Shown here in pieces: positions 1 through 64,000 of a stretch of DNA of 64,000 nt. Below the pieces are notes generated by a model. The model saw only the letters and a list, made by a program, of their open reading frames with translations, ran no database searches and was not told where the DNA came from. How positions within the stretch are numbered: the stretch's first letter is position 1; every line of letters begins with the position of its first letter. The stretch is taken from NCBI RefSeq assembly GCF_002095385.1, contig NZ_MIPP01000017.1:1-64000 (forward strand). Reading direction: 5' to 3'. The position numbers were made by a program, and so were the translations under genes. The stretch comes from Pantoea eucrina (GTDB taxonomy: Bacteria > Pseudomonadota > Gammaproteobacteria > Enterobacterales > Enterobacteriaceae).

Positions 1-23
1 TACGTCCGGGGGATGGGGTTGCC

Positions 24-43
24 GGGGCGCATTAATGCGCCCC
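24..43. repeat. GC-rich palindrome, type 1 (REP-like)
   Basis: The sequence is a perfect 20-base palindrome, GGGGCGCATTAATGCGCCCC. The same core recurs near 47419-47446, 58557-58572 and 58633-58652. It lies downstream of the ubiI stop, at the 3' end of the ygfB-pepP-ubiH-ubiI unit, where REP-type elements commonly sit. It could also protect the 3' end of the mRNA or help stop transcription, but no U-tract follows. Confidence 0.7.
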
Positions 44-93
44 CTACGCCAGGGCGATGCGAAACGATGACGTCCGGTATTGAGCCACCGTAG

Positions 94-113
94 GGGCGCC
101 ATTTATGGCGCCC
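94..113. repeat. GC-rich palindrome, type 2 (REP-like)
   Basis: Nine-base arms GGGCGCCAT and ATGGCGCCC flank a TT centre. Two more copies are at 58514-58533 and 58592-58611. Here types 1 and 2 are paired about 50 bp apart. The flanks also share a short repeat, GCGAAACGA followed by ACGTCC, near 58-75 and 126-143, so the repeated unit is longer than the palindrome itself. Confidence 0.7.
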
Positions 114-151
114 GGGTTGATGCGGGTGCGAAACGACAACGTCCTGGTTAG

Positions 152-1354
152 CTAGCGGATCCACTCTGGCAGGTCGTTCAGCCCCATCGCCTGCTTCAGC
201 AGACGCGGCTTCACGCCTGGCAGCGTATCGGCCAGCTTTAGCCCGACGTCACGCAGCAGCTTTTTCGCCGGATGCGTGCCGGCGAACAGCTCGCGGAATC
301 CCTGCATGCCGGCCAGCATCAGCGCTGCGCTGTGCTTGCGGCTGCGTTCGTAGCGACGCAGTGAGAGATGCTCACCGATATCACGACCCGCCTGATGCAG
401 GCGGCGGATCTCACCAATCAGCTCAGCAGCATCCATAAAGCCTAAATTCACGCCCTGCCCGGCCAGCGGATGAATGGTGTGCGCCGCATCGCCGACCAGC
501 GCCAGACGATGAGCTGCAAAATTGCGCGCATAGCGTGCCGTTAGCGGGAACGTTTTACGTTCGCTCTCAACGCTGCATAATCCCAGCCGCATATCAAAGG
601 CTACAGAGAGTTGCTGATTAAACAGCGCTGCCGGCATCGACTGCATGCGCGCTGCTTCCTGTGGAGCCAGCGACCAGACGATTGAGCACAGGTGCGGATC
701 CTGCATCGGCAGAAAGGCGAGAATACCTTCGCCGTGAAATACCTGACGCGCGATAGCATCATGCGGCATATCAGTACGCACGTTCGCGACCAGCGCATGA
801 TGCTCATAATCCCAGAACGTCAGCGGGATATCCGCTTTTTCGCGCAGCCAGGAGCCGGCGCCGTCGGCGGCTATCATCAGCCGGGCGCTCATCATGGTGC
901 CATCTTCCAGCGTGATAAAGGCTTCATTATCACCAAACGCGACCTGCTGCAGGCGGGCCGGTGCAAACAGCGTAACATCTTTACACTGGCTGGCACGCTG
1001 CCACAACGCACTGTGAATCACTTCATTTTCAACAATATAACCAAGATGCGACAGCCCCTGCTGCTCATCATCAAAGCTGACAGATCCAAAGCTGTCCTGA
1101 TCCCACACTTCCATACCGTGATACGCGCTGGCGCGCAGGGCGAGAATAGATGACCAGACGTCGAGTTTCTGTAGCAGACGTTCACTGGCTGCATTAATTG
1201 CGGATACCCGAATCGACGCGGCAGCTGCCGGATCGAACTGCGGTTCCGCCGCTTTCTCCAGTACTGCAACGCGCAGACCACTTCCCTGCAAACCGCAGGC
1301 CACTGCCAGACCGACCATGCCGCCACCGGCAATCACCACATCAAATGTTTGCAT
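152..1354 (-). CDS. ubiI: 2-octaprenylphenol hydroxylase UbiI (VisC)
   Basis: FAD-dependent aromatic hydroxylase of aerobic ubiquinone synthesis; the family member in E. coli hydroxylates ring carbon C5. The 400-residue protein has the usual family length. It opens with the Rossmann dinucleotide fold VVIAGGGMVGLAVA near residue 6 and has the second FAD motif, GDAAHTIHPLAGQG, near residue 290. It is the last gene of the minus-strand unit ygfB-pepP-ubiH-ubiI and starts 13 bp after the ubiH stop. UbiH is a paralogue. The adjacency and order match E. coli, which makes the UbiI rather than UbiF assignment secure. Confidence 0.95.
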   Translation of the reverse strand: MQTFDVVIAGGGMVGLAVACGLQGSGLRVAVLEKAAEPQFDPAAAASIRVSAINAASERLLQKLDVWSSILALRASAYHGMEVWDQDSFGSVSFDDEQQGLSHLGYIVENEVIHSALWQRASQCKDVTLFAPARLQQVAFGDNEAFITLEDGTMMSARLMIAADGAGSWLREKADIPLTFWDYEHHALVANVRTDMPHDAIARQVFHGEGILAFLPMQDPHLCSIVWSLAPQEAARMQSMPAALFNQQLSVAFDMRLGLCSVESERKTFPLTARYARNFAAHRLALVGDAAHTIHPLAGQGVNLGFMDAAELIGEIRRLHQAGRDIGEHLSLRRYERSRKHSAALMLAGMQGFRELFAGTHPAKKLLRDVGLKLADTLPGVKPRLLKQAMGLNDLPEWIR

Positions 1355-1367
1355 TGCTGCCTCTTTA

Positions 1368-2546
1368 TTAACGCTTTACCCAGCCGAGCGTACGCGCGGC
1401 CAGCGGATGTTGCAGCCAGGGGAGGTGATCCATAGCCACCAGCCCGAGATTTCGTCCTGCAACCAGCGGTGCATAACGGTTAGCGAACAGGCGCACTAGG
1501 CCGTCAGTCACGCCGATTGTCGCCGCGCGGTCAGCCTGACGCCGGGCGGCAAAATGCTGCAGCACCGCATAACTGCCAGGATCCTGCTGCTGGCGCCAGG
1601 CGCCGGCCAGCGTTTCCGCCAGCGACATGACATCGCGCAGACCAAGGTTAAAGCCCTGTCCGGCGATCGGATGCAGCGTCTGGGCAGCATTGCCGACCAG
1701 CGCCAGCCGGTGCGTCACCTGACGATCGGCGGTTTGCAGCGCCAGCGGGTAAATTTCACGCTGACCGGCATGGGTAAAGCGACCCAGCCGCCAGCCAAAT
1801 GCGCGCTGCAGTTCGCGCCGGAATGTCTCTTCATCCCACGCCCGCACCCGGGATTCTGCGGCTGCCGGATGGCACCACACCAGCGACATACGATTGCCGG
1901 ACATCGGCAGCAGCGCCAGCGGCCCGTGCGGCGTAAAACGCTCAAACGCCTGCCCCTGATGCGGCAGCTGAGTGGACACGTTGGCAATCACCGCCAGCTG
2001 CTGATAATCCTCGCGCTGCCACTGAATACCGCATGATGCCGCCAGCGATGAGCGCGACCCATCTGCAGCCACCAGCAGCGTACCCTCCAGCGTTTCGCCG
2101 CTGTTAAGCGTCACCTGCGCATGCGCTTTATCACGCGTGACCTGCGTGACGTAATCGGGGCAGCGCAATGTTACACCGGGCGCCTGCCGGAGACGCTCAA
2201 ACAGGCGCTGTCCGACATCGAATAGCTCCACCACCTGCCCCAGCGCAGCCAGTTGATACGCCTCTGCGCTGAGCTGCACAAAGCCGCTGTGACCGCGATC
2301 GGAGACGTGAATGCGGGTGATCGGCGTGGCGCAGTCCTCCAGCGAACGCCAGAGGTCGATTGCTGCCAGCTGCTGGCAGGTGCCGGCGGCCAGCGCAATC
2401 GCCCGGCCATCAAAACCGGGGTGCGCACGGCTGCCCGGCTCGCTGCGCTCAATGAGCGTGACCGGTAACCTGCCCTGCGTCAGATGCGATATCGCCAGCG
2501 CCAGCGTGGCGCCGGTCATGCCTCCGCCTGCAATCAGAATGGTCAT
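1368..2546 (-). CDS. ubiH: 2-octaprenyl-6-methoxyphenol hydroxylase UbiH
   Basis: FAD-dependent monooxygenase that hydroxylates ring carbon C1 in ubiquinone synthesis. The protein has 392 residues. The N-terminal FAD fold ILIAGGGMTGATLA starts at residue 3, and the C-terminal motif GNAAQTLHPIAGQG is the UbiH variant, with Asn in place of the usual Asp. The start codon overlaps the pepP stop by four bases (ATGA), which indicates translational coupling. That coupling would be affected if the upstream pepP frameshift were real. Confidence 0.95.
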   Translation of the reverse strand: MTILIAGGGMTGATLALAISHLTQGRLPVTLIERSEPGSRAHPGFDGRAIALAAGTCQQLAAIDLWRSLEDCATPITRIHVSDRGHSGFVQLSAEAYQLAALGQVVELFDVGQRLFERLRQAPGVTLRCPDYVTQVTRDKAHAQVTLNSGETLEGTLLVAADGSRSSLAASCGIQWQREDYQQLAVIANVSTQLPHQGQAFERFTPHGPLALLPMSGNRMSLVWCHPAAAESRVRAWDEETFRRELQRAFGWRLGRFTHAGQREIYPLALQTADRQVTHRLALVGNAAQTLHPIAGQGFNLGLRDVMSLAETLAGAWRQQQDPGSYAVLQHFAARRQADRAATIGVTDGLVRLFANRYAPLVAGRNLGLVAMDHLPWLQHPLAARTLGWVKR

Positions 2547-3864
2547 ACGCCGCGCGCCGCTGCCATCAGGGCTTCAATCGCATCCGGATCTTTCACCACG
2601 CTATCAGTAAGATTCTCATGGCCTGTCGCCGTAATCACAATATCATCCTCAATGCGCACGCCTATGCCGCGGTACTGCGGCGGCACGCTGGCATCAGGTG
2701 CAATATAGAGGCCCGGCTCTACCGTAAGCACCATGCCCGGCTCCAGCACGCGGTCGCGGCTCGGCGTACCGTAATCGCCGACGTCATGCACATCCAGGCC
2801 CAGCCAGTGGCCGAGGCCGTGCATGAAGAAAGGGCGATGCGCCTGCGCTTCAAATAGTTCGTCGATATTGCCGTCAAGAATACCGAGATCAACGAGGCCA
2901 GTGATCATGATGTGCGCAACTTCATCATTCACTTCATGAATGCTGACGCCGGGCCGGAACATCGACAGCGCTTTATGCAGCGAAGCCAGCACAATGTCGT
3001 AGATTTCCCGCTGCGGCGGTGTAAACCTGCCGTTTACCGGAAAGGTACGGGTAATATCACCCGCATAACCGTGAAACTCACAGCCGGCGTCGATTAGCAC
3101 CAGATCGCCGTCGCGCATTGCGCTTTCATTTTCGGTGTAGTGCAAAATGCAGCCGTTTTCGCCACTTCCGACAATGGTGTTGTAGGAAGGAAAGCGCGCG
3201 CCGTGGCGGGAGAATTCATGGTGGATCTCCCCTTCAAGCTGATACTCATACATGCCGGGGCGGCACTGCTGCATGGCGCGGGTATGCGCCAGCGCGCTGA
3301 TTTTTCCCGCCTGACGCAGCATCTCAATCTCTTCTGCGCTTTTAAACAGCCGCATCTCATGCACCCAGGGACGCCAGTCGGTCACGCTGGCTGGTGCGCT
3401 AAGATTCTGCCGGAAACCGCGACGTAATTTTTCCAGTGCGCTAAACAGCAGCTGGTCAGCGTAACCATATTCGCCCTGCGCGTGATACACCACGTCAAGC
3501 CCGTTCAGCAGCAAGTGCAGCTGTTCGCCAATATCATCCCACGGCAGTGCGCGATCAACACCCAGCTTCGCCGGCGCAGCTCCTGCCCGAGGCGACGGCC
3601 AGACCACACCTCGGCAGTCAGATCGCGTATGCGGTTAAACAGCACGCTGTGATTGTGATGTTCATCGCTTTTGATCAGCACCAGCAGCGCCTGCGGCTCG
3701 TTAAACCCGGTGAAATACCAGAAGTCGCTGTTTTGGCGGTAGCTATATTCGGTGTCGTTGCTGCGCGTGACTTCAGGTGCTGCAAAAATCAGCGCCGCGC
3801 TGCCGGGGGCCATCTGCGTAATCAGCGCCTGACGACGCTGCCGGAACTGTTCCAGTGTGATCAT
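2543..3864 (-). pseudogene. pepP: Xaa-Pro aminopeptidase PepP, frameshifted as read
   Basis: Metallopeptidase (M24 fold) that removes N-terminal residues before proline. The N-terminal part runs from 3864 to about 3583 in one frame and the remainder to 2543 in another. Restoring one base gives about 440 residues, the E. coli length is 441, and the proteins align throughout. Around the break the text reads GRRLGQE, and the other frame resumes with AAPAKLGVDRA; one missing G (GAGGCT read as GAGCT on the sense strand) explains it. The metal-site region DAGCEFHGYAGDITRTF is intact, as is the C-terminal HDVGDYG and VEPGLY region. The flanking genes are intact, so sequencing error is plausible. If real, the peptidase would be truncated at about 119 residues and inactive. 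Confidence 0.9.
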
Positions 3865-3915
3865 AGTTGCACTCCCTGTTGATAACGGGCAGCAGCGCTG
3901 CCCGCAATGACGCGC

Positions 3916-4497
3916 TTAGTGTAGCGTAGGTTTCTGCACTTCCGGTGCGGTTGGCGTATGCGGGCGTGTGAAGGTGTCGTGACACAGCAGCGCCGCGACG
4001 CGCACATACTCAATCACCTCTTCCAGCGACTGCTCCAGCTCTTCCTGATCTTCATCTTCTTCATAGCCAAGCTGAGCAATGGTACGCAGATCGTCAATCG
4101 CCTCGCCGGTTTCACCGGTGACTTTATCCAGTTTAGGCTGCGTAACGCCCAGGCCAAGCAGGAAGTGATTAACCCAGCCCGCCAGCGCATCAGCCCGGTC
4201 AAACACGGTAATATCATCTTCATCCGGCAGCATCAGCTGAAACAGAAAGCCATCCTCTTCCAGGGTCGTAGTCAGGCTGTCATGCAGCGCCTGCAGCGGC
4301 TGCGCCAGGCTCTGCGAGAAGGCCATGCCTTCATTAGCCAGATCGTGCACCAGCGTCTTCCAGCTGGCGTCCTGATTACCGCCACACAGGATGCCACACA
4401 GCAGTCCATGCATTTCGGCAGGCGTCATGCCCACACCCTGCTGAGAGAGGGCTGCGGCCAGCGCGTTGTAAGTGGGTGTTGCGTTCTGTAAAGACAT
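3916..4497 (-). CDS. ygfB: UPF0149 family protein YgfB
   Basis: A 193-residue acidic protein of the YecA/YgfB (UPF0149) family. It shows the family hallmarks [18 protein letters not shown] near residue 22 and a C-terminal acidic stretch [16 protein letters not shown]. It is the first gene of the unit with pepP, ubiH and ubiI and is divergent from zapA. Its biochemical role is not established from the sequence. In Pseudomonas the family has been linked to regulation of gene expression, which need not transfer here. Confidence 0.9.
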
Positions 4498-4666
4498 AAG
4501 CTTTGGTCGTCGTTGGCAGAATAAGTTCGTGATATGCTACCACCAGGTGCCTCAGGGTTTCCAGAAAAGGGGTTGTATCTTCTTACCCGCGTCTATATAG
4601 TTGCGCACCTTCCGGGCCAGTGGCGAGCCGGGTGGAGCGAACGAAGTAATCAGTCAGGATGGTGGC

Positions 4667-4996
4667 ATGTCTGCACAACCGGTAGATATACAAATTTTTG
4701 GTCGTTCTTTGAGAGTAAATTGTCCGCCTGAACAGCAGGATGCACTAAATCTTGCCGCAGAGGACCTCAATCAACGGTTGCAAGATTTAAAAGTTCGCAC
4801 TAGAGTCACAAATACAGAGCAACTGGTGTTCATCGCCGCGTTAAATATCTGCCACGAGCTGGCGCAAGAGAAAGGTAAAACGCGAGACTACGCAGCAAAC
4901 ATGGAACAACGTATCCGCATGCTGCAGCAGACGATTGAACAGGCTTTAGTTGAGCAGGGTCGCATTACCGACCGCCAGGGCCCTAAATTCGAATAA
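4667..4996 (+). CDS. zapA: cell division protein ZapA
   Basis: Small Z-ring-associated protein that bundles FtsZ filaments at midcell. The ATG at 4667, preceded by AGGATGGTGG, gives [18 protein letters not shown] and 109 residues, exactly the E. coli length; an upstream in-frame ATG at 4601 is not needed. An N-terminal FtsZ-binding head is followed by a C-terminal coiled coil near residues 60-100. It is followed by 6S RNA and fau, the conserved enterobacterial order. Confidence 0.95.
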
Positions 4997-5035
4997 TACT
5001 TCATGGTTCTCATGCCAGAGCAACGATGAAGTCCT

Positions 5036-5219
5036 GTTTCTCTGAGATGTTTGCAAGCGGGCCAGTCCCCTGAGCCGATATTTCATACCAACAGAGTGTG
5101 ACGCTCTGTAGCCTGTGAGCATGCTCGGTTCGTCCGAGAAGCCTGATGGTTGCGACGGCATACTCACCTTGAACCAAGGGTTCAAGGGTTACAGCCTGCG
5201 GCGGCATCTCGGAGATCTC
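5036..5219 (+). ncRNA. ssrS: 6S RNA
   Basis: About 184 bases, closely matching E. coli 6S RNA end to end. The closing stem pairs TTTCTCTGAGATG at the 5' end with CATCTCGGAGA at the 3' end. Conserved internal blocks include GCAAGCGGGCCAGTCCCCTG, GAGCATGCTCGG and CCTTGAACCAAGGGTTCAAG. The RNA mimics an open promoter, binds sigma70 RNA polymerase and tunes transcription in stationary phase. It sits between zapA and fau as in E. coli, where it is co-transcribed with fau. The ends are set by homology and may be off by a base or two. Confidence 0.96.
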
Positions 5220-5353
5220 TTTTCTGTTTTATCCGGCATCATTTCAGGTAGTAGCGTCAGCCGAGACTGCGGCTGCTACCTGAAGCCAGTCCCCCTCCCC
5301 TTCTTTTGCATGTTATAGTCAGCGCAAGCTAACCCACTCTTTAGGGGGATCCT

Positions 5354-5956
5354 GTGTCCGCTATCGATTATTCCGAACGCCAGCTGCTGCGTCAGCATAT
5401 CCGCCATCTGCGCCGGCATCTGACGCCTGAACAGCAGAGTGAAGCGGCCGAACAGCTGGCTGAGCACGCGATTAACCTGGCACCTGTCTCAGCGGCACAA
5501 AGCATTGCGCTGTTTCTCTCTACCGACGGTGAAATCAATACCCGCCCGCTGATTGCCCGTCTCTGGCAGCAAAAAAAAGCGGTTTATCTGCCGGTACTGC
5601 ATCCGTTTGCGCCAGGCAACCTGCTGTTTTTGCGTTATACCCCTGAGACGCAGCTGGTCATGAATAAGCTGCGCATTCCGGAGCCGCCACTGGATATTAC
5701 GCAGATGACGACGCTGGATCGACTGGATGTCATGCTGGTTCCGCTGGTGGCGTTTGATGAAAGTGGACAACGGCTGGGGATGGGCGGCGGCTTTTACGAT
5801 CGCACGCTGCAGAACTGGCAGCGCCACGGCTGTCTGCCGATTGGCATTGCCCACGACTGCCAGCGCGTTGAGGCGCTGCCGGCAGCCGCATGGGACATCC
5901 CGCTACCCGCCGTGCTGACGCCGGCAAAGCTGTGGCAGTGGGATACTTCGTTCTGA
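5354..5956 (+). CDS. fau: 5-formyltetrahydrofolate cyclo-ligase
   Basis: Converts 5-formyl-THF to 5,10-methenyl-THF with ATP (older name ygfA). The protein has 200 residues. The family motif LGMGGGFYDRTL near residue 140 contains the substrate/ATP loop, and the C-terminal PLPAVLTPAKLW is typical. I chose the GTG at 5354 because AGGGGGAT lies just upstream. This gives an N-terminus longer than the E. coli annotation, and an internal start cannot be excluded. It follows 6S RNA and is probably on the same transcript. Confidence 0.93.
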   Translation: MSAIDYSERQLLRQHIRHLRRHLTPEQQSEAAEQLAEHAINLAPVSAAQSIALFLSTDGEINTRPLIARLWQQKKAVYLPVLHPFAPGNLLFLRYTPETQLVMNKLRIPEPPLDITQMTTLDRLDVMLVPLVAFDESGQRLGMGGGFYDRTLQNWQRHGCLPIGIAHDCQRVEALPAAAWDIPLPAVLTPAKLWQWDTSF

Positions 5957-5972
5957 CGGGCATATGCCCGTC
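5955..5972. terminator. hairpin between convergent fau and serA
   Basis: An 18-base perfect palindrome (arms GACGGGCAT and ATGCCCGTC) overlaps the fau stop and lies 6 bp before the serA stop. There is no clear U-tract on either strand, so it may act as a 3' stabiliser or a weak bidirectional terminator rather than a classical one. Confidence 0.4.
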
Positions 5973-5977
5973 ACTAA

Positions 5978-7216
5978 TCAGTAAAGCAGGCGCGCGCGCA
6001 TAGTGCCCGGAATAGCGCGCATGAGCTGCAGCGCTTTATCCGCCACATCTTTTTCCGCATCGATATCAATCACCACGTAACCAAGCTGTGGCGAGGTCTG
6101 CAGGAACTGCGCCGCGATATTGATATTCTGCTCAGCGAAAATCTGGTTGATGGCGGTAAGAATGCCCGGACGGTTTTCGTGAATGTGCAGCAGACGGCTG
6201 GCGCTGGCACCGTGCATCGGCAGTGATACCTCCGGAAAATTAACCGCAGAGAGCGTCGAGCCGTTGTCGGAGTATTTTGCCAGCTTACCCGAGACTTCCA
6301 GGCCGATATTCTCCTGCGCTTCCTGCGTTGAACCGCCAATGTGCGGCGTCAGAATAACGTTATCAAACTCGCACAGCGGTGAATTAAACGGATCGCTGTT
6401 GGTTGCCGGTTCAGTCGGGAAGACGTCGATAGCCGCACCCGCCAGATGTTTGCTGGAGAGCGCATGGCACAGCGCCGGAATATCGATAACGGTGCCGCGT
6501 GCGGCGTTGATCAGCAGCGCGCCCGGCTTCATCAGCGCCAGCTCTTCTGCGCCAATCATGTTCTGGGTTGAGGCGGTCTCCGGCACATGCAGGCTGACCA
6601 CATCACTCATATTGAGCAGATCCGACAGGTGACGTACCTGCGTGGCGTTCCCCAGCGGCAGCTTGTTTTCAATATCGTAAAAGAAAACGTGCATCCCCAG
6701 GCCTTCAGCCAGCACGCCGAGCTGCATACCGATATGACCATAACCAATGATACCCAGCTTTTTGCCGCGCGCTTCATAGGAGCCGGTTGCCACTTTGTTC
6801 CAGATACCGCGATGCGCTTTGGCGTTCGCTTCCGGAATGCCGCGCAGCATCAACAGCATCTCGCCAATCACCAGTTCAGCCACGGAGCGGGTGTTGGAGA
6901 AAGGGGCGTTAAAGACCGGAATACCGCGCCGGGCGGCGGCGTTGAGATCGACCTGATTGGTGCCGATACAGAAGCAGCCGACCGCGACCAGTTTTTCCGC
7001 GGCGGCGAAAATCTCTTCCGTGAGCTGGGTGCGGGAGCGGATACCGATAAAGTGCGCATCACGGACAGAGGCTTTCAGCGACTCCGCATCCAGCGCCCCT
7101 TTGTGAAACTCAATGTTGGTATAGCCTGCCGCGCGCAGATTCTCCAGCGCGCTCTGATGCACGCCCTCCACCAGCAGAAATTTAATTTTATCTTTATCCA
7201 GTGATACCTTTGCCAT
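5978..7216 (-). CDS. serA: D-3-phosphoglycerate dehydrogenase
   Basis: Catalyses the NAD-dependent first step of serine synthesis. The protein has 412 residues (E. coli 410). The NAD-binding loop GYGHIGMQLG lies near residue 160, and the catalytic-region HIGGSTQEAQ is near residue 293. A C-terminal ACT domain from about residue 340, with HENRPGILTAINQIF, mediates serine feedback inhibition in this family. It lies between fau and rpiA as in E. coli. The upstream gap contains a CRP-like site. Confidence 0.97.
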   Translation of the reverse strand: MAKVSLDKDKIKFLLVEGVHQSALENLRAAGYTNIEFHKGALDAESLKASVRDAHFIGIRSRTQLTEEIFAAAEKLVAVGCFCIGTNQVDLNAAARRGIPVFNAPFSNTRSVAELVIGEMLLMLRGIPEANAKAHRGIWNKVATGSYEARGKKLGIIGYGHIGMQLGVLAEGLGMHVFFYDIENKLPLGNATQVRHLSDLLNMSDVVSLHVPETASTQNMIGAEELALMKPGALLINAARGTVIDIPALCHALSSKHLAGAAIDVFPTEPATNSDPFNSPLCEFDNVILTPHIGGSTQEAQENIGLEVSGKLAKYSDNGSTLSAVNFPEVSLPMHGASASRLLHIHENRPGILTAINQIFAEQNINIAAQFLQTSPQLGYVVIDIDAEKDVADKALQLMRAIPGTMRARLLY

Positions 7217-7409
7217 TTCCCGACCCTATTCAGAATTCAACGTGGAGTGCCATAAGATTACCTTCTGCCAAAATAACAAATTCTGGCAATGCGGCAATAC
7301 AAACGATTGCGACCACGGCAGCACGCCCTGGCTTTCAGGCAGCACAAACCCATACAAAATCGCAGGATGCCGGGAGCAGAGAGCAGGAATCGGCTCTCCA
7401 TGCTCTGTT

Positions 7410-7425
7410 TGTGACATAAGTCACC
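7410..7425. promoter_or_regulatory. candidate CRP site upstream of serA
   Basis: TGTGA-CATAAG-TCACC matches the CRP consensus TGTGA-N6-TCACA except for the last base. It is in the rpiA-serA gap, about 190 bp before the serA start. In E. coli the distal serA promoter is CRP-dependent, so a conserved role is reasonable. The promoter itself was not identified. Confidence 0.5.
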
Positions 7426-7464
7426 AAATTCAGGCTGATAAAGAAAAGCAGAATTAGCCGGGGG

Positions 7465-7487
7465 AAAAACGGCGCGTCAGGCGCGCC
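7465..7487 (-). terminator. rho-independent terminator of rpiA
   Basis: On the minus strand, GGCGCG-CCTGA-CGCGCC is followed by GTTTTT, just 7 bp after the rpiA stop. The six-pair GC stem and T-run are classical. Confidence 0.75.
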
Positions 7488-7494
7488 GGAGAGA

Positions 7495-8154
7495 TCATTT
7501 GAGAATGGTTTTGACGCCATCCGGCGTGCCAATCAGCGCGACATCAGCGCCGCGTGTGGCAAACAGGCCGACCGTAACCACGCCCGCCAGCGCGTTGATG
7601 TTTTTTTCCATCGCGACAGGATCGAGGATCTGCAGATTGTGCACGTCGAGGATGATATTGCCATTATCGGTCACCACCTGCTGCCGATACTCCGGCTGGC
7701 CACCAAGCTTAACCAGCTCGCGCGCGACATAGGCACGCGCCATCGGGATCACCTCAACCGGAAGCGGGAAACGGCCAAGGATATCAACTTCTTTGGATGC
7801 ATCCGCGATACAGATAAACCTCCGTGCGACCGCCGCCACAATCTTCTCGCGCGTCAGCGCCGCGCCGCCGCCCTTGATCATCTGCATATGCGGGTTGATC
7901 TCATCGGCACCATCGACATAGACCGCGATATCATCCACGTCGTTAAGATCGAAAACCGGTATGCCCAGCGATTTCAGCTTCAGGGTGGAGGCTTCAGAGC
8001 TGGAGACCGCCCCCTCAATCTGGTGCTTCATGGTAGCCAGCGCATCGATAAAATGCGCGGCCGTTGAGCCGGTGCCTACGCCAACAATAGTGCCTGGCTG
8101 CACATACTGCAGCGCCGCCCACCCTACCGCTTTTTTCAGTTCATCCTGGGTCAT
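7495..8154 (-). CDS. rpiA: ribose-5-phosphate isomerase A
   Basis: Interconverts ribose-5-phosphate and ribulose-5-phosphate in the pentose phosphate pathway. It has 219 residues, the E. coli length. The substrate loops [11 protein letters not shown] (near 27), DGADEI (near 81) and [12 protein letters not shown] (near 94) are all present. It is a monocistronic minus-strand gene, divergent from argP, with a strong terminator behind it. Confidence 0.97.
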
Positions 8155-8336
8155 GGTATGTTTAAAACCTGTGCGACATCAAAGTGCGCGTAGTATAAAA
8201 CAACGCGCTGTAAAAGTGCGCGACTCACGCACCACCGATTTTTACCTTTGGAAGCCAGTCCGCAAAAATGCACCCGCCGCACAGCGCGGCCATTTTGTGG
8301 CATAGTACTTTCCACCCTGAACGAGAGAGAACAATA

Positions 8337-9242
8337 ATGAAACGCCCGGATTACCGTACGCTTCAGGCGCTGGATGCAGTGATTCGCGAGCGCGGCTTTG
8401 AACGCGCCGCACAGAAGCTTTGTATTACCCAGTCAGCCGTATCGCAGCGTATCAAACAGCTGGAAAACCTGTTTGGTCAGCCGCTGCTGGTGCGCACCGT
8501 TCCACCCCGCCCGACTGAGCAGGGGCAGAAGCTGCTGGCGCTGCTGCATCAGGTAGAGCTGCTGGAGGAGGAGTGGCTGGGTGACGATCAGAGCGGAACC
8601 ACGCCGCTGCTGCTCTCGCTGGCGGTCAACGCCGACAGCCTTGCTACCTGGCTGCTGCCGGCGCTGAAAGATGTGCTGGCGGACTCCCCGGTGCGGCTGA
8701 ATCTGCAGGTAGAAGATGAAACACGTACGCAGGAACGTCTGCGCCGCGGTGAAGTGGTGGGCGCCGTGAGTATCCAGCCGCAGCCGCTGCCGAGCTGCCT
8801 GGTCGATCAGCTGGGAGCGCTCGACTATCTGTTCTGCGCCTCACCCGATTTTGCCGCCCGCTATTTCCCCAACGGCGTAACGCGATCTGCCTTGCTGAAG
8901 GCGCCGGCAGTGGCGTTTGACCATCTGGATGATATGCATCAGGCGTTTTTGCAGCAGAATTTCGATCTGTCACCGGGCAGCGTACCCTGCCATATCGTTA
9001 ACTCGTCAGAGGCGTTTGTGCAGCTGGCGCGGCAGGGATCGGTCTGCTGTATGATCCCGCATCTGCAGATTGAGCGCGAACTGGCGCAGGGAGAGCTGGT
9101 GGATCTGACGCCGGGACTCTATCAGCGCCGGATGCTCTACTGGCACCGCTTTGCGCCCGAGAGCCGCCTGATGCGCAGCGTCACCGACGCGCTGATTGCT
9201 CACGGGCATCGGGTACTGCGTCAGGATGAGGTCGCAGCCTGA
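8337..9242 (+). CDS. argP: LysR-type regulator ArgP (IciA)
   Basis: Transcriptional activator of the arginine/lysine exporter gene argO and of other lysine-responsive genes. The ATG at 8337, just after ACGAGAGAGAAC, gives 301 residues starting [20 protein letters not shown]. The N-terminal winged helix-turn-helix spans about residues 4-62 and includes [15 protein letters not shown]; a LysR effector-binding domain follows. An in-frame upstream ATG at 8268 has no supporting match. argO is nearby but separated by three genes. Confidence 0.95.
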
Positions 9243-9281
9243 GCATAGCGCAGCGGCAGATGCCGCTGCGGCTGTCAGCTA

Positions 9282-10015
9282 TCAGGGCGTCGCGGCGTTC
9301 GGTTTGATTTCAAATACCACATCGACCTGATCGTCAAAGTGAATACTCTGCTGTTCATACGTCTGCTGCGCGGTGGTATCCGCCGGCGCGGCGGCAGCTT
9401 TATACATGCGCGCCATCGGCATCGGCTGATAGTTGGCTACGTGATAGCGAACGCTGTAGACCGGTCCCAGCTTCGCGTTAAAGCCTTCTGCCAGCGCGCT
9501 GGCCTGCTGCGTCGCGTTAGCAATTGCAGCTTTACGCGCCTGCTCTTTATAGCTTTCTGCGTCTGCCACACCCAGCTCAACGGTGCGGATTTCGTTCAGA
9601 CCCGACTTCAGCGCGCCATCCAGCAGATCGTTCAGCTTATCCAGCTGACGCAGCGTCACTTCCACCTGGCGTACCGCGCGGTAGCTTTCAGTACCGACTT
9701 ACCCTCTTTGGTGTAGTCATATTCTGGCTGGGTGCTCAGATTAGCCGCATCGATATCTTTCTTTTCGATACCGCTCTTTTGCAGAAAATCAAAATATTGC
9801 GCAACGCGCGCGTCAGCCTGTTTTTTAGCATCGGCGGCTTCTTTGGAGGCGACGCTGACCATAATTGAGAGCGTCGCCATATCCGGACGCGCATCAACGC
9901 TTGCCTGACCGGAAGTGACCACGTGCGGTCCTTCAGGCACTTCTCCGGCCTGTACCATGCCCGACAGTGCGCCAGTGCTCATTGCGGCGACCAGCGCCAG
10001 TGCTTTCAGTTTCAC
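9282..10015 (-). pseudogene. yggE: SIMPL-domain periplasmic protein YggE, frameshifted as read
   Basis: YggE is a periplasmic SIMPL/DUF541 protein linked to oxidative-stress tolerance in E. coli. The GTG at 10015, preceded by AAGGAG, gives a signal peptide (KLKALALVAAMSTGALSG) ending near VQAG. The frame is intact to about 9684 (GKSVLK) and resumes in another frame at VEVTLRQLDKLNDLLDG. One missing base, most simply a G (AAAGGCTAC read as AAAGCTAC), restores about 244 residues; E. coli has 246. As written, the protein ends after about 119 residues. Both halves are otherwise well conserved, so a sequencing error or a very recent mutation is likely. Confidence 0.88.
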
Positions 10016-10229
10016 AAACTCCTCCTTGGAAATCGGGTTACCGGCTGCCACTATGGCGAAACCGCTACCGCTTTACTATGCGTTATGCTCTGAGTTTACG
10101 CAGACAGAAAAGTTCGTTCGCGCTGCGTTTTAACCTGCTGCTGGCTGCAAACTTATCACTACAGGGTTGCTAAAAACAGCATTGTGCGTTTCGCTTGATG
10201 GATACTCTCTGTTTCCAGGAACCCTGCCC

Positions 10230-11543
10230 ATGGCGCACGATCCCTCAAGCCCTGGCGCGCCTGCTGCTGACGTGCGCGTCGGGCGCACGCGTTTTCTGAT
10301 GCTGGCGCTGGTGTTTGTGAACATCATTATCAACTATATGGATCGCGCTAATCTGGCCGTGGCAGCGCCAGCGCTGAGCGCTGAGTTACAGCTCACGCCG
10401 CTGCAGATGGGGCTGATTTTTTCTGCGTTCGGCTGGATCTACGCCGCGCTGCAGATCCCGGGCGGCTGGCTGATTGATCGACTTGGTGCGCGTATGGTGT
10501 ATGGCGTGGCGATGATCGGCTGGTCGCTTATCACCCTGCTGCACGTCTGCGCCAGCAGCGTGGCGGCGCTGGTCGGACTGCGGCTTGGCGTCGGCGCGCT
10601 TGAAGCGCCGGTGATGCCGGCGAATAACCGTATTATTTCCGGCTGGTTTCCCCTGCATGAGCGCGCCAGCGCCATTGGCATTTACTCTTCGGCGCAGTTT
10701 GCTGGTCTCGCCTGCGTCACGCCGCTGCTGTTTCATATTGAAGCCGCATTTGGCTGGCGCGGGCTGTTCGCTATCACCGGCCTGACCGGCATTCTGTGGG
10801 CGGGCGTCTGGTTTGCGCTCTATCGCGAGCCTGGCGAGCATAAACGGGTATCAGCCGCAGAGCGCGCCTGGCTGCTGGAGAATGGCGCGCTGCCCGACAG
10901 CGCATCCGCCGGGCGCACATCGCTACGCCTGAGCGACGTGCAGCAGATGCTGTGCAACCGCAGACTGCTGGGCATCTGTCTGGGCCAGTTTTCTATTTCC
11001 GCTACGTTCTGGTTCTTTCTGACATGGTTTCCGACCTATCTGGTCCGGTACCGGCATATGGATTTCATCAAAAGCGGTTATGTCGCCTCGCTGCCTTATC
11101 TGGCGGCGTTTTTTGGCGTCCTGCTGGCGGGGTTTATCTCCGATTATCTGATGCGGCGCGGCGTTTCAGCGAGCGTAGCGCGCAAGCTGCCGGTTCTGCT
11201 CGGGCTGACGATGACGCTGTTTATTCTCGGCGCCAACTACACGGATAACACCACGCTGATCGTGCTATTTATGTCGCTGGCTTTTTTCGGCAACGGGCTG
11301 GCAACTATAACCTGGGTTTTTGTCACCACGCTGGCGCCGCGTCATCTGGTCGGGCTGGCAGGCGGGATGTTTAACTTTACCGGTGCGCTCTCCGCGATTG
11401 TGGTGCCGATTGCCATTGGCGCGCTGATCGACGGCAGTGATTTTGCTCCGGCGCTGATATTTATCGCCGCCCTGGCGCTGGTGGGGATCGGCAGCTATCT
11501 GTTTATCGTTGGCCGCCCCGATGAGATTACTGCTCGCCGGTGA
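10230..11543 (+). CDS. MFS transporter, anion:cation symporter type
   Basis: A 437-residue inner-membrane protein with about 12 predicted hydrophobic segments. Its N-terminal signature NYMDRANLAVAAPALS and the loop WLIDRLGARMVYG are typical of the ACS family, which includes hexuronate, galactonate and glucarate carriers. The ATG at 10230 is preferred over the one at 10167, because the cytoplasmic N-terminus then has normal length. It is convergent with, and overlaps by 17 bp, an IclR-type regulator gene that probably controls it. In E. coli yggE and argO are adjacent, so this pair is an insertion. The substrate cannot be read from the sequence; an organic acid or sugar acid is a guess. Confidence 0.85.
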   Translation: MAHDPSSPGAPAADVRVGRTRFLMLALVFVNIIINYMDRANLAVAAPALSAELQLTPLQMGLIFSAFGWIYAALQIPGGWLIDRLGARMVYGVAMIGWSLITLLHVCASSVAALVGLRLGVGALEAPVMPANNRIISGWFPLHERASAIGIYSSAQFAGLACVTPLLFHIEAAFGWRGLFAITGLTGILWAGVWFALYREPGEHKRVSAAERAWLLENGALPDSASAGRTSLRLSDVQQMLCNRRLLGICLGQFSISATFWFFLTWFPTYLVRYRHMDFIKSGYVASLPYLAAFFGVLLAGFISDYLMRRGVSASVARKLPVLLGLTMTLFILGANYTDNTTLIVLFMSLAFFGNGLATITWVFVTTLAPRHLVGLAGGMFNFTGALSAIVVPIAIGALIDGSDFAPALIFIAALALVGIGSYLFIVGRPDEITARR

Positions 11544-12225
11544 TCTTCTGCGCCAGCTTTTTCAGCTGCGCCACCCGCTGCGCCAGATGCTCGTCATCCC
11601 TCTGCCAGATTTTAGCGAACGCCAGCGCTGCGCGATTATGATTGATCGGCAGCGCCATACCAATCTCACCATCATCACGCTGCCAGATGAGATGATCGCT
11701 CTGGCGCTTGCGCGCCAGCAGAGGCGCCATCTGCGTCCACTGCGCCGCGGCAAAACGCGGCTGCAGCTGCACATCGGGCTCTGCGGCCAGCAGCGCCATG
11801 CCAATCACCGACTGCCACGCCGGCAGCATGCGAAATCCGGCCAGCGCCTGACTGGTGCGGGTGCGTTCACCGGGTTCTGAGTGCCAGATATAGATGACCT
11901 GATCTTCCCACAGCACGCCCAGCGCCACCACGATATCGTGCGGTGCATAGAGCTCCAGCTGCGGCAGCGCCTGCGCAAACAGCGAGGAACCCCGAATCGC
12001 CTGCGCCGCCAGGGCGTGAACCCCCGGTCCTGGCAGATAGCGACGCTGCTCATCCTGAACGGTGAGGCCGATCGACGCCATCGTCATCAGCAGGCGGTTA
12101 ACGCGCGTGCTGTTCATACCCATCTGACGCGCCAGCTCACGCCCGCCAATGGCTCTGTCGCTGGAGACCAGATACTGCAGGCAGCGGATACCGTCAATCA
12201 GGCTCTGGTTAGGTTGAGAAGACAT
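11527..12225 (-). CDS. IclR-family transcriptional regulator
   Basis: A 232-residue regulator. The N-terminal winged helix (residues about 6-65) contains ALARQMG-like text, GGRELARQMGMNSTRVNRLL, the IclR helix-turn-helix pattern. The C-terminal part resembles the IclR effector-binding domain and ends in a Lys-rich helix. Its 3' end overlaps that of the convergent MFS transporter gene, which suggests a dedicated carrier-regulator pair. The ligand is unknown. The ATG at 12225 follows GGAGGTGACCG, a good ribosome-binding site. Confidence 0.8.
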   Translation of the reverse strand: MSSQPNQSLIDGIRCLQYLVSSDRAIGGRELARQMGMNSTRVNRLLMTMASIGLTVQDEQRRYLPGPGVHALAAQAIRGSSLFAQALPQLELYAPHDIVVALGVLWEDQVIYIWHSEPGERTRTSQALAGFRMLPAWQSVIGMALLAAEPDVQLQPRFAAAQWTQMAPLLARKRQSDHLIWQRDDGEIGMALPINHNRAALAFAKIWQRDDEHLAQRVAQLKKLAQKITGEQ

Positions 12226-12301
12226 CGGTCACCTCCTGGCGCTAAAAACTCAATCTTAGCAGCCTCGTCGCGTCAATAATGCCCCCTGCGCGTTTTACTT
12301 T

Positions 12302-12922
12302 TTAATCCGTCAGCGCCTGATGCGCCAGCTGGAAAGCGATAAGCCACATGACGCTGCCGACCAGCAGGTTGATGATGCGCTGCGCGCGCGCGGTGCGCAG
12401 CCGGGGCGAAAGCCAGGCCGCCAGCAGCGCCAGACCATAAAACCAGATTACGGAGGCGCTGACGGTGCCCAGCGCGAACCAGCGGCGGGCATCGGCGGAG
12501 GGCAGCTGACTGCCGAGGCTGCCCAGCACCACAAACGTATCCAGATAGACATGCGGATTGAGCCAGGTTACCGCCAGCATGGTGGCAATGATGCGCCAGC
12601 GTCCCTGTTTCAGCGCGCTGTCCTGCTCCAGCGCAATACCGCCGCGCCATGCGCTGCGTAACGCTCCCCAGCCATACCAGAGCAGAAACGCCACGCCTGC
12701 CCAGGTGATCAGCGTCAGCAGCAGCGGTGACTGATGCAGCAGCGCGCTGCCGCCAAATATGCCGCCGCAGATCAGCGCAATATCGCTCAGGGTACAGAGC
12801 GTGGCGGTCATCAGATGATAGTGGCGCTTGATGCCCTGATTCATAACAAAGGCGTTTTGCGGGCCCAGTGGCAGAATCAGTGCAGCGCCCAACGCCAGCC
12901 CCTGCAGATAAATTGATAACAC
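12302..12922 (-). CDS. argO: arginine/lysine exporter ArgO
   Basis: LysE-superfamily inner-membrane exporter that expels arginine and lysine; ArgP activates its transcription in E. coli. The protein has 206 residues and about six hydrophobic segments. The N-terminus includes the family motif [15 protein letters not shown], and [18 protein letters not shown] lies near residue 115. It lies before mscS as in E. coli. The argP gene at 8337 is separated from it by yggE and the MFS/IclR insertion. Confidence 0.95.
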
Positions 12923-13022
12923 GTTGAATAACCTGAAAAGAGAAGAGGATGGGCGCAGTATATCGGCCGGAGGATATTAGCGGAAATTGAAAGATTTAAT
13001 CGGTCATTAGCGCTGTTAATAA

Positions 13023-13044
13023 GAAAGGCACCCGCAGGTGCCTT
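13023..13044 (-). terminator. rho-independent terminator of mscS
   Basis: On the minus strand, AAGGCACC-TGCG-GGTGCCTT is followed by TCTT, with an eight-pair stem 10 bp after the mscS stop. The T-run is short. Confidence 0.65.
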
Positions 13045-13053
13045 ACGCTAACG

Positions 13054-13935
13054 TTATTTAGTCAGGTTAACCGGCTGCTCCTGCGCCTCACCCTTAACCT
13101 GGTGCAGATGCACATCCATCTGCGGATAAGGGATGCCGATGCCGTGCGCATCCAGGGTACGCTTAAAGTTTTTCATCAGATCCCAGTAAACGTTCTGCAG
13201 GTCGCCGCTTTTGCTCCAGCAGCGCACGACAAAGTTCAGTGACGAAGCCGCCAGCTCGTTCAGGCCGATCTGAATACCCATATCTTTCAGCACGCGCTCA
13301 TCCGCTTCCACAACTTCGCGCAGCAGATCGATTACCTGATCGACATCCGCGTCGTAGGCCACGCCGATAATAAATTCGTTGCGGCGGATCGGCTCACGGG
13401 AGAAGTTAACGATATTGCTGGCGATAATTTTACCGTTCGGCACCACCACCATTTTACCGTCCGCGCTTTTCAGCGTGGTTGAGAAGATCTGCACATTCTG
13501 AACGGTACCCATCACACCACCGAGGTCAACAAATTCGCCGGTGCGGAATGGACGGAAAGTCACCAGCAGTACCCCTGCGGCAAGGTTAGAGAGCGAGCCC
13601 TGCAGTGCCAGGCCTACGGCCAGACCCGCTGCACCCAGCACGGCGATAACTGACGCGGTCTGTACACCCACCCGCCCCAGCGCTGCGATGATAGTAAATG
13701 CGATAACGCCATAGCGGACTAAGGCTGAGAGAAAATCTGCCACGGTCGCATCGATGTGGCGTGCCACCAGCAGACGATTAACGCCGTTTGAAACAATACG
13801 CGCGATAATCATACCCACGATAATAATCGCAATTGCTGCCACGATATTGACCGCATAGCTCAGAATCAGCGCCTGGTTACGCACCAGCCATCCACCTGCA
13901 CTGTTAATGCCATTTACGACATTTAAATCTTCCAT
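13054..13935 (-). CDS. mscS: small-conductance mechanosensitive channel MscS
   Basis: Inner-membrane channel that opens on hypo-osmotic shock. It has 293 residues (E. coli 286). Three N-terminal membrane helices end in the pore helix [19 protein letters not shown] near residue 105. The MscS beta domain ([16 protein letters not shown]) and the C-terminal vestibule follow. It lies between argO and fbaA as in E. coli. Confidence 0.96.
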
Positions 13936-14205
13936 TTGTCAGCCCTGTTGTTGAGTTTCCCGCAGGAAATTACAAAAACGGCCAGATTGACTCCGGCACT
14001 CCAGGCTTCAAGGTTAAACAAAAACAGCATGAAGCGCCAAAATTAAGCTGATTTAACATTGTATTGAGGGAAAAACGTACCGGAATTGATGCAGATTAGC
14101 GCAGCACAGACCTGCAGGTTGCTGGTACGTATGCGGCAAAGTATGGCGGGCTGGCGTGTGGTTTTGTCGGGAAGAGAGTACGGTGCCGCATCGTGAAAAG
14201 CACAT
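13936..14205. other. intergenic region upstream of mscS
   Basis: About 270 bases without a gene, ending at the fbaA terminator. It should hold the mscS promoter. I see no convincing coding potential, repeat or recognisable operator here. Confidence 0.5.
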
Positions 14206-14231
14206 AAAAAAGGCCCCGATGGGGCCTTTTT
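14206..14231 (-). terminator. rho-independent terminator of fbaA
   Basis: AGGCCCC-GAT-GGGGCCTTTTT with a run of A on the other side makes a strong seven-pair GC hairpin. It lies about 12 bp after the fbaA stop and closes the epd-pgk-fbaA unit. Confidence 0.85.
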
Positions 14232-14243
14232 ACTGCAGCGGAC

Positions 14244-15323
14244 TTACAGTACGTCGACTGCGTTCAGCTCTTTGAACGCCTGCTCTAAGCGCACAACCAT
14301 TGAGGATTGTGCCGCACGCAGCCAGACGCGTGGATCGTAGTATTTCTTGTTCGGGCTGTCCGGGCCGTTCGGGTTGCCTAGCTGCGACTGCAGGTACGCT
14401 TCGTTAGATTTGTAGTACTGCAGAATACCGTCCCAGGTTGCCCACTGGGTATCGGTATCGATGTTCATTTTGATCACACCGTAGCTGATTGATTCTTCAA
14501 TCTCTGCTGCAGAAGAGCCGGAACCGCCGTGGAACACGAAGTCCAGCGCGTTATGTTCCAGACCATGCTTCTCGCACACATATTTCTGTGAGTCGCGCAG
14601 GATGGTCGGGGTCAGCTTCACGTTGCCTGGCTTGTACACGCCGTGCACGTTGCCGAAAGAGGCCGCGATAGTGAAACGCGGGCTGATTTTGCTCAGCTCG
14701 GTGTAGGCGTAATCCACATCTTCAGGCTGGGTGTAGAGGGCTGAAGCGTCCATATGACTGTTGTCCACGCCATCTTCTTCACCGCCGGTGCAGCCGAGTT
14801 CAATTTCCAGCGTCATGTCGATTTTCGCCATACGCGCCAGATATTTGCTGGAGATTTCGATATTCTCTTCCAGCGACTCTTCAGAGAGGTCGATCATGTG
14901 TGAAGAGAACAGCGGCTTACCGGTTTTTTTGAAGTGCTCTTCACCGGCATCCAGCAGACCGTCGATCCACGGCAGCAATTTTTTCGCACAGTGGTCAGTG
15001 TGCAGAATAACCGGCACACCATACTGCTCAGCCATCAGATGCACATGGTGCGCACCGGCGATAGCGCCGAAAATTGCCGCGCCCTGTGGTTTGTCGGTTT
15101 TGAAACCTTTACCGGCGATAAATGCAGCACCGCCGTTAGAGAACTGAACGATGACCGGCGCTTTAACTTTGGCAGCAGCTTCCAGTACCGCGTTGATGGA
15201 GTCCGTGCCGACGCAGTTAACTGCAGGCAGAGCGAATTTGTGCTCCTTCGCTACCTTGAAGACTTTCTGAACGTCATCACCAGTGACAACGCCGGGTTTT
15301 ACGAAATCAAAAATTTTAGACAT
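14244..15323 (-). CDS. fbaA: class II fructose-bisphosphate aldolase
   Basis: Zinc-dependent glycolytic aldolase that splits fructose-1,6-bisphosphate. It has 359 residues, the E. coli length. Zinc-ligand and active-site text includes HTDHCAKK near residue 108, the Glu-rich loop ELGCTGGEEDGVDNS near 180, and FHGGSGSS near 265. It is third in epd-pgk-fbaA, about 100 bp after pgk, with three hairpins in the gap. Confidence 0.97.
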   Translation of the reverse strand: MSKIFDFVKPGVVTGDDVQKVFKVAKEHKFALPAVNCVGTDSINAVLEAAAKVKAPVIVQFSNGGAAFIAGKGFKTDKPQGAAIFGAIAGAHHVHLMAEQYGVPVILHTDHCAKKLLPWIDGLLDAGEEHFKKTGKPLFSSHMIDLSEESLEENIEISSKYLARMAKIDMTLEIELGCTGGEEDGVDNSHMDASALYTQPEDVDYAYTELSKISPRFTIAASFGNVHGVYKPGNVKLTPTILRDSQKYVCEKHGLEHNALDFVFHGGSGSSAAEIEESISYGVIKMNIDTDTQWATWDGILQYYKSNEAYLQSQLGNPNGPDSPNKKYYDPRVWLRAAQSSMVVRLEQAFKELNAVDVL

Positions 15324-15348
15324 GGTTGTGTCCCGTTTCGTTACCGTT

Positions 15349-15417
15349 CATTCCCGAAGGAATGGGATTTATTTGCCCCGGTCGGGGCCAGTTTTAAGGC
15401 AGCGCCGGAGCGCTGCC
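15349..15417 (-). promoter_or_regulatory. three hairpins between pgk and fbaA
   Basis: Three successive inverted repeats lie at 15349-15364 (CATTCC-N4-GGAATG, a UUCG tetraloop in the transcript), 15375-15388 (GCCCCG-GT-CGGGGC) and 15398-15417 (GGCAGCGC-N4-GCGCTGCC). None is followed by a T-run. In E. coli the pgk-fbaA message is processed in this region, so these probably act as processing or stability elements rather than terminators. Confidence 0.6.
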
Positions 15418-15424
15418 CCCAGAA

Positions 15425-16588
15425 TTACTGCTTAGCGCGCTCTTCCAGCATCGCCACCGCAGGCAGCTTTTTGCCTTCCACGAACTCCAGGAATGCACCG
15501 CCACCGGTTGATATGTAAGAGATCTTCTCTTCGATACCGAACAGATCGATAGCCGCCAGCGTGTCGCCGCCGCCTGCTACAGAGAACGCGTCGCTGTCGG
15601 CAATCGCATTGGCCACAATTTCGGTGCCTTTACGGAAGTTAGGGAACTCAAAGACGCCTACCGGGCCGTTCCACAGGATGGTTTTGGCCTCTTTCAGGAT
15701 CTTCGCCATGTTCTGTGCGGTTTCATCGCCGAAGTCCATAATCTCTTCGTTATCCTGCACTTCTGAAACCTTTTTCACGGTAGAAGGTGCAGTTTCAGAG
15801 AATTCCGTGCCTACGCGGGAATCGGTCGGCACCGGAATACCGTACTGGTCACGCAGGCCTTTGGCCGCTTCAACGAAATCCGGCTCGTAGAGTGATTTAC
15901 CGACCTTGTTGTCGATAGCCACAAAGGTGTTGGCGATGCCGCCGCCCACAATCACGGTATCCGCAATTTTTACCAGCGACTGCAGCACATCAAATTTAGT
16001 CGATACTTTTGAACCACCAACTACGGCAACCAGCGGACGCTCCGGGTTGCTCATGACTTTACCCAGCGCTTCCAGCTCAGCAGAGAGCAGCGGGCCTGCG
16101 CAGGCGACTGGCGCAAACTTGCCCACGCCGTGAGTTGAAGCCTGCGCGCGGTGCGCGGTACCAAACGCATCCATCACAAAGACGTCACACAGCGCGGCAT
16201 ACTTCTTCGCCAGCGTCTCGTCATCTTTCTTTTCGCCTTTGTTAAAGCGCACGTTTTCCAGCACGACCAGCTCGCCCGCGCCGACTTCCACGCCGTCAAG
16301 ATACTCTTTCGCCAGCGTAACCTGGGTACCGTTCAGTTTTTCTTTCAGATAGTTAACAACCGGCAGCAGCGAGAACTCTTCGTTATATTCACCTTCGGTC
16401 GGACGACCAAGGTGAGAGGTAACCATCACTTTCGCGCCCTGTTTCAGTGCCGCTTCGATGGTAGGCAGGGAAGCACGGATACGTGCGTCAGATGTCACTT
16501 TTCCTTCTTTCACTGGCACGTTCAGATCGGCACGGATCAGAACACGCTTACCAGCAAGGTCCAGATCGGTCATCTTAATTACAGACAT
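15425..16588 (-). CDS. pgk: phosphoglycerate kinase
   Basis: Glycolytic kinase converting 1,3-bisphosphoglycerate plus ADP to 3-phosphoglycerate plus ATP. It has 387 residues, the family length. The N-terminal substrate motif [11 protein letters not shown] is near residue 18, the hinge text [14 protein letters not shown] near 200, and the nucleotide loop [11 protein letters not shown] near 345. It is second in epd-pgk-fbaA. Confidence 0.97.
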
Positions 16589-16639
16589 GGTGAATCCTCT
16601 CGTTGATTCTCGTAAGTTTTGCCAGACGCCATCCGCGTC

Positions 16640-17659
16640 TTACCTGAAACCGCTTGCGGCCATTGCTAACGTAGTATCGATCATCCGGTTAGCAAAGCCC
16701 CATTCGTTGTCACACCAGACCAGCGTCTTGATCAGGTGATGACCGCTGACCCGCGTCTGCGTACCATCAACGATGGCACTGTGCGGATCGTGGTTAAAAT
16801 CTACTGAGACTAACGGTAATTCCGTATAGTCAACTATACCACGAAATGCCCCTGCTGATGCGTTTTGCAGCAGCGCATTGACCTCACACGCCTTTACCGC
16901 CGCCCGTACCGAGACGCTCAGATCAATCGCCGTCACGTTGATAGTGGGTACGCGCACCGCTATCGCTTCGAAGCGATCGTTGAATTTCGGAAAAATGCGG
17001 GTGATGCCGGCAGCCAGCCGCGTATCGACCGGAATGATCGACTGGCTCGCTGCACGGGTGCGGCGCAGATCGCTGTGATAGGCGTCGATCACCTGCTGAT
17101 CGTGCATCGCTGAGTGGATCGTGGTCACGGTGCCGGACTCGATCCCGAAGGCATCATCCAGCAGCTTGATCACCGGAATAATGCAGTTGGTGGTACAGGA
17201 TGCGTTAGACACAATGCGGTCAGTTTGTTTAAGAGCCTGTTCGTTTACGCCGAACACCACGGTTGCATCCAGATCGTTGCCGCCCGGATGCGAAAACAGG
17301 ACTTTTCTGGCGCCCGCCTGCAGATGCGCCTCTCCGTCGGCGCGGCTGCCGTAAACGCCGGTGCAATCCAGCACCACATCAACGTCCAGCTGCTGCCACG
17401 GCAGTGTGCCGATCTCAGCCTGATGCAGGATGCGGATGGTGTCTTCCCCTACCCACAGCAGATCGCGCTCCTGCCGCACGTCGAAGGCGAAGCGACCGTG
17501 GCTGGTATCGTACTTCAGCAGATGCGCCATACCGGCGGCGTCTGCCAGCTCGTTAATCGCCACAACCGTAATTTCCGCCCGGCGTCCCGTTTCATAGAGC
17601 GCACGCAACACATTGCGCCCGATACGACCAAAGCCATTGATAGCAATACGAATGGTCAT
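16640..17659 (-). CDS. epd: erythrose-4-phosphate dehydrogenase
   Basis: NAD-dependent enzyme of the GapA fold that oxidises erythrose-4-phosphate towards pyridoxal phosphate synthesis. The ATG at 17659 gives 339 residues beginning [20 protein letters not shown], exactly the E. coli length; an upstream ATG at 17713 adds an unsupported extension. The catalytic Cys is in [15 protein letters not shown] near residue 155. The Epd-type [14 protein letters not shown] near 230 separates it from GapA. It is first in epd-pgk-fbaA, with two Cra-like operators upstream. Confidence 0.95.
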
Positions 17660-17776
17660 CGCTTTTCCTGCAACTGCACCTCTGAAATGTGCCAGATACC
17701 TTGAGCGTTTCATGCCATTTTGTACAGGGAATTCTTACGCAGCGCCTGGAGCATTGCTGAGAGATATCCTGCTAAC

Positions 17777-17788
17777 TGAAACGGTTCA
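17777..17788. promoter_or_regulatory. candidate Cra (FruR) operator 1
   Basis: TGAAACGGTTCA, extended to CTGAAACGGTTCAG, fits the Cra consensus TGAAWCGNTTCA at every position. Cra regulates epd-pgk in E. coli. The site is about 118 bp before the epd start. Confidence 0.65.
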
Positions 17789-17900
17789 GCCAGAATAAAG
17801 CATGCGAGGAATAACCGGAATGATTGCGATCAAGGATGGTGATGATTATTGGATCTGCGTCACAAAAATGCAGCGATTAATCGATTACTGCAGGAATAAT

Positions 17901-17912
17901 TGAAACGTTTCA
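17901..17912. promoter_or_regulatory. candidate Cra (FruR) operator 2
   Basis: TGAAACGTTTCA is a perfect 12-base palindrome and a perfect match to the Cra consensus. It lies 124 bp further from epd than the first site and just after the tktA terminator, so it could serve a second, distal epd promoter. Confidence 0.65.
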
Positions 17913-17930
17913 GGTGGAGAAGGCGAAGAA

Positions 17931-17963
17931 AATAAAACAGGGCGCGCATCAATGCGCACCCTG
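17931..17963 (-). terminator. rho-independent terminator of tktA
   Basis: On the minus strand, CAGGGTGCGCAT and ATGCGCGCCCTG pair over 12 positions (one G-U) and are followed by TTTTATTTT. The core resembles the type 1 palindromic repeat found elsewhere in the window (GCGCAT/ATGCGC). Confidence 0.8.
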
Positions 17964-18012
17964 TGGTTCACAATATCTGATCTGGTAACCCGCCCTTTAA
18001 GGCGACTCCGGA

Positions 18013-20004
18013 TTACAGAATAGATTTTGCGGTATTAACCACATTCTCAACGGTAAAGCCGAACTCTTTAAACAGCAGCTCTGCCGGTGCAGATTCACCA
18101 AATGAGGTCATACCCACGATCGCACCGTGCAGGCCGGTATATTTAAACCAGTAATCGGCAATACCCGCTTCAATGGCAACGCGTGCGCCAACCGCTTTCG
18201 GCAGCACCGCTTCACGGTAGGCGGCATCCTGCTTATCAAACACATCCGTTGATGGCATGGAGACCACGCGCACATTGCGGCCTTCGCTGCTGAGTTTGTC
18301 AGCGGCAGCTACCGCCAGCTCAACTTCAGAGCCGGTAGCGATCAGGATCAGTTCCGGCGTGCCGTTGCAATCTTTCAGCACATAGCCACCGCGTACTACA
18401 TTTGCCAGCTGCTCAGCGGTACGATCCTGCTGCGCCAGGTTCTGGCGGGAGAAGATCAGCGCTGACGGGCCATCGACGCGCTCAATGGCATATTTCCACG
18501 CGACAGCAGACTCAACCTGGTCACAGGGACGCCACAGGCTCATGTTTGGCGTCGTACGCAGGCTGGCCATCTGCTCAACCGGCTGGTGCGTCGGGCCATC
18601 TTCACCCAGACCGATAGAGTCGTGGGTATAAACCATGATCTGACGGATCTTCATCAGCGCCGCCATACGCGCTGCGTTGCGGGCATACTCAACAAACATC
18701 AGGAAGGTCGCGGTATAAGGCAGGAAACCGCCGTGCAGCGCAAGGCCGTTGGCAATCGCGGTCATACCAAACTCACGCACGCCGTAATGGATATAGTTAC
18801 CCGCTGCGTCTTCATTGATCGGTTTAGAACCGGACCACATAGTCAGATTGCTGGGTGCCAGATCGGCAGAACCACCGAGGAACTCCGGCAGCAGCTTGCC
18901 AAAAGCTTCAATCGCATTCTGCGAGGCTTTACGGCTGGCGATTTTAGCCGGGTTCGCCTGCAGCTGCTCAATAAACTGCTGCGACTCCGCCTGCCAGTTA
19001 GCCGGCAGCTCATTGTTAACGCGACGTGTAAACTCTTCAGCCAGCGCCGGGAAAGCTGCCGCATAGGCTGCAAACCTCTCATTCCACGCTGACTCTTTCG
19101 CCTGGCCCGCCTCTCTGGCATCCCACTGCGCATAGATATCGGCCGGGATCTCAAACGGCGCATGGCTCCAGCCCAGCTGCTTGCGCGTCAGCGCAATTTC
19201 ATCGTCGCCCAGCGGCGCGCCGTGTGAATCGTGCGTGCCCGCTTTGTTAGGTGAACCGAAACCGATAACGGTTTTACACATCAGCAGTGACGGCTTGTCA
19301 GAGACGCGCTTCGCCTCTTCCACAGCCTGTTTGATCGCATCCGCGTCGTGACCATCCACGCCGCGCACAACATGCCAGCCATAGGCTTCGAAACGTGCTG
19401 CGGTGTCGTCGGAGAACCAGCCATCAACGTGACCATCAATGGAGATACCGTTGTCGTCATAGAACGCGACCAGTTTGCCCAGCTTCAGCGTACCGGCGAT
19501 AGAGCAGACTTCGTGCGAAATCCCTTCCATCATGCAGCCGTCGCCCATGAAAACATAAGTATGGTGGTCTACGATATCATGACCCGGACGGTTGAACTGT
19601 GCAGCCAGCGTGCGCTCGGCGATCGCAAAGCCCACGGCGTTGGCGATGCCCTGACCCAGCGGGCCGGTTGTGGTTTCCACGCCTGGCGTGTAGCCATATT
19701 CCGGGTGACCTGGGGTTTTAGAGTGCAGCTGGCGGAAGTTCTGCAGCTCGCTCATTGGCAGATCGTAGCCGGCAAGGTGCAGCAGGCTGTAGATCAGCAT
19801 AGAGCCATGTCCGTTCGAGAGCACGAAGCGGTCGCGGTCAGCCCACTGCGGGTTAACCGGGTTGTGGTTCAGGAAGTCGCGCCACAGCACTTCAGCGATA
19901 TCCGCCATGCCCATCGGGGCACCCGGGTGTCCCGATTTAGCTTTCTGTACTGCGTCCATACTTAACGCACGAATGGCGTTGGCAAGCTCTTTACGAGAGG
20001 GCAT
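18013..20004 (-). CDS. tktA: transketolase A
   Basis: Thiamine-diphosphate enzyme of the non-oxidative pentose phosphate pathway. It has 663 residues, the E. coli length. The thiamine motif begins [18 protein letters not shown] near residue 155. [15 protein letters not shown] near residue 65 and the transketolase signature around [17 protein letters not shown] near 465 are intact. The ATG at 20004 follows CTGGAGTAGAAC. It is divergent from loiP. Confidence 0.97.
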
Positions 20005-20275
20005 GTTCTACTCCAGATCGGATTAAGCTCCGCCGCGCTTAACGTATTGTAATTAATCAGTTATAAGGCGAAGCGTGAAAGAAGTCGCCCATCAATGTAC
20101 ATGAAAATCGCCACAAAAGTACATGCATCCGCGTGCTAATTATCATGGCTGCGATTGCATTTTAAGCCGCGTCTGCTAGCAACCGTGAAACGGGCGCGCT
20201 ATAAACATCGGGTTTATACATCTGGCCTGCTTTCAGGTGTCTGTTTTTACGACGAGTTACTTAAAGGATGATGAT

Positions 20276-21031
20276 ATGAAAATCCGGGCTACGGTTACGG
20301 CAATCGGAATGGCAGCGCTACTGAGCGGCTGTCAGGGGTTTGATAACAACGCGCTGCTGCAGTCGGGCGCGCAGGCCTATCAGGCCTATTCGCTCAGCGA
20401 TGCGCAGGTAAAACAGCTGAGCGATCAGTCCTGTGCACAAATGGATAAAGAGAATCAGGTCGCGGCGGCAAACAGCAGCTATCAGCAGCGTTTGAATAAG
20501 ATCGCTGCCGCGCTGGGCGACAATATCAACGGCACGCCGGCGAACTACAAGGTGTACGTCACCAAAGATGTCAACGCCTGGGCGATGGCTAACGGCTGCA
20601 TCCGCGTTTACAGCGGCCTGATGGATATGATGACCGATAATGAAGTGGAAGGCGTGCTGGGCCATGAGATGGGTCACGTCGCGCTGGGCCACACGCGTAA
20701 AGCGATGCAGGTTGCCTTTGCCACCGAAGCCGCACGCGGGGCTGCCGCCTCGGTCGGCGGTATTATTGGTTCGCTGTCGCAGTCGCAGCTGGGCGATATC
20801 GGCGAGAAGCTGGTTAACGCGCAGTTCTCGCAGACTCAGGAGTCGCAGGCAGATGACTACTCATATGATCTGCTGAAAAAGCGCGGCATTAACCCGCTCG
20901 GTTTAGCCACCAGCTTTGAGAAGCTGGCGAAGATGGATCAGGGGCATCAGAGTTCAATGTTTGACTCCCATCCTGATTCAGAAGCGCGCGCGCAGCATAT
21001 CCGCGATCGTATCGCCGCAGACGGTAAATAA
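20276..21031 (+). CDS. loiP: outer-membrane lipoprotein metalloprotease LoiP
   Basis: M48-family zinc peptidase (older name yggG). The ATG at 20276, preceded by AAAGGATGATGAT, gives 251 residues and places a lipobox LLSGC at residues 15-19, so Cys19 is lipidated. The zinc motif HEMGH is near residue 133, and the distal Glu lies in QESQADDYSYDLL. It lies between tktA and speB as in E. coli. Confidence 0.94.
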   Translation: MKIRATVTAIGMAALLSGCQGFDNNALLQSGAQAYQAYSLSDAQVKQLSDQSCAQMDKENQVAAANSSYQQRLNKIAAALGDNINGTPANYKVYVTKDVNAWAMANGCIRVYSGLMDMMTDNEVEGVLGHEMGHVALGHTRKAMQVAFATEAARGAAASVGGIIGSLSQSQLGDIGEKLVNAQFSQTQESQADDYSYDLLKKRGINPLGLATSFEKLAKMDQGHQSSMFDSHPDSEARAQHIRDRIAADGK

Positions 21032-21040
21032 GCGCCTGAT

Positions 21041-21071
21041 GCAGCCCTTCTCCCGGCGGGAGAAGGGCTGC
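21041..21071. terminator. bidirectional hairpin between loiP and speB
   Basis: Arms of 14 bases (GCAGCCCTTCTCCC and its exact complement) with a three-base loop fill the 45-bp gap between the convergent loiP and speB genes. No T-run follows on either side. Confidence 0.6.
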
Positions 21072-21076
21072 TGCTA

Positions 21077-21997
21077 TCAGCCTTTGTTCGCTGCCTGCAC
21101 GTGCAGCATATCCAGCGCCAGCGTAGCCGCTGCCAGCGCGGTCAGATCGGCGTGATCGTAACCCGGCGCCACCTCAACCAGATCCATGCCGACAATATTC
21201 ATTCCCTGCAGGCCGCGCACCAGTTTGGTCGCTTTGTCGCTGCTCAGGCCGCCAATCACCGGCGTGCCGGTGCCTGGCGCGTGCGCCGGATCGAGGCAGT
21301 CGATATCAAACGTCAGGTAGACCGGCAGGTCGCCCACGGTGCGCTTCACCTCCGCCAGAATATCATCCACGCTGCGATCGTTAACCTGCGCCGCGTCCAG
21401 CACGTTAAAGCCCAGACTCTTATCATATTCAGTACGAATACCGATCTGTACCGAGTGCTGCGGATCGATCAGCCCCTCTTTTGGCGCAGTGAAAAACATG
21501 GTGCCGTGGTCAAACGTCGGGCCGTTAGAGTAGGTGTCGGTATGCGCATCAAAATGCACCAGCGCCATTTTGCCGAAATGCTTCGCGTGAGCGCGCAGTA
21601 GCGGCAGCGTAATGTAGTGGTCACCGCCAAAGGTCAGCATGCGCTTGCCGCTGGCCAGCAGTTTTTCCGCATGCGCCTGCAGTTTGTCTGAGAGATCCTG
21701 TGAGTCACCAAATGCGTAAACCAGGTCACCGCAGTCCACGACATTCAGGCGCTGACGCAGATCAAACTCCCACGGCCAGCGGCACCCTTCCCACGCCAGA
21801 TTAGTGGAGATCTGACGAATCGCGCCCGGCCCCAGACGGCTGCCCGGACGGCCCGACGTAGCGGCGTCAAACGGCACACCGGTGATCACCCACTCAGCAT
21901 CGCTGTCATACGGCTGGAAGTTGAGCGGAAAACGCATGAAGCCAAAGGCGTTGGAAACCAGGGAGTTGTCATACTGATTGCCCAGGGTGTTGTACAT
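21077..21997 (-). CDS. speB: agmatinase
   Basis: Manganese ureohydrolase that converts agmatine to putrescine and urea, the step after SpeA. It has 306 residues, the E. coli length. The metal motifs are GGDHYITLP near residue 124, HFDAHTDTY near 149 and [16 protein letters not shown] near 227. In E. coli speA lies close upstream; here the two are separated by the 20-kb adhesin locus. Confidence 0.96.
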
Positions 21998-22049
21998 AAT
22001 TCATCCTCTTTACGTCAGGCAGCACCGGCCTGATTACGGGTCAGGTATA

Positions 22050-22092
22050 AAAAAATCCCTTCCGCGTCGTTAAGCCCGACGAGGAAGGGATT
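22050..22092 (-). terminator. terminator of the bap operon
   Basis: On the minus strand, AATCCCTTCC pairs with GGAAGGGATT around an inner CGTCG/CGACG stem, followed by TTTTTTTAT. It lies about 50 bp after the stop of the membrane-fusion gene. Confidence 0.85.
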
Positions 22093-22141
22093 GATGGCGT
22101 GATTATCGCCGGGAATATACTCCCCTGCAATCCTCATCCGC

Positions 22142-23365
22142 TTAGCGCTCGCGCATCGCCTCTTCAGCTTTATTAAACGGCTTGACCAGATAATCCATCA
22201 CGGTTTTCTCTCCGGTTTTGATATCCACCGTGGAGACCATGCCGGGCGTGATAGAAAAGCGCCGGCCCGCTTTGTTCTGCACATAGTCGTTATCGGTGCG
22301 GATAAACACCCGATAGTAGTAGATCTCTGGTTTCACCTCATCCTGGATAGTGTCAGGTGAGATGCTCTCCACTGCGCCGTTGAGGCCGCCATAGATGGCG
22401 TAATCGTAGGCGGAGATCTTCACCACCGCGCGCTGCCCCGGATGAATAAAGGCGATATCGCGCGGCGACAGGCGCGCCTCCACCAGCAGCCGGTCGTTGA
22501 GCGGGACAATGTTCATCAGCTCGCCGTTAGGCGGCACCACGCCACCGACCGTGGAGACTTTAATATTTTTAACGATGCCGCGCATCGGGGCGCGGATCGT
22601 CAGTCGCGTCACCGTATCTTCGCGTCCTTTAATCACTTCAGCGAGGCTGTCCGCTTCCGCGCTCGCTTTGGCCAGCTCTTCACGCGCCTGTACATAATAT
22701 TGCGAACGCATATCGGTCAGCTTCAGCTCCAGATCGGATTTTTCACGCTGCAGGCGCAGCACCTCCACATTGCTGGCAGCCCCGCTCTTTGCCAGCCGCT
22801 GCGTAATCGCCAGCTCGCGGTTAGCCAGCGCCAGCGACGCGTTAAACTGCTTCGTCGCGTCGTTGAGCTGTGCCCGTTTAGTATTATAGAGACGGGTTTC
22901 TGCCGCGATCAGATCGGGCCAGCCGCTGAGCTCATCCGGAAAGGTCAGCCGGGTGTCGTTAACCTCTGCCCGCAGGCGTGACGCCGCCGCCAGCGCGGCG
23001 CGATAGCGTGCCGCGCTCTCACCCACGCTTGACTGGGAACGGGTCGGATCGAGACGCGCCACCACCTCACCCGCCTGCACCTGATCGCCCTCATGCACGT
23101 ACAGCTCCGTCAGAATACCGCCCTCCAGCGACTGCAGCACCTGCTCGCGCGAGCTGGGGATCACCTTGCCGGTCCCGGTTGAGACTTCATCCAGCACGCC
23201 AAACCACGCCCAGATCAGCGCGACCAGCATCAGCGCGGCGCTGATAACAATCAGCCGCACCGCCCCGCTGTAGTGCGTTTCCGATTTCAGTTCGCCCAGC
23301 AGATCGTCTGACGCGTCTGTTTCAGCAGCCGTGACCAGCCGCAGTTTTGCCGGCAGCTGCTTCAT
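22142..23365 (-). CDS. bapD: type I secretion membrane-fusion protein (HlyD family, BapD-like)
   Basis: Periplasmic adaptor that joins the ABC exporter to the outer-membrane channel. The ATG at 23365 overlaps the stop of the ABC gene (ATGA) and gives 407 residues starting MKQLPAKLRL. One membrane helix (VISAALMLVALIWAWFGVL) lies near residues 39-57. It is followed by a biotinyl-lipoyl domain (GGILTELYVHEGDQVQAGEV), a long coiled coil of about residues 110-260, and the second lipoyl half (TIRAPMRGIVKNIKV). An upstream in-frame start at 23530 lies inside the ABC gene and is rejected. It is last in the order bapA-B-C-D known from Salmonella. Confidence 0.9.
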   Translation of the reverse strand: MKQLPAKLRLVTAAETDASDDLLGELKSETHYSGAVRLIVISAALMLVALIWAWFGVLDEVSTGTGKVIPSSREQVLQSLEGGILTELYVHEGDQVQAGEVVARLDPTRSQSSVGESAARYRAALAAASRLRAEVNDTRLTFPDELSGWPDLIAAETRLYNTKRAQLNDATKQFNASLALANRELAITQRLAKSGAASNVEVLRLQREKSDLELKLTDMRSQYYVQAREELAKASAEADSLAEVIKGREDTVTRLTIRAPMRGIVKNIKVSTVGGVVPPNGELMNIVPLNDRLLVEARLSPRDIAFIHPGQRAVVKISAYDYAIYGGLNGAVESISPDTIQDEVKPEIYYYRVFIRTDNDYVQNKAGRRFSITPGMVSTVDIKTGEKTVMDYLVKPFNKAEEAMRER

Positions 23366-25542
23366 GCGTTCACCTCCGGCAGATTTCCGCCGCTGCGCGC
23401 TGGCGGCAGCGCTTTCTCTTTCGGACTGTCCATAACCAGCTGCCCCTCTTTCAGCACCAGGATCCGATCCACCAGCGACAGAATCGCGGCGCGATGCGTC
23501 GCCACGATCAGCGTGCGGCCGTTCAGCCATGCGCCGAGGCGCTCAATAAACTCTTTCTCCGTATGGTCGTCGAGCGCGGCGGTGGGTTCATCCAGCAGCA
23601 CGATATTAGGATCGCGCAGCAGCATGCGCGCCAGCAGCAGCGACTGCCGCTGCCCGCCGGAGAGGCCGGTGCCCCCCTCCATGATCGGGTGATCCAGCCC
23701 CAGCGGCAGGCGGCGAATAAATTCCGCTCCGCCGCTCACCGTCAGCGCAGAGAAGATGGCGTCGTCGGTAGCGTGCGCCGCGCCGAGCGTCAGGTTTTCA
23801 CGCAGCGTACCGTGAAACAGACGCGCGTTTTGCGTCAGCAGCCCGACGTTGCGCCGCACGTCGGCCACGTCAATGTGCGGCAGGCTGAGGTTATCAAGCC
23901 GCAGCTCACCGCTCACCAGATCCATGCCGCCCGCCATCGCCTGCAGCAGCGTGGATTTACCGGAGCCGTTGCGGCCCAGCACCGCAATACGCTCCCCAGG
24001 CTGAATGGTCAGGGATTTGATGCGCAGCGCCATGGTCAGCGAGTCGCTGTAGTAGCGAAACATGGCGTCGGTGAACTGATAGTGGCCAAACAGCACCGGA
24101 CAGTGAATACGCGTCTCATCGCTGCTGTTCTCTACCGGCAGATTCATCAGGCCGTCGAGGCTGGTTTTCGCCGCCCTGACCTGCTGCCAGCGCGCCAGTA
24201 CGCCGCACAGCGTTGCCATCGGCGCAATCATGCGCGAGGAGAGCAGCGACGCCGCGACAATCGCCCCGGTGGTGATATCGCCGTTGATCACCATCGGCGC
24301 GCCCACCACAATGACGCTGGCGTAAACCAGCCCCTGCACCGTTACGCCCCAGCTAATGAGCGAGTGCATCACCTTACGCATCGCCACGCCCGACTGCGCG
24401 GTGATACGGATATAGCTGTTCCACTGCTGCAGAAAGCGATCTTCCGCCTGCATCAGCTTGATATCCTCCAGCCCCTGTACGCTCTCCACCAGCACTGCGT
24501 TACGCAGCGTGGACTCTTTCAGCGCCTGCTGCGCCAGCTTCGCCAGTTTTTTCTGGCTGAGCAGGCCCGGCAACACCATCAGCAGCACCGCCACCGGGGC
24601 GATCCACGCCAGCTGTGGCGCGATAATCGCCATAACCAGCAGAAACAGCAGGAAAAATGGCATATCGACAATCGCCGTCACGGTGGTTGAGGTCACCATT
24701 TCCCGGATCGCCTCCAGTTCACGCAGCTGGGAGATAAAAGTGCCGGTAGAGCGCGGCACCACGCTGTTGCGCAGCCGCAGCGCATGACCAAACACCCGAT
24801 CGGAGACGCGCATATCAGCGCGCTTGCCCAGCAGATCGGTGACGTGATCGCGGCCCACGCGCAGAATATAGGTAAATACCACCGAAATGATCACGCCAGC
24901 ATAGAGGACATAGAGCGTGGGATAAGATTGCGCCGGGATCACCTGGTCATAGACCTGCATCGAAAACACAATTCCTACCAGCGCCAGCAGATTGATCAAG
25001 AAGGACGCCAGCATCACATAGCCGTAGGGACGCAGATCGTGCAGCACCAGCCGCCGCAGCCAGTCGGGGCGAACGGTGGCGAGATAGCGATCGACCCGGC
25101 TATCTTTCGCCGCCGCCACCGGTCGCAGCGCGGCCACCACGCGGAGGGCGGGCAGCAGATCGGTGAGCATCACCGGCGTCGGCTGTTCATCGCCGGAAAA
25201 GTGCACCCGAACGCGGTCATCACCATCAAACGCCGTCACCACGCCGACCTGGCCATCATCCAGCTCTACCGCCAGCGGCAGGCGCCAGCGCGTGATCTCC
25301 TGGCTCTCCTCGGCAAACAGCTGCAGCGACAGCCCCGCCTGACGTGCCAGATGGCGCAGCGCTTTATCGCGCGTCTGTTTGCCCTGCCACTCTGCTGCCG
25401 CCATGATCATGCCCGGCGAACAGGGCAGCCGGTAGTGGGTCGCGATCTGAATAATAGCCGTGGCCCAGCCGTTAAGCGGCAGCTCGCCGCCGCCGCTGGC
25501 GGACTGGCCCTCAGGCGCGTCCGGAATGTGTAATTGGGTCAT
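23362..25542 (-). CDS. bapC: type I secretion ABC exporter with C39-like domain (BapC/LapB-like)
   Basis: Inner-membrane ATPase-permease that powers export of the adjacent adhesin. It has 726 residues. Residues about 20-145 resemble a C39 peptidase fold but lack the catalytic Cys box, so this is a substrate-binding C39-like domain, as in LapB and HlyB. Membrane helices follow from about 165 to 430. The nucleotide-binding domain has Walker A GRNGSGKST, the signature LSGGQRQSLLLARMLL and Walker B IVLLDEPTAALDD. Both ends overlap neighbouring genes by four bases, so bapB, bapC and bapD are translationally coupled. Confidence 0.92.
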   Translation of the reverse strand: MTQLHIPDAPEGQSASGGGELPLNGWATAIIQIATHYRLPCSPGMIMAAAEWQGKQTRDKALRHLARQAGLSLQLFAEESQEITRWRLPLAVELDDGQVGVVTAFDGDDRVRVHFSGDEQPTPVMLTDLLPALRVVAALRPVAAAKDSRVDRYLATVRPDWLRRLVLHDLRPYGYVMLASFLINLLALVGIVFSMQVYDQVIPAQSYPTLYVLYAGVIISVVFTYILRVGRDHVTDLLGKRADMRVSDRVFGHALRLRNSVVPRSTGTFISQLRELEAIREMVTSTTVTAIVDMPFFLLFLLVMAIIAPQLAWIAPVAVLLMVLPGLLSQKKLAKLAQQALKESTLRNAVLVESVQGLEDIKLMQAEDRFLQQWNSYIRITAQSGVAMRKVMHSLISWGVTVQGLVYASVIVVGAPMVINGDITTGAIVAASLLSSRMIAPMATLCGVLARWQQVRAAKTSLDGLMNLPVENSSDETRIHCPVLFGHYQFTDAMFRYYSDSLTMALRIKSLTIQPGERIAVLGRNGSGKSTLLQAMAGGMDLVSGELRLDNLSLPHIDVADVRRNVGLLTQNARLFHGTLRENLTLGAAHATDDAIFSALTVSGGAEFIRRLPLGLDHPIMEGGTGLSGGQRQSLLLARMLLRDPNIVLLDEPTAALDDHTEKEFIERLGAWLNGRTLIVATHRAAILSLVDRILVLKEGQLVMDSPKEKALPPARSGGNLPEVNA

Positions 25543-26990
25543 GGCTGGATCTCCACGGTCTGGATGCGCTGGTTATTGAGCGTAAAGGCTGAACGGATCT
25601 GTCCGGTGCTGTAGAGACAGTCGAGCTGCAGCGATCGCAGCTGGCTTACGGTCTGCTGTAGCGTAAAGCGGGTCTGCCACACCTCCTGTTCGGCATTGAG
25701 TACGTCCAGCAGCGGGCGCGTGCCAAGCTGCAGATACTGATCCTGATAGAGCTGGCGGGTTTTCTCGCCCAGCGCCTGCTGGCGCCCCATGATCGCCAGA
25801 CTCTGCGACAGGCTGAGCGCCTCATTCTGCGACTCGCTCAGCTGCTGGCGCGCCTTCAGCCGTGCGGAATTTACCGCTGCGTTTGCCGCCTGCAGCGCGC
25901 TGGCGGCAGCGTCGCGCGCGGCGGTGATCCCGCCGCCCTGATAAAGCGGCATCTCGACTTTGACAAAGGCAGAGTACTGCGTGCGGTCCAGCGACTGACT
26001 GCCGGCGTAGCGATCGTTGAGATAGTGGGTAACCTGCGGTTCCAGCGAGATAGTCGGCAGGTTCTGCGCACTGGCATTATCAAGTTTGGCCTGCGCCTGA
26101 TTAGCCTGCGCCCACGCGGCCAGTACCGCCGGGTTGGTTTTGTCATCCGCTTTGCCACTGGCGCAGCCGCGGGTCAGCGTTGCGGGAAACTGGTCGCTGA
26201 CCTGCTTTACCAGCGGCCAGCCCAGATAGGTGGCTAAGGTTGCGCGCCAGCGGTTAAGGCTCGCCTGATACTGCGTCAGGGTGGTGCGCGCGCCTTCAAT
26301 ACGCGCATCGGTCTGGGTCGCGTCGGAGAGCGAGGCGGCGCCCTCCTCATTACGCTGCCGCGCCAGTACGCCAATCCGGCTCAGGGCGCTGAGCTGATCG
26401 CGGGCAATCTTTACCAGCTGCTGATAGCCCTGCACCTGAACCAGTGCCGCTGCGGTATCGTGCGCCACGCTATCGATACTCACCAGCACGTTTGCCTGCT
26501 CCTGCGCCACGCCCGCCTCGGCAGAGCGCACCGAACTGCTGACTTTGCCAAAGTCATAAAGCATCTGCGACACCGACAGCACAAATGAGGGGGTGAAGCC
26601 GCTGCCGCTGTAACTGTTGCTATAGCCATTGTTCATGCCCGCACTGATTTGCGGATAATATTTTGCTTTTGCCACATCGACCTGATTCGCCTGCTCCAGC
26701 ATGGTGCCGATCGCCTGCGCGATATCAGGATGCCACTGCACCGCACGCTGCACCGCCTGCTCAATTGTCAGGGTGTCCGGCACGCGGCTTAGCGCCGGTT
26801 CGGCGACTTCACCGGCGAGCGACGGCAGCTCCTGCTGCTGAACCAGCTCGCTTTGCGTAATAGATCCAGCGCGTATCAGCGTCTCACTGGCGGCACTAAG
26901 ATGCGCACTGTAAAACAACAGAAAGCCCGCGCTTACTACGGCGGGCAGAGAGGAACGGCGAAAAGGTGCGCCGGATTGCATCAGATCCAT
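25539..26990 (-). CDS. bapB: TolC-family outer-membrane channel (BapB/LapE-like)
   Basis: A 483-residue outer-membrane efflux protein forming the exit duct of the secretion system. A hydrophobic stretch (SAGFLLFYSAHLSAAS) within the first 35 residues is a signal peptide. Two OEP repeats contain long helices, with text such as VLVSIDSVAHDTAAALVQVQ and LYQDQYLQLGTRPLLDVLNA, the conserved TolC-family strand entry. It starts 71 bp after the adhesin stop, behind a small hairpin, and overlaps bapC by four bases. A second ATG four codons in is an alternative start. Confidence 0.9.
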   Translation of the reverse strand: MDLMQSGAPFRRSSLPAVVSAGFLLFYSAHLSAASETLIRAGSITQSELVQQQELPSLAGEVAEPALSRVPDTLTIEQAVQRAVQWHPDIAQAIGTMLEQANQVDVAKAKYYPQISAGMNNGYSNSYSGSGFTPSFVLSVSQMLYDFGKVSSSVRSAEAGVAQEQANVLVSIDSVAHDTAAALVQVQGYQQLVKIARDQLSALSRIGVLARQRNEEGAASLSDATQTDARIEGARTTLTQYQASLNRWRATLATYLGWPLVKQVSDQFPATLTRGCASGKADDKTNPAVLAAWAQANQAQAKLDNASAQNLPTISLEPQVTHYLNDRYAGSQSLDRTQYSAFVKVEMPLYQGGGITAARDAAASALQAANAAVNSARLKARQQLSESQNEALSLSQSLAIMGRQQALGEKTRQLYQDQYLQLGTRPLLDVLNAEQEVWQTRFTLQQTVSQLRSLQLDCLYSTGQIRSAFTLNNQRIQTVEIQP

Positions 26991-27015
26991 CGATTATCCA
27001 CCAGTCAGAATAGAG

Positions 27016-27035
27016 AAAGGGCACCTCCTGTGCCC
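27016..27035 (-). terminator. possible attenuator between bapA and bapB
   Basis: GGGCAC-N5-GTGCCC is a six-pair hairpin in the 71-bp gap after the bapA stop. On the minus strand TTTCTCTATTCT follows, an imperfect T-run. It could partly stop transcription, so that exporter genes are expressed below the adhesin. This is an inference from the structure. Confidence 0.4.
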
Positions 27036-27061
27036 GTGATGCTTCCCTGCGTCACACACCA

Positions 27062-30000
27062 CTATGCCGTGTGGTTTTGGTGCGGTTGCTGCAGCAGCTC
27101 CTCCAGTGACACGTTAACGCCTTCCAGCGTGATCAGCTGCGTAGTGCTGTAGCCCGTCCCGCTACCGTCACGATCGATTGAAAGCACGGTGCTGCCATCA
27201 GAAGTATGGTCCACTTTCACGAAATCATTAATATTACTTGTGGAATCATTCCAGCCGATCAGCAGTTCACTGATATCAATCTTGTCTCCCTGGGCGACGT
27301 TAAAGTCGGTCCAGGTGTCGTGGCCGTTGCCGCCGGTGGCGTCAGCGCGATCCAGCAGATGGTAAACCAGCGTATCTGCGCCGGCGCCAGCGGTGATGGT
27401 GTCATCGTAGGCGCTGCTGGTCAGCGTATCGTTACCGCCGGTTCCGTTAATGGTCGGGTGCAGCTCAATGGTGAAGCTGTGGCTGGTCAGGGTGCCGTCC
27501 CGGCCCGCCAGGGTGTAACTGAATACCTCCTTATGCGTAATGTTCTGGACGTTAACATCCGCATTGAGTGAGTAGGTGTAGCTTCCGCTGGCGCTGACCT
27601 GCAGCACGCCGAACTCACCGGCTACCTGCGTCATACCGGCCGCTCCCACCGTGGTTTCCGCCCCCAGAGCATTAGTGATGGTTAAGGTTCCGCTGTGCGT
27701 GCCGGCGCTGTCAGCCCAGATGCTGCCGCTCGCGTCATGCTCAGCGCTGCTGCTTTCCGCCAGCAGACTGGTGGCGGCAAACAGCGTGGCCGCCGGGCCG
27801 TTATGCAGCGTTACCGTCAGCGTGGCGGAGGTTACCGTGCCGCTGGCGTCCCGCACTGAATAGGTAAAGGTATCCGTCGCCGGCAGCGTGTCGATATTCA
27901 GTCCCGCTTTCAGCGCATAGGTATAGTTGCCTCGCGCATCCAGGGTCAGCGTACCGTAGCTGCTGTTGATCACCGTATTACCCGTGCCGGCAACCGTTGC
28001 GCCGCCCGCCGTTGTAACCGCCACACCGGCCGGTACCGTACCGGCTATCGAACTGGTGTCGTTCGCCAGCAGATTACCGGTGACGGTGGCCGCCGTGGTC
28101 ACCGCCAGCGTGGTGAAGTCTGACACCGTGCTGATGGTGGTGGTGGGCAGGATGCCCACACTCACGTTGGAACCAATCACTACCGCATAGTTACCGGTGC
28201 CCAGGTTGCTGTAGGTCACGTTGGCCCCGGTCTGGGTGCCCAGAGAAATCAACCCGGTGGAGAGATAGTTACCCCGCGTATTGATCAACTGCCAGCTGCC
28301 ATTCGCCTGCTGTTCATACAGGTAGAGGGAGTAGGTTGAGATCAGGCTGATACCGCCCACCGAACCATTGAGCGTAACGGTGCGGGTATCATCCGGCCCT
28401 ACGCTGAAGACAAAGGCGTTGCCGCTGGAGAGCACGCTGGCATTCAGCACACTTCCCAGTCCGATGTTCGCCAGCGCAATATGGGAGACGCTGGTAGTGC
28501 CATTGCTGATAGTCGCCTGCGTGGTGGTGTAATCCACCTCGTTGCTGTCGTTGGTTGCGACTACGCGAATCGCCCCGAGTACGGAAGCGCCAGCAGAGAC
28601 GTTGCCCGCGCGATCTGTCTGCACCACTGACAGAGCAGCGCCGGTGATTTGCGGCGAGGTCAGCGTAATGCTGAAGCTGCCGCTGGCCTGCACCACACCG
28701 CTACCGATAGCGTTACCGCTGGCATCGCGTACCGTGACAGTAGCATTAGCCTCACCGGTGCCGGTTAAGGTGGTGCCGGCTGCGTTAACCTGCAGCCCAC
28801 CCACTGCTGCTGGCGGTACGGTATCGACGTTCACCGTTGCGGTGGTGTTACCGGTGCTGACGTTACCCGCCGCATCGGTCACAGTGGTACTTAAGGTGTG
28901 CGCCCCGTTCGTCAGCGCGGCAGGAGTAAAGGTCCAGGTCCCTCCGCTGCCGACGCTGACTGAGCCAATCGCCGTCGCGCCATCAAAGATGGTGACAATA
29001 GCTCCCGCTTCTGCCGTACCGCTCAGCACTGGCGTGGTGTCACGGGTGAACGCACCGTTTGCCAGCGTAACCGGTGTGGTGCCAGCATCGTCAGTGATAG
29101 TGAGCGTACTTGCCACGGGTGCCACGTTATCCACCACCAGCGTGGTGGATACCTGCGGGCTGACGTTGCCTGCCGCATCAGTCTGCGTCACGCTCAGCGT
29201 ATGACTTCCATTGCTAAGCGTACCAGTGATGAAGCTCCAGGTACCGTTCGTACCGACCGTGGTGCTGCCCAGCACTTGCGTCCCTTCGTACACGGTAATG
29301 CGGGCGCCTGACTCACCGTTCCCGGAGAGCAGCGGCGTACTGTCGCTGGTAAAGCCGTTGTTGGGAATAGTGACAGCGGTAATGCCGTTGTTGTTGAACG
29401 CCGTCAGATTGGTCACGGCCGCTGGAGCGATGGTGTCAATCACCACTGTCGCCGCCGTGCTGCCGCTGACATTACCTGCTAAATCCGTAACGGTCACCGT
29501 AAGCGGATGCGAGCCATTATTCAGCGGCGTCAGCGGCGTGAAGCTCCAGCTGCCGTCCGTCTGTACAATCGCCGTGCCCAGTAGCTGACCATTATCCTGA
29601 ATACTCACGCGCGCCCCGGCTTCTGCTGCGGCTACCGTACCGCGCAGCGTTGGCGTAGTGTCGTTAGTAGAACCTCCGTTCGCCACTGTCGCCCCGGTAA
29701 CATCATTAATGATGGTCAGGGTGGAATTGACTGGCGCTACGGTATCCACCGTCACGTTAATCGCATCTGAACGCGGCCCGACGTTACCAGCGCTGTCCGT
29801 AACGGTGACGCTCAGCGCATGCGCACTGTTGCTCAGGGTGGGTGAGATAAAGCTCCACGCGCCCTGGGCGTTTGCAATCGCCGTACCCAGCACCGTGTTG
29901 CCGTCGTACACCGTTACCCTGCCGTTCGCCTCTGCCGTGCCGTTCAGCGTCGGCGTGTTGTCATTGGTGATACCGCTGTTAGCGACCGGCGCTCCCGTCA

Positions 30001-33000
30001 CATCATTGGTCAGCCGTAGTCCGGTCGCCGCCAGCGGTGCGATGGTGTCGATGGTCAGGGTGATGGCAGCGTTTGGTCCGGTGTTGCCAGCCGCATCCGT
30101 TGCCGCGACGTTAAAGGTATGCAACCCGTCCGGACGCACGCTGGTGACAAAACTCCAGCTGCCATTGCTGCCCGCCGTGACCGAGCCCAGTATCGTATCG
30201 CCATCGCGAATCGTGACCACGCTGTTGGCCTCTGCCGTACCGCTCAGGCGCGGCGTATTGTCATTGGTCACACCGCTTGCCGCAATATTCACCGGCGTAC
30301 TGCCATTGTTGTTGGCCGCCGTCAGCGCAGTGACCGCAGGCGGTGGCGTCACATCGATCATCACGCTGCTGCTGGTGGTACCGCTGACGTTACCCGCCGC
30401 ATCTGTCACCGCAACGTTGAGCGTTACCATGCCTTCACCCAGCGCCGTGCCTGGGGTAAAGGTCCAGTTGCCCGTCGCATCGGCAATTGCCGTACCCAGC
30501 AGGGTGTCACCGTTGCGCAACGTAATGGTGCTGTTGGCTTCTGCTCTGCCGCTCAGGGTTGGCGTGGTGTCGTTAGTCACACCGCCGTTCGGGATCGCCG
30601 CGCCGTTGCCGTCGTTGGTTACGACCAGCGTTGAAGCGACTGGTGCGACCGTGTCCACAATCACCGTAACCGGCGCAGTACGCGATCCAATGTTACCGGC
30701 CGCATCCGTTACCGCCACACTCAGGCTATGCGCGCCGTTCGCCAGCGTCGGTGAGGCGAAGATCCAGCCACCGTTGCCATCGACTGTTGCCGTCCCAAGC
30801 AGGGTATTGCCATCGTAAACGCTGACCGTAGTGTTGGCCTCCGCGCTCCCGCGCAGCGTTGGCGTGGCGTCATTGGTGGCTCCCCCGGCTGGGATATTTA
30901 CGCCCGTGACATCGTTCTGTACCACCACATTGGTAGCGATAGCCGGTGGCGTCGCATCTACGGTCAGCGTAAACGTTGCGGGTGTGCTGGCGTTTCCTGC
31001 GGCATCCCGGGCAACCACACTGAAGGTGTGCTGACCGTCAGGCAAGGTATTGGTGGTAAAGCCCCAGTTACCGTCTGCCGCCGCAATGACCGAGCCAACC
31101 GGCGCACCATTTTCGCTAACGATCACCAGCGATCCTGCTTCCGCCGTGCCGCTCAGGCGTGGCGTGTTGTCACTGGTGAGTCCGCCTGCCGCGATTGCAA
31201 CCGGCACGCTGCCGTTATTGTTGCTGGCCGTAATGGTGACCGCATCCGGTGCTACGGTATCAATATTAACCGTGGCGCTGGTGGCCGCGCTGACGTTGCC
31301 CGCCGCATCGGTCACGGTCACGTTGATGGTATGTGCACCTTCACTTAGCGCTGTCGCTGGCGTATAGCTCCATGTCCCGCCCGGCGGCACCGTCAGCGTA
31401 GTGAGCGGTGCACCATTGTTAGTGATAGCGATCGTACTGCCCGCTTCAGCCGTTCCGCTCAGCGTCGGCGTGCTATCAGAAGAAACCCCGCCGCCTGGCA
31501 CCGGTTGCGCGGTTTGGTCGTTAGTAATCACGAGCGTTGAAGCATTCGGTGCAACAGTATCAACAGTAAAGCTAAATGCCAGCGTGCGTGGGCCAATATT
31601 GCCTGCCGCATCGGTAACCGACACGCTCAGCGCGTGCTGGCCCTGGCTCAGAATCGGCGCAGAGAAAGTCCAGTCACCGCCACCGCTGGCAACCGCTGAA
31701 CCGATGGCGATATTGCCATCATAAATGGTAACAATGCCGCCAGGCTCTGTGCTGCCGGTCAGAACCGGCGTACTGTCGTTGATGACAGAGCCGGCGGCGA
31801 TGGGTTGCGCCGTGCCGCTACTGTCGTTGCTGACCACCAGATCGGCAACCGCTACCGGCGCAACGGTATCTACCGTAATACCGATGATGTCAGAACGCGG
31901 GCCGGCATCGTTACCGGGGTCTTCTGCGGTGACATACCACGAGTAGGTTCCGTCCGTCAGCGTCGGGGTATAGCTCCACTGCCCGCTGGCATTCGTCGTG
32001 ACGCTGGCAATCTCTGTTTCATCCACTGCGTTATAGATGCGAATGATCTCACCTGGGTTTGCTGCACCGCTCAGGGTTGGCGTATTGTCTTTTGTTACCG
32101 CATTGTCCGTCAGCGTCACCGGCGTGGTGCCGCTGTTGTCGGTGATCTGTAGTGATGAGGTTGCCGGTGGCAGATCCGCCTGCACGTTGACGTCGAATGG
32201 CGCGGAAGGCGCACTGACGTTACCCGCTGCATCCGTGACGGTTACGGTAAAGGTATGTACCCGGTTACTCAGCGCTTCGGTGGTGAAGGTCCAGCTGCCG
32301 CCCGCGCCCGCCGTTGCCGTACCCAGCAGCACGGTGCCGTCATAAATTGACACAGTGCTACCCGCTTCTGCCGTACCACTCAGCGTTGGCGTGTTGTCAT
32401 CCGTCGGGTCACCGCTGTTCAGCTCACCGGTCGTGCCGCCCACATTATCCGTTACTGTAAAACCAGCAACCGGCGCAGGTGCAACGGTATCAATATTGAT
32501 GGTAACCGGCCCGGTCGGCACACTGACGTTGCCCGCGGCATCCACCACCTGCACCGAGAAAGCATAGGTACCGTCATCCAGCGCGCCGGTTTCAAAGCGC
32601 CACACGCCACTGGCATCCGCCTGCGCTGAACCAATGACCGTGTCGCCCTGCAGCAGAGTAACGAGGGCACCGGCTGCTGCGGTACCGCGCAGTACCGGCG
32701 TGCTGTCGTTGGTAAAGCCGTTATTGCTGACCAGCTCAGGCGCACTGCCGTTATTGTCGTAAATATCAAACGTCAGCACCGGATCGGGCGCGATCGTATT
32801 GATCGTCAGACTGACATTCACCGGTTCACTGCTGTTGCCTGCCGCATCGCTGACGATGACTGACAGGTTGTAGCTGCCATTAGGGAGCGGATTAGTGTTC
32901 AGGCTCCAGCTGCCATCGTTGCCCACCGTGGCCGAACCCACCAGCGCATTATTGTCATAGACACTAACCGTGGTACCCGGCTCTCCCCTGCCGCTCAGCA

Positions 33001-36000
33001 GCGGCGTGTTGTCATTGGTCGCACCGCCGCTGGCAATGGTCGCCGGATTATCCGCATCGTTATCGTTCTGCACCAGCAGCCCGCTTACCGGCTGCGGCGG
33101 CGTCGCGTCCACCTGCAGCGTAAAGCTGGAGGATGGCGCACTGACATTGCCCAGCGCATCGGTCACGGTTGCGGTCAGCGTATGCTCACCGTCGGTCAGC
33201 GCCGGTGATGAGAAACTCCACGTGCCGCCAGCTGTGGCGATGGTTGAGCCTAACACTACGTCGCCATCATAGATGATGACCAGGCTAGCCGGCTCGGCTT
33301 CGCCGCTCAGCAGCGGCGTGTTGTCATTAGTGAATGTGCCATCCGGCACAGTCACCGGTTCGGCACCATTATCATTAGTCACCACCAGCGTGGCCTGCGC
33401 CGGCGCCTGGCTATCCACCGTAAAGGTGAGCGGCGCGGTCGCCGGACCGGTATTGCCGGCAGCATCGGTGACGGTCACCGTCAGGCTATGCCCGGCGTTG
33501 GTTAAGGTCGGCACGCTGAAGCTCCACTCACCGGCATCACTGGCAATCGCGGTGCCAATTGGCACCCCGTTATCCAGGATATTCACCCGGCTACCCGGCT
33601 CGGCGGTGCCGGCCAGCAGCGGCGTGTTGTCGCTGGTGGTTGAGCCAGAGATAATCGGTACAGTTGTGGTGCCGTTATCATTAGACAAGGTGAGATCGGC
33701 CGCCTGCGCAGGCGGCGTGGCGTCGATAGTTAGCTGTGCGGCCACAGGTGCGCTCAGGTTACCGGCGGCATCGCGCGCCGTGACCGTCAGAGTATAGTTG
33801 CCGTCCGTCAGCGGATTTTGTGGCGTAAAGCTCCAGCGGCCACTGTCACCAACGGTGACTGTACCCAGCTCGCCGTTCTGGCTGGCAATAACGATCACGC
33901 TGCCCGGATCGCCTGCACCGCTGAACAGCGGCGTGCTGTCATTGGTCAATCCGCCGTTCGGAATGATGACCGGTTCGCCGCTGCCGCTGTTATTGGCAAT
34001 AGAAAGTTCCGTCACCGCTGATGGCGCTACGGTATCAACATTAAACGCGATAATGTTGCTCGGCTCACTGACGTTGCCCGCCGCATCCGTTACGGTGACG
34101 CTCAGATTATGCTGACCGTCGGTAAGAATCGGTGAGTAACTCCAGGCCCCCTCTTCATCTGCCGTTGCGGTGCCAATTGGCGTCTGGCCGTCATAGACAA
34201 TGATGGTGCTGTTGGCCTCGGCCGTACCGCTCAGCAGCGGCGTGTTGTCACTGGTGCTGCTGCCGGAAGCGATTGGCGTAGCCGGATCCGCGTCATTGTT
34301 CACCAGTTGCAGACCCGCTGCCGCGTCAGGCGCATCGGTGTCCACGGTAAACGTAATCGGCTCCGAGCGCTCGCTGACGTTACCGGCAGCATCTGTCTCA
34401 GTAACTGACAGGCTGTGCGGTCCGTCGCTCAGCTCACCGGTGACAAACAGCCACGAGCCATCTGCGCCCACGGTCACCGTTCCCAGCGGCGTAGTACTGT
34501 CACCGTCATAGATGGTGATGATGCTGCCCGCGGTGGCCGTGCCGGTCAGTTCCGGCGTCGCGTCGTTGGTCGAGCCGCCTGACGGTATAGCCACCAGCGC
34601 GCTGCCTTCGTTATTACTTAGCGCTACGTTCAGCGGCGCATCCGGCGCGGTAAGATCGATGGTAAAGTTGTAGGGCGCGGATTCCGGGCCGACGTTACCC
34701 GCCGGGTCGGTGACACTGGCGGTCAGACTGTGCGGCCCCGCATCCAGCGCCGTTTCCGGCGTGACGCTCCAGCTGCCATCAGCGCCAGCAGTGGCGGAGC
34801 CGATGACGACCCCGTTATCGCGCACGATCACCAGACTATTCGGTTCGGCGCTGCCGCTTAACACCGGCGTGGTGTCATTAGTCGCGCCGCCGGCAGCCAC
34901 TGGTATAGCAGGATCGGCCTCATCGTTTGACAACTGCAGTCCGGCAGGCTCGGCAGGCGCTTCGGTATCCACCGTGAAATCGATAGCGGCAGAAGGCTCG
35001 CTGACATTACCTGCCGGGCTGGTTACCGTGGTGGTCAGACTGTGATCGCCCTGACTCAGCACCGGAATCGGGAAGGTCCATGCACCGCTGCTGTCCACCA
35101 GCACGGTGCCGAGCACGGTATTACCATCCAGAATCGTTACGGTGCTGCCTTCCGCTGCGCTGCCGCTCAGGACAGGCGTGGTGTCATTGGTCGCGTCGCC
35201 GCTGGTCACCGGCTGGTTGGCGGTACCGTTATTGCTGATGAGTTCTACCCCGCCCGCGGCTGGCGGTGTGGTCAGGTCGATAGTGAAATTGATAGCCGTC
35301 GACGCAGGTCCGCTGTTGCCCGCGGCATCGGTGACCACCGTCGTCAGGCTATGCGCACCCGCCTCCAGCGCAGGGTCAGGCGTGAAGGTCCAGCGACCGT
35401 CTGCATCGGTGCGCGCCGTGCCAAGCAATTCATCATTATCGTAAATAGCGACCGAGCTGCCGGGTTCCGCGCTGCCGCTGAACTGTGGCGTCACGTCATT
35501 AGTCACGCCATTGATCGGCAGCGGCGCGGTGCCGTTATCATTCGTCAGCTGCAGGTCGTCCGCGACCGCCGGAGCGGTGAGATCAATGTTGACCACAACC
35601 GGCCCGGAAGGAGGGCTGGTGTTGCCTGCCGGACTGGTCACGGTAGCACTCAGGCTATGACTGCCCTCACTGAGGGCGTTCGGCGGTGTAAAGGTCCAGA
35701 TGCCATCATCGCCCACGCTGACCGTACCGAGTTCAGTGGTGCCATCAAACACCGTGACCGTGCTGCCTGCGGCTGCGCTGCCACCGATCGCCGGCGTGCT
35801 ATCGTTGGTAAAACCGCCTGCAGCAATCGGTACCGGCGTGGTGCCGTTGTCGTTTACCAGAGTTATGCCGGTGGGAGCATCAGGCGGCGTGACATCGATA
35901 TTGATCGGCAGCGCTGCCGACGGCTCGCTGCTGTTACCGGCCGCATCCGTTACCGTAACCACCAGGTTGTGCTCGCCCGGAGAGAGTACCGGTGAGGTAA

Positions 36001-39000
36001 AGCTCCAGCGGCCATCGTTACCGACCACCGCGCTACCCAGCGTGTTGTTGCCGTCGCTAATGGTGACCGTACTGCCAGGTTCGGCGCGTCCGCTAACTAC
36101 CGGCGTGGTGTCATTGGTCACGCCGTTATTGATCGCGACTGGCGTGCCGCTCCGATCGTTGCTGAACACCACATCGCTGGCAACGGTCGGCGGCGTGGTA
36201 TCAATGGTCACCACCAGCGGCGAGGATGCCGGGCCGGTATTACCGGCAGGATCGGTTACGGTGGTGGTCAGGCTGTGATCGCCTTCGTCCAGCGCATTGT
36301 CCGGCGTAAAGCTCCAGTTGCCGTCGCTATCGGCAATCGCCGTTCCCAGCTCATTAGTGCCATCTGAAACGGTGATGGTGCTGCCTGACTCAGCGGTGCC
36401 GCTCAGCACCGGCTGCGTGACGTTGGTTACGCCACCGGAAGTAATCGCATCGCCATCGCCGTTGCTCAGCTGCAAGCCACCGGCTGCCGCCGGCGGCGCG
36501 GTATCAACAATCACCACCACTGGCGCAGATGGCGTGCTGATGTTGCCTGCCGCGTCACTTTGCGTCGTGGTCAGGCTGTGGTTACCCTCGCTCAGCGCTG
36601 GCAGAGTGAAGCGCCAGTTGCCGGTATCATCCACCGTGACGCTGCCCAGCGGCGTGCTGCCATCAGAAACAGTCACAACACTGCCCGCTTCCCCGCTGCC
36701 GCTTAATACCGGCGTGCGGGTATTGGTGGTTTCACCCGGCGGGATTTCTGCGCCCGCTCCGTTTTCCAGCACCAGGCCACCCGGTGCGCCCGGCGCAACG
36801 GTATCAATGGTGATGGTGAGGGTATTACTTTCCACCACGGTTCCGGCGCTATCGGTGTAGGTGGCGCGGAAGGCATAGGTGTTATCCAGCAGCGGATTCG
36901 GGGTAAAGCTCCAGAGGCCATCACTGCCCGCAATGACGCTGCCAATTTCAACGTTTCCATTAAACAGCGTGACCAGCACACCCGCTTCAGCACGGCCGCT
37001 GAGCACCGGCGTGGTGTCCTGCGTGCTGTCGTTATTCGCCAGTACCACCAGCGTACTGCCGTTGTTATCAGCCACCACCAGCAGTTCATTGGTCGGCGGG
37101 ATGCCTGCATCCACCGTCAGGTTAAAGGCTGGCGAGGCCGGGCCAACGTTACCGGCAGCATCGGTGACAGTAGTGGTGAGCGAATGCGCACCGTTGGTCA
37201 GCGCAGCCGGGGTAAAGCTCCAGCTGCCGTCGTCACCTGCCGTTACTGTTCCCAGTAACGTACTGCCATCGTAGATGCTGATGACCGAACCGGCTTCTGC
37301 GGTGCCGCTTAGTGCCGGAGTACTGTCAGCCGTGGTGGCACCGCTGCTCAGCGGAACACCCGTGCCGCTGCTGTCATCGCTGACCAGCAGGTCGCTGATA
37401 ACAGCAGGTGCAGTAGTATCAACGGTGAAGTTCAGCGCCGGCGTGGCCGGGCTGGCGTTGCCTGCGGCATCGGTGACCACCGTACTCAGGCTGTGACTGC
37501 CATCAGCCAGGGTGGGCAGCATAAAACTCCAGCCACCGCTGGCGCCCACGGCCACGCTACCCAGCACCGTGGTGCCATCCAGAATAGTCACAACGCTGCC
37601 CGCTTCCGCCTGACCGCTAAACATCGGCGTGCTGTCATTGGTGGCGATGCCGTCGGTAATGGGTACCACCGTACTGCCCGCGTCATTGCTCAGCGTCAGC
37701 TCGCTGGCTGCTGGCGGCGCCACGGTGTCGAGCGTGATGGAGAGCGCGGCGCTTTCAATGGTATTGCCGTTACCATCGTCAAAGGTAGCACGGAAGGTAT
37801 GCACGCCATCCTGCAGACTCAGCACCCGGTAGCTCCACTGACCATTAGCATCTGCGGTTACTGAGCCCAGTACTGTCGCACCGTCATACAATGTCACGAT
37901 GCTGTTTGCGCCAGCAAGACCGGTCAGCAGCGGCGTGCCATCGTTGGTTATATCGCCGTTGTTCAATCGCTCCAGCACGTTGCCGCTCTCGTCATACACT
38001 TCCAGTGACAGAGAAGCCTGCGGTGCGCCCGCGTTAATGGTCAGGGTAAAGTCTGGTGTCGCCGGACCCACATTACCTGCCACATCGGTGACTGTAACGG
38101 TAAGCGTGTGCAGACCATCACTTAGCGCTGGCGTAGTGAAGCTCCAGCTGCCGTTACTGTTTACGGCCACAATGCCCAGCAGTACATCTCCGTCATACAC
38201 ACTGACCTGACCGTCAGGCTCTGCTGTACCGCTAAGGGTCGGGGTGCGATCGTCAGTGGTATCACCGGAGATTAATGCGCCCTGCTGAGCGCCCACGTCG
38301 TCGCTGACCAGCAAATCAGCGATCGCTGCTGGCGGTACGGTATCGACGATGATGTTTATTGCAGGCGAGGCCGGCCCGGTATTGCCTGCGGCGTCAGTTA
38401 CGGTAGTAGTGAGACTATGCGCGCCTTCTGTCAGCTCAGGCGTGGTGAAACGCCAGCTGCCATCGGCATTAACCGCTGCCGAACCCAATACCATATCGCC
38501 ATCACTGATGGTCACTACGCTGCCAGGTTCTGCCGTTCCGCTGAGCAGCGGCGCGTTGTCATTGACGTTACCGTTTGCTGCGATCGGCACCTGCAGGCCA
38601 TTGCTTTCACTACTGACGATAAGATCTGCCGCGGCGGCTGGGGGAGTAGTATCAATAGTAAAAGTAACCGGCGCCGAGGCCGGGCCGCTGTTGCCAGCAG
38701 CGTCGGTGGCCGTGGCTGTCAGGCTGTGGTTTCCTTCAGTCAGCTCTGGCGTGGTGAAGCTCCAGCTGCCGTCTGCATTCACCGTGGCGCTACCCAGCAC
38801 CGTGTCATTATCGCGCACGATAATGATGCTGTCCGGTTCCGCGCGGCCGCTTAAAACCGGCGTCGTATCATTAGTCGCGGCCCCTGCAACAACCGGCACA
38901 GCGGTTTCGCCTTCATCATTGACCAGCTGCAGACTATCTGGTGCGGCAGGACCCGCAGTATCGATAGTGATAGCAATCGCTGGCGTTTGCGACACCTCGC

Positions 39001-41686
39001 CATTGTTGTTGATGATGCCGTAGAAACTGTGCGGACCATCATCCAAAGTACCCACCTGATAAACCCACTGTCCGTCTGCATCGGCGGTGACGCTGCCCAG
39101 CTCGGTCGTTCCGTCGAAGAGCGTAACGATGCTGCCCGGCGCCACAACGCCGCTCAGAACTGGCGTGTTATCGCGCGTGCTCGCGCCATCAGCCAGAGTA
39201 ACCAGCGTATTGCCCGAGTCGTCGGTGACCTGCAGCTCGCTGGTGGCCGGTGGCAGAGCAGCATTAACCGTAAAGTTAACGGCTGAAGACGCTTCGCTAC
39301 GGTTGCCCGCTGCATCTGTGACGAAGGCGGTCAGGCTGTGTGCCCCGTTGCTCAGCGCCGGAGTGGTAAAGTTCCAGCTGCCCTCTGCGTTTACTGCCGC
39401 GCTGCCCAGCAGAGTTCCGCCATCGTAGATCTGTACAACGCTACCGGGTTCCGCCTGGCCGCTCAGCTCTGGCGAGCGGTCATCGGTGATTGACCCGCCC
39501 GCTACCGGGCCGGTTTCATCACCGACACTGTCGGTCAGCACCAGCTGCGAGGCGGCCGCTGGCGCAATGGTGTCCACTGCAAACTCAATCGGCTCAGAGG
39601 CCGGACCGGTATTGCCCGCCGTATCGGTCACGGTAGTGGTCAGGCTGTGATCGCCTTCTTCCAGCGTCGGCACCGCAAAGCTCCAGCTGCCATCACTGCC
39701 TGCGGTGACGCTGCCGATAGCAGTTTCGCCATCATAGATAGTCACTGTACTGCCAGGTTCCGCGCTGCCGCTTAGCATCGGTGAAGTATTATTGGTCGCG
39801 CCACCGCTGGCGATCGGTTGCGGCGTGCTGCCGCTGTTGTTAATCAGCTGCACATCACCTGCAACAGCAGGCGGTGTGGTATCAATGCCAAATTCAATCG
39901 GCGATGAAGCCGGGCCGGCATTACCGGCGGCATCTGTCACCACGGTGGTCAGGCTGTGATCGCCCTCACCCAGCGCTGGCGTAGTGAAACTCCACTCACC
40001 GTTGCTGCCCACGGTCACCGTGCCGAGTACCGTATCACCATCGAGAATGGTCACTGTGCTGCCGGGTTCCGCTGTGCCATTCAGGGTTGGTGTAGTGGTA
40101 TTGGTCACTCCACCGGAAGGAACGGGTTCAGCTGTCGTTCCGGTTCCATCTGAAAGGTTCAAATTGCCCGCGCTGGCAGGGGGTATAGTATCAATGATGA
40201 GCGTGATGGTTGGGGTTTGCGTCACGTTACCGCTGGCATCCGAGACGGTGGCTGAGAACGCGTAGCTGCCATCAACCAGTGAGCCCGGCGTAAAGCGCCA
40301 CTGCCCATCCACATCCGCGACTACACTGCCTATTGGCGTTGTGCCGTTATACAGTGTGACAAGGCTGCCTGGCGTAGTTACGCCGGTGAGCGCGGGTGTC
40401 GAATCAGACGTGCTGGCACCGTTTGCCAGCAATACCGGGGTTGCGCCGCTATCATCGTAGATTTCCAGCGCGGTAGTGGCAGGCGGCAAAACAGCCTGCA
40501 CAATAATGTCGAAAGAAGCAGACAGTGCGCTAACGTTGCCAGCCGCATCGGTCAGCGTGACGGTAAAGCTGTGGCTGCCAATAGCCAGCTCTGGTGTCGT
40601 AAAACTCCAGCTGCCATTTGCACCGACGACGGTGGTACCCAGCAGCGTCTGCCCGTCATAGACAGTCACGATGGCGTCCGCCTCGCCGCGACCGTTTAAT
40701 ACCGGCGTCCTGTCATCAGTAGCGGAACCGTCGGGAATAGGTGTCGGGGTACCGCTATTATCTGTAAGCGTCAGCTCCGTGGCGGCGGCTGGTGGTTGCG
40801 TATCCACGGTAAACGTAATGCTACTGCTAACCGGGCTGCTATTACCCGCAGCATCCGTGGCCGTGACGCTCAGGCTATGCTGACCTTCGCCCAGCGGTGA
40901 GGTGGTGAAACTCCAGCTGCCATTTGCGTCTGCCGTTGTGCTGCCAATCAGCGTCGTGCCATCGTAAATGCGGATAATTGCACCCGCTTCGGCGGTGCCG
41001 CTCAAGGTTGGCGTATTATCTGCGGTTGCCGTACCGTTAGTAATAACTCCCTGCTGATTGCCGGCATTGCTGATAAGCTGCAGACCGGTAGCCGCAGCCG
41101 GTGGCGTGGTATCACCGCCGCCGTTATTACCGCCTCCTCCGCCAGGATTGTTGCCCCCGTTACCAGGGGTAGTGCCGCCGCCGTTATTGCCACCTCCCCC
41201 GCCAGGATTGTTGCCTCCGTTACCAGGATTAGTGCCGCCGCCGGAATTATCCGTATCGCCACCGCCACCGCCGCCACCGCCGCCGGTCGCAAACAGCGCC
41301 CCGATACCGGCCAGAGCCGCGCCGCCAATACCGAATGCGGCAATCGTGCCGTTATCCGTTACGTTTTCTGCCAGCAGACCTTCAGTGCTGTCGATCGACA
41401 CATACTGAAAGCCCTCTGTGCCGGGATCTTCAACCCACCAGAGCGCACCGCGATCGTCCTGCAGGACCAGATCGCTGTCGCCATTGGCGCTGTAAAAATC
41501 ATGAATAACAAGTGTTTCACCTGATTTAGTGGTTACGACTAAATCATTACCATTGCGTGTGAAAGCCTTAATGTCAGCCTGATTCAGGTTAAGTTTAACC
41601 ACACTGGGTGCGTTCAGCGTAACCTGAGTACCGCTCACTTCGTTAGCAATCGTCCCACCTTTGGGCGTGATAGAAATATTGTTCAT
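27062..41686 (-). CDS. bapA: giant BapA-like repeat adhesin secreted by type I system
   Basis: A 4874-residue surface protein expected to mediate cell aggregation and biofilm formation. Residues about 1-115 match the BapA prefix-like domain (MNNISITPKGGTIANEVSG; FYSANGDSDLVLQDDRGALW). A hydrophobic Ala/Gly segment (about 118-138) and a Gly/Asn-rich linker to about 195 follow. Reading by eye gives 40 full Ig-like repeats of about 100 residues, each with TPxLSGxAExG near its start and HSLTVTVTDAAGN near its end, plus a shorter degenerate 41st. The tail holds two VCBS/cadherin-like domains and a type I secretion target region (GTGGNDTLTSSAYDDTITAGAGADTL, cited in part) ending LLQQPHQNHTA. The frame is open throughout. 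I noticed no cysteine. The ATG at 41686 follows GGGATCCCGATAAC. The repeats make local assembly collapse possible. Confidence 0.93.
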   Translation of the reverse strand: MNNISITPKGGTIANEVSGTQVTLNAPSVVKLNLNQADIKAFTRNGNDLVVTTKSGETLVIHDFYSANGDSDLVLQDDRGALWWVEDPGTEGFQYVSIDSTEGLLAENVTDNGTIAAFGIGGAALAGIGALFATGGGGGGGGGDTDNSGGGTNPGNGGNNPGGGGGNNGGGTTPGNGGNNPGGGGGNNGGGDTTPPAAATGLQLISNAGNQQGVITNGTATADNTPTLSGTAEAGAIIRIYDGTTLIGSTTADANGSWSFTTSPLGEGQHSLSVTATDAAGNSSPVSSSITFTVDTQPPAAATELTLTDNSGTPTPIPDGSATDDRTPVLNGRGEADAIVTVYDGQTLLGTTVVGANGSWSFTTPELAIGSHSFTVTLTDAAGNVSALSASFDIIVQAVLPPATTALEIYDDSGATPVLLANGASTSDSTPALTGVTTPGSLVTLYNGTTPIGSVVADVDGQWRFTPGSLVDGSYAFSATVSDASGNVTQTPTITLIIDTIPPASAGNLNLSDGTGTTAEPVPSGGVTNTTTPTLNGTAEPGSTVTILDGDTVLGTVTVGSNGEWSFTTPALGEGDHSLTTVVTDAAGNAGPASSPIEFGIDTTPPAVAGDVQLINNSGSTPQPIASGGATNNTSPMLSGSAEPGSTVTIYDGETAIGSVTAGSDGSWSFAVPTLEEGDHSLTTTVTDTAGNTGPASEPIEFAVDTIAPAAASQLVLTDSVGDETGPVAGGSITDDRSPELSGQAEPGSVVQIYDGGTLLGSAAVNAEGSWNFTTPALSNGAHSLTAFVTDAAGNRSEASSAVNFTVNAALPPATSELQVTDDSGNTLVTLADGASTRDNTPVLSGVVAPGSIVTLFDGTTELGSVTADADGQWVYQVGTLDDGPHSFYGIINNNGEVSQTPAIAITIDTAGPAAPDSLQLVNDEGETAVPVVAGAATNDTTPVLSGRAEPDSIIIVRDNDTVLGSATVNADGSWSFTTPELTEGNHSLTATATDAAGNSGPASAPVTFTIDTTPPAAAADLIVSSESNGLQVPIAANGNVNDNAPLLSGTAEPGSVVTISDGDMVLGSAAVNADGSWRFTTPELTEGAHSLTTTVTDAAGNTGPASPAINIIVDTVPPAAIADLLVSDDVGAQQGALISGDTTDDRTPTLSGTAEPDGQVSVYDGDVLLGIVAVNSNGSWSFTTPALSDGLHTLTVTVTDVAGNVGPATPDFTLTINAGAPQASLSLEVYDESGNVLERLNNGDITNDGTPLLTGLAGANSIVTLYDGATVLGSVTADANGQWSYRVLSLQDGVHTFRATFDDGNGNTIESAALSITLDTVAPPAASELTLSNDAGSTVVPITDGIATNDSTPMFSGQAEAGSVVTILDGTTVLGSVAVGASGGWSFMLPTLADGSHSLSTVVTDAAGNASPATPALNFTVDTTAPAVISDLLVSDDSSGTGVPLSSGATTADSTPALSGTAEAGSVISIYDGSTLLGTVTAGDDGSWSFTPAALTNGAHSLTTTVTDAAGNVGPASPAFNLTVDAGIPPTNELLVVADNNGSTLVVLANNDSTQDTTPVLSGRAEAGVLVTLFNGNVEIGSVIAGSDGLWSFTPNPLLDNTYAFRATYTDSAGTVVESNTLTITIDTVAPGAPGGLVLENGAGAEIPPGETTNTRTPVLSGSGEAGSVVTVSDGSTPLGSVTVDDTGNWRFTLPALSEGNHSLTTTQSDAAGNISTPSAPVVVIVDTAPPAAAGGLQLSNGDGDAITSGGVTNVTQPVLSGTAESGSTITVSDGTNELGTAIADSDGNWSFTPDNALDEGDHSLTTTVTDPAGNTGPASSPLVVTIDTTPPTVASDVVFSNDRSGTPVAINNGVTNDTTPVVSGRAEPGSTVTISDGNNTLGSAVVGNDGRWSFTSPVLSPGEHNLVVTVTDAAGNSSEPSAALPINIDVTPPDAPTGITLVNDNGTTPVPIAAGGFTNDSTPAIGGSAAAGSTVTVFDGTTELGTVSVGDDGIWTFTPPNALSEGSHSLSATVTSPAGNTSPPSGPVVVNIDLTAPAVADDLQLTNDNGTAPLPINGVTNDVTPQFSGSAEPGSSVAIYDNDELLGTARTDADGRWTFTPDPALEAGAHSLTTVVTDAAGNSGPASTAINFTIDLTTPPAAGGVELISNNGTANQPVTSGDATNDTTPVLSGSAAEGSTVTILDGNTVLGTVLVDSSGAWTFPIPVLSQGDHSLTTTVTSPAGNVSEPSAAIDFTVDTEAPAEPAGLQLSNDEADPAIPVAAGGATNDTTPVLSGSAEPNSLVIVRDNGVVIGSATAGADGSWSVTPETALDAGPHSLTASVTDPAGNVGPESAPYNFTIDLTAPDAPLNVALSNNEGSALVAIPSGGSTNDATPELTGTATAGSIITIYDGDSTTPLGTVTVGADGSWLFVTGELSDGPHSLSVTETDAAGNVSERSEPITFTVDTDAPDAAAGLQLVNNDADPATPIASGSSTSDNTPLLSGTAEANSTIIVYDGQTPIGTATADEEGAWSYSPILTDGQHNLSVTVTDAAGNVSEPSNIIAFNVDTVAPSAVTELSIANNSGSGEPVIIPNGGLTNDSTPLFSGAGDPGSVIVIASQNGELGTVTVGDSGRWSFTPQNPLTDGNYTLTVTARDAAGNLSAPVAAQLTIDATPPAQAADLTLSNDNGTTTVPIISGSTTSDNTPLLAGTAEPGSRVNILDNGVPIGTAIASDAGEWSFSVPTLTNAGHSLTVTVTDAAGNTGPATAPLTFTVDSQAPAQATLVVTNDNGAEPVTVPDGTFTNDNTPLLSGEAEPASLVIIYDGDVVLGSTIATAGGTWSFSSPALTDGEHTLTATVTDALGNVSAPSSSFTLQVDATPPQPVSGLLVQNDNDADNPATIASGGATNDNTPLLSGRGEPGTTVSVYDNNALVGSATVGNDGSWSLNTNPLPNGSYNLSVIVSDAAGNSSEPVNVSLTINTIAPDPVLTFDIYDNNGSAPELVSNNGFTNDSTPVLRGTAAAGALVTLLQGDTVIGSAQADASGVWRFETGALDDGTYAFSVQVVDAAGNVSVPTGPVTINIDTVAPAPVAGFTVTDNVGGTTGELNSGDPTDDNTPTLSGTAEAGSTVSIYDGTVLLGTATAGAGGSWTFTTEALSNRVHTFTVTVTDAAGNVSAPSAPFDVNVQADLPPATSSLQITDNSGTTPVTLTDNAVTKDNTPTLSGAANPGEIIRIYNAVDETEIASVTTNASGQWSYTPTLTDGTYSWYVTAEDPGNDAGPRSDIIGITVDTVAPVAVADLVVSNDSSGTAQPIAAGSVINDSTPVLTGSTEPGGIVTIYDGNIAIGSAVASGGGDWTFSAPILSQGQHALSVSVTDAAGNIGPRTLAFSFTVDTVAPNASTLVITNDQTAQPVPGGGVSSDSTPTLSGTAEAGSTIAITNNGAPLTTLTVPPGGTWSYTPATALSEGAHTINVTVTDAAGNVSAATSATVNIDTVAPDAVTITASNNNGSVPVAIAAGGLTSDNTPRLSGTAEAGSLVIVSENGAPVGSVIAAADGNWGFTTNTLPDGQHTFSVVARDAAGNASTPATFTLTVDATPPAIATNVVVQNDVTGVNIPAGGATNDATPTLRGSAEANTTVSVYDGNTLLGTATVDGNGGWIFASPTLANGAHSLSVAVTDAAGNIGSRTAPVTVIVDTVAPVASTLVVTNDGNGAAIPNGGVTNDTTPTLSGRAEANSTITLRNGDTLLGTAIADATGNWTFTPGTALGEGMVTLNVAVTDAAGNVSGTTSSSVMIDVTPPPAVTALTAANNNGSTPVNIAASGVTNDNTPRLSGTAEANSVVTIRDGDTILGSVTAGSNGSWSFVTSVRPDGLHTFNVAATDAAGNTGPNAAITLTIDTIAPLAATGLRLTNDVTGAPVANSGITNDNTPTLNGTAEANGRVTVYDGNTVLGTAIANAQGAWSFISPTLSNSAHALSVTVTDSAGNVGPRSDAINVTVDTVAPVNSTLTIINDVTGATVANGGSTNDTTPTLRGTVAAAEAGARVSIQDNGQLLGTAIVQTDGSWSFTPLTPLNNGSHPLTVTVTDLAGNVSGSTAATVVIDTIAPAAVTNLTAFNNNGITAVTIPNNGFTSDSTPLLSGNGESGARITVYEGTQVLGSTTVGTNGTWSFITGTLSNGSHTLSVTQTDAAGNVSPQVSTTLVVDNVAPVASTLTITDDAGTTPVTLANGAFTRDTTPVLSGTAEAGAIVTIFDGATAIGSVSVGSGGTWTFTPAALTNGAHTLSTTVTDAAGNVSTGNTTATVNVDTVPPAAVGGLQVNAAGTTLTGTGEANATVTVRDASGNAIGSGVVQASGSFSITLTSPQITGAALSVVQTDRAGNVSAGASVLGAIRVVATNDSNEVDYTTTQATISNGTTSVSHIALANIGLGSVLNASVLSSGNAFVFSVGPDDTRTVTLNGSVGGISLISTYSLYLYEQQANGSWQLINTRGNYLSTGLISLGTQTGANVTYSNLGTGNYAVVIGSNVSVGILPTTTISTVSDFTTLAVTTAATVTGNLLANDTSSIAGTVPAGVAVTTAGGATVAGTGNTVINSSYGTLTLDARGNYTYALKAGLNIDTLPATDTFTYSVRDASGTVTSATLTVTLHNGPAATLFAATSLLAESSSAEHDASGSIWADSAGTHSGTLTITNALGAETTVGAAGMTQVAGEFGVLQVSASGSYTYSLNADVNVQNITHKEVFSYTLAGRDGTLTSHSFTIELHPTINGTGGNDTLTSSAYDDTITAGAGADTLVYHLLDRADATGGNGHDTWTDFNVAQGDKIDISELLIGWNDSTSNINDFVKVDHTSDGSTVLSIDRDGSGTGYSTTQLITLEGVNVSLEELLQQPHQNHTA
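41113..41285 (-). repeat. Gly/Asn-rich linker with tandem 60-bp unit inside bapA
   Basis: The linker between the N-terminal domain and the first Ig repeat contains a 20-residue unit (GGGTxPGNGGNNPGGGGGNN) present twice in near-perfect tandem, after a run of nine glycines and a short Asp-Thr-Asp-Asn-Ser stretch. At the DNA level the two 60-bp copies differ at only a few third positions. Such tandem DNA can expand or contract by slippage without losing the frame. Confidence 0.8.
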
Positions 41687-41990
41687 GTTATCGGGATCCC
41701 GCGCAGATATAAGTTTATGAGCGTTACTGGCACGCCCGGTATCATCAGATACCGCTTGCTATCGCAAGTAATTCAGTGAATTACTTACATCCTTCATCGG
41801 CCGTTCTTATTCCGGTAAAAGAGTAAGAACAGCGCTGAACAGGTTTAATTGCGGATTCAGAAAGGACATCAGGCGTTATGCGGAATACAGAAGCGTGATT
41901 CAGAAGTGAATATAAGCGCAGCAGGCACGCTTACCTTTTCAGCTGAAATGACTTTCTGCGCAGACCATAATCGCAAAGCTGTGTGCTGAA
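41687..41990. other. bapA upstream region
   Basis: About 304 bases between the EAL-domain gene and bapA, both on the minus strand. It must hold the bapA promoter unless the two genes share a transcript. It contains four inverted repeats (41738-41830) but no terminator with a T-run that I can see after the EAL gene. I could not fix a promoter. Confidence 0.5.
41738..41830 (-). promoter_or_regulatory. cluster of four inverted repeats in the bapA leader
   Basis: In order: GGTATC-N4-GATACC (41738-41753); CTTGC-TATC-GCAAG (41755-41768); a 21-base perfect palindrome with arms AAGTAATTCA and TGAATTACTT around one G (41766-41786); and GTTCTTA-N14-TAAGAAC (41803-41830). They lie 52-144 bp before the bapA start. 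The 21-base palindrome has the form of a dimeric regulator operator. The others could be operators or hairpins in the 5' untranslated RNA. Confidence 0.6.
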
Positions 41991-42680
41991 TTACGCAAAT
42001 AAATCATCAAGATAAACACTCTGCCAGTGGTAACCCTGCATGCCATAAACGGGCTTATGCGCAAGCAGATCCACATAGTGCTGATTTTCAACCCCCTCAA
42101 CAATGACGCCGCGGCATAATTGATTAAGGTGATTAAGCAGAATGTCAAAGGTGCGGTCTTCGCTGAATTGCCAGAAAAACGCTTTATCAATCTTGACGAT
42201 CTCAAATATTCCGCTGTCAAGCATGGTCAGGCTTGAATAACCCGGACCAAAATTGTCGAGCCAGAGAGGAGCCGGCGTAATTTTCGCTACGCCTTTAAGG
42301 GTCAGCAGATCCTCACTATTAAAACGCGAGGTGAAAAATGCAGAGATTTCCAGCCGCAATAATGCAACAGACGCCAGTTTTTCCTGAATGACTTCGTCTG
42401 CAAATATGCCGGCAACAATATCTCTGTCTACGTTTACGCTGATAACCTGGTTAAGCCCCTGCTGACTAAGCTGAATAATATTTTCGACCTGGTGAAGGAA
42501 TAGCTGCCATTTCTCATCGGCAGAAAGCAGAGAGAAAAAATGCTCTTCTCTGTCGGGATTGCGTTGTGTAGTTGTCGCTTTTTTTTCTTTAAAACGTGTC
42601 AGCAGCTCCCATGAAGTCACCTCTCCGGTCAGACTATGAACGGGTTCCAGCAAGAAAACCGGATTAAAACGCTCGGTCAT
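41991..42680 (-). CDS. degenerate EAL-domain protein, possible c-di-GMP regulator
   Basis: A 229-residue stand-alone EAL domain with no other domain and no membrane segment. The EAL motif reads WELLTR near residue 24. The Asn of SVNVD, the Glu of RLEIS, the Lys of VKIDKAF, the Glu of IVEGVEN and the Gln of GMQGYHWQ are kept. The usual DDFGTG loop reads LDNFGPG, so one of the two metal-binding Asp residues is Asn. Phosphodiesterase activity is therefore doubtful, and a YdiV-like protein-binding role is possible. The ATG at 42680 follows AGGAAGGGTGCC. It lies directly upstream of bapA on the same strand, which suggests but does not prove a role in adhesin control. Confidence 0.82.
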   Translation of the reverse strand: MTERFNPVFLLEPVHSLTGEVTSWELLTRFKEKKATTTQRNPDREEHFFSLLSADEKWQLFLHQVENIIQLSQQGLNQVISVNVDRDIVAGIFADEVIQEKLASVALLRLEISAFFTSRFNSEDLLTLKGVAKITPAPLWLDNFGPGYSSLTMLDSGIFEIVKIDKAFFWQFSEDRTFDILLNHLNQLCRGVIVEGVENQHYVDLLAHKPVYGMQGYHWQSVYLDDLFA

Positions 42681-42860
42681 GGCACCCTTCCTGAAGACGC
42701 TGCTGATAAGACTCTAAAGATCAGACTTATTCATGTTATCTTAAATCGAAACATCGACAAAAATTACTATAACAACTGGAGATTAGCCTGCAATTTACAT
42801 TTTGAAAAATAGTTTTCAGCTAAAAATGGCCCTGAAATGATAGCTAAAACCAATCATTTT

Positions 42861-42890
42861 TTGACAACCATTCCGGTAATATTCTATAAC
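42861..42890 (+). promoter_or_regulatory. orphan sigma70-type promoter
   Basis: TTGACA (perfect -35) is followed 18 bases later by TATAAC (five of six). It points to the right into about 450 bases with no plus-strand gene. The transcript would run against the 3' end of speA. In an AT-rich region a chance match is possible. Confidence 0.4.
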
Positions 42891-43304
42891 TGGCACCTGT
42901 AAATAAGCCTGTTTTCTTGCACCGCGCGAGCATCCGCGCCTCACTTAGCGTTATATTACTGATTTTAAGTTAAATTAATGTTAAGGCGCAGCGTTATTAG
43001 CGTTTCACTTTAGCGATAACCGGCTATTTTTCAGGAAACCTGGAGCCAGTAAATGCGCCAGATGCATCACAGCTAAAAACATCTCTTATTTATTAAAAAC
43101 ATAAATAAATTATGATTTAAGGATAAGCGAAACATAAAAAAATTTATCAATACATAAGAAAATGCAGAGCCAGAGCGAGCAGTACCGGTAGAGGATATTG
43201 ATTTTTAAGCCAAACTGATCGGACAGCAGCGGCAGAAGAAAACGAGGAAGTGGCGCTCGTATGAAATAGTGAATTACGTCACAAACCAGAAAAAATTTTA
43301 CAGC

Positions 43305-43327
43305 AAAAAAAAAGGGCCCCGCAGCCC
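43305..43327 (-). terminator. terminator of speA
   Basis: On the minus strand, GGGC-TGCGGG-GCCC is followed by nine T residues, 17-39 bp after the speA stop. The stem is short but GC-only and the T-run is strong. Confidence 0.65.
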
Positions 43328-43343
43328 GATACGTTATTACTGA

Positions 43344-45323
43344 TTATTCATCTTCAAGATAGGTATAACCATAAAGGCCGCTTTCAAACTCGGCAAGGAA
43401 CTGCGATCGCAGCTCTTCATCTATATCCTGCTGTTGTTTCACCTGATCGCGGAATAGCGTCATCAGATCGTCCGGATTCAGCTGTACATATTCCAGCATG
43501 TCAGCGACGGTATCCCCTTCATCTGATAACTGCACTTCCACGCTGCCATCCTGGAAAGCAAACACATCTACTGCTTCGGTGTCACCAAATAGATTATGCA
43601 TATTGCCGAGGATCTCCTGATAAGCACCCACCATAAAGAAGCCCAGCATTGGCGGATTATCCACATCATATTCAGGCATCGGCATAGTGGTTGCGATCCC
43701 GTCACCGTCAACGTAATGGTCGATTGTCCCGTCGGAGTCACAGGTAATATCCAGCAGCACAGCGCGACGCTGCGGCATCTTGTTCAGACCTTCCAGCGGC
43801 ATAACCGGGAAGAGCTGATCGATACCCCAGGCATCCGGCATCGACTGAAACAGAGAGAAGTTAACGTAGATTTTATCTGCCATACGCTCCTGCAGCTCAT
43901 CGATAATCGGGCGGTGTGCACGATTGCTCGGATCCAGATGCTGCTGGATATAGTGACAAATGCTCAGATAGAGCTGTTCCGCCCACGCGCGTTGTCCCAG
44001 ATCGTAGGTGCCGGATGAGTAGCCGGTGTGGATATCAAACAGATCCATCTGGCTGTCATGCAGCCATTCACGCAGCGAACGGCGCACATTGGGCTCATGC
44101 ATCTCCTGCCAGGTATCCCACAGGCTCTGAATCGGGCGCGGTGCATCCGTATCAGGTGCGACCGGCGTGCTGAATTCATTACGCTCTACGCCAATGATAT
44201 TAGAGACCAGCACGGTATGGTGTGCCGTTACGGCGCGGCCTGACTCAGTGATCACCGTCGGATGTTCAAGACCATGCTCTTCGCAGGCGTCGCCAATCGC
44301 CCAGATAACGTTATTGGCATACTCATTCAGGCCATAGTTTACCGAGCAGTCAGACTGGGAGCGGGTGCCTTCATAGTCCACCCCCAGGCCGCCGCCGACG
44401 TCAAAGCATTTAATATTTACGCCAAGCTTTGCCAGCTCAACATAGAAGCGGGCAGATTCGCGTACGCCAGTCGCGATATCGCGGATATTCGCCATCTGCG
44501 AGCCGAGATGGAAGTGCAGCAGCTGCAGGCTGTCAAGCCGGCCAGCTTTGCGCATGATATCCACCAGCTGCAGCACCTGAGATGCCGCCAGGCCAAACTT
44601 CGATTTCTCACCACCGCTCGACTGCCACTTACCCGAGCCCTGCGAGGCCAGGCGCGCGCGGATGCCGAGACGCGGTACCACATTCAGACGCTCCGCCTCT
44701 TCCAGTACCAGACGGACCTCGGTCATTTTTTCCAGCACCAGGTAGACTTTGTGGCCGAGCTTTTCACCGATCAGCGCCAGCCGGATATATTCACGATCTT
44801 TATAGCCATTACAGACGATAACGGTGCGCGTTTTGCCCGCGTGCGCCAGTACCGCCATCAGCTCTGCTTTTGAGCCCGCTTCAAGGCCCAGCGGTTCACC
44901 CGAGTTAACCAGCGATTCAATGACGCGCTTGTGCTGATTAACCTTGATCGGATAAACCAGGAAGTAGTCGCCTTTATAACCATAGGATTCGCGTGCGCGC
45001 TTGAACGCCGCGTTGATGGAGCGCAGGCGATGCTGCAGGATCTGCGGAAAACAGAACAGCGCCGGCAGACGCTGACCGTCAGCCTCGCGCTCTTTGACCA
45101 GCTTCGCCAGGTCAACCCGCACCTCAGGCCGATCGGGATCCGGACATACGCTGATATGGCCCAGCTCGTTTACGTCGTAATAGTTATTGCCCCACCAGGC
45201 GATGTTATAGGTGCGCAGCATACGGCTCGCTTCCTGATCGCTTATCGCCACCTCCTGCATTGAGCGGAGGACACCCTGTTCGCCAGCTGACGAACCCTTG
45301 ATATTCTTCATGTCGTCAGACAT
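43344..45323 (-). CDS. speA: biosynthetic arginine decarboxylase
   Basis: Pyridoxal-phosphate enzyme converting arginine to agmatine, the substrate of SpeB. It has 659 residues (E. coli 658) and aligns along the whole length. The phosphate-lysine region [18 protein letters not shown] is near residue 120. The glycine-rich [13 protein letters not shown] is near 310, and [19 protein letters not shown] near 530 includes the catalytic Cys/Asp region. The start MSDDMKN matches E. coli MSDDM. A 28-codon frame overlaps the start codon from upstream. Confidence 0.97.
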
Positions 45324-45402
45324 CGCGAACCTCAGTTTTCTGTTGAAATAGTAGAGAGTTATCAGGTACTGCTGGTGCGTTTGCGGCTAAAAACTTATTC
45401 AT
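45316..45402 (-). CDS. possible 28-residue leader peptide overlapping speA
   Basis: A small frame starting [15 protein letters not shown] and ending EVRDV overlaps the first eight bases of speA, its stop being TGA within ATGTCTGAC. Overlap of this type can couple translation. The upstream GAGGCGGGAC is a weak ribosome-binding site. The sequence does not resemble E. coli YqgB, which lies in the equivalent place. It could be a chance frame. Confidence 0.3.
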
Positions 45403-46108
45403 GCTGCGTGTCCCGCCTCATCAGGTTACCCCGGGTGTTACTGCCAGTAAGTGTAAAACATCGTGCTGCAGTCAGTGGAAATCCAATCGGATTTGGCACG
45501 GCTGCGGGTGTAAATCACGCGCGTGTGCTGGTGTCTGATTTCAGCCGCAGTTTAATGGCTATGCATGTCGTCATGATTGCGCGGCGGCAAACATCGACAG
45601 AAAGAACAGGAAGAGTGAACAGCAGAAAGAGAGGCCAGCGCGCAAAATATGCGCTGTGAACCAGAGAGCAGATGGGAACGGTTCATTACTTTACTCACCT
45701 CCAGCGCCTGCGGGCAGCATGCGGAAACGGAGCGGAAAAAAATCAGACACGGTATCTGATCGTGCAACGCCTGACGGCGTCCTGGCATCAATAGCGGCGT
45801 TTTATACCGCCAGCCGGGTAAAATTGCAAAATCTTTGTCCCCGCCCTGCGCGCGCTGTCAGCAAAAGCTTCCAGTAAGCCGCTTTTTGAAACAAACCGAA
45901 TCAGAAAAAGCTCTGGTAAAATGCACATCGGGTAACCTAAAATAGCCGTCCAGATGGTTTTCCATCTAAACTGAATAAGTTCCAGGCGGTGTGAGCCTGG
46001 CGTGCTGACACTCCCTGCTGCTCGTGGCTTTGCCTGAAGGGGCGCTAAGCAGGTTTTTCACTGGCGCTATGCAGTCGAATTCAACCCATTTCTAAGGTAA
46101 AGAACAGA
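45403..46108. other. divergent speA-metK upstream region
   Basis: About 700 bases between divergent genes. It holds met-box-like repeats (45944-45975) and a long metK leader containing an inverted repeat, CCAGGC/GCCTGG, near 45982-46000. On the speA side it holds only short open frames, including an unsupported 94-codon frame (45375-45659) on the plus strand. I do not recognise E. coli yqgB, yqgC or yqgD here. Confidence 0.5.
45944..45975. promoter_or_regulatory. candidate MetJ box array upstream of metK
   Basis: Four successive 8-mers, AGCCGTCC, AGATGGTT, TTCCATCT and AAACTGAA, match the met box AGACGTCT at 6, 5, 4 and 3 positions. MetJ with S-adenosylmethionine represses metK in E. coli by binding tandem boxes. 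The first two or three boxes are plausible and the fourth is weak. Confidence 0.45.
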
Positions 46109-47260
46109 ATGGCTAAACACCTTTTTACATCTGAGTCCGTATCAGAAGGACATCCTGATAAGATCGCTGACCAAATTTCCGATGCCGTGCTGGATGCCAT
46201 CCTCGAACAGGATCCGAAAGCGCGCGTGGCCTGCGAAACTTACGTCAAAACCGGTATGGTACTGGTAGGCGGTGAAATCACCACCAGCGCCTGGGTCGAT
46301 ATTGAAGAGATCACCCGCAATACCGTACGTGAGATCGGCTATGTTCATTCTGATATGGGCTTTGATGCCAACTCCTGCGCCGTACTGAGCGCCATTGGCA
46401 AGCAGTCACCTGATATTAATCAGGGCGTAGATCGTACCGATCCGCTGGAGCAGGGTGCGGGCGATCAGGGTCTGATGTTTGGTTACGCAACTAACGAAAC
46501 AGATGTGCTTATGCCTGCGCCGGTTACCTATGCGCACCGTCTGGTGCAGCGTCAGGCTGAAGTGCGTAAAAATGGCACGCTGTCCTGGCTGCGCCCGGAC
46601 GCCAAAAGCCAGATCACCTTCCAGTATGATGGTGGCAAGATTGTTGGCATCGACGCTGTCGTGCTCTCAACCCAGCATTCAGAAGAGGTTTCTCAGGCCG
46701 ATCTGCGTGAAGCGGTGATGGAAGAGATCATCAAGCCGGTGCTGCCTGCTGAGTGGATCAACGCCAGCACTAAATACCATATCAATCCGACTGGTCGCTT
46801 TGTTATTGGCGGCCCGATGGGTGACTGTGGCCTGACCGGCCGTAAAATCATCGTTGATACCTACGGCGGCATGGCTCGTCACGGTGGCGGTGCTTTCTCC
46901 GGTAAAGATCCATCAAAAGTTGACCGCTCTGCAGCCTACGCCGCGCGCTATGTGGCAAAAAACATTGTTGCTGCCGGCCTGGCCGATCGCTGCGAGATTC
47001 AGGTTTCCTACGCTATCGGCGTGGCAGAGCCAACGTCGATCATGGTAGAAACCTTTGGCACTGAGAAAGTACCGACCGAACAGCTGACGCTGCTGGTTCG
47101 TGAATTCTTTGACCTGCGCCCTTACGGTCTGATTCAGATGATGGATCTGCTGAAACCTATCTATAAAGAGACCGCCGCCTACGGTCACTTTGGCCGCGAA
47201 CACTTCCCGTGGGAGCAGACGGATAAAGCCGCCCTGCTGCGCGAAGCCGCTGGCCTGTAA
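46109..47260 (+). CDS. metK: S-adenosylmethionine synthetase
   Basis: Makes S-adenosylmethionine from methionine and ATP. It has 383 residues, matching E. coli. Motifs include [14 protein letters not shown] near residue 12, [16 protein letters not shown] near 115 and the P-loop-like [16 protein letters not shown] near 258. The ATG at 46109 follows CTAAGGTAAAGAACAGA. A rho-independent terminator follows, so it is monocistronic. Confidence 0.97.
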
Positions 47261-47281
47261 GCGCAGAGTATTCTGTTTAAT

Positions 47282-47306
47282 AGCCCGCTCTGTGCGGGCT
47301 TTTTTA
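47282..47306 (+). terminator. rho-independent terminator of metK
   Basis: AGCCCGC-N5-GCGGGCT is followed by TTTTTAT, 22 bp after the metK stop. The seven-pair stem and T-run are classical. Confidence 0.9.
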
Positions 47307-47370
47307 TGCCTGAACGTACCCCACCGCTCTGATTTCGTAACTCATCCGGACCAGGGGTGGGTCATGTGTA

Positions 47371-47446
47371 ACCACAGGGGCGGCATTTATGCCCCCCTGG
47401 CTGCGTACATCATCTGAACCAGGGGGCGCATTAATGCGCCCCCTGG
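47371..47446. repeat. pair of palindromic repeats
   Basis: The strong copy at 47419-47446 is a perfect 28-base palindrome with half-arm CCAGGGGGCGCATT, a longer version of the type 1 repeat at 24-43. The weaker copy at about 47374-47399 (GGGGCGGCAT, TT, ATGCCCCCC) has mismatched arms and resembles a decayed type 2 unit. Both lie between metK and galP, away from the metK terminator. Confidence 0.65.
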
Positions 47447-47572
47447 GTGCCGTGCCGTTAATCGCCCTGCGTGCTTCCTGCCGGGTGAAATCCTGCGGCA
47501 TAGCTGGCTTCAGGCTTTCCCGGGCATAAAATTTTTCACTGGCTACACTCTTATCACCGCTGTGATAACAAA

Positions 47573-47588
47573 GTGTTAACGATTACAT
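47573..47588. promoter_or_regulatory. candidate GalR/GalS operator, distal
   Basis: GTGTTAACGATTACAT fits the operator pattern GTGNAANCGNTTNCAC at all but two constrained positions. It lies 285 bp before the galP start and 203 bp (centre to centre) from the proximal operator. Confidence 0.5.
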
Positions 47589-47775
47589 TCTAAAACTCTT
47601 TTTTAATCTGTAATTTAGAGATTTTTCAGCGTAGTCATCACTCTGAAAATGCGTTATTTTCAGCGTCGTCTGATAGGCAATATTTAAAGCGATGTCAGAA
47701 ACTTGAAGGGTGCTATACCTTACTGGCGAAGAGACTGTTCCGGGCAAAAAATGCTGGATTACAGGGTTTCGGCGT

Positions 47776-47791
47776 GTGTAATCGGTTACAT
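47776..47791. promoter_or_regulatory. candidate GalR/GalS operator, proximal
   Basis: GTGTAATCGGTTACAT fits GTGNAANCGNTTNCAC at every constrained position but the last. It directly adjoins the CRP site, an arrangement compatible with repression of galP in the absence of galactose. Confidence 0.7.
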
Positions 47792-47794
47792 TCG

Positions 47795-47810
47795 TGTGAT
47801 CGCGCTCACT
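47795..47810. promoter_or_regulatory. CRP site upstream of galP
   Basis: TGTGA-TCGCGC-TCACT matches the CRP consensus except the last base. Its centre is about 31 to 38 bp before the candidate -10 near 47833-47840. This would put it close to -41.5, the class II position. Confidence 0.7.
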
Positions 47811-47872
47811 TTTTATCGTGTACAGGTCTCTTAGCATTAATAAAAAACAAGACAAATAACTTCGGAGGCTTT

Positions 47873-49267
47873 ATGCCTGGTAATACTCACAAAAGCAGAA
47901 CCTCAAACAAGGCGATGACCCTGTTTGTCTGCTTTCTGGCGGCGTTAGCCGGCCTGCTGTTCGGGCTGGATATCGGTGTCATCGCAGGTGCCCTGCCCTT
48001 TATCGCTAAAGATTTCAACGTTACTGCTCACCAGCAGGAGTGGATTGTCAGCTCGATGATGTTTGGCGCGGCGGTCGGTGCAATCGGCAGCGGCTGGATG
48101 TCATCACACCTGGGTCGTAAAAAGAGCCTGATGGCCGGCTCTGTGCTGTTTGTTATCGGTTCGCTGTGGTCAGCTATGGCGCCAAACCCGGAGATGCTGA
48201 TTGCTGCCCGCGTAGTACTGGGCCTGGCAGTTGGCGTGGCTTCTTATACTGCCCCGCTCTATCTCTCTGAAATTGCACCAGAGAAAATCCGCGGCAGTAT
48301 GATTTCGCTCTATCAGCTGATGATCACCATCGGTATTCTGGGTGCCTATCTCTCTGATACCGCGTTCAGCGCATCCGGAGAGTGGCGCTGGATGCTGGGC
48401 GTGATCACTATCCCTGCGATTCTGCTGCTGGTTGGCGTCTTCTTCCTGCCAAACAGCCCGCGCTGGCTGGCTGCGAAAGGTAACTTCCGCGATGCGCAGC
48501 GCGTGCTGGATCGCCTGCGCGACACCAGCGAACAGGCAAAACGTGAGCTGGATGAGATCCGTGAGAGCCTGAAAGTAAAACAGTCTGGCTGGCAGCTGTT
48601 CCAGGGCAACAGCAACTTCCGTCGTGCGGTGTTCCTCGGCGTGCTGCTGCAGGTGATGCAGCAGTTCACCGGCATGAACGTCATTATGTATTACGCGCCG
48701 AAAATTTTTGAAATTGCCGGCTTCGCCAACACCACGCAGCAGATGTGGGGTACGGTGATTGTTGGTCTGGTCAACGTTCTGGCGACCTTTATCGCTATCG
48801 GTCTGGTCGATCGCTGGGGCCGTAAACCGACGCTGGTGCTGGGCTTTATGGTTATGGCGGCCGGTATGGGCGTTCTCGGCACTATGCTGCACCTGGGCAT
48901 CCACTCTCAGGGCGCACAGTACTTCGCCGTGGCGATGCTGCTGATGTTTATCATCGGCTTTGCCATGTCAGCCGGCCCGCTGATTTGGGTGCTTTGCTCT
49001 GAAATTCAGCCGCTGAAAGGGCGCGATTTCGGGATTACCGTCTCGACCACCACGAACTGGATCGCCAACATGATCGTGGGCGCTACCTTCCTGACCATGC
49101 TGAACACGCTGGGCAACGCGCCGACCTTCTGGGTCTATGCCGGCCTGAACCTGTTCTTCATTGTGCTGACGCTGGTGCTGATCCCGGAGACCAAAAACGT
49201 CTCGCTGGAGCACATTGAGCGTAACCTGATGGCAGGTAAAAAACTGCGCGACATCGGTCAGCAGTAA
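47873..49267 (+). CDS. galP: galactose:H+ symporter GalP
   Basis: MFS sugar porter of the inner membrane, importing galactose and glucose with protons. The ATG at 47873, after CGGAGGCTTT, gives 464 residues, exactly the E. coli length; an in-frame ATG at 47774 lies inside the operator region. Sugar-porter motifs include [17 protein letters not shown] near residue 24, GRKKSL near 82, and the C-terminal [12 protein letters not shown]. Upstream GalR/GalS and CRP sites agree with the assignment. Confidence 0.95.
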
Positions 49268-49283
49268 TGTTTTACTGAGTGAC

Positions 49284-49311
49284 AAGGGCTGCCTGCGGGC
49301 GGCCCTTTTTT
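49284..49311 (+). terminator. rho-independent terminator of galP
   Basis: GGGCTGCC-TGCG-GGCGGCCC (one G-U pair) is followed by TTTTTTAT, about 17 bp after the galP stop. Confidence 0.85.
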
Positions 49312-49365
49312 ATGGGCGCGACTGCCCGCTGCCGCGCCAGCGCAGCGTATGGTATGCTGCGCGCC

Positions 49366-49878
49366 ATGAAAACTTCCCGCGTACCTGTCGCCTGTCAGCA
49401 GGCGGTCATGCGATCGCTGCGGCACTTTTTGCAGCTCGCCGCACAGCGCCTTGAATGCACCTTTGATGAACCCGCACTGCTCTACCAGCAGCGCGGCACT
49501 GCCGCAGGTACCGCCTGGCTGGAGAAGTGGGAGATCCGGCTGAATCCGGTGCTGCTGCAGGAGAATCTGCAGGCGTTCACCGACGAAGTGGTGCCGCATG
49601 AGCTGGCGCACCTGCTGGTGTGGAAGCGCTTCGGGCGCGTCGCGCCGCACGGCAAAGAGTGGAAGTGGATGATGGAGACGGTGCTGGGCGTGCCGGCACG
49701 CCGTACGCATCAGTTTGCCCTGAACTCGGTGCGCACCAACACCTTCACCTATCGCTGCAGCTGTCAGCAGCATCAGCTGACCGTGCGCCGGCATAATCGC
49801 GTGCTGCGCGGAGAGAGTGAATATCGCTGCGTTCGCTGTGGTTCACTGCTGCAGCCCGGCGAATTCAGCAGCATATAG
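49366..49878 (+). CDS. sprT: SprT family zinc-binding protein
   Basis: A 170-residue SprT/Spartan-like protein. The ATG at 49366 gives [16 protein letters not shown], matching E. coli SprT; the frame is open further upstream without a match. The metallopeptidase motif [12 protein letters not shown] (HExxH) is near residue 77. A C-terminal zinc ribbon (YRCSC and YRCVRCG) is typical. Its role in E. coli is poorly defined; eukaryotic relatives cut DNA-protein crosslinks. It precedes endA as in E. coli. Confidence 0.93.
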
Positions 49879-49957
49879 CGCGCTAATCCCATTTCCCCGC
49901 TCCGGTCATTCTGCTACCCTGCCGCCCTTTTTTGGGTATCGGGTAAATTTCTGGAAT

Positions 49958-50662
49958 ATGTCTCGCAAAACGCTGTTACTTCTTCCTCTGCTGCTGGCAC
50001 CGCTTAGCGCGTACAGCCTCAGCTTCTCTTCGTTTCATCAGAATAATTTTCGCCAGGCAAAAGTGGTCGCATCGCAAATCAACGCGGATGCGCCCGATTT
50101 CTACTGCGGCTGCACAATCAGCTGGCAGGGAAAAAAAGGCGTGCCCGATCTTAAAAGCTGCGGCTATAGCGTACGAAAAAATGCCAACCGCGCCGGGCGT
50201 ATTGAATGGGAACATGTGGTTCCGGCGTGGGAATTTGGCCATCAGCGCCAGTGCTGGCAGGAGGGAGGGCGAAAAAACTGCGCCAAAGATCCGGTCTATC
50301 GCCGTATAGAGAGCGATCTGCATAATCTTCAGCCCGCCATCGGCGAGGTTAACGGCGATCGCAATAATTTCCAGTACAGCCAGTGGAACGGCGGCGAGCA
50401 GCCTTACGGACAGTGCGCGATGAAAGTCGACTTCAAACAGAAGCTGGCTGAACCGCCGGCCCGCGCGCGCGGCGCCATTGCACGCACCTACTTTTACATG
50501 CGCGATCGCTATCAGCTGCGCCTCTCCCGCCAGCAGACTCAGCTGTTCAGCGCCTGGGATAAGCTCTATCCGGTCAGCGTCTGGGAGTGCGAGCGCGACA
50601 GCCGTATTGCTCAGGTGCAGGGAAATCACAACCCGTATGTACAGCGCGCTTGCCAGCGCTAA
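49958..50662 (+). CDS. endA: periplasmic endonuclease I
   Basis: Secreted DNA endonuclease (endonuclease I, EndA/NucM family). The ATG at 49958 gives 234 residues with a signal peptide ([19 protein letters not shown]). The family core includes [19 protein letters not shown] near residue 80 and [19 protein letters not shown] near 120, which holds the His-Asn metal-site residues. Several cysteines fit disulfides in the periplasm. Confidence 0.95.
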
Positions 50663-50736
50663 AAGCGCTACCCTAAACTAGCTTATTATTTTTGCGCCGC
50701 ATCACGGGATGCGGCAATAACGCTGGCAGGAACCGC

Positions 50737-51468
50737 ATGCGTATACCCCGCATTTATCACCCCGAACCGCTCTCTGTTGACAGTGAAATCTTTCTTGAAG
50801 ATGACGCGGCTAACCACGTTGGCCGCGTGCTGCGCATGGGCGCCGGGCAGATGCTTGAACTGTTTGATGGCACTAATCTGACTTTTAACGCCGAAATCAC
50901 CCAGGCGGATAAAAAGCGTGTAAAAGTAAGGGTTCTTAGCGGTCAGCCTGATGACCGGGAATCCCCCTTGCATTTACATCTGGGTCAGGTGATGTCGCGT
51001 GGTGAAAAAATGGAATTCACCATCCAGAAATCGATAGAGCTGGGCGTAAACGTGATTACGCCCTTGTTTTCTGAGCGCTGCGGCGTGAAGCTGGATGCAG
51101 AAAGGCTGGCAAAGAAGATCCAGCAGTGGCAGAAGATTGCTATCGCCGCCTGCGAGCAGTGTGGCCGCAACCGCGTACCGCTGATTCGTGACGCGATGAC
51201 GCTGGAAGCCTGGTGTGCCGAAGCTGATGAGGGCATCAGGCTGAATCTTCATCCACGCGCCAGCCACAGCATCAACACCCTGCCGCAACCGGTTGAGCGG
51301 GTGCGGCTGCTGATTGGCCCTGAAGGGGGATTATCTGCTGAGGAGATCGCCATGACGGCGCAGCAGGGCTTTACGGATATATTACTGGGGCCGCGCGTGC
51401 TGCGCACGGAAACCACTGCCCTCACCGCCATAACGGCACTTCAGGTGAGGTTTGGCGATCTCGGTTAA
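50737..51468 (+). CDS. rsmE: 16S rRNA m3U1498 methyltransferase RsmE
   Basis: SPOUT methyltransferase acting on U1498 of 16S rRNA. The ATG at 50737, after TGGCAGGAACCGC, gives 243 residues, the E. coli length. The knot region has [14 protein letters not shown] near residue 190 and [16 protein letters not shown] near 220, which bind S-adenosylmethionine. The N-terminal PUA-like domain starts [10 protein letters not shown]. It precedes gshB as in E. coli. Confidence 0.95.
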
Positions 51469-51564
51469 GGGATAATTCGGGCCGTAAAAGAGACGCAGAC
51501 TACTACACAGCACGACGCTTTCGCATGGAAGGACGTCGCTGATATCCCCTCTGAGGAGAGAATA

Positions 51565-52509
51565 ATGATTAAGCTTGGCATTGTGATGGACCCGATTTCG
51601 TCTATCAATATTAAAAAAGACACCAGCTTCGCCATGTTGCTGGAAGCACAGCGTCGTGGCTACGAAATTCATTACATGGAGATGGGCGACCTCTCTCTGC
51701 GCGGCGGCGTGACCTACGCCCGTACGCGTCTGCTGAGCGTGGAGCAGAATGCTTCGCAGTGGTATGAGTTTGGCAGCGAGCAGACTATCCCGCTGGCCGA
51801 TCTCAACGTTGTGCTGATGCGTAAAGATCCACCTTTTGACACCGAGTTTATCTACGCGACCTATCTGCTGGAGCGGGCTGAAGAGCAGGGTACGCTGATT
51901 GTAAACAAACCGCAGAGCCTGCGCGATTGTAACGAAAAGCTCTATACTGCATGGTTTGCGGATCTGACGCCGGATACGCTGGTCACCCGTAATAAAGAGC
52001 AGCTGCGCGCTTTCTGGCAGGAGCATGGTGATGTCATTCTGAAGCCGCTTGACGGTATGGGTGGCGCATCCATTTTCCGCGTTAAGCAGGATGACGCAAA
52101 CTTTGGCGTGATCACAGAAACCCTGACCAATCACGGCCAGTTCTTCTGCATGGCGCAAAATTATCTGCCGGCGATTAAAGAGGGCGATAAGCGCGTCCTG
52201 GTCGTCGATGGCGAGCCGGTACCTTACTGCCTGGCGCGTATTCCACAGGGCGGCGAAACGCGCGGCAACCTTGCAGCCGGTGGTCGCGGCGAAGCGCGCC
52301 CGCTTTCTGACAGCGACTGGGAAATTGCACGACGTGTCGGTCCCACGCTGAAAGCGAAGGGGCTGATTTTTGTTGGCCTGGATATCATCGGTGATAAACT
52401 TACTGAAGTGAATGTCACCAGCCCAACCTGCGTACGGGAAATTGAAGCGGCGTTCCCGATTTCAGTTACCGGAATGCTGATGGACGCGATCGAAAAACGT
52501 CTGGGCTGA
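51565..52509 (+). CDS. gshB: glutathione synthetase
   Basis: ATP-grasp ligase joining gamma-glutamylcysteine and glycine. It has 314 residues (E. coli 316). The ATP-grasp features include VILKPLDGMGGASIFRVK near residue 156, the flexible loop GGETRGNLAAGGRGEARPL near 225, and the metal-binding end DKLTEVNVTSPTCVREIE near 278. The ATG at 51565 follows GAGGAGAGAATA. Confidence 0.96.
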   Translation: MIKLGIVMDPISSINIKKDTSFAMLLEAQRRGYEIHYMEMGDLSLRGGVTYARTRLLSVEQNASQWYEFGSEQTIPLADLNVVLMRKDPPFDTEFIYATYLLERAEEQGTLIVNKPQSLRDCNEKLYTAWFADLTPDTLVTRNKEQLRAFWQEHGDVILKPLDGMGGASIFRVKQDDANFGVITETLTNHGQFFCMAQNYLPAIKEGDKRVLVVDGEPVPYCLARIPQGGETRGNLAAGGRGEARPLSDSDWEIARRVGPTLKAKGLIFVGLDIIGDKLTEVNVTSPTCVREIEAAFPISVTGMLMDAIEKRLG

Positions 52510-52547
52510 GGACGCAGCCGGAGTGCAAACTCCCTAACCCCTTTGAT

Positions 52548-52573
52548 ACCGGCGCTGCCGCACTGGCGCCGGT
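52548..52573 (+). terminator. weak hairpin after gshB
   Basis: ACCGGCGC-N10-GCGCCGGT is followed by TCTCTTC, a poor T-run, between gshB and yqgE. Partial termination is possible. Confidence 0.4.
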
Positions 52574-52595
52574 TCTCTTCGGTAAATGAGTGACA

Positions 52596-53159
52596 ATGAA
52601 TTTACAGCATCATTTTTTGATAGCGATGCCCTCTCTGCAGGATCCTCTGTTCAAACGCTCTGTTGTCTATATCTGCGAGCATAATGAAGAGGGTGCGATG
52701 GGTTTGATTATTAATAAACCGATGGAGAACCTGACGGTAGAGGGTATTCTGAAGAAGCTAAAAATCACTCCGTCAGAGCGCGATCCGGCGATTAAGCTCG
52801 ATAAACCGGTGTTTGCCGGCGGCCCGCTGGCGGAAGATCGCGGTTTTATTCTGCACTCTGCGCAGCATACTTATGCCTCCAGTATTCGCATCTCAGACAA
52901 CACCGTGATTACTACCTCGCGCGATGTGCTGGAAGCGATCGGCACTGCTCAGCAGCCGGAGAATGTGCTGGTCGCACTCGGCTACTGCGCCTGGGAAAAA
53001 GATCAGCTGGAGAACGAGCTGCTGGAGAACGCCTGGCTTACGACCCCGGCCGACACGCAAATTTTGTTCCAGACGCCGATTGCCGGACGCTGGCGCGAAG
53101 CCGCCCGCAGCATGGGTGTCGATATTCATAACATGACCAGCGATGCGGGACACGCCTGA
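52596..53159 (+). CDS. yqgE: UPF0301 protein YqgE
   Basis: A 187-residue protein of the UPF0301 (YqgE/AlgH) family with E. coli length. The ATG at 52596 gives [19 protein letters not shown]; a GTG two codons upstream is also possible. Family text includes [20 protein letters not shown] near residue 22 and [17 protein letters not shown] near 70. The biochemical role is unknown. Its stop overlaps the ruvX start by one base (TGATG). Confidence 0.93.
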
Positions 53160-53575
53160 TGCAGAATGCAACGCTGCTCGGCTTTGATTTTGGCACCAAA
53201 AGCATCGGTGTTGCCGTGGGTCAGCAGCTCACCGGCACCGCACGTCCGCTGACAGCGCTGAAAGCTCAGGAAGGCACGCCAGACTGGAACCTGATTGAGA
53301 AACTGCTGAAGGAGTGGCAGCCTGACTACGTGGTGGTCGGCCTGCCGCTGAATATGGACGGCACCGAACAGCCGCTGACTGCCCGCGCACGCAAATTTGC
53401 CAATCGCCTGCACGGCCGCTTTGGCGTACGCGTTGAGCTGCAGGATGAGCGCCTGAGTACCGTTGAGGCGCGCGCCGATCTCTTTAAGCGCGGCGGCTTT
53501 CGTGCACTGCAGAAAGGACAGGTAGACTCACAGTCGGCCGTGATTATTTTGCAGGACTGGTTCGAAACCCACTGA
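53159..53575 (+). CDS. ruvX: RuvX/YqgF, RNase H-fold rRNA maturation factor
   Basis: A 138-residue protein of the YqgF family, a RuvC/RNase H-like fold. [16 protein letters not shown] near residue 4 contains the first catalytic Asp, and [17 protein letters not shown] near 58 and [11 protein letters not shown] near 95 the others. In E. coli the gene is essential and acts in 16S rRNA 5' processing; a Holliday-junction role has also been proposed. Coupled to yqgE by a one-base overlap. Confidence 0.94.
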
Positions 53576-53683
53576 CGCTGCAAGCGGCGTAAACGCGATA
53601 AAGCGCACTCCGGTCAGCAGGTGTAGCCGATGCCGGGAGCTGACCGGGCGCACAGCTGCAGCATCAGTGCTGCTTCAGCTCCG

Positions 53684-54691
53684 CTATCCGCTTGCCTGGT
53701 CAATAATGCCCTCCGCGCGGCGTGCCTGTTCACTTTGCGCAAAGGTCTGCATGCCATGCTGCGCACCGGTCTGCAGCACGCCCGGCAGCTGATGTCCTTT
53801 GCCTTCACGGATCAGGCTGGCTACCGCAGGCGTGGCGATCAGCACCTCATACAGCGCAACACGTCCGCCCGCTTTCGCCGCCACCAGCCGCTGCGCCACT
53901 ACCGCTTTCAGGCTGCCCGCCAGCTGCGTGCGCACCAGGTTTTTCTCTTCGGCCGGAAAGACATCAACCAGACGATCAACCGCCTGCGCCGCGCTGCGGG
54001 TATGCAGCGTAGCGAGCACCAGATGTCCGGTCTCAGCGGCGGTCAGGGCTAAACGGATCGTCTCACTGTCGCGCAGTTCACCCAGCAGAATAACGTCGGG
54101 ATCTTCACGCAGCGCCGCTTTCAGCCCGTGCTGAAAAGAGAGGCAGTGCGTCCCCACTTCACGCTGCTGAATCAGCGAGCGCTGACTCCGGTGCACAAAC
54201 TCGATCGGATCCTCCAGAGTGATGATATGCCGCGCCTGCTGCTGGTTCAGCGCCTGTACCAGTGCAGCCAGCGTCGTCGACTTGCCGCTGCCGGTTGCGC
54301 CGCTAATCAGAACCAGTCCCTCCTGCAGCTGCAGGAGCTGCTGCACGGCAGGCGGCAGGCGCAGCTGCGCCAGCGGCGGGATTGTCTGCGCAATCACCCG
54401 CAGCGCCAGTGATAATCCGTGCCGCTGGGTGAAAAGATTGGCACGCAGCCGTACGCCGCTGCTGAGCGTCAGGGCAAAGTCCGCCTGTCCGGTGACGTCA
54501 AGCTCCGACTGCTGCGCAGCGCTGAGAAACCGCGTAGCAAACGTCTCCAGCCACGCAGATGACAGCGGCGGCTGCTGCGGCACCGGCTCCAGCACGCCCT
54601 GCCGCCGCCAGTGCGGTAAATGTCCGCTGCACAGGTGCAGATCGGCGGCGTTATGCTTTACACTAAGGGCCACAATTTCATCTAAATCCAT
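53684..54691 (-). CDS. yggR: PilT-like ATPase YggR
   Basis: A 335-residue GspE/PilT-type secretion ATPase. Walker A GATGSGKSTTLAALV is near residue 130. The Asp box ITLEDPIEFVH, Walker B DPDVILLGELRDSETI and the His box AAETGHLVLATLHTRSAAQ follow in order. No pilus genes are nearby, so an interaction partner is not evident. It is divergent from yggS, with 15 bp between the start codons. It is complete and unbroken. Confidence 0.92.
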   Translation of the reverse strand: MDLDEIVALSVKHNAADLHLCSGHLPHWRRQGVLEPVPQQPPLSSAWLETFATRFLSAAQQSELDVTGQADFALTLSSGVRLRANLFTQRHGLSLALRVIAQTIPPLAQLRLPPAVQQLLQLQEGLVLISGATGSGKSTTLAALVQALNQQQARHIITLEDPIEFVHRSQRSLIQQREVGTHCLSFQHGLKAALREDPDVILLGELRDSETIRLALTAAETGHLVLATLHTRSAAQAVDRLVDVFPAEEKNLVRTQLAGSLKAVVAQRLVAAKAGGRVALYEVLIATPAVASLIREGKGHQLPGVLQTGAQHGMQTFAQSEQARRAEGIIDQASG

Positions 54692-54706
54692 TTATTTCTC
54701 CTGACT

Positions 54707-55414
54707 ATGACTTCCATTGAGCACAACTTACATCAGGTACGCGAGCGTATCGCTGCCGCTGCCGTGCGTTGCGGCCGGGCGCCAGAAGAGATTACGTTGC
54801 TTGCAGTAAGCAAAACCAAACCTGCGAGCGCTGTCGCAGAAGCGGTTGCCGCCGGGCAGCGCGCGTTTGGCGAAAACTATGTGCAGGAAGGGGTGGAAAA
54901 GATCGCGGCGCTGATGACGGAAGGCGATCTGCAGTGGCACTTTATCGGTCCGCTGCAATCGAATAAAAGCCGTCTGGTCGCAGAACATTTTGCCTGGTGT
55001 CATACCGTTGATCGCCTGCGTATTGCGCAGCGGCTTAACGACCAGCGTCCGGCGCACCTGCCGCCGCTGAACGTGTTAATTCAGGTAAATATCAGTGACG
55101 AAAACAGTAAATCTGGCATCATGCTGGAGGCTGTTCCGGCGCTGGCCGCTGCTATCGCCGCCCTGCCCCGCCTGAGCCTGCGCGGCCTGATGGCGATTCC
55201 GGCTCCCGAGCAGGATTATGCACGCCAGCTGGCCGTCTGCCAGCAGATGGCCAGTGCGTTTCATGCGCTGCAGCGCGACTATCCCGCCATTGATACGCTT
55301 TCACTGGGCATGAGCGACGATATGGAAGCGGCAATCGCGGCCGGCAGCACTATGGTAAGAATTGGCACCGCCCTGTTTGGCGCGCGGGATTATGCGCGAC
55401 CTTCACAACAATAA
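54707..55414 (+). CDS. yggS: PLP homeostasis protein YggS
   Basis: A 235-residue YggS/PROSC family protein that binds pyridoxal phosphate and influences its homeostasis. The cofactor lysine lies in ITLLAVSKTKPASAV near residue 36. The TIM-barrel text includes WHFIGPLQSNKSRLV near 82 and TLSLGMSDDMEAAIAAGST near 200, the phosphate-binding loop. It is followed at 12 bp by yggT. Confidence 0.95.
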   Translation: MTSIEHNLHQVRERIAAAAVRCGRAPEEITLLAVSKTKPASAVAEAVAAGQRAFGENYVQEGVEKIAALMTEGDLQWHFIGPLQSNKSRLVAEHFAWCHTVDRLRIAQRLNDQRPAHLPPLNVLIQVNISDENSKSGIMLEAVPALAAAIAALPRLSLRGLMAIPAPEQDYARQLAVCQQMASAFHALQRDYPAIDTLSLGMSDDMEAAIAAGSTMVRIGTALFGARDYARPSQQ

Positions 55415-55426
55415 CTGAGGAACTCC

Positions 55427-55981
55427 ATGTTAACACTGACGTTTTTAGTCAAAACGCTGATCGATCTCTACGTCATGGTACTGCTGCTGCGTATCTGGAT
55501 GCAGTGGTCACGCTGCGACTTCTACAATCCGCTGGCGCAGTTTGTGGTGAAGATTACGCAGCCGGTGATCAAACCGCTGCGTCGCGTGCTGCCCGCTATC
55601 GGCCCCATCGATACCGCCTCGCTGCTGCTGGCGTTTGTGCTGACCACGCTGAAGTATCCGATTCTGCTGCTGATTCAGGTCGGCGCTTTCTCGGTTGATC
55701 CCACCAATCTGCTGGTTGGACTGCTGTCGCTGCTGAAGTCAGCCGGTAATCTGGTGTTCTGGGTCATTATTATCCGCTCGCTGATGAGCTGGATCAGCCA
55801 GGGACGCGGGCCGCTGGATCACGTGCTGATACAGCTTACCGAACCGCTGATGGCACCTATTCGCCGTATGCTGCCCGCTATGGGCGGTATCGACTTCTCC
55901 GCCATGATTGTCATTCTGGTGCTCTATGCGCTGAATTTCCTTGGCATGGACCTGTTCCCGGGTCTCTGGTATCTGCTGTAA
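55427..55981 (+). CDS. yggT: YggT family membrane protein
   Basis: A 184-residue inner-membrane protein containing two YGGT-domain repeats, each with a membrane-helix pair around text such as ITQPVIKPLRRVLPAIG (near 45) and LTEPLMAPIRRMLPAMGG (near 142). Its E. coli relative is linked to osmotic tolerance; the molecular role is unclear. The usual next gene, yggU, is missing; rdgB starts 20 bp later. Confidence 0.93.
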   Translation: MLTLTFLVKTLIDLYVMVLLLRIWMQWSRCDFYNPLAQFVVKITQPVIKPLRRVLPAIGPIDTASLLLAFVLTTLKYPILLLIQVGAFSVDPTNLLVGLLSLLKSAGNLVFWVIIIRSLMSWISQGRGPLDHVLIQLTEPLMAPIRRMLPAMGGIDFSAMIVILVLYALNFLGMDLFPGLWYLL

Positions 55982-56001
55982 TTTGTTAATCTGGAACTGT
56001 T

Positions 56002-56594
56002 ATGCAAAAAGTTGTTCTCGCAACCGGTAATCCGGGCAAAGTTCGCGAACTGGCCGATCTGCTCGCTGATTTCGGGCTGGATATCGTGGCGCAAACGGAG
56101 CTTGGCGTGGAGTCAGCGAAGAGACCGGTCTGACCTTCATTGAAAATGCGCTGCTTAAAGCGCGCCACGCGGCGCAGATAACCGGCCTGCCGGCTATCGC
56201 GGATGATTCCGGTCTGGCGGTAGATGCGCTGGGCGGCGCGCCCGGCATCTACTCCGCACGCTATGCTGGCGCAGAAGCCAGCGACCAGCAAAATCTGGAG
56301 AAGCTGCTGCTGGCGCTGGAAAATGTGCCGGATGGCGCGCGTCAGGCGCAGTTTCACTGTGTGCTGGTCTATGTGCGGCACGCCGCTGACCCGGTACCGC
56401 TGGTGTTTCACGGCAGCTGGGCGGGCGAAATTACCCGTACGGCGGCCGGTGAAGGCGGCTTTGGCTACGATCCCATCTTCTTTGTACCGGAAGCGGGTAA
56501 AACCGCCGCTGAACTGAGCAAAGAGGATAAGCGTGCTCTCTCCCACCGGGGTAAAGCGTTAACGCTGCTGCTGGACGCGATGCGCAATGGCTGA
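56002..56594 (+). pseudogene. rdgB: XTP/dITP pyrophosphatase RdgB, frameshifted as read
   Basis: Ham1-family enzyme that removes non-canonical purine triphosphates. The frame starts [20 protein letters not shown] at 56002 and ends at a stop after GVESAKRPV near 56132. The second frame resumes with [18 protein letters not shown] and continues to MRNG at 56594. One missing G near 56118 (GCGGAAGAG read as GCGAAGAG) restores 197 residues, the E. coli length. It overlaps hemW by eight bases. If real, the product is a 43-residue stub and the cell lacks RdgB; sequencing error is equally plausible. Confidence 0.9.
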
Positions 56595-57717
56595 GTTACC
56601 ACCGCTGAGCCTCTACATCCATATTCCGTGGTGCGTACAAAAGTGCCCCTACTGCGACTTCAACTCACACGCGTTGAAAGGGGAAGTCCCGCATCTGGAG
56701 TATGTGCAGCACCTGCTGCAGGATCTTGAGCAGGACCTGCCTCTGACCGCCGGACGCGAGGTACGCACAATCTTTATTGGCGGCGGCACGCCAAGCCTGC
56801 TGAGCAGCCACGCGATGCAGACGCTGATGGATGGCGTACGGGCGCGCCTGCCGCTGGCGGCTGATGCGGAGATCACCATGGAAGCGAATCCCGGCACGGT
56901 GGAAGCCGATCGCTTCAGCGGCTATCAGGCCGCGGGGATCAATCGCATTTCCATCGGCGTGCAGAGTTTTAGTCCGCAGAAGCTGGAGCGGCTGGGGCGT
57001 ATTCATGGACCGCAGGAGGCGAAACGCGCCGCTGAACTGGCCGCCGCGCTCGGGCTGCGCAGTTTTAATCTGGATCTGATGCATGGCCTGCCTGACCAGT
57101 CGCTGGAAGAGGCGCTGGACGATCTCCGTCAGGCAATTGCGCTTAACCCGCCGCATCTCTCCTGGTATCAGCTGACCATTGAGCCGAACACGCTGTTTGG
57201 CTCACGACCGCCGCAGCTGCCGGATGATGATGCGCTGTGGGATATCTACGAGCAGGGACATCAGCTGCTGACGGCTGCCGGCTATCAGCAGTATGAAACC
57301 TCAGCCTACGCGAAACCGGGCTATCGCTGTGAGCACAACCTCAACTACTGGCGCTTCGGAGATTACCTCGGTATCGGCTGCGGTGCACACGGCAAGCTGA
57401 CGCAGCCTGATGGTCGCATTGTGCGGACGGTAAAAACCCGACACCCGCGCGGCTTTATGAAGGGCAACTACCTTGATAAACAGCATGAGGTGGCAAACGA
57501 AGATAAGCCGTTTGAGTTCTTTATGAACCGGTTCCGGCTGCTGGAAGCGGCACCGCGCGCGGAGTTTCAGCGCTATACCGGGCTGGATGAGCAGGCGATC
57601 CGCGTGCAAATGGATCAGGCTATCGCCGCAGGCTATGTCACTGAGAGCGCCAGCGAGTGGCAGATCACCGAGAAAGGCAAACTGTTCCTGAATTCGTTGC
57701 TGGAACTGTTTATGTAA
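56587..57717 (+). CDS. hemW: heme chaperone HemW
   Basis: Radical-SAM-family protein of the HemN superfamily that acts as a heme chaperone. It has 376 residues (E. coli 378). The cluster motif [16 protein letters not shown] (CX3CX2C) starts near residue 15. A glycine-rich [12 protein letters not shown] near 62 and [13 protein letters not shown] near 98 follow. The C-terminal HemW-specific region is intact. It overlaps the 3' end of rdgB. Confidence 0.95.
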
Positions 57718-57720
57718 TCA

Positions 57721-57747
57721 GAGCGGCCCGGTGGCCGCTCTTTTTTT
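57721..57747 (+). terminator. rho-independent terminator of hemW
   Basis: GAGCGGCC-CGGT-GGCCGCTC followed by seven T residues lies directly after the hemW stop. The stem could also serve yggN, which ends 2 bp away on the minus strand. Confidence 0.9.
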
Positions 57748-57748
57748 G

Positions 57749-58462
57749 CTAGTTAATACTCTTCACCAGCGTTTTACGCTGGTTTTCCAGCGCGATGACC
57801 CGGTTGCAGACCTCATGGCCAAAGTTCTGGAAATCGCGCTCCTGGTTGTTCCATTCAGTCTGAATCGACTGCTGCAGACCACCCAGATTGCCCATCAGCG
57901 CCTGCAGCGGATTACTGCCGCTGGTCGCCTGCTGCGTGCCCATCTCATTCAGGCTATCCTGCAGTACGCCGCCCAGCGTGCTCTGTACCAGCTTCTGTCC
58001 GTCAGCGCGCACCTGGTTTATTGCCTGGTGGTGGAACGTCAGGCCATCCTGGCGCTGCTCAATGATGCGATTCATCTGCTGCTTCAGCTGGCCATCCAGC
58101 GTGGTCAGGCGGTTGCGCACATTGCTGTCGCTGCCCAGTTTCTCAACGATCACTTTATCCAGTGCGGCGCGCCCGCGTTCAAGGCGCGTTTTTGCGCCGT
58201 TGCTGACCCACGGCAAATCGCGACGCAGCGCGCTCTGGTAATCAATCGCCTGCTGACGTGCCGCGTTATCAACGGTAACCGTTTTGCCGTTAAAGGTGAC
58301 ATCACCCTGTGGAGTCATCGTGAGATTGCCGTTGCTGCCGACAACCTGAACGCTTTGTGGGGTGATCACCACATCATCCTGCGGATTAACGCTGCACTGG
58401 TAGTCAGCGTGTGCCTGCGCTGCCGTCAGCAGTAGCGCGGCGAACAGAGCCTTACGAATCAT
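57749..58462 (-). CDS. yggN: YggN family protein (DUF2884), periplasmic
   Basis: A 237-residue protein with a signal peptide (IRKALFAALLLTAAQAHA) and a mature part that matches E. coli YggN along most of its length: YQCSVNPQDDVVITPQ near residue 21 and QMNRIIEQRQDGLTFHHQAI near 125. The ATG at 58462 follows CAGGAGATCTC; a start at 58522 would lack a signal peptide. Function is unknown. It is not associated with a neighbouring operon; palindromic repeats follow its start. Confidence 0.92.
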   Translation of the reverse strand: MIRKALFAALLLTAAQAHADYQCSVNPQDDVVITPQSVQVVGSNGNLTMTPQGDVTFNGKTVTVDNAARQQAIDYQSALRRDLPWVSNGAKTRLERGRAALDKVIVEKLGSDSNVRNRLTTLDGQLKQQMNRIIEQRQDGLTFHHQAINQVRADGQKLVQSTLGGVLQDSLNEMGTQQATSGSNPLQALMGNLGGLQQSIQTEWNNQERDFQNFGHEVCNRVIALENQRKTLVKSIN

Positions 58463-58513
58463 GAGATCTCCTGAATGTGCTGTGCGGGGTGGGTATTGTG
58501 CGGCCAATGGCGC

Positions 58514-58652
58514 GGGCGCCATAAATGGCGCCCCTGCGGCAAATTACATTGTAGGGGGCGCATTAATGCGCCTCTGGCGCGGTGTTACAACGGGCGCCAT
58601 GAATGGCGCCCCTGCGGCAAATTACATCGCAGGGGGCGCATTAATGCGCCCC
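58514..58652. repeat. duplicated palindromic repeat cluster
   Basis: Four palindromes alternate: type 2 at 58514-58533, type 1 at 58557-58572, type 2 at 58592-58611, type 1 at 58633-58652. The pair with its connecting text (CCTGCGGCAAATTACAT) occurs twice at a period of about 78 bp, so the array arose by tandem duplication. A further degenerate arm follows near 58670. The region lies between yggL and the start of yggN. This is the alternating layout of BIME-type arrays. Confidence 0.75.
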
Positions 58653-58708
58653 TGGTGCAAAACATTACAGGGCGCGCCTTCATGCGCAGCCGAATGTCGC
58701 ACTACAAC

Positions 58709-59035
58709 TTAGTCCCACCAGACGTCGAAGAGTTCCGTTATCTGGATATCAGACAATTCACGCCCTTCCAGCCACTTGCGCACCAGTTCACGATGCTCAT
58801 CGGTGCACTTTCCGGTCTGCTGCATGCAGACCAGGCCTTCCCATACCAGATAACCACTGCCGTCATAAGCCAGACCGTTTGGATCGATCACCTCAGTGAT
58901 AAACTGATCCAGCGTGGCATCAATCTGCTCTTCGGTGGTTCCCTCGGCAAAACGCCATGCTACGGAGAAACCCAGCTCCTGAAACTCATCAATATGCAGT
59001 TTCTTACGTAAACGACGACTACGCTGTACGGCCAT
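58709..59035 (-). CDS. yggL: YggL family protein (DUF469)
   Basis: A 108-residue protein. It starts AVQRSRRLRKKLHIDEFQEL and contains GFSVAWRFAEGTTEEQIDA near residue 25, the DUF469 family pattern, and matches E. coli YggL in length. Function unclear; the family is reported on ribosomes. It overlaps trmB by one base, so the two are co-transcribed on the minus strand. Confidence 0.93.
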   Translation of the reverse strand: MAVQRSRRLRKKLHIDEFQELGFSVAWRFAEGTTEEQIDATLDQFITEVIDPNGLAYDGSGYLVWEGLVCMQQTGKCTDEHRELVRKWLEGRELSDIQITELFDVWWD

Positions 59036-59754
59036 TATTTTACCCTCTCAAACATCAGATCCCACACGCCATGGCCCAGTCGCTGCCCGCGCTGCTCAAA
59101 TTTAGTCAGTGGACGCGTCTCGGGACGCGGCACGTAATCCTGGGTGGCTGACTGATTAACGTAACCCGCTACGCTGTTCATCACCTCCAGCATATGGGTC
59201 GCGTAATCTTCCCAGTCGGTGGCCATATGAAACACGCCGCCAAGCTTCAGCTTGCGATGCACCAGTTCAGCAAACGGCGCCTGCACGATACGGCGTTTAT
59301 TGTGACGCGCTTTGTGCCACGGATCCGGGAAGAAAAGCTGCACCATGCGCAGAGAGTTATCCGGGATCATATGCTCCAGCACTTCTACCGCGTCATGGCA
59401 CATGACCCGCAGATTCTCCACGCCCGCTTCTTTCGCAGATGCCAGACAGGCACCTACGCCCGGCGCATGCACTTCAATGCCCAGGAAGTTCTGCTGCGGA
59501 TTATTTTGCGCCATGGTGACCAGCGAGGCGCCCATACCAAAACCGATCTCCAGTACCAGCGGTGCGTCACGCCCGAACAGCGCGGTCATGTCCAGCGGCG
59601 CGGGCTGATACTCAACGCCCATCACCGGCCAGTATTGATCCAGCGCGAGCTGTTGGCCTTTCGTTAACCGCCCCTGGCGGCGTACGAAGCTGCGGATACG
59701 GCGCAGCGGCCGCCCGTTTTCATCAAATTCCGGAGTGATGACGTCATTTATCAT
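59035..59754 (-). CDS. trmB: tRNA (guanine-N7)-methyltransferase
   Basis: Methylates G46 of tRNA using S-adenosylmethionine. It has 239 residues, the E. coli length. The cofactor loop [15 protein letters not shown] is near residue 67 and [15 protein letters not shown] near 140 is the TrmB signature. It is first in trmB-yggL and divergent from mutY, with 154 bp between the start codons. Confidence 0.96.
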
Positions 59755-59908
59755 GTTGAAGCCTGCTGGTTAGCCTGTTCGGGGAAACGGGCATTATGCA
59801 AAGTTAAAGGTCAGAAGCAAGCCTTTGCAATCTTCCGGTTTACACCCCTGACGCTCTGTGCTGCAATTCCTGCCTGATTGTAGAGTAAACACGGAAAATT
59901 TCCTTCAT

Positions 59909-60994
59909 ATGATGCAGGCGTCGCAATTCGCGCAACAGGTGCTGAAGTGGTATGACCGCTTTGGCCGTAAAACGCTGCCGTGGCAGCTGGAAAAGACGCC
60001 CTACAAAGTGTGGCTTTCAGAGATCATGCTGCAGCAGACGCAGGTTGCCACGGTTATTCCCTATTTTGAACGTTTTATGGCGCGCTTCCCCACCGTGGGC
60101 GATCTTGCTGCCGCGCCGCTCGACGAAGTACTGCATCTCTGGACCGGCCTTGGCTACTATGCGCGGGCGCGCAACCTGCATAAAGCGGCTAAACAGGTCG
60201 TGGATCAGCACGGCGGCGAGTTCCCGCCGGACTTCACGGCGATTGCAGCCCTGCCGGGCGTAGGCCGCTCTACCGCCGGGGCGATCCTGTCACTGTCGCT
60301 TGGCCTGCATTTTCCGATTCTGGATGGCAACGTCAAACGTGTGCTGGCACGCTGCTACGCCATAGGCGGCTGGCCTGGCAAAAAAGAGGTTGAAAAGCAG
60401 CTGTGGCAGATCAGCGAAGCAGTGACGCCAGCGCAGGGCGTCAGCCAGTTTAATCAGGCGATGATGGATCTGGGTGCCCTGGTCTGCACCCGTTCACGGC
60501 CAAAGTGCGAAATCTGCCCGCTCAATAGCGGCTGCGAGGCGTATGCCAGCCAGAGCTGGGCTGACTATCCGGGCAAAAAGCCCAAAGTCACTCTGCCGGT
60601 GCGCAGCGGCTGGTTTTTACTGATGCAGAATGGCGATAATGTCTGGCTGGCGCAGCGCCCGCCCACGGGACTGTGGGGCGGCCTTTACTGCTTTCCGCAG
60701 TTTAGCAGCGAGGATGCACTGCGGGAGTGGCTGACACAGCACGGTATTAGCGGCGCTCTGCAGCAGCTGACGGCATTTCGCCACACCTTTAGCCATTTCC
60801 ATCTGGATATTGTGCCGATGTGGCTGGCAGAGCCATCCGCCGGGTCGCTGATGGATGAAGCGGGCGGTCTCTGGTATAACTTAGCGCAACCACCGTCAGT
60901 GGGCCTTGCTGCCCCGGTAGAGCGTTTACTGCATGAATTACGCCATCCGCAGCAGCTGTCACTGTCATCGCGCGCGATCGAAGAGGAAGAGTAA
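59909..60994 (+). CDS. mutY: adenine DNA glycosylase MutY
   Basis: Removes adenine mispaired with 8-oxoguanine. The ATG at 59909, or the next codon at 59912, gives [15 protein letters not shown] and about 361 residues, against 350 in E. coli. The helix-hairpin-helix [18 protein letters not shown]-type text ([15 protein letters not shown]) near residue 112 includes the catalytic Asp in [11 protein letters not shown]. The FeS cluster motif is C-x6-C-x2-C-x5-C in [17 protein letters not shown] near 192. The C-terminal NUDIX-like domain recognises 8-oxoguanine. The stop overlaps yggX by one base. Confidence 0.95.
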
Positions 60995-61266
60995 TGAGCC
61001 GCACCATTTTTTGTACCTATCTGCAACGTGACGCTGAAGGCCAGGACTTTCAGCTCTATCCCGGCGAGCTGGGCAAGCGCATCTATAATGAGATTTCTAA
61101 AGAAGCCTGGCAGCAGTGGATGTCGAAACAGACCATGTTGATCAACGAGAAAAAGCTCAACATGATGAATCCGGAAGATCGCAAAGTGCTGGAAAAGGAG
61201 ATGGTCAATTTCCTGTTTGAAGGCAAAGATGTGCATATCGAAGGTTTTACCCCGCCAGAAAAATAA
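60994..61266 (+). CDS. yggX: Fe(2+)-trafficking protein YggX
   Basis: A 90-residue protein linked to iron handling and oxidative-stress tolerance of FeS proteins. It starts [18 protein letters not shown] with the conserved Cys at position 7. Its start overlaps the mutY stop (TAATGA), and it is co-transcribed with mutY. Confidence 0.95.
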
Positions 61267-61272
61267 CCGTTC

Positions 61273-61300
61273 CGGGCCTTCCTTTGAGGCCCGCTTTTTT
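61273..61300 (+). terminator. rho-independent terminator of mutY-yggX
   Basis: CGGGCCT-N7-AGGCCCG followed by CTTTTTT lies just after the yggX stop and before mltC. Confidence 0.85.
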
Positions 61301-61320
61301 GAGTCAGGCACAGATTCACG

Positions 61321-62400
61321 ATGAATAAAAAACTGATAGCCCTGCTGGCGATCGCGCCGCTATTAATCTCCTGCTCCGGACAAAAAAAATCGCAGTATCA
61401 CGAAGAGTGGGTTAAAGATACCAACGGCTTTGACATTCTGATGGGACAGTTTGCCGCCAATATTGAAAATATCTGGGGCATTAATGAAGTCCTTATCGCC
61501 GGGCCGAAAGATTATGTGAAGTACAGTGACAGCTACTACACCCGCAGTCACATCAACTTCGACAAGGGTAGTATCACCATTGAGACCATCTCCGGTACCG
61601 ATCCTATGGCCAGCCTGCGCCAGGCGATCGTCACCACCCTGCTGATCGGCGACGATCCGGGCAATGTCGATCTCTACTCTGACGCTAACGATATTAAGAT
61701 CAGTAAAGAGCCGCTGCTGTATGGCCAGGTGCTGGATAATACCGGGCAGCCGATCCGCTGGCAGGGGCGCGCCGCCAGCTTTGCGGACTACCTGATCCAG
61801 AACAAACTGCAAAAACGCACCGCCGGGCTGCATGTGATCTGGTCGGTAACCATTCCGATGGTGCCGAACCATCTCGACAAGCGTGCACATAAGTATCTGC
61901 CGATGGTGCGCAAATCTGCTGAGCAGTATGGTGTCGATGCCTCACTGATTCTGGCGATTATGCAGACCGAATCGAGCTTTAACCCCTATGCGGTCAGCCA
62001 CGCTGATGCGCTGGGGCTGATGCAGGTGGTGCAGCATACTGCCGGCGTTGATGTTTTCCGCATGAAAGGTAAATGGGGCAAGCCGAGCCGCAGTTATCTG
62101 CTGGACCCGGAAAACAACATCGATGCCGGTACGGCTTATCTGTCGCTGCTGCAGAAAAGCTATCTGGGCGGCATTCAGGATCCCACTTCGCGTCGCTATG
62201 CGGTGATCACCGCGTATAACGGCGGTGCCGGCAGCGTACTGCGCGTCTTCTCCAGCGATAAAGATCGCGCATTTTCGCTGATCAACGATATGTCGCCAGC
62301 CGATGTCTACCAGACGCTGACCAGCCGCCATCCTTCTGCCGAGTCGCGTCGTTATCTCTATAAAGTTAACCAGGCGCAGCGCAGCTATCACCGCTATTAA
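61321..62400 (+). CDS. mltC: membrane-bound lytic murein transglycosylase C
   Basis: Outer-membrane lipoprotein that cleaves the glycan strands of peptidoglycan to anhydro-muropeptides. It has 359 residues, the E. coli length. The lipobox LLISC lies at residues 14-18, so Cys18 is lipidated. The catalytic Glu is in [20 protein letters not shown] near residue 215, and the GLMQVV and [12 protein letters not shown] motifs follow. The ATG at 61321 lies about 20 bp after the yggX terminator. Confidence 0.96.
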
Positions 62401-62413
62401 ATGCGCCGGATTG

Positions 62414-62443
62414 TCGCGCCCTGCCCGATCGGGTCAGGGCGCG
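62414..62443. terminator. hairpin between convergent mltC and speC
   Basis: TCGCGCCCTG pairs with CAGGGCGCGA around an inner CCCGATCGGG. The structure fills the gap between two convergent genes and has no clear T-run; a bidirectional hairpin. Confidence 0.55.
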
Positions 62444-62449
62444 ATACGC

Positions 62450-64000
62450 TCAGGTCAGCATATTCGCCACCAGCTGCTTATAGCCGCTGCTCTGTTCCGC
62501 GATATACACACCCTGCAGCTCCGGTGAAAAGCCCGGCAGCTGGTTGATGCCCGCTTCCAGCGCGAGGAAGTAGCGCTGTACCGCCCCGCCCCACACCTCG
62601 CCGGGCACGACGCACAGCACGCCCGGTGGATAAGGTAGTGCCCCTTCCGCCGCGATGCGCCCTTCCGCTTCTGCGACCGGCACCAGCTCCACTTCACCGC
62701 GGATATAAGCCTGATGCGCATCCTGCGGATTGACCGCTACCGGCGGGAAACAGTCAGCGCGGAACATCGCTTTCTGCAGATCTTTAACGGCAAAACTGAC
62801 GTAGAGATCGTGCATCTCCTGACAGAGGCGGCGCAGCGTATAGCCGCGATAGCGCTCCGCATGCTTGCGATACAGGCTCGGCAGCACTTCCGCCAGCGGC
62901 GCATCTTCGCGCACCTGCTGTTCAAACTGCTCCAGCATCGCCACCAGATGCGCCATCTTCTCCGCGCTTTCTGCCGGCGTCAGCAGGAACAGAATGGAGT
63001 TGAGATCGCACTTCTCCGGCACGATGCCGTTTTCACGCAGATAGTTCGCCAGTATGGTGGCCGGAATGCCAAAGTCGCTGTACGCGCCGCTGCGTGCGTC
63101 GATGCCCGGCGTGGTAAGCAGCAGCTTGCAGGGGTCAATCTGATACTGGCCCGGCGCATAGCCGCTGAAGCCGTGCCACTCTGCGTCGGGCTCAAAGCTA
63201 AAGTAAGCCGGATCGCGGGCGATAGCGGCGCTGTCTGCCTGCTGCCACGCGCGCCGTGTACCTGAGCAGGCAGAAACGGTTTAATCATGGTGCAGCGCTG
63301 CAGGATCGCTTTACGCGCATCAATGCCCTGTATGACGCAGTCGTGCCACAGGCTGCGTCCTGCCTCGCCCTGGTGCATACGCGCGTTGATATCCAGCGCG
63401 GCAAACAGCGGATAAAACGGGCTGGTTGAGGCGTGCAGCATAAAGGCGTTGTTCAGCCGCTTATGCGGGCAAAAGCGCTGCTGACCACGGATATGATTAT
63501 CCTTTTTATGGATCTGTGAGGTCTGCGAAAAGCCCGCCAGCTGTTTGTGTACTGACTGGGTGACAAAGATCCCCGGATCGTCTTCCGTCAGGGTAAGCGT
63601 CAGCGGTGAACCCGCTGCCATCAGCGGAATAAACTGTTCATAGCCGAGCCACGCGGAGTCAAACAGAATGTAGTCGCACAGATGACCGATGCGGTCCACC
63701 ACCTGACGCGCGTTGTAAACGGTGCCGTCATAGGTGCCGAGCTGGATAATCGCCAGCCGGAATGGCCGCGCCTGCCTGGCGCGTTCAGGGTTAACCTTTG
63801 CGATCTCTGCCCGCAGATAGCTTTCATCGAAACAGTGCGCGTCGATGCCGCCAATCAGGCCAAACGGATTACGTGCCGCCTCCAGGTAGACTGGCGTGGC
63901 GCCCGCCTGCAGCAGCGCGCCGTGATGGTTGGATTTATGGTTATTGCGATCGAACAGAACCAGGTCGCCGCGCGTCAGCAGCGCATTGGTGACGACTTTA
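62450..64000 (-). pseudogene. speC: ornithine decarboxylase SpeC, 5' end outside window and frameshifted as read
   Basis: Pyridoxal-phosphate enzyme converting ornithine to putrescine. Only the C-terminal part, about 515 residues after correction, is in the window; the start lies beyond 64000. The PLP lysine is in QTSQIHKKDNHIRGQQ. The frame reads normally to MIKPFLPAQVHGAR near 63248, then changes. The second frame resumes with WQQADSAAIARDPAYFS and runs to 62450. One missing base near 63248 (between GCGCG and TGGCAG on the sense strand) explains this. The text is otherwise close to E. coli SpeC. The window also lacks nupG between mltC and speC. Confidence 0.9.

Follow-up and report, generated by a model that had tools for sequence, protein, structure and literature searches.

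The locus between speA and speB

The window, i.e., the whole 64-kb stretch of DNA analysed here, stems from a Pantoea genome of 3.89 Mb in 108 contigs and carries the genes speA-EAL-bapA-bapB-bapC-bapD-speB, all on the minus strand, as read from the ORF map and from Pfam and NCBIfam profiles (Table 1). An earlier note, made from the DNA letters alone, had described a 4874-residue adhesin, TolC-like, ABC and HlyD-type exporters and an EAL protein on the same strand, and ORFs, Pfam and NCBIfam agree with this description. The four-base overlaps by which it saw the exporters coupled were likewise found, as two ATGA sequences at 25539–25542 (bapB/bapC) and 23362–23365 (bapC/bapD); the start of bapD was moved to 23365, since the start in the ORF list (23530) lies 165 bases too early. 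bapA and bapB are 71 bp apart, and a hairpin between them (27019–27035) was considered as an attenuator and dropped, its stability being no better than that of shuffled sequences (z −0.84).

Table 1. Features of the speA–speB interval and its two flanking genes in the window.
Feature	Coordinates	Strand	Evidence
speA, arginine decarboxylase, right flank	43344–45323	minus	TIGR01273, NF003763
AT-rich intergenic stretch, GC 0.376	42681–43343	minus	terminator-like site 43327–43314 after speA
EAL-domain gene, 229 aa, STM1697/YdiV-like	41991–42680	minus	PF00563
EAL-bapA intergenic region, 304 bp, presumed bapA promoter	41687–41990	minus	position only
bapA, 4874-aa adhesin, single uninterrupted frame	27062–41686	minus	PF22783, PF19077 x40, TIGR01965, TIGR03661
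bapB, TolC-family outer-membrane channel, type I	25539–26990	minus	TIGR01844, PF02321
bapC, LssB-type type I secretion ABC transporter	23362–25542	minus	TIGR03375, 760.6 bits (cut-off 693.1)
bapD, HlyD-family periplasmic adaptor, type I	22142–23365	minus	TIGR01843; ATGA overlap
speB leader, promoter-like elements and hairpin	22049–22130	minus	by-eye reading; hairpin kept without bap; fold
speB, agmatinase, left flank	21077–21997	minus	TIGR01230, NF002564

BapA starts with a BapA_N prefix domain (residues 1–113; PF22783, 120.5 bits with a cut-off of 27; NF033677, 68.4 bits with a cut-off of 35), followed by a Gly-rich hydrophobic linker, about 40 Ig-like repeats (Big_13, PF19077, in 40 stretches), a VCBS region and a C-terminal type I secretion target (T1SS_VCA0849, TIGR03661; 67.9 bits with a cut-off of 17.6). 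The exporter models TIGR01844, TIGR03375 and TIGR01843 all score above their cut-offs, and the corresponding genes adjoin in the order B-C-D. Judged by these family assignments, the locus is a complete secreted adhesin locus of the Salmonella BapA type in bapABCD order.

At the edges of the block, the four flanking genes that were scanned encode a transketolase, an M48 peptidase, a SAM synthetase and a sugar transporter, and the flanks agree with the E. coli order tkt-loiP-speB...speA-metK. None of these four genes is an integrase, the 64-kb window contains no tRNA or tmRNA, and the two edge segments share no direct match longer than an A/T run of 10 bases (mean 7.6 and maximum 13 in 200 shuffles), i.e., not an edge repeat beyond chance; the reported lack of tRNA signals at both edges is thus upheld, and that of integrases for the four genes scanned. 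That speB and speA are neighbours in E. coli needs a small correction for strain SCU-111, in which a hypothetical protein of 243 aa, by eye similar to a lipoprotein, is encoded between them. Within the interval, the terminator-like site after speA folds little better than shuffles (z −1.32), sigma-70-like sites are not in excess between 41500 and 43500 (2, with a shuffle mean of 4.1), and no RNA family comes near its gathering score between 21500 and 43600 of the window.

Downstream of bapD, a strong hairpin with a T-run is present at 22054–22092 (−31.6 kcal/mol over 66 nt, z −6.58). It is preceded by a promoter-like pair, TTGCAG (22130–22125) and GATAAT (22107–22102) spaced by 17 nt, which was read by eye and is unlisted by the promoter scan. 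The hairpin had been taken for a strong terminator that ends the exporter genes, a view that has to be abandoned because it is conserved upstream of speB without bap: it is found in the empty-site Pantoea genomes G032, G002 and G025 and in G023, as well as in E. coli, G145, G091, G135, G070 and the bap genomes. Among 59 loci that include the start of speB, some of which share a genome, 49 match the pattern, through 38 distinct sequences. The ten misses comprise L001 with only about 100 bases upstream, L044 with a hairpin displaced by an insert, L052, L056 and L057 with a similar insert adjoining speB, L053 and L051 with altered hairpins, L259 (G149) without a hairpin, and L109 and L118, which are pattern misses only. 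An alignment of 20 of the 38 sequences predicts 14 pairs, two of which are changed on both sides.

Since it is kept upstream of speB with or without bap, the hairpin is best assigned by sequence to speB as an old leader element, and not to an operon end that arrived with bap, although transcripts of bapD may also meet it. In the E. coli stretch, RNA-family matches are exclusively sub-threshold, the best being P31 on the speA side and the other strand (29.1 of 40 bits). The ykkC-III RNA is known from possible speB leaders (PMC2864571); it was not reported by the RNA-family scans of window positions 21500–43600 or of the E. coli stretch. Among the literature matches listed from a limited library, none addresses an E. 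coli speB hairpin or attenuator by title or abstract.

Occurrence and history of the block

In an even draw of 60 Pantoea genomes, in each of which speA, speB and BapA_N were placed (0 of 14 controls positive for BapA_N), bapA occupies the speA–speB site in 34. In 31 of these a single contig spans the whole speA–speB interval with bapA inside it, the G040 copy being decayed with a stop codon, and in three (G007, G010 and G034) it lies beside speA on split contigs. BapC was found in all 34, twice as a partial sequence. The closest named BapC relative is that of Pantoea eucrina strain Russ (99%), and rpoB of G048 differs from that of the window's genome at 2.4% of bases. The remaining genomes include 19 with a compact speA–speB gap of 161–177 bp (20 counting G055, in which speA is broken), G005 and G008 with 15.5–16 kb of other genes and no bap, G023 with a gap of 776 bp and no bap, the rearranged G039, and G014 and G051, in which neither speA nor speB was matched. 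A more distant BapA_N gene is present at another position in 21 of the 26 genomes whose speA–speB site lacks bapA; in G032 and G011 this distant bap has its own exporter, with a BapC about 41% identical to that of the window, and lies near rcsD and an ompC-like gene (ompC by eye).

In the wider family, about one genome per genus was drawn (149), of which 98 had a speA match; 94 entered the gap table, which omits G096, G166, G090 and G108 as fragmentary or very divergent. Usable speA and speB were obtained in 84 genomes and share a contig in 82. In 65 of these 82 the gap does not exceed 700 bp, in 12 it measures 700–5000 bp and in five more than 5000 bp, and the window's genome is the only one of the 82 with bapA inside it. 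The block is a genus-level insertion at a site that is otherwise compact across the family, and the proposal of an insertion in Salmonella bapABCD order stands. Other genes at this site are a GGDEF gene in G070, an autotransporter gene in G091 and the lipoprotein-like gene of E. coli SCU-111. Among the literature matches listed, again from a limited library, no study of speA–speB as an insertion site and no dedicated study of a Pantoea bap locus was found.

With bapA at this position in more than half of the Pantoea draw (34 of 60), the block does not set the source genome apart: it is usual for many Pantoea and sits at an unusual site for the family. Its ranking as probably the most distinctive accessory feature of the window is therefore not supported. 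The earlier note had named two observations as contrary to its proposal, namely the same block in the same place in every related genus, or speB–speA adjacency in close relatives without any trace of it, and each was found in part: the block stands in the same place in many Pantoea, and the 19 (or 20) compact genomes show clean adjacency. Across many Pantoea genomes, a BapA-type adhesin emerges as a syntenic trait of long standing.

A second insertion zone adjoins speB. The speA–speB interval reaches 36–49 kb in ten bap genomes, and bapD lies 14–25 kb from speB in G052, G004, G022, G049, G017, G018 and G056, which have such intervals, as well as in G044 and, on split contigs, in G034; in G031 and G038, bapD is absent from the 18 kb next to speB. 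The extra DNA of G004 contains capsule-type genes (Pfam: two Capsule_synth, Poly_export, ABC-2 transporter and SIS), G010 has a Capsule_synth gene on the speB side, and G044 has sugar-nucleotide-type genes, recognised by eye. By eye, the ORFs of G005 and G008, which have no bap, resemble those of G004. The speA–speB gap represents a recurrent site for surface-structure genes, with adhesin and polysaccharide genes in Pantoea and an autotransporter in another genus.

The history of the block was followed by comparing BapC with RpoB. The RpoB tree, built by a quick method with SH-aLRT support only, covers 57 genus genomes and E. coli (without G008, G013 and G033). It contains clade 1 with septica, piersonii, latae and deserta (bap present), clade 2 with the compact gap or other genes without bap, and clade 3 with eucrina, wallisii, rodasii and their kin (bap present). 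Clades 2 and 3 group together (96), and G023, which has no bap, takes a position near the base, at an open fork with E. coli. The BapC tree, from which G040 and G018 were left out for their partial BapC, resolves clade 1 as well as the eucrina and G029 groups with 100/100 each, and it nests clade 1 within clade 3 with modest support (83/81); the AU test does not reject a topology with clade 3 undivided (p-AU 0.238). Distances of BapC and RpoB are correlated (Mantel r 0.74, reached by 0 of 2000 permutations, n = 29; without G040, G018, G001, G013 and G033, the last two for missing rpoB). These comparisons point to a bap history that is broadly congruent with rpoB within the genus, which is the congruence that the earlier note had sought.

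The EAL-bapABCD block would have entered the speA–speB gap early in Pantoea and have been kept in two clades, while the third (clade 2) would have lost it or never gained it. As a reading of the sequences, a gain early on that was followed by loss in clade 2 is preferred to transfer into clade 1, and it may require a further loss, given that G023 lacks bap near the base. The rival course, in which bap was gained once in clade 3 and moved to clade 1 by exchange of the speA–speB region, clade 2 never having had it, is a serious possibility, if on balance improbable. It agrees with the position of clade 1 BapC inside clade 3, with the compact gap of clade 2 (161–177 bp), which resembles the usual state of the family, and with G023, near the base and likewise without bap. 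Against it are the AU result for an undivided clade 3 and the identities of speA to that of the window, which amount to 92–93% in clade 1 (G040 85%), 91–93% in clade 2 and 96–99% in clade 3 (G010 91%). As clade 1 resembles clade 2 and not clade 3 in this respect, the speA flank did not travel with the block. More weight was given to transfer because of the speA of G010 and because of G023.

An exception to vertical descent, by its sequence, is locus L122 of Serratia sp. M24T3, whose BapC falls within the Pantoea group and shares 88% protein identity with that of the window. Its bapC DNA distance to nine Pantoea genomes is 0.18–0.23, and its rpoB is 0.13–0.14 from them (for comparison, 0.126 between E. 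coli and the window's genome); no speB was found in the examined flank of this locus.

That the block is a recently acquired genomic island private to the source lineage is highly improbable. The short gap usual in the family (at most 700 bp in 65 of 82), the GC content of the EAL gene (0.454, with 0.60–0.63 for bapABCD and 0.577 for the window) and the Pantoea-group BapC away from speB in Serratia sp. M24T3 would fit such an island, but bapA occupies the same site in 34 of 60 genomes including distant Pantoea clades, BapC and RpoB distances are congruent, and the edges show neither an integrase in the four flanking genes scanned, nor a tRNA, nor an above-chance repeat. Early entry at speA–speB, together with a Salmonella-BapA-type exported adhesin and a linked EAL regulator, forms an overall reading that is regarded as very probable.

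The EAL gene adjoining bapA

Nine positions, which we take to be the catalytic set from RocR and its kin, were checked in the EAL protein. Eight are kept in the window's copy (E25, N83, E111, D142, K163, E195, E198 and Q215) and the second D of DDFG is N143, so that the motif reads DNFG and the catalytic set is incomplete. Among 27 EAL copies, the motif is DDFG in 22, DNFG in three (the window, G048 and G036), DHFG in G054 and DGFG in G020; the motif filter behind this table missed seven genomes, of which G007, G026, G028 and G047 were recovered later. Clade 1 copies keep both D residues and have VQGV, IQGV or VQGI, whereas the others have VEGV.

Of the 34 bap-site genomes, 31 have the EAL gene at this locus, although it is split in G017, broken by unknown bases in G022 and carries a stop in G040; G013 and G058 contain fragments, and in G010 it was not recognised at the bap locus. 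At E 1e-20, a full EAL orthologue is missing from all 26 genomes whose speA–speB site has no bap; G008 carries a 32% relative at another position, and G014 a fragment of 83 residues. Beyond Pantoea, 22 genomes of other genera have a stronger BapA_N match, of which 20 were read upstream of bapA and G178 separately, G101 being left out. In the 20 loci, the roughly 3 kb preceding bapA contained no EAL gene (local profile, E 0.01). G178 has an EAL gene, 37% identical, roughly 0.4 kb upstream of a bapA that is itself about 255 kb from speA, so that the link between EAL and bapA is more than a side effect of the Pantoea site. The absence of the gene from all 20 other-genus loci, and its loss or breakage in several Pantoea that keep bapA, suggest that it is not required for export.

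The closest PDB entry by sequence is STM1697 (E 2.8e-18), and the predicted structure (pLDDT 85.6) best matches 5hxg, again STM1697 (TM 0.80/0.87), followed by YdiV; the matched STM1697 structure is a complex with FlhD. The protein thus resembles the EAL-like, FlhD-binding STM1697 and YdiV of Salmonella in being a compact single EAL domain, closest in sequence and fold. For STM1344 and STM1697, mutated active-site residues and no c-di-GMP binding are reported (PMC10100727); in contrast, most active-site residues are kept in the Pantoea protein. From its sequence and model, it appears only mildly degenerate and most like STM1697/YdiV. The degeneracy claimed for it is accurate for one changed position of nine and overstated otherwise, as eight are kept and most orthologues have the usual residue.

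By analogy, the most likely role of the EAL protein is to adjust the transition of cells from motility to attachment, either by binding FlhD or by binding or cleaving c-di-GMP. A more specific proposal, made tentatively and on the whole unlikely, is a five-gene module in which the STM1697-like EAL protein, found with bapABCD in 31 of 34 Pantoea loci and again in G178, acts as a dedicated BapA partner, shutting off flagella or reading c-di-GMP when BapA is made, as an alternative to LapD/LapG. If so, the changes of catalytic residues in several branches would reflect a repeated conversion from enzyme to binding partner. A functional EAL link would also offer a testable route by which a bacterium lacking LapG couples a giant adhesin to the motility switch.

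Proposed working and comparison with known systems

BapC, as inner-membrane ABC pump, would export BapA together with BapD and BapB via its C-terminal signal, and the roughly 40 Ig-like repeats would form a long fibre attaching cells to surfaces or to each other. BapA is probably retained by its prefix domain and Gly-rich segment, which would lodge in the dedicated BapB channel, and this would proceed without a LapD/LapG switch. The model of the prefix is confident over about residues 1–105, and its fold has no convincing match in the PDB (best E 0.13), where a sequence search likewise gave nothing below E 0.6; the retention model therefore rests on analogy. A role of BapA in biofilm formation or clumping is suggested by the Salmonella protein.

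Pseudomonas LapA and Salmonella SiiE are likewise giant type I-secreted adhesins with dedicated exporters. That BapA is a LapA-like adhesin released by the LapD/LapG protease switch would suit a giant T1SS adhesin that has a dedicated TolC-like channel and is adjoined by a c-di-GMP-family protein, but is so improbable that it can be set aside: unlike in the LapA system, LapG (PF06035) has no match in the window's genome (1 of 14 controls, Caulobacter, was positive), for which reason LapD/LapG control was rejected, LapD_MoxY_N is reached only below its cut-off (21.2 vs. 25 bits), and the LapG-type cleavage motif [TAP]AA[GV] is absent from BapA residues 1–300. Unlike in the SiiE system, Pfam and NCBIfam name no extra SiiA/SiiB-like gene within the block.

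The bap loci of Enterobacter, Buttiauxella, Citrobacter, Cedecea and others share the bapBCD order with the Pantoea locus, their BapC proteins being 64–68% identical (L134–L189). In the 59 bap loci of other Enterobacteriaceae (L131–L189), speB is absent from the flanks examined, except for a 41% relative in L177. An smpB-like gene lies directly upstream of bapA in 9 of 20 other-genus loci (by eye), and a tmRNA is located no more than 100 bp from bapD in 5 of 40 loci checked (28 of 80 named BapC-relative loci and 12 others), as well as after bapD in G124.

The Salmonella BapA protein comprises 3824 aa, compared to 4874 aa here. The closest described counterpart of the Pantoea locus is bapABCD of Salmonella enterica in SPI-9, which shares the BapA family models, the Ig-like repeats, the C-terminal T1SS signal and the character of a biofilm adhesin (PMC5583245). 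The common bapA-B-C-D order is read from the operon name, and the likeness is one of description and not of protein comparison. When expressed with its exporter, Salmonella BapA led to surface filaments and more biofilm (PMC5583245), and in S. Kentucky an island adjoining SPI-9 is bounded by tmRNA (PMC5047448). The Pantoea locus differs from SPI-9 in the EAL gene that adjoins bap and in its position between speA and speB; the SPI-9 site is not essential to the family.

Possible origins of the bap locus and the EAL gene

The genome labelled Serratia sp. M24T3 carries a bap locus (L122) of the Pantoea group, although by rpoB distance it is more remote from Pantoea than E. coli is. This suggests a transfer between families. 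The EAL gene may have an origin separate from that of bapABCD, because the gene and both gaps flanking it are AT-rich (GC 0.38-0.46), whereas the adjoining bapABCD genes are GC-rich (0.60-0.63).

Two Pantoea genomes without bap between speA and speB (G032 and G011) encode a distant second BapA-type adhesin with its own T1SS (L249-L252), located near rcsD and an ompC-like gene.

Variable content of the speA-speB interval

Additional DNA is present between bapD and speB in some Pantoea genomes (intervals L053-L061, L064, L066 and L106-L108); it spans 14-25 kb where measured and contains capsule or polysaccharide genes where read. In other genera, speA and speB are separated by a GGDEF gene (L262, genome G070) or an autotransporter gene (L260, genome G091).

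The speB leader

Several Pantoea genomes (L044, L052, L056 and L057) share a similar insert of about 100-130 bp directly 5' of speB, between speB and the hairpin or the bapD side. It ends in a near-palindromic sequence and looks like a small dispersed repeat.

Across several genera (the window; L247, L069, L258 and L260-L262), the inner stem of the leader hairpin is almost unchanged and its loop is well conserved. Neither the window nor the E. coli stretch gave an Rfam match at the hairpin, which is possibly an attenuator or a tiny RNA.

Positions of the speB leader elements and the AT-rich region
Feature	Window position	Strand
speB leader: promoter-like elements, with hairpin and T-run 3' of them	22049-22130	minus
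EAL gene with both flanking gaps	41687-43343
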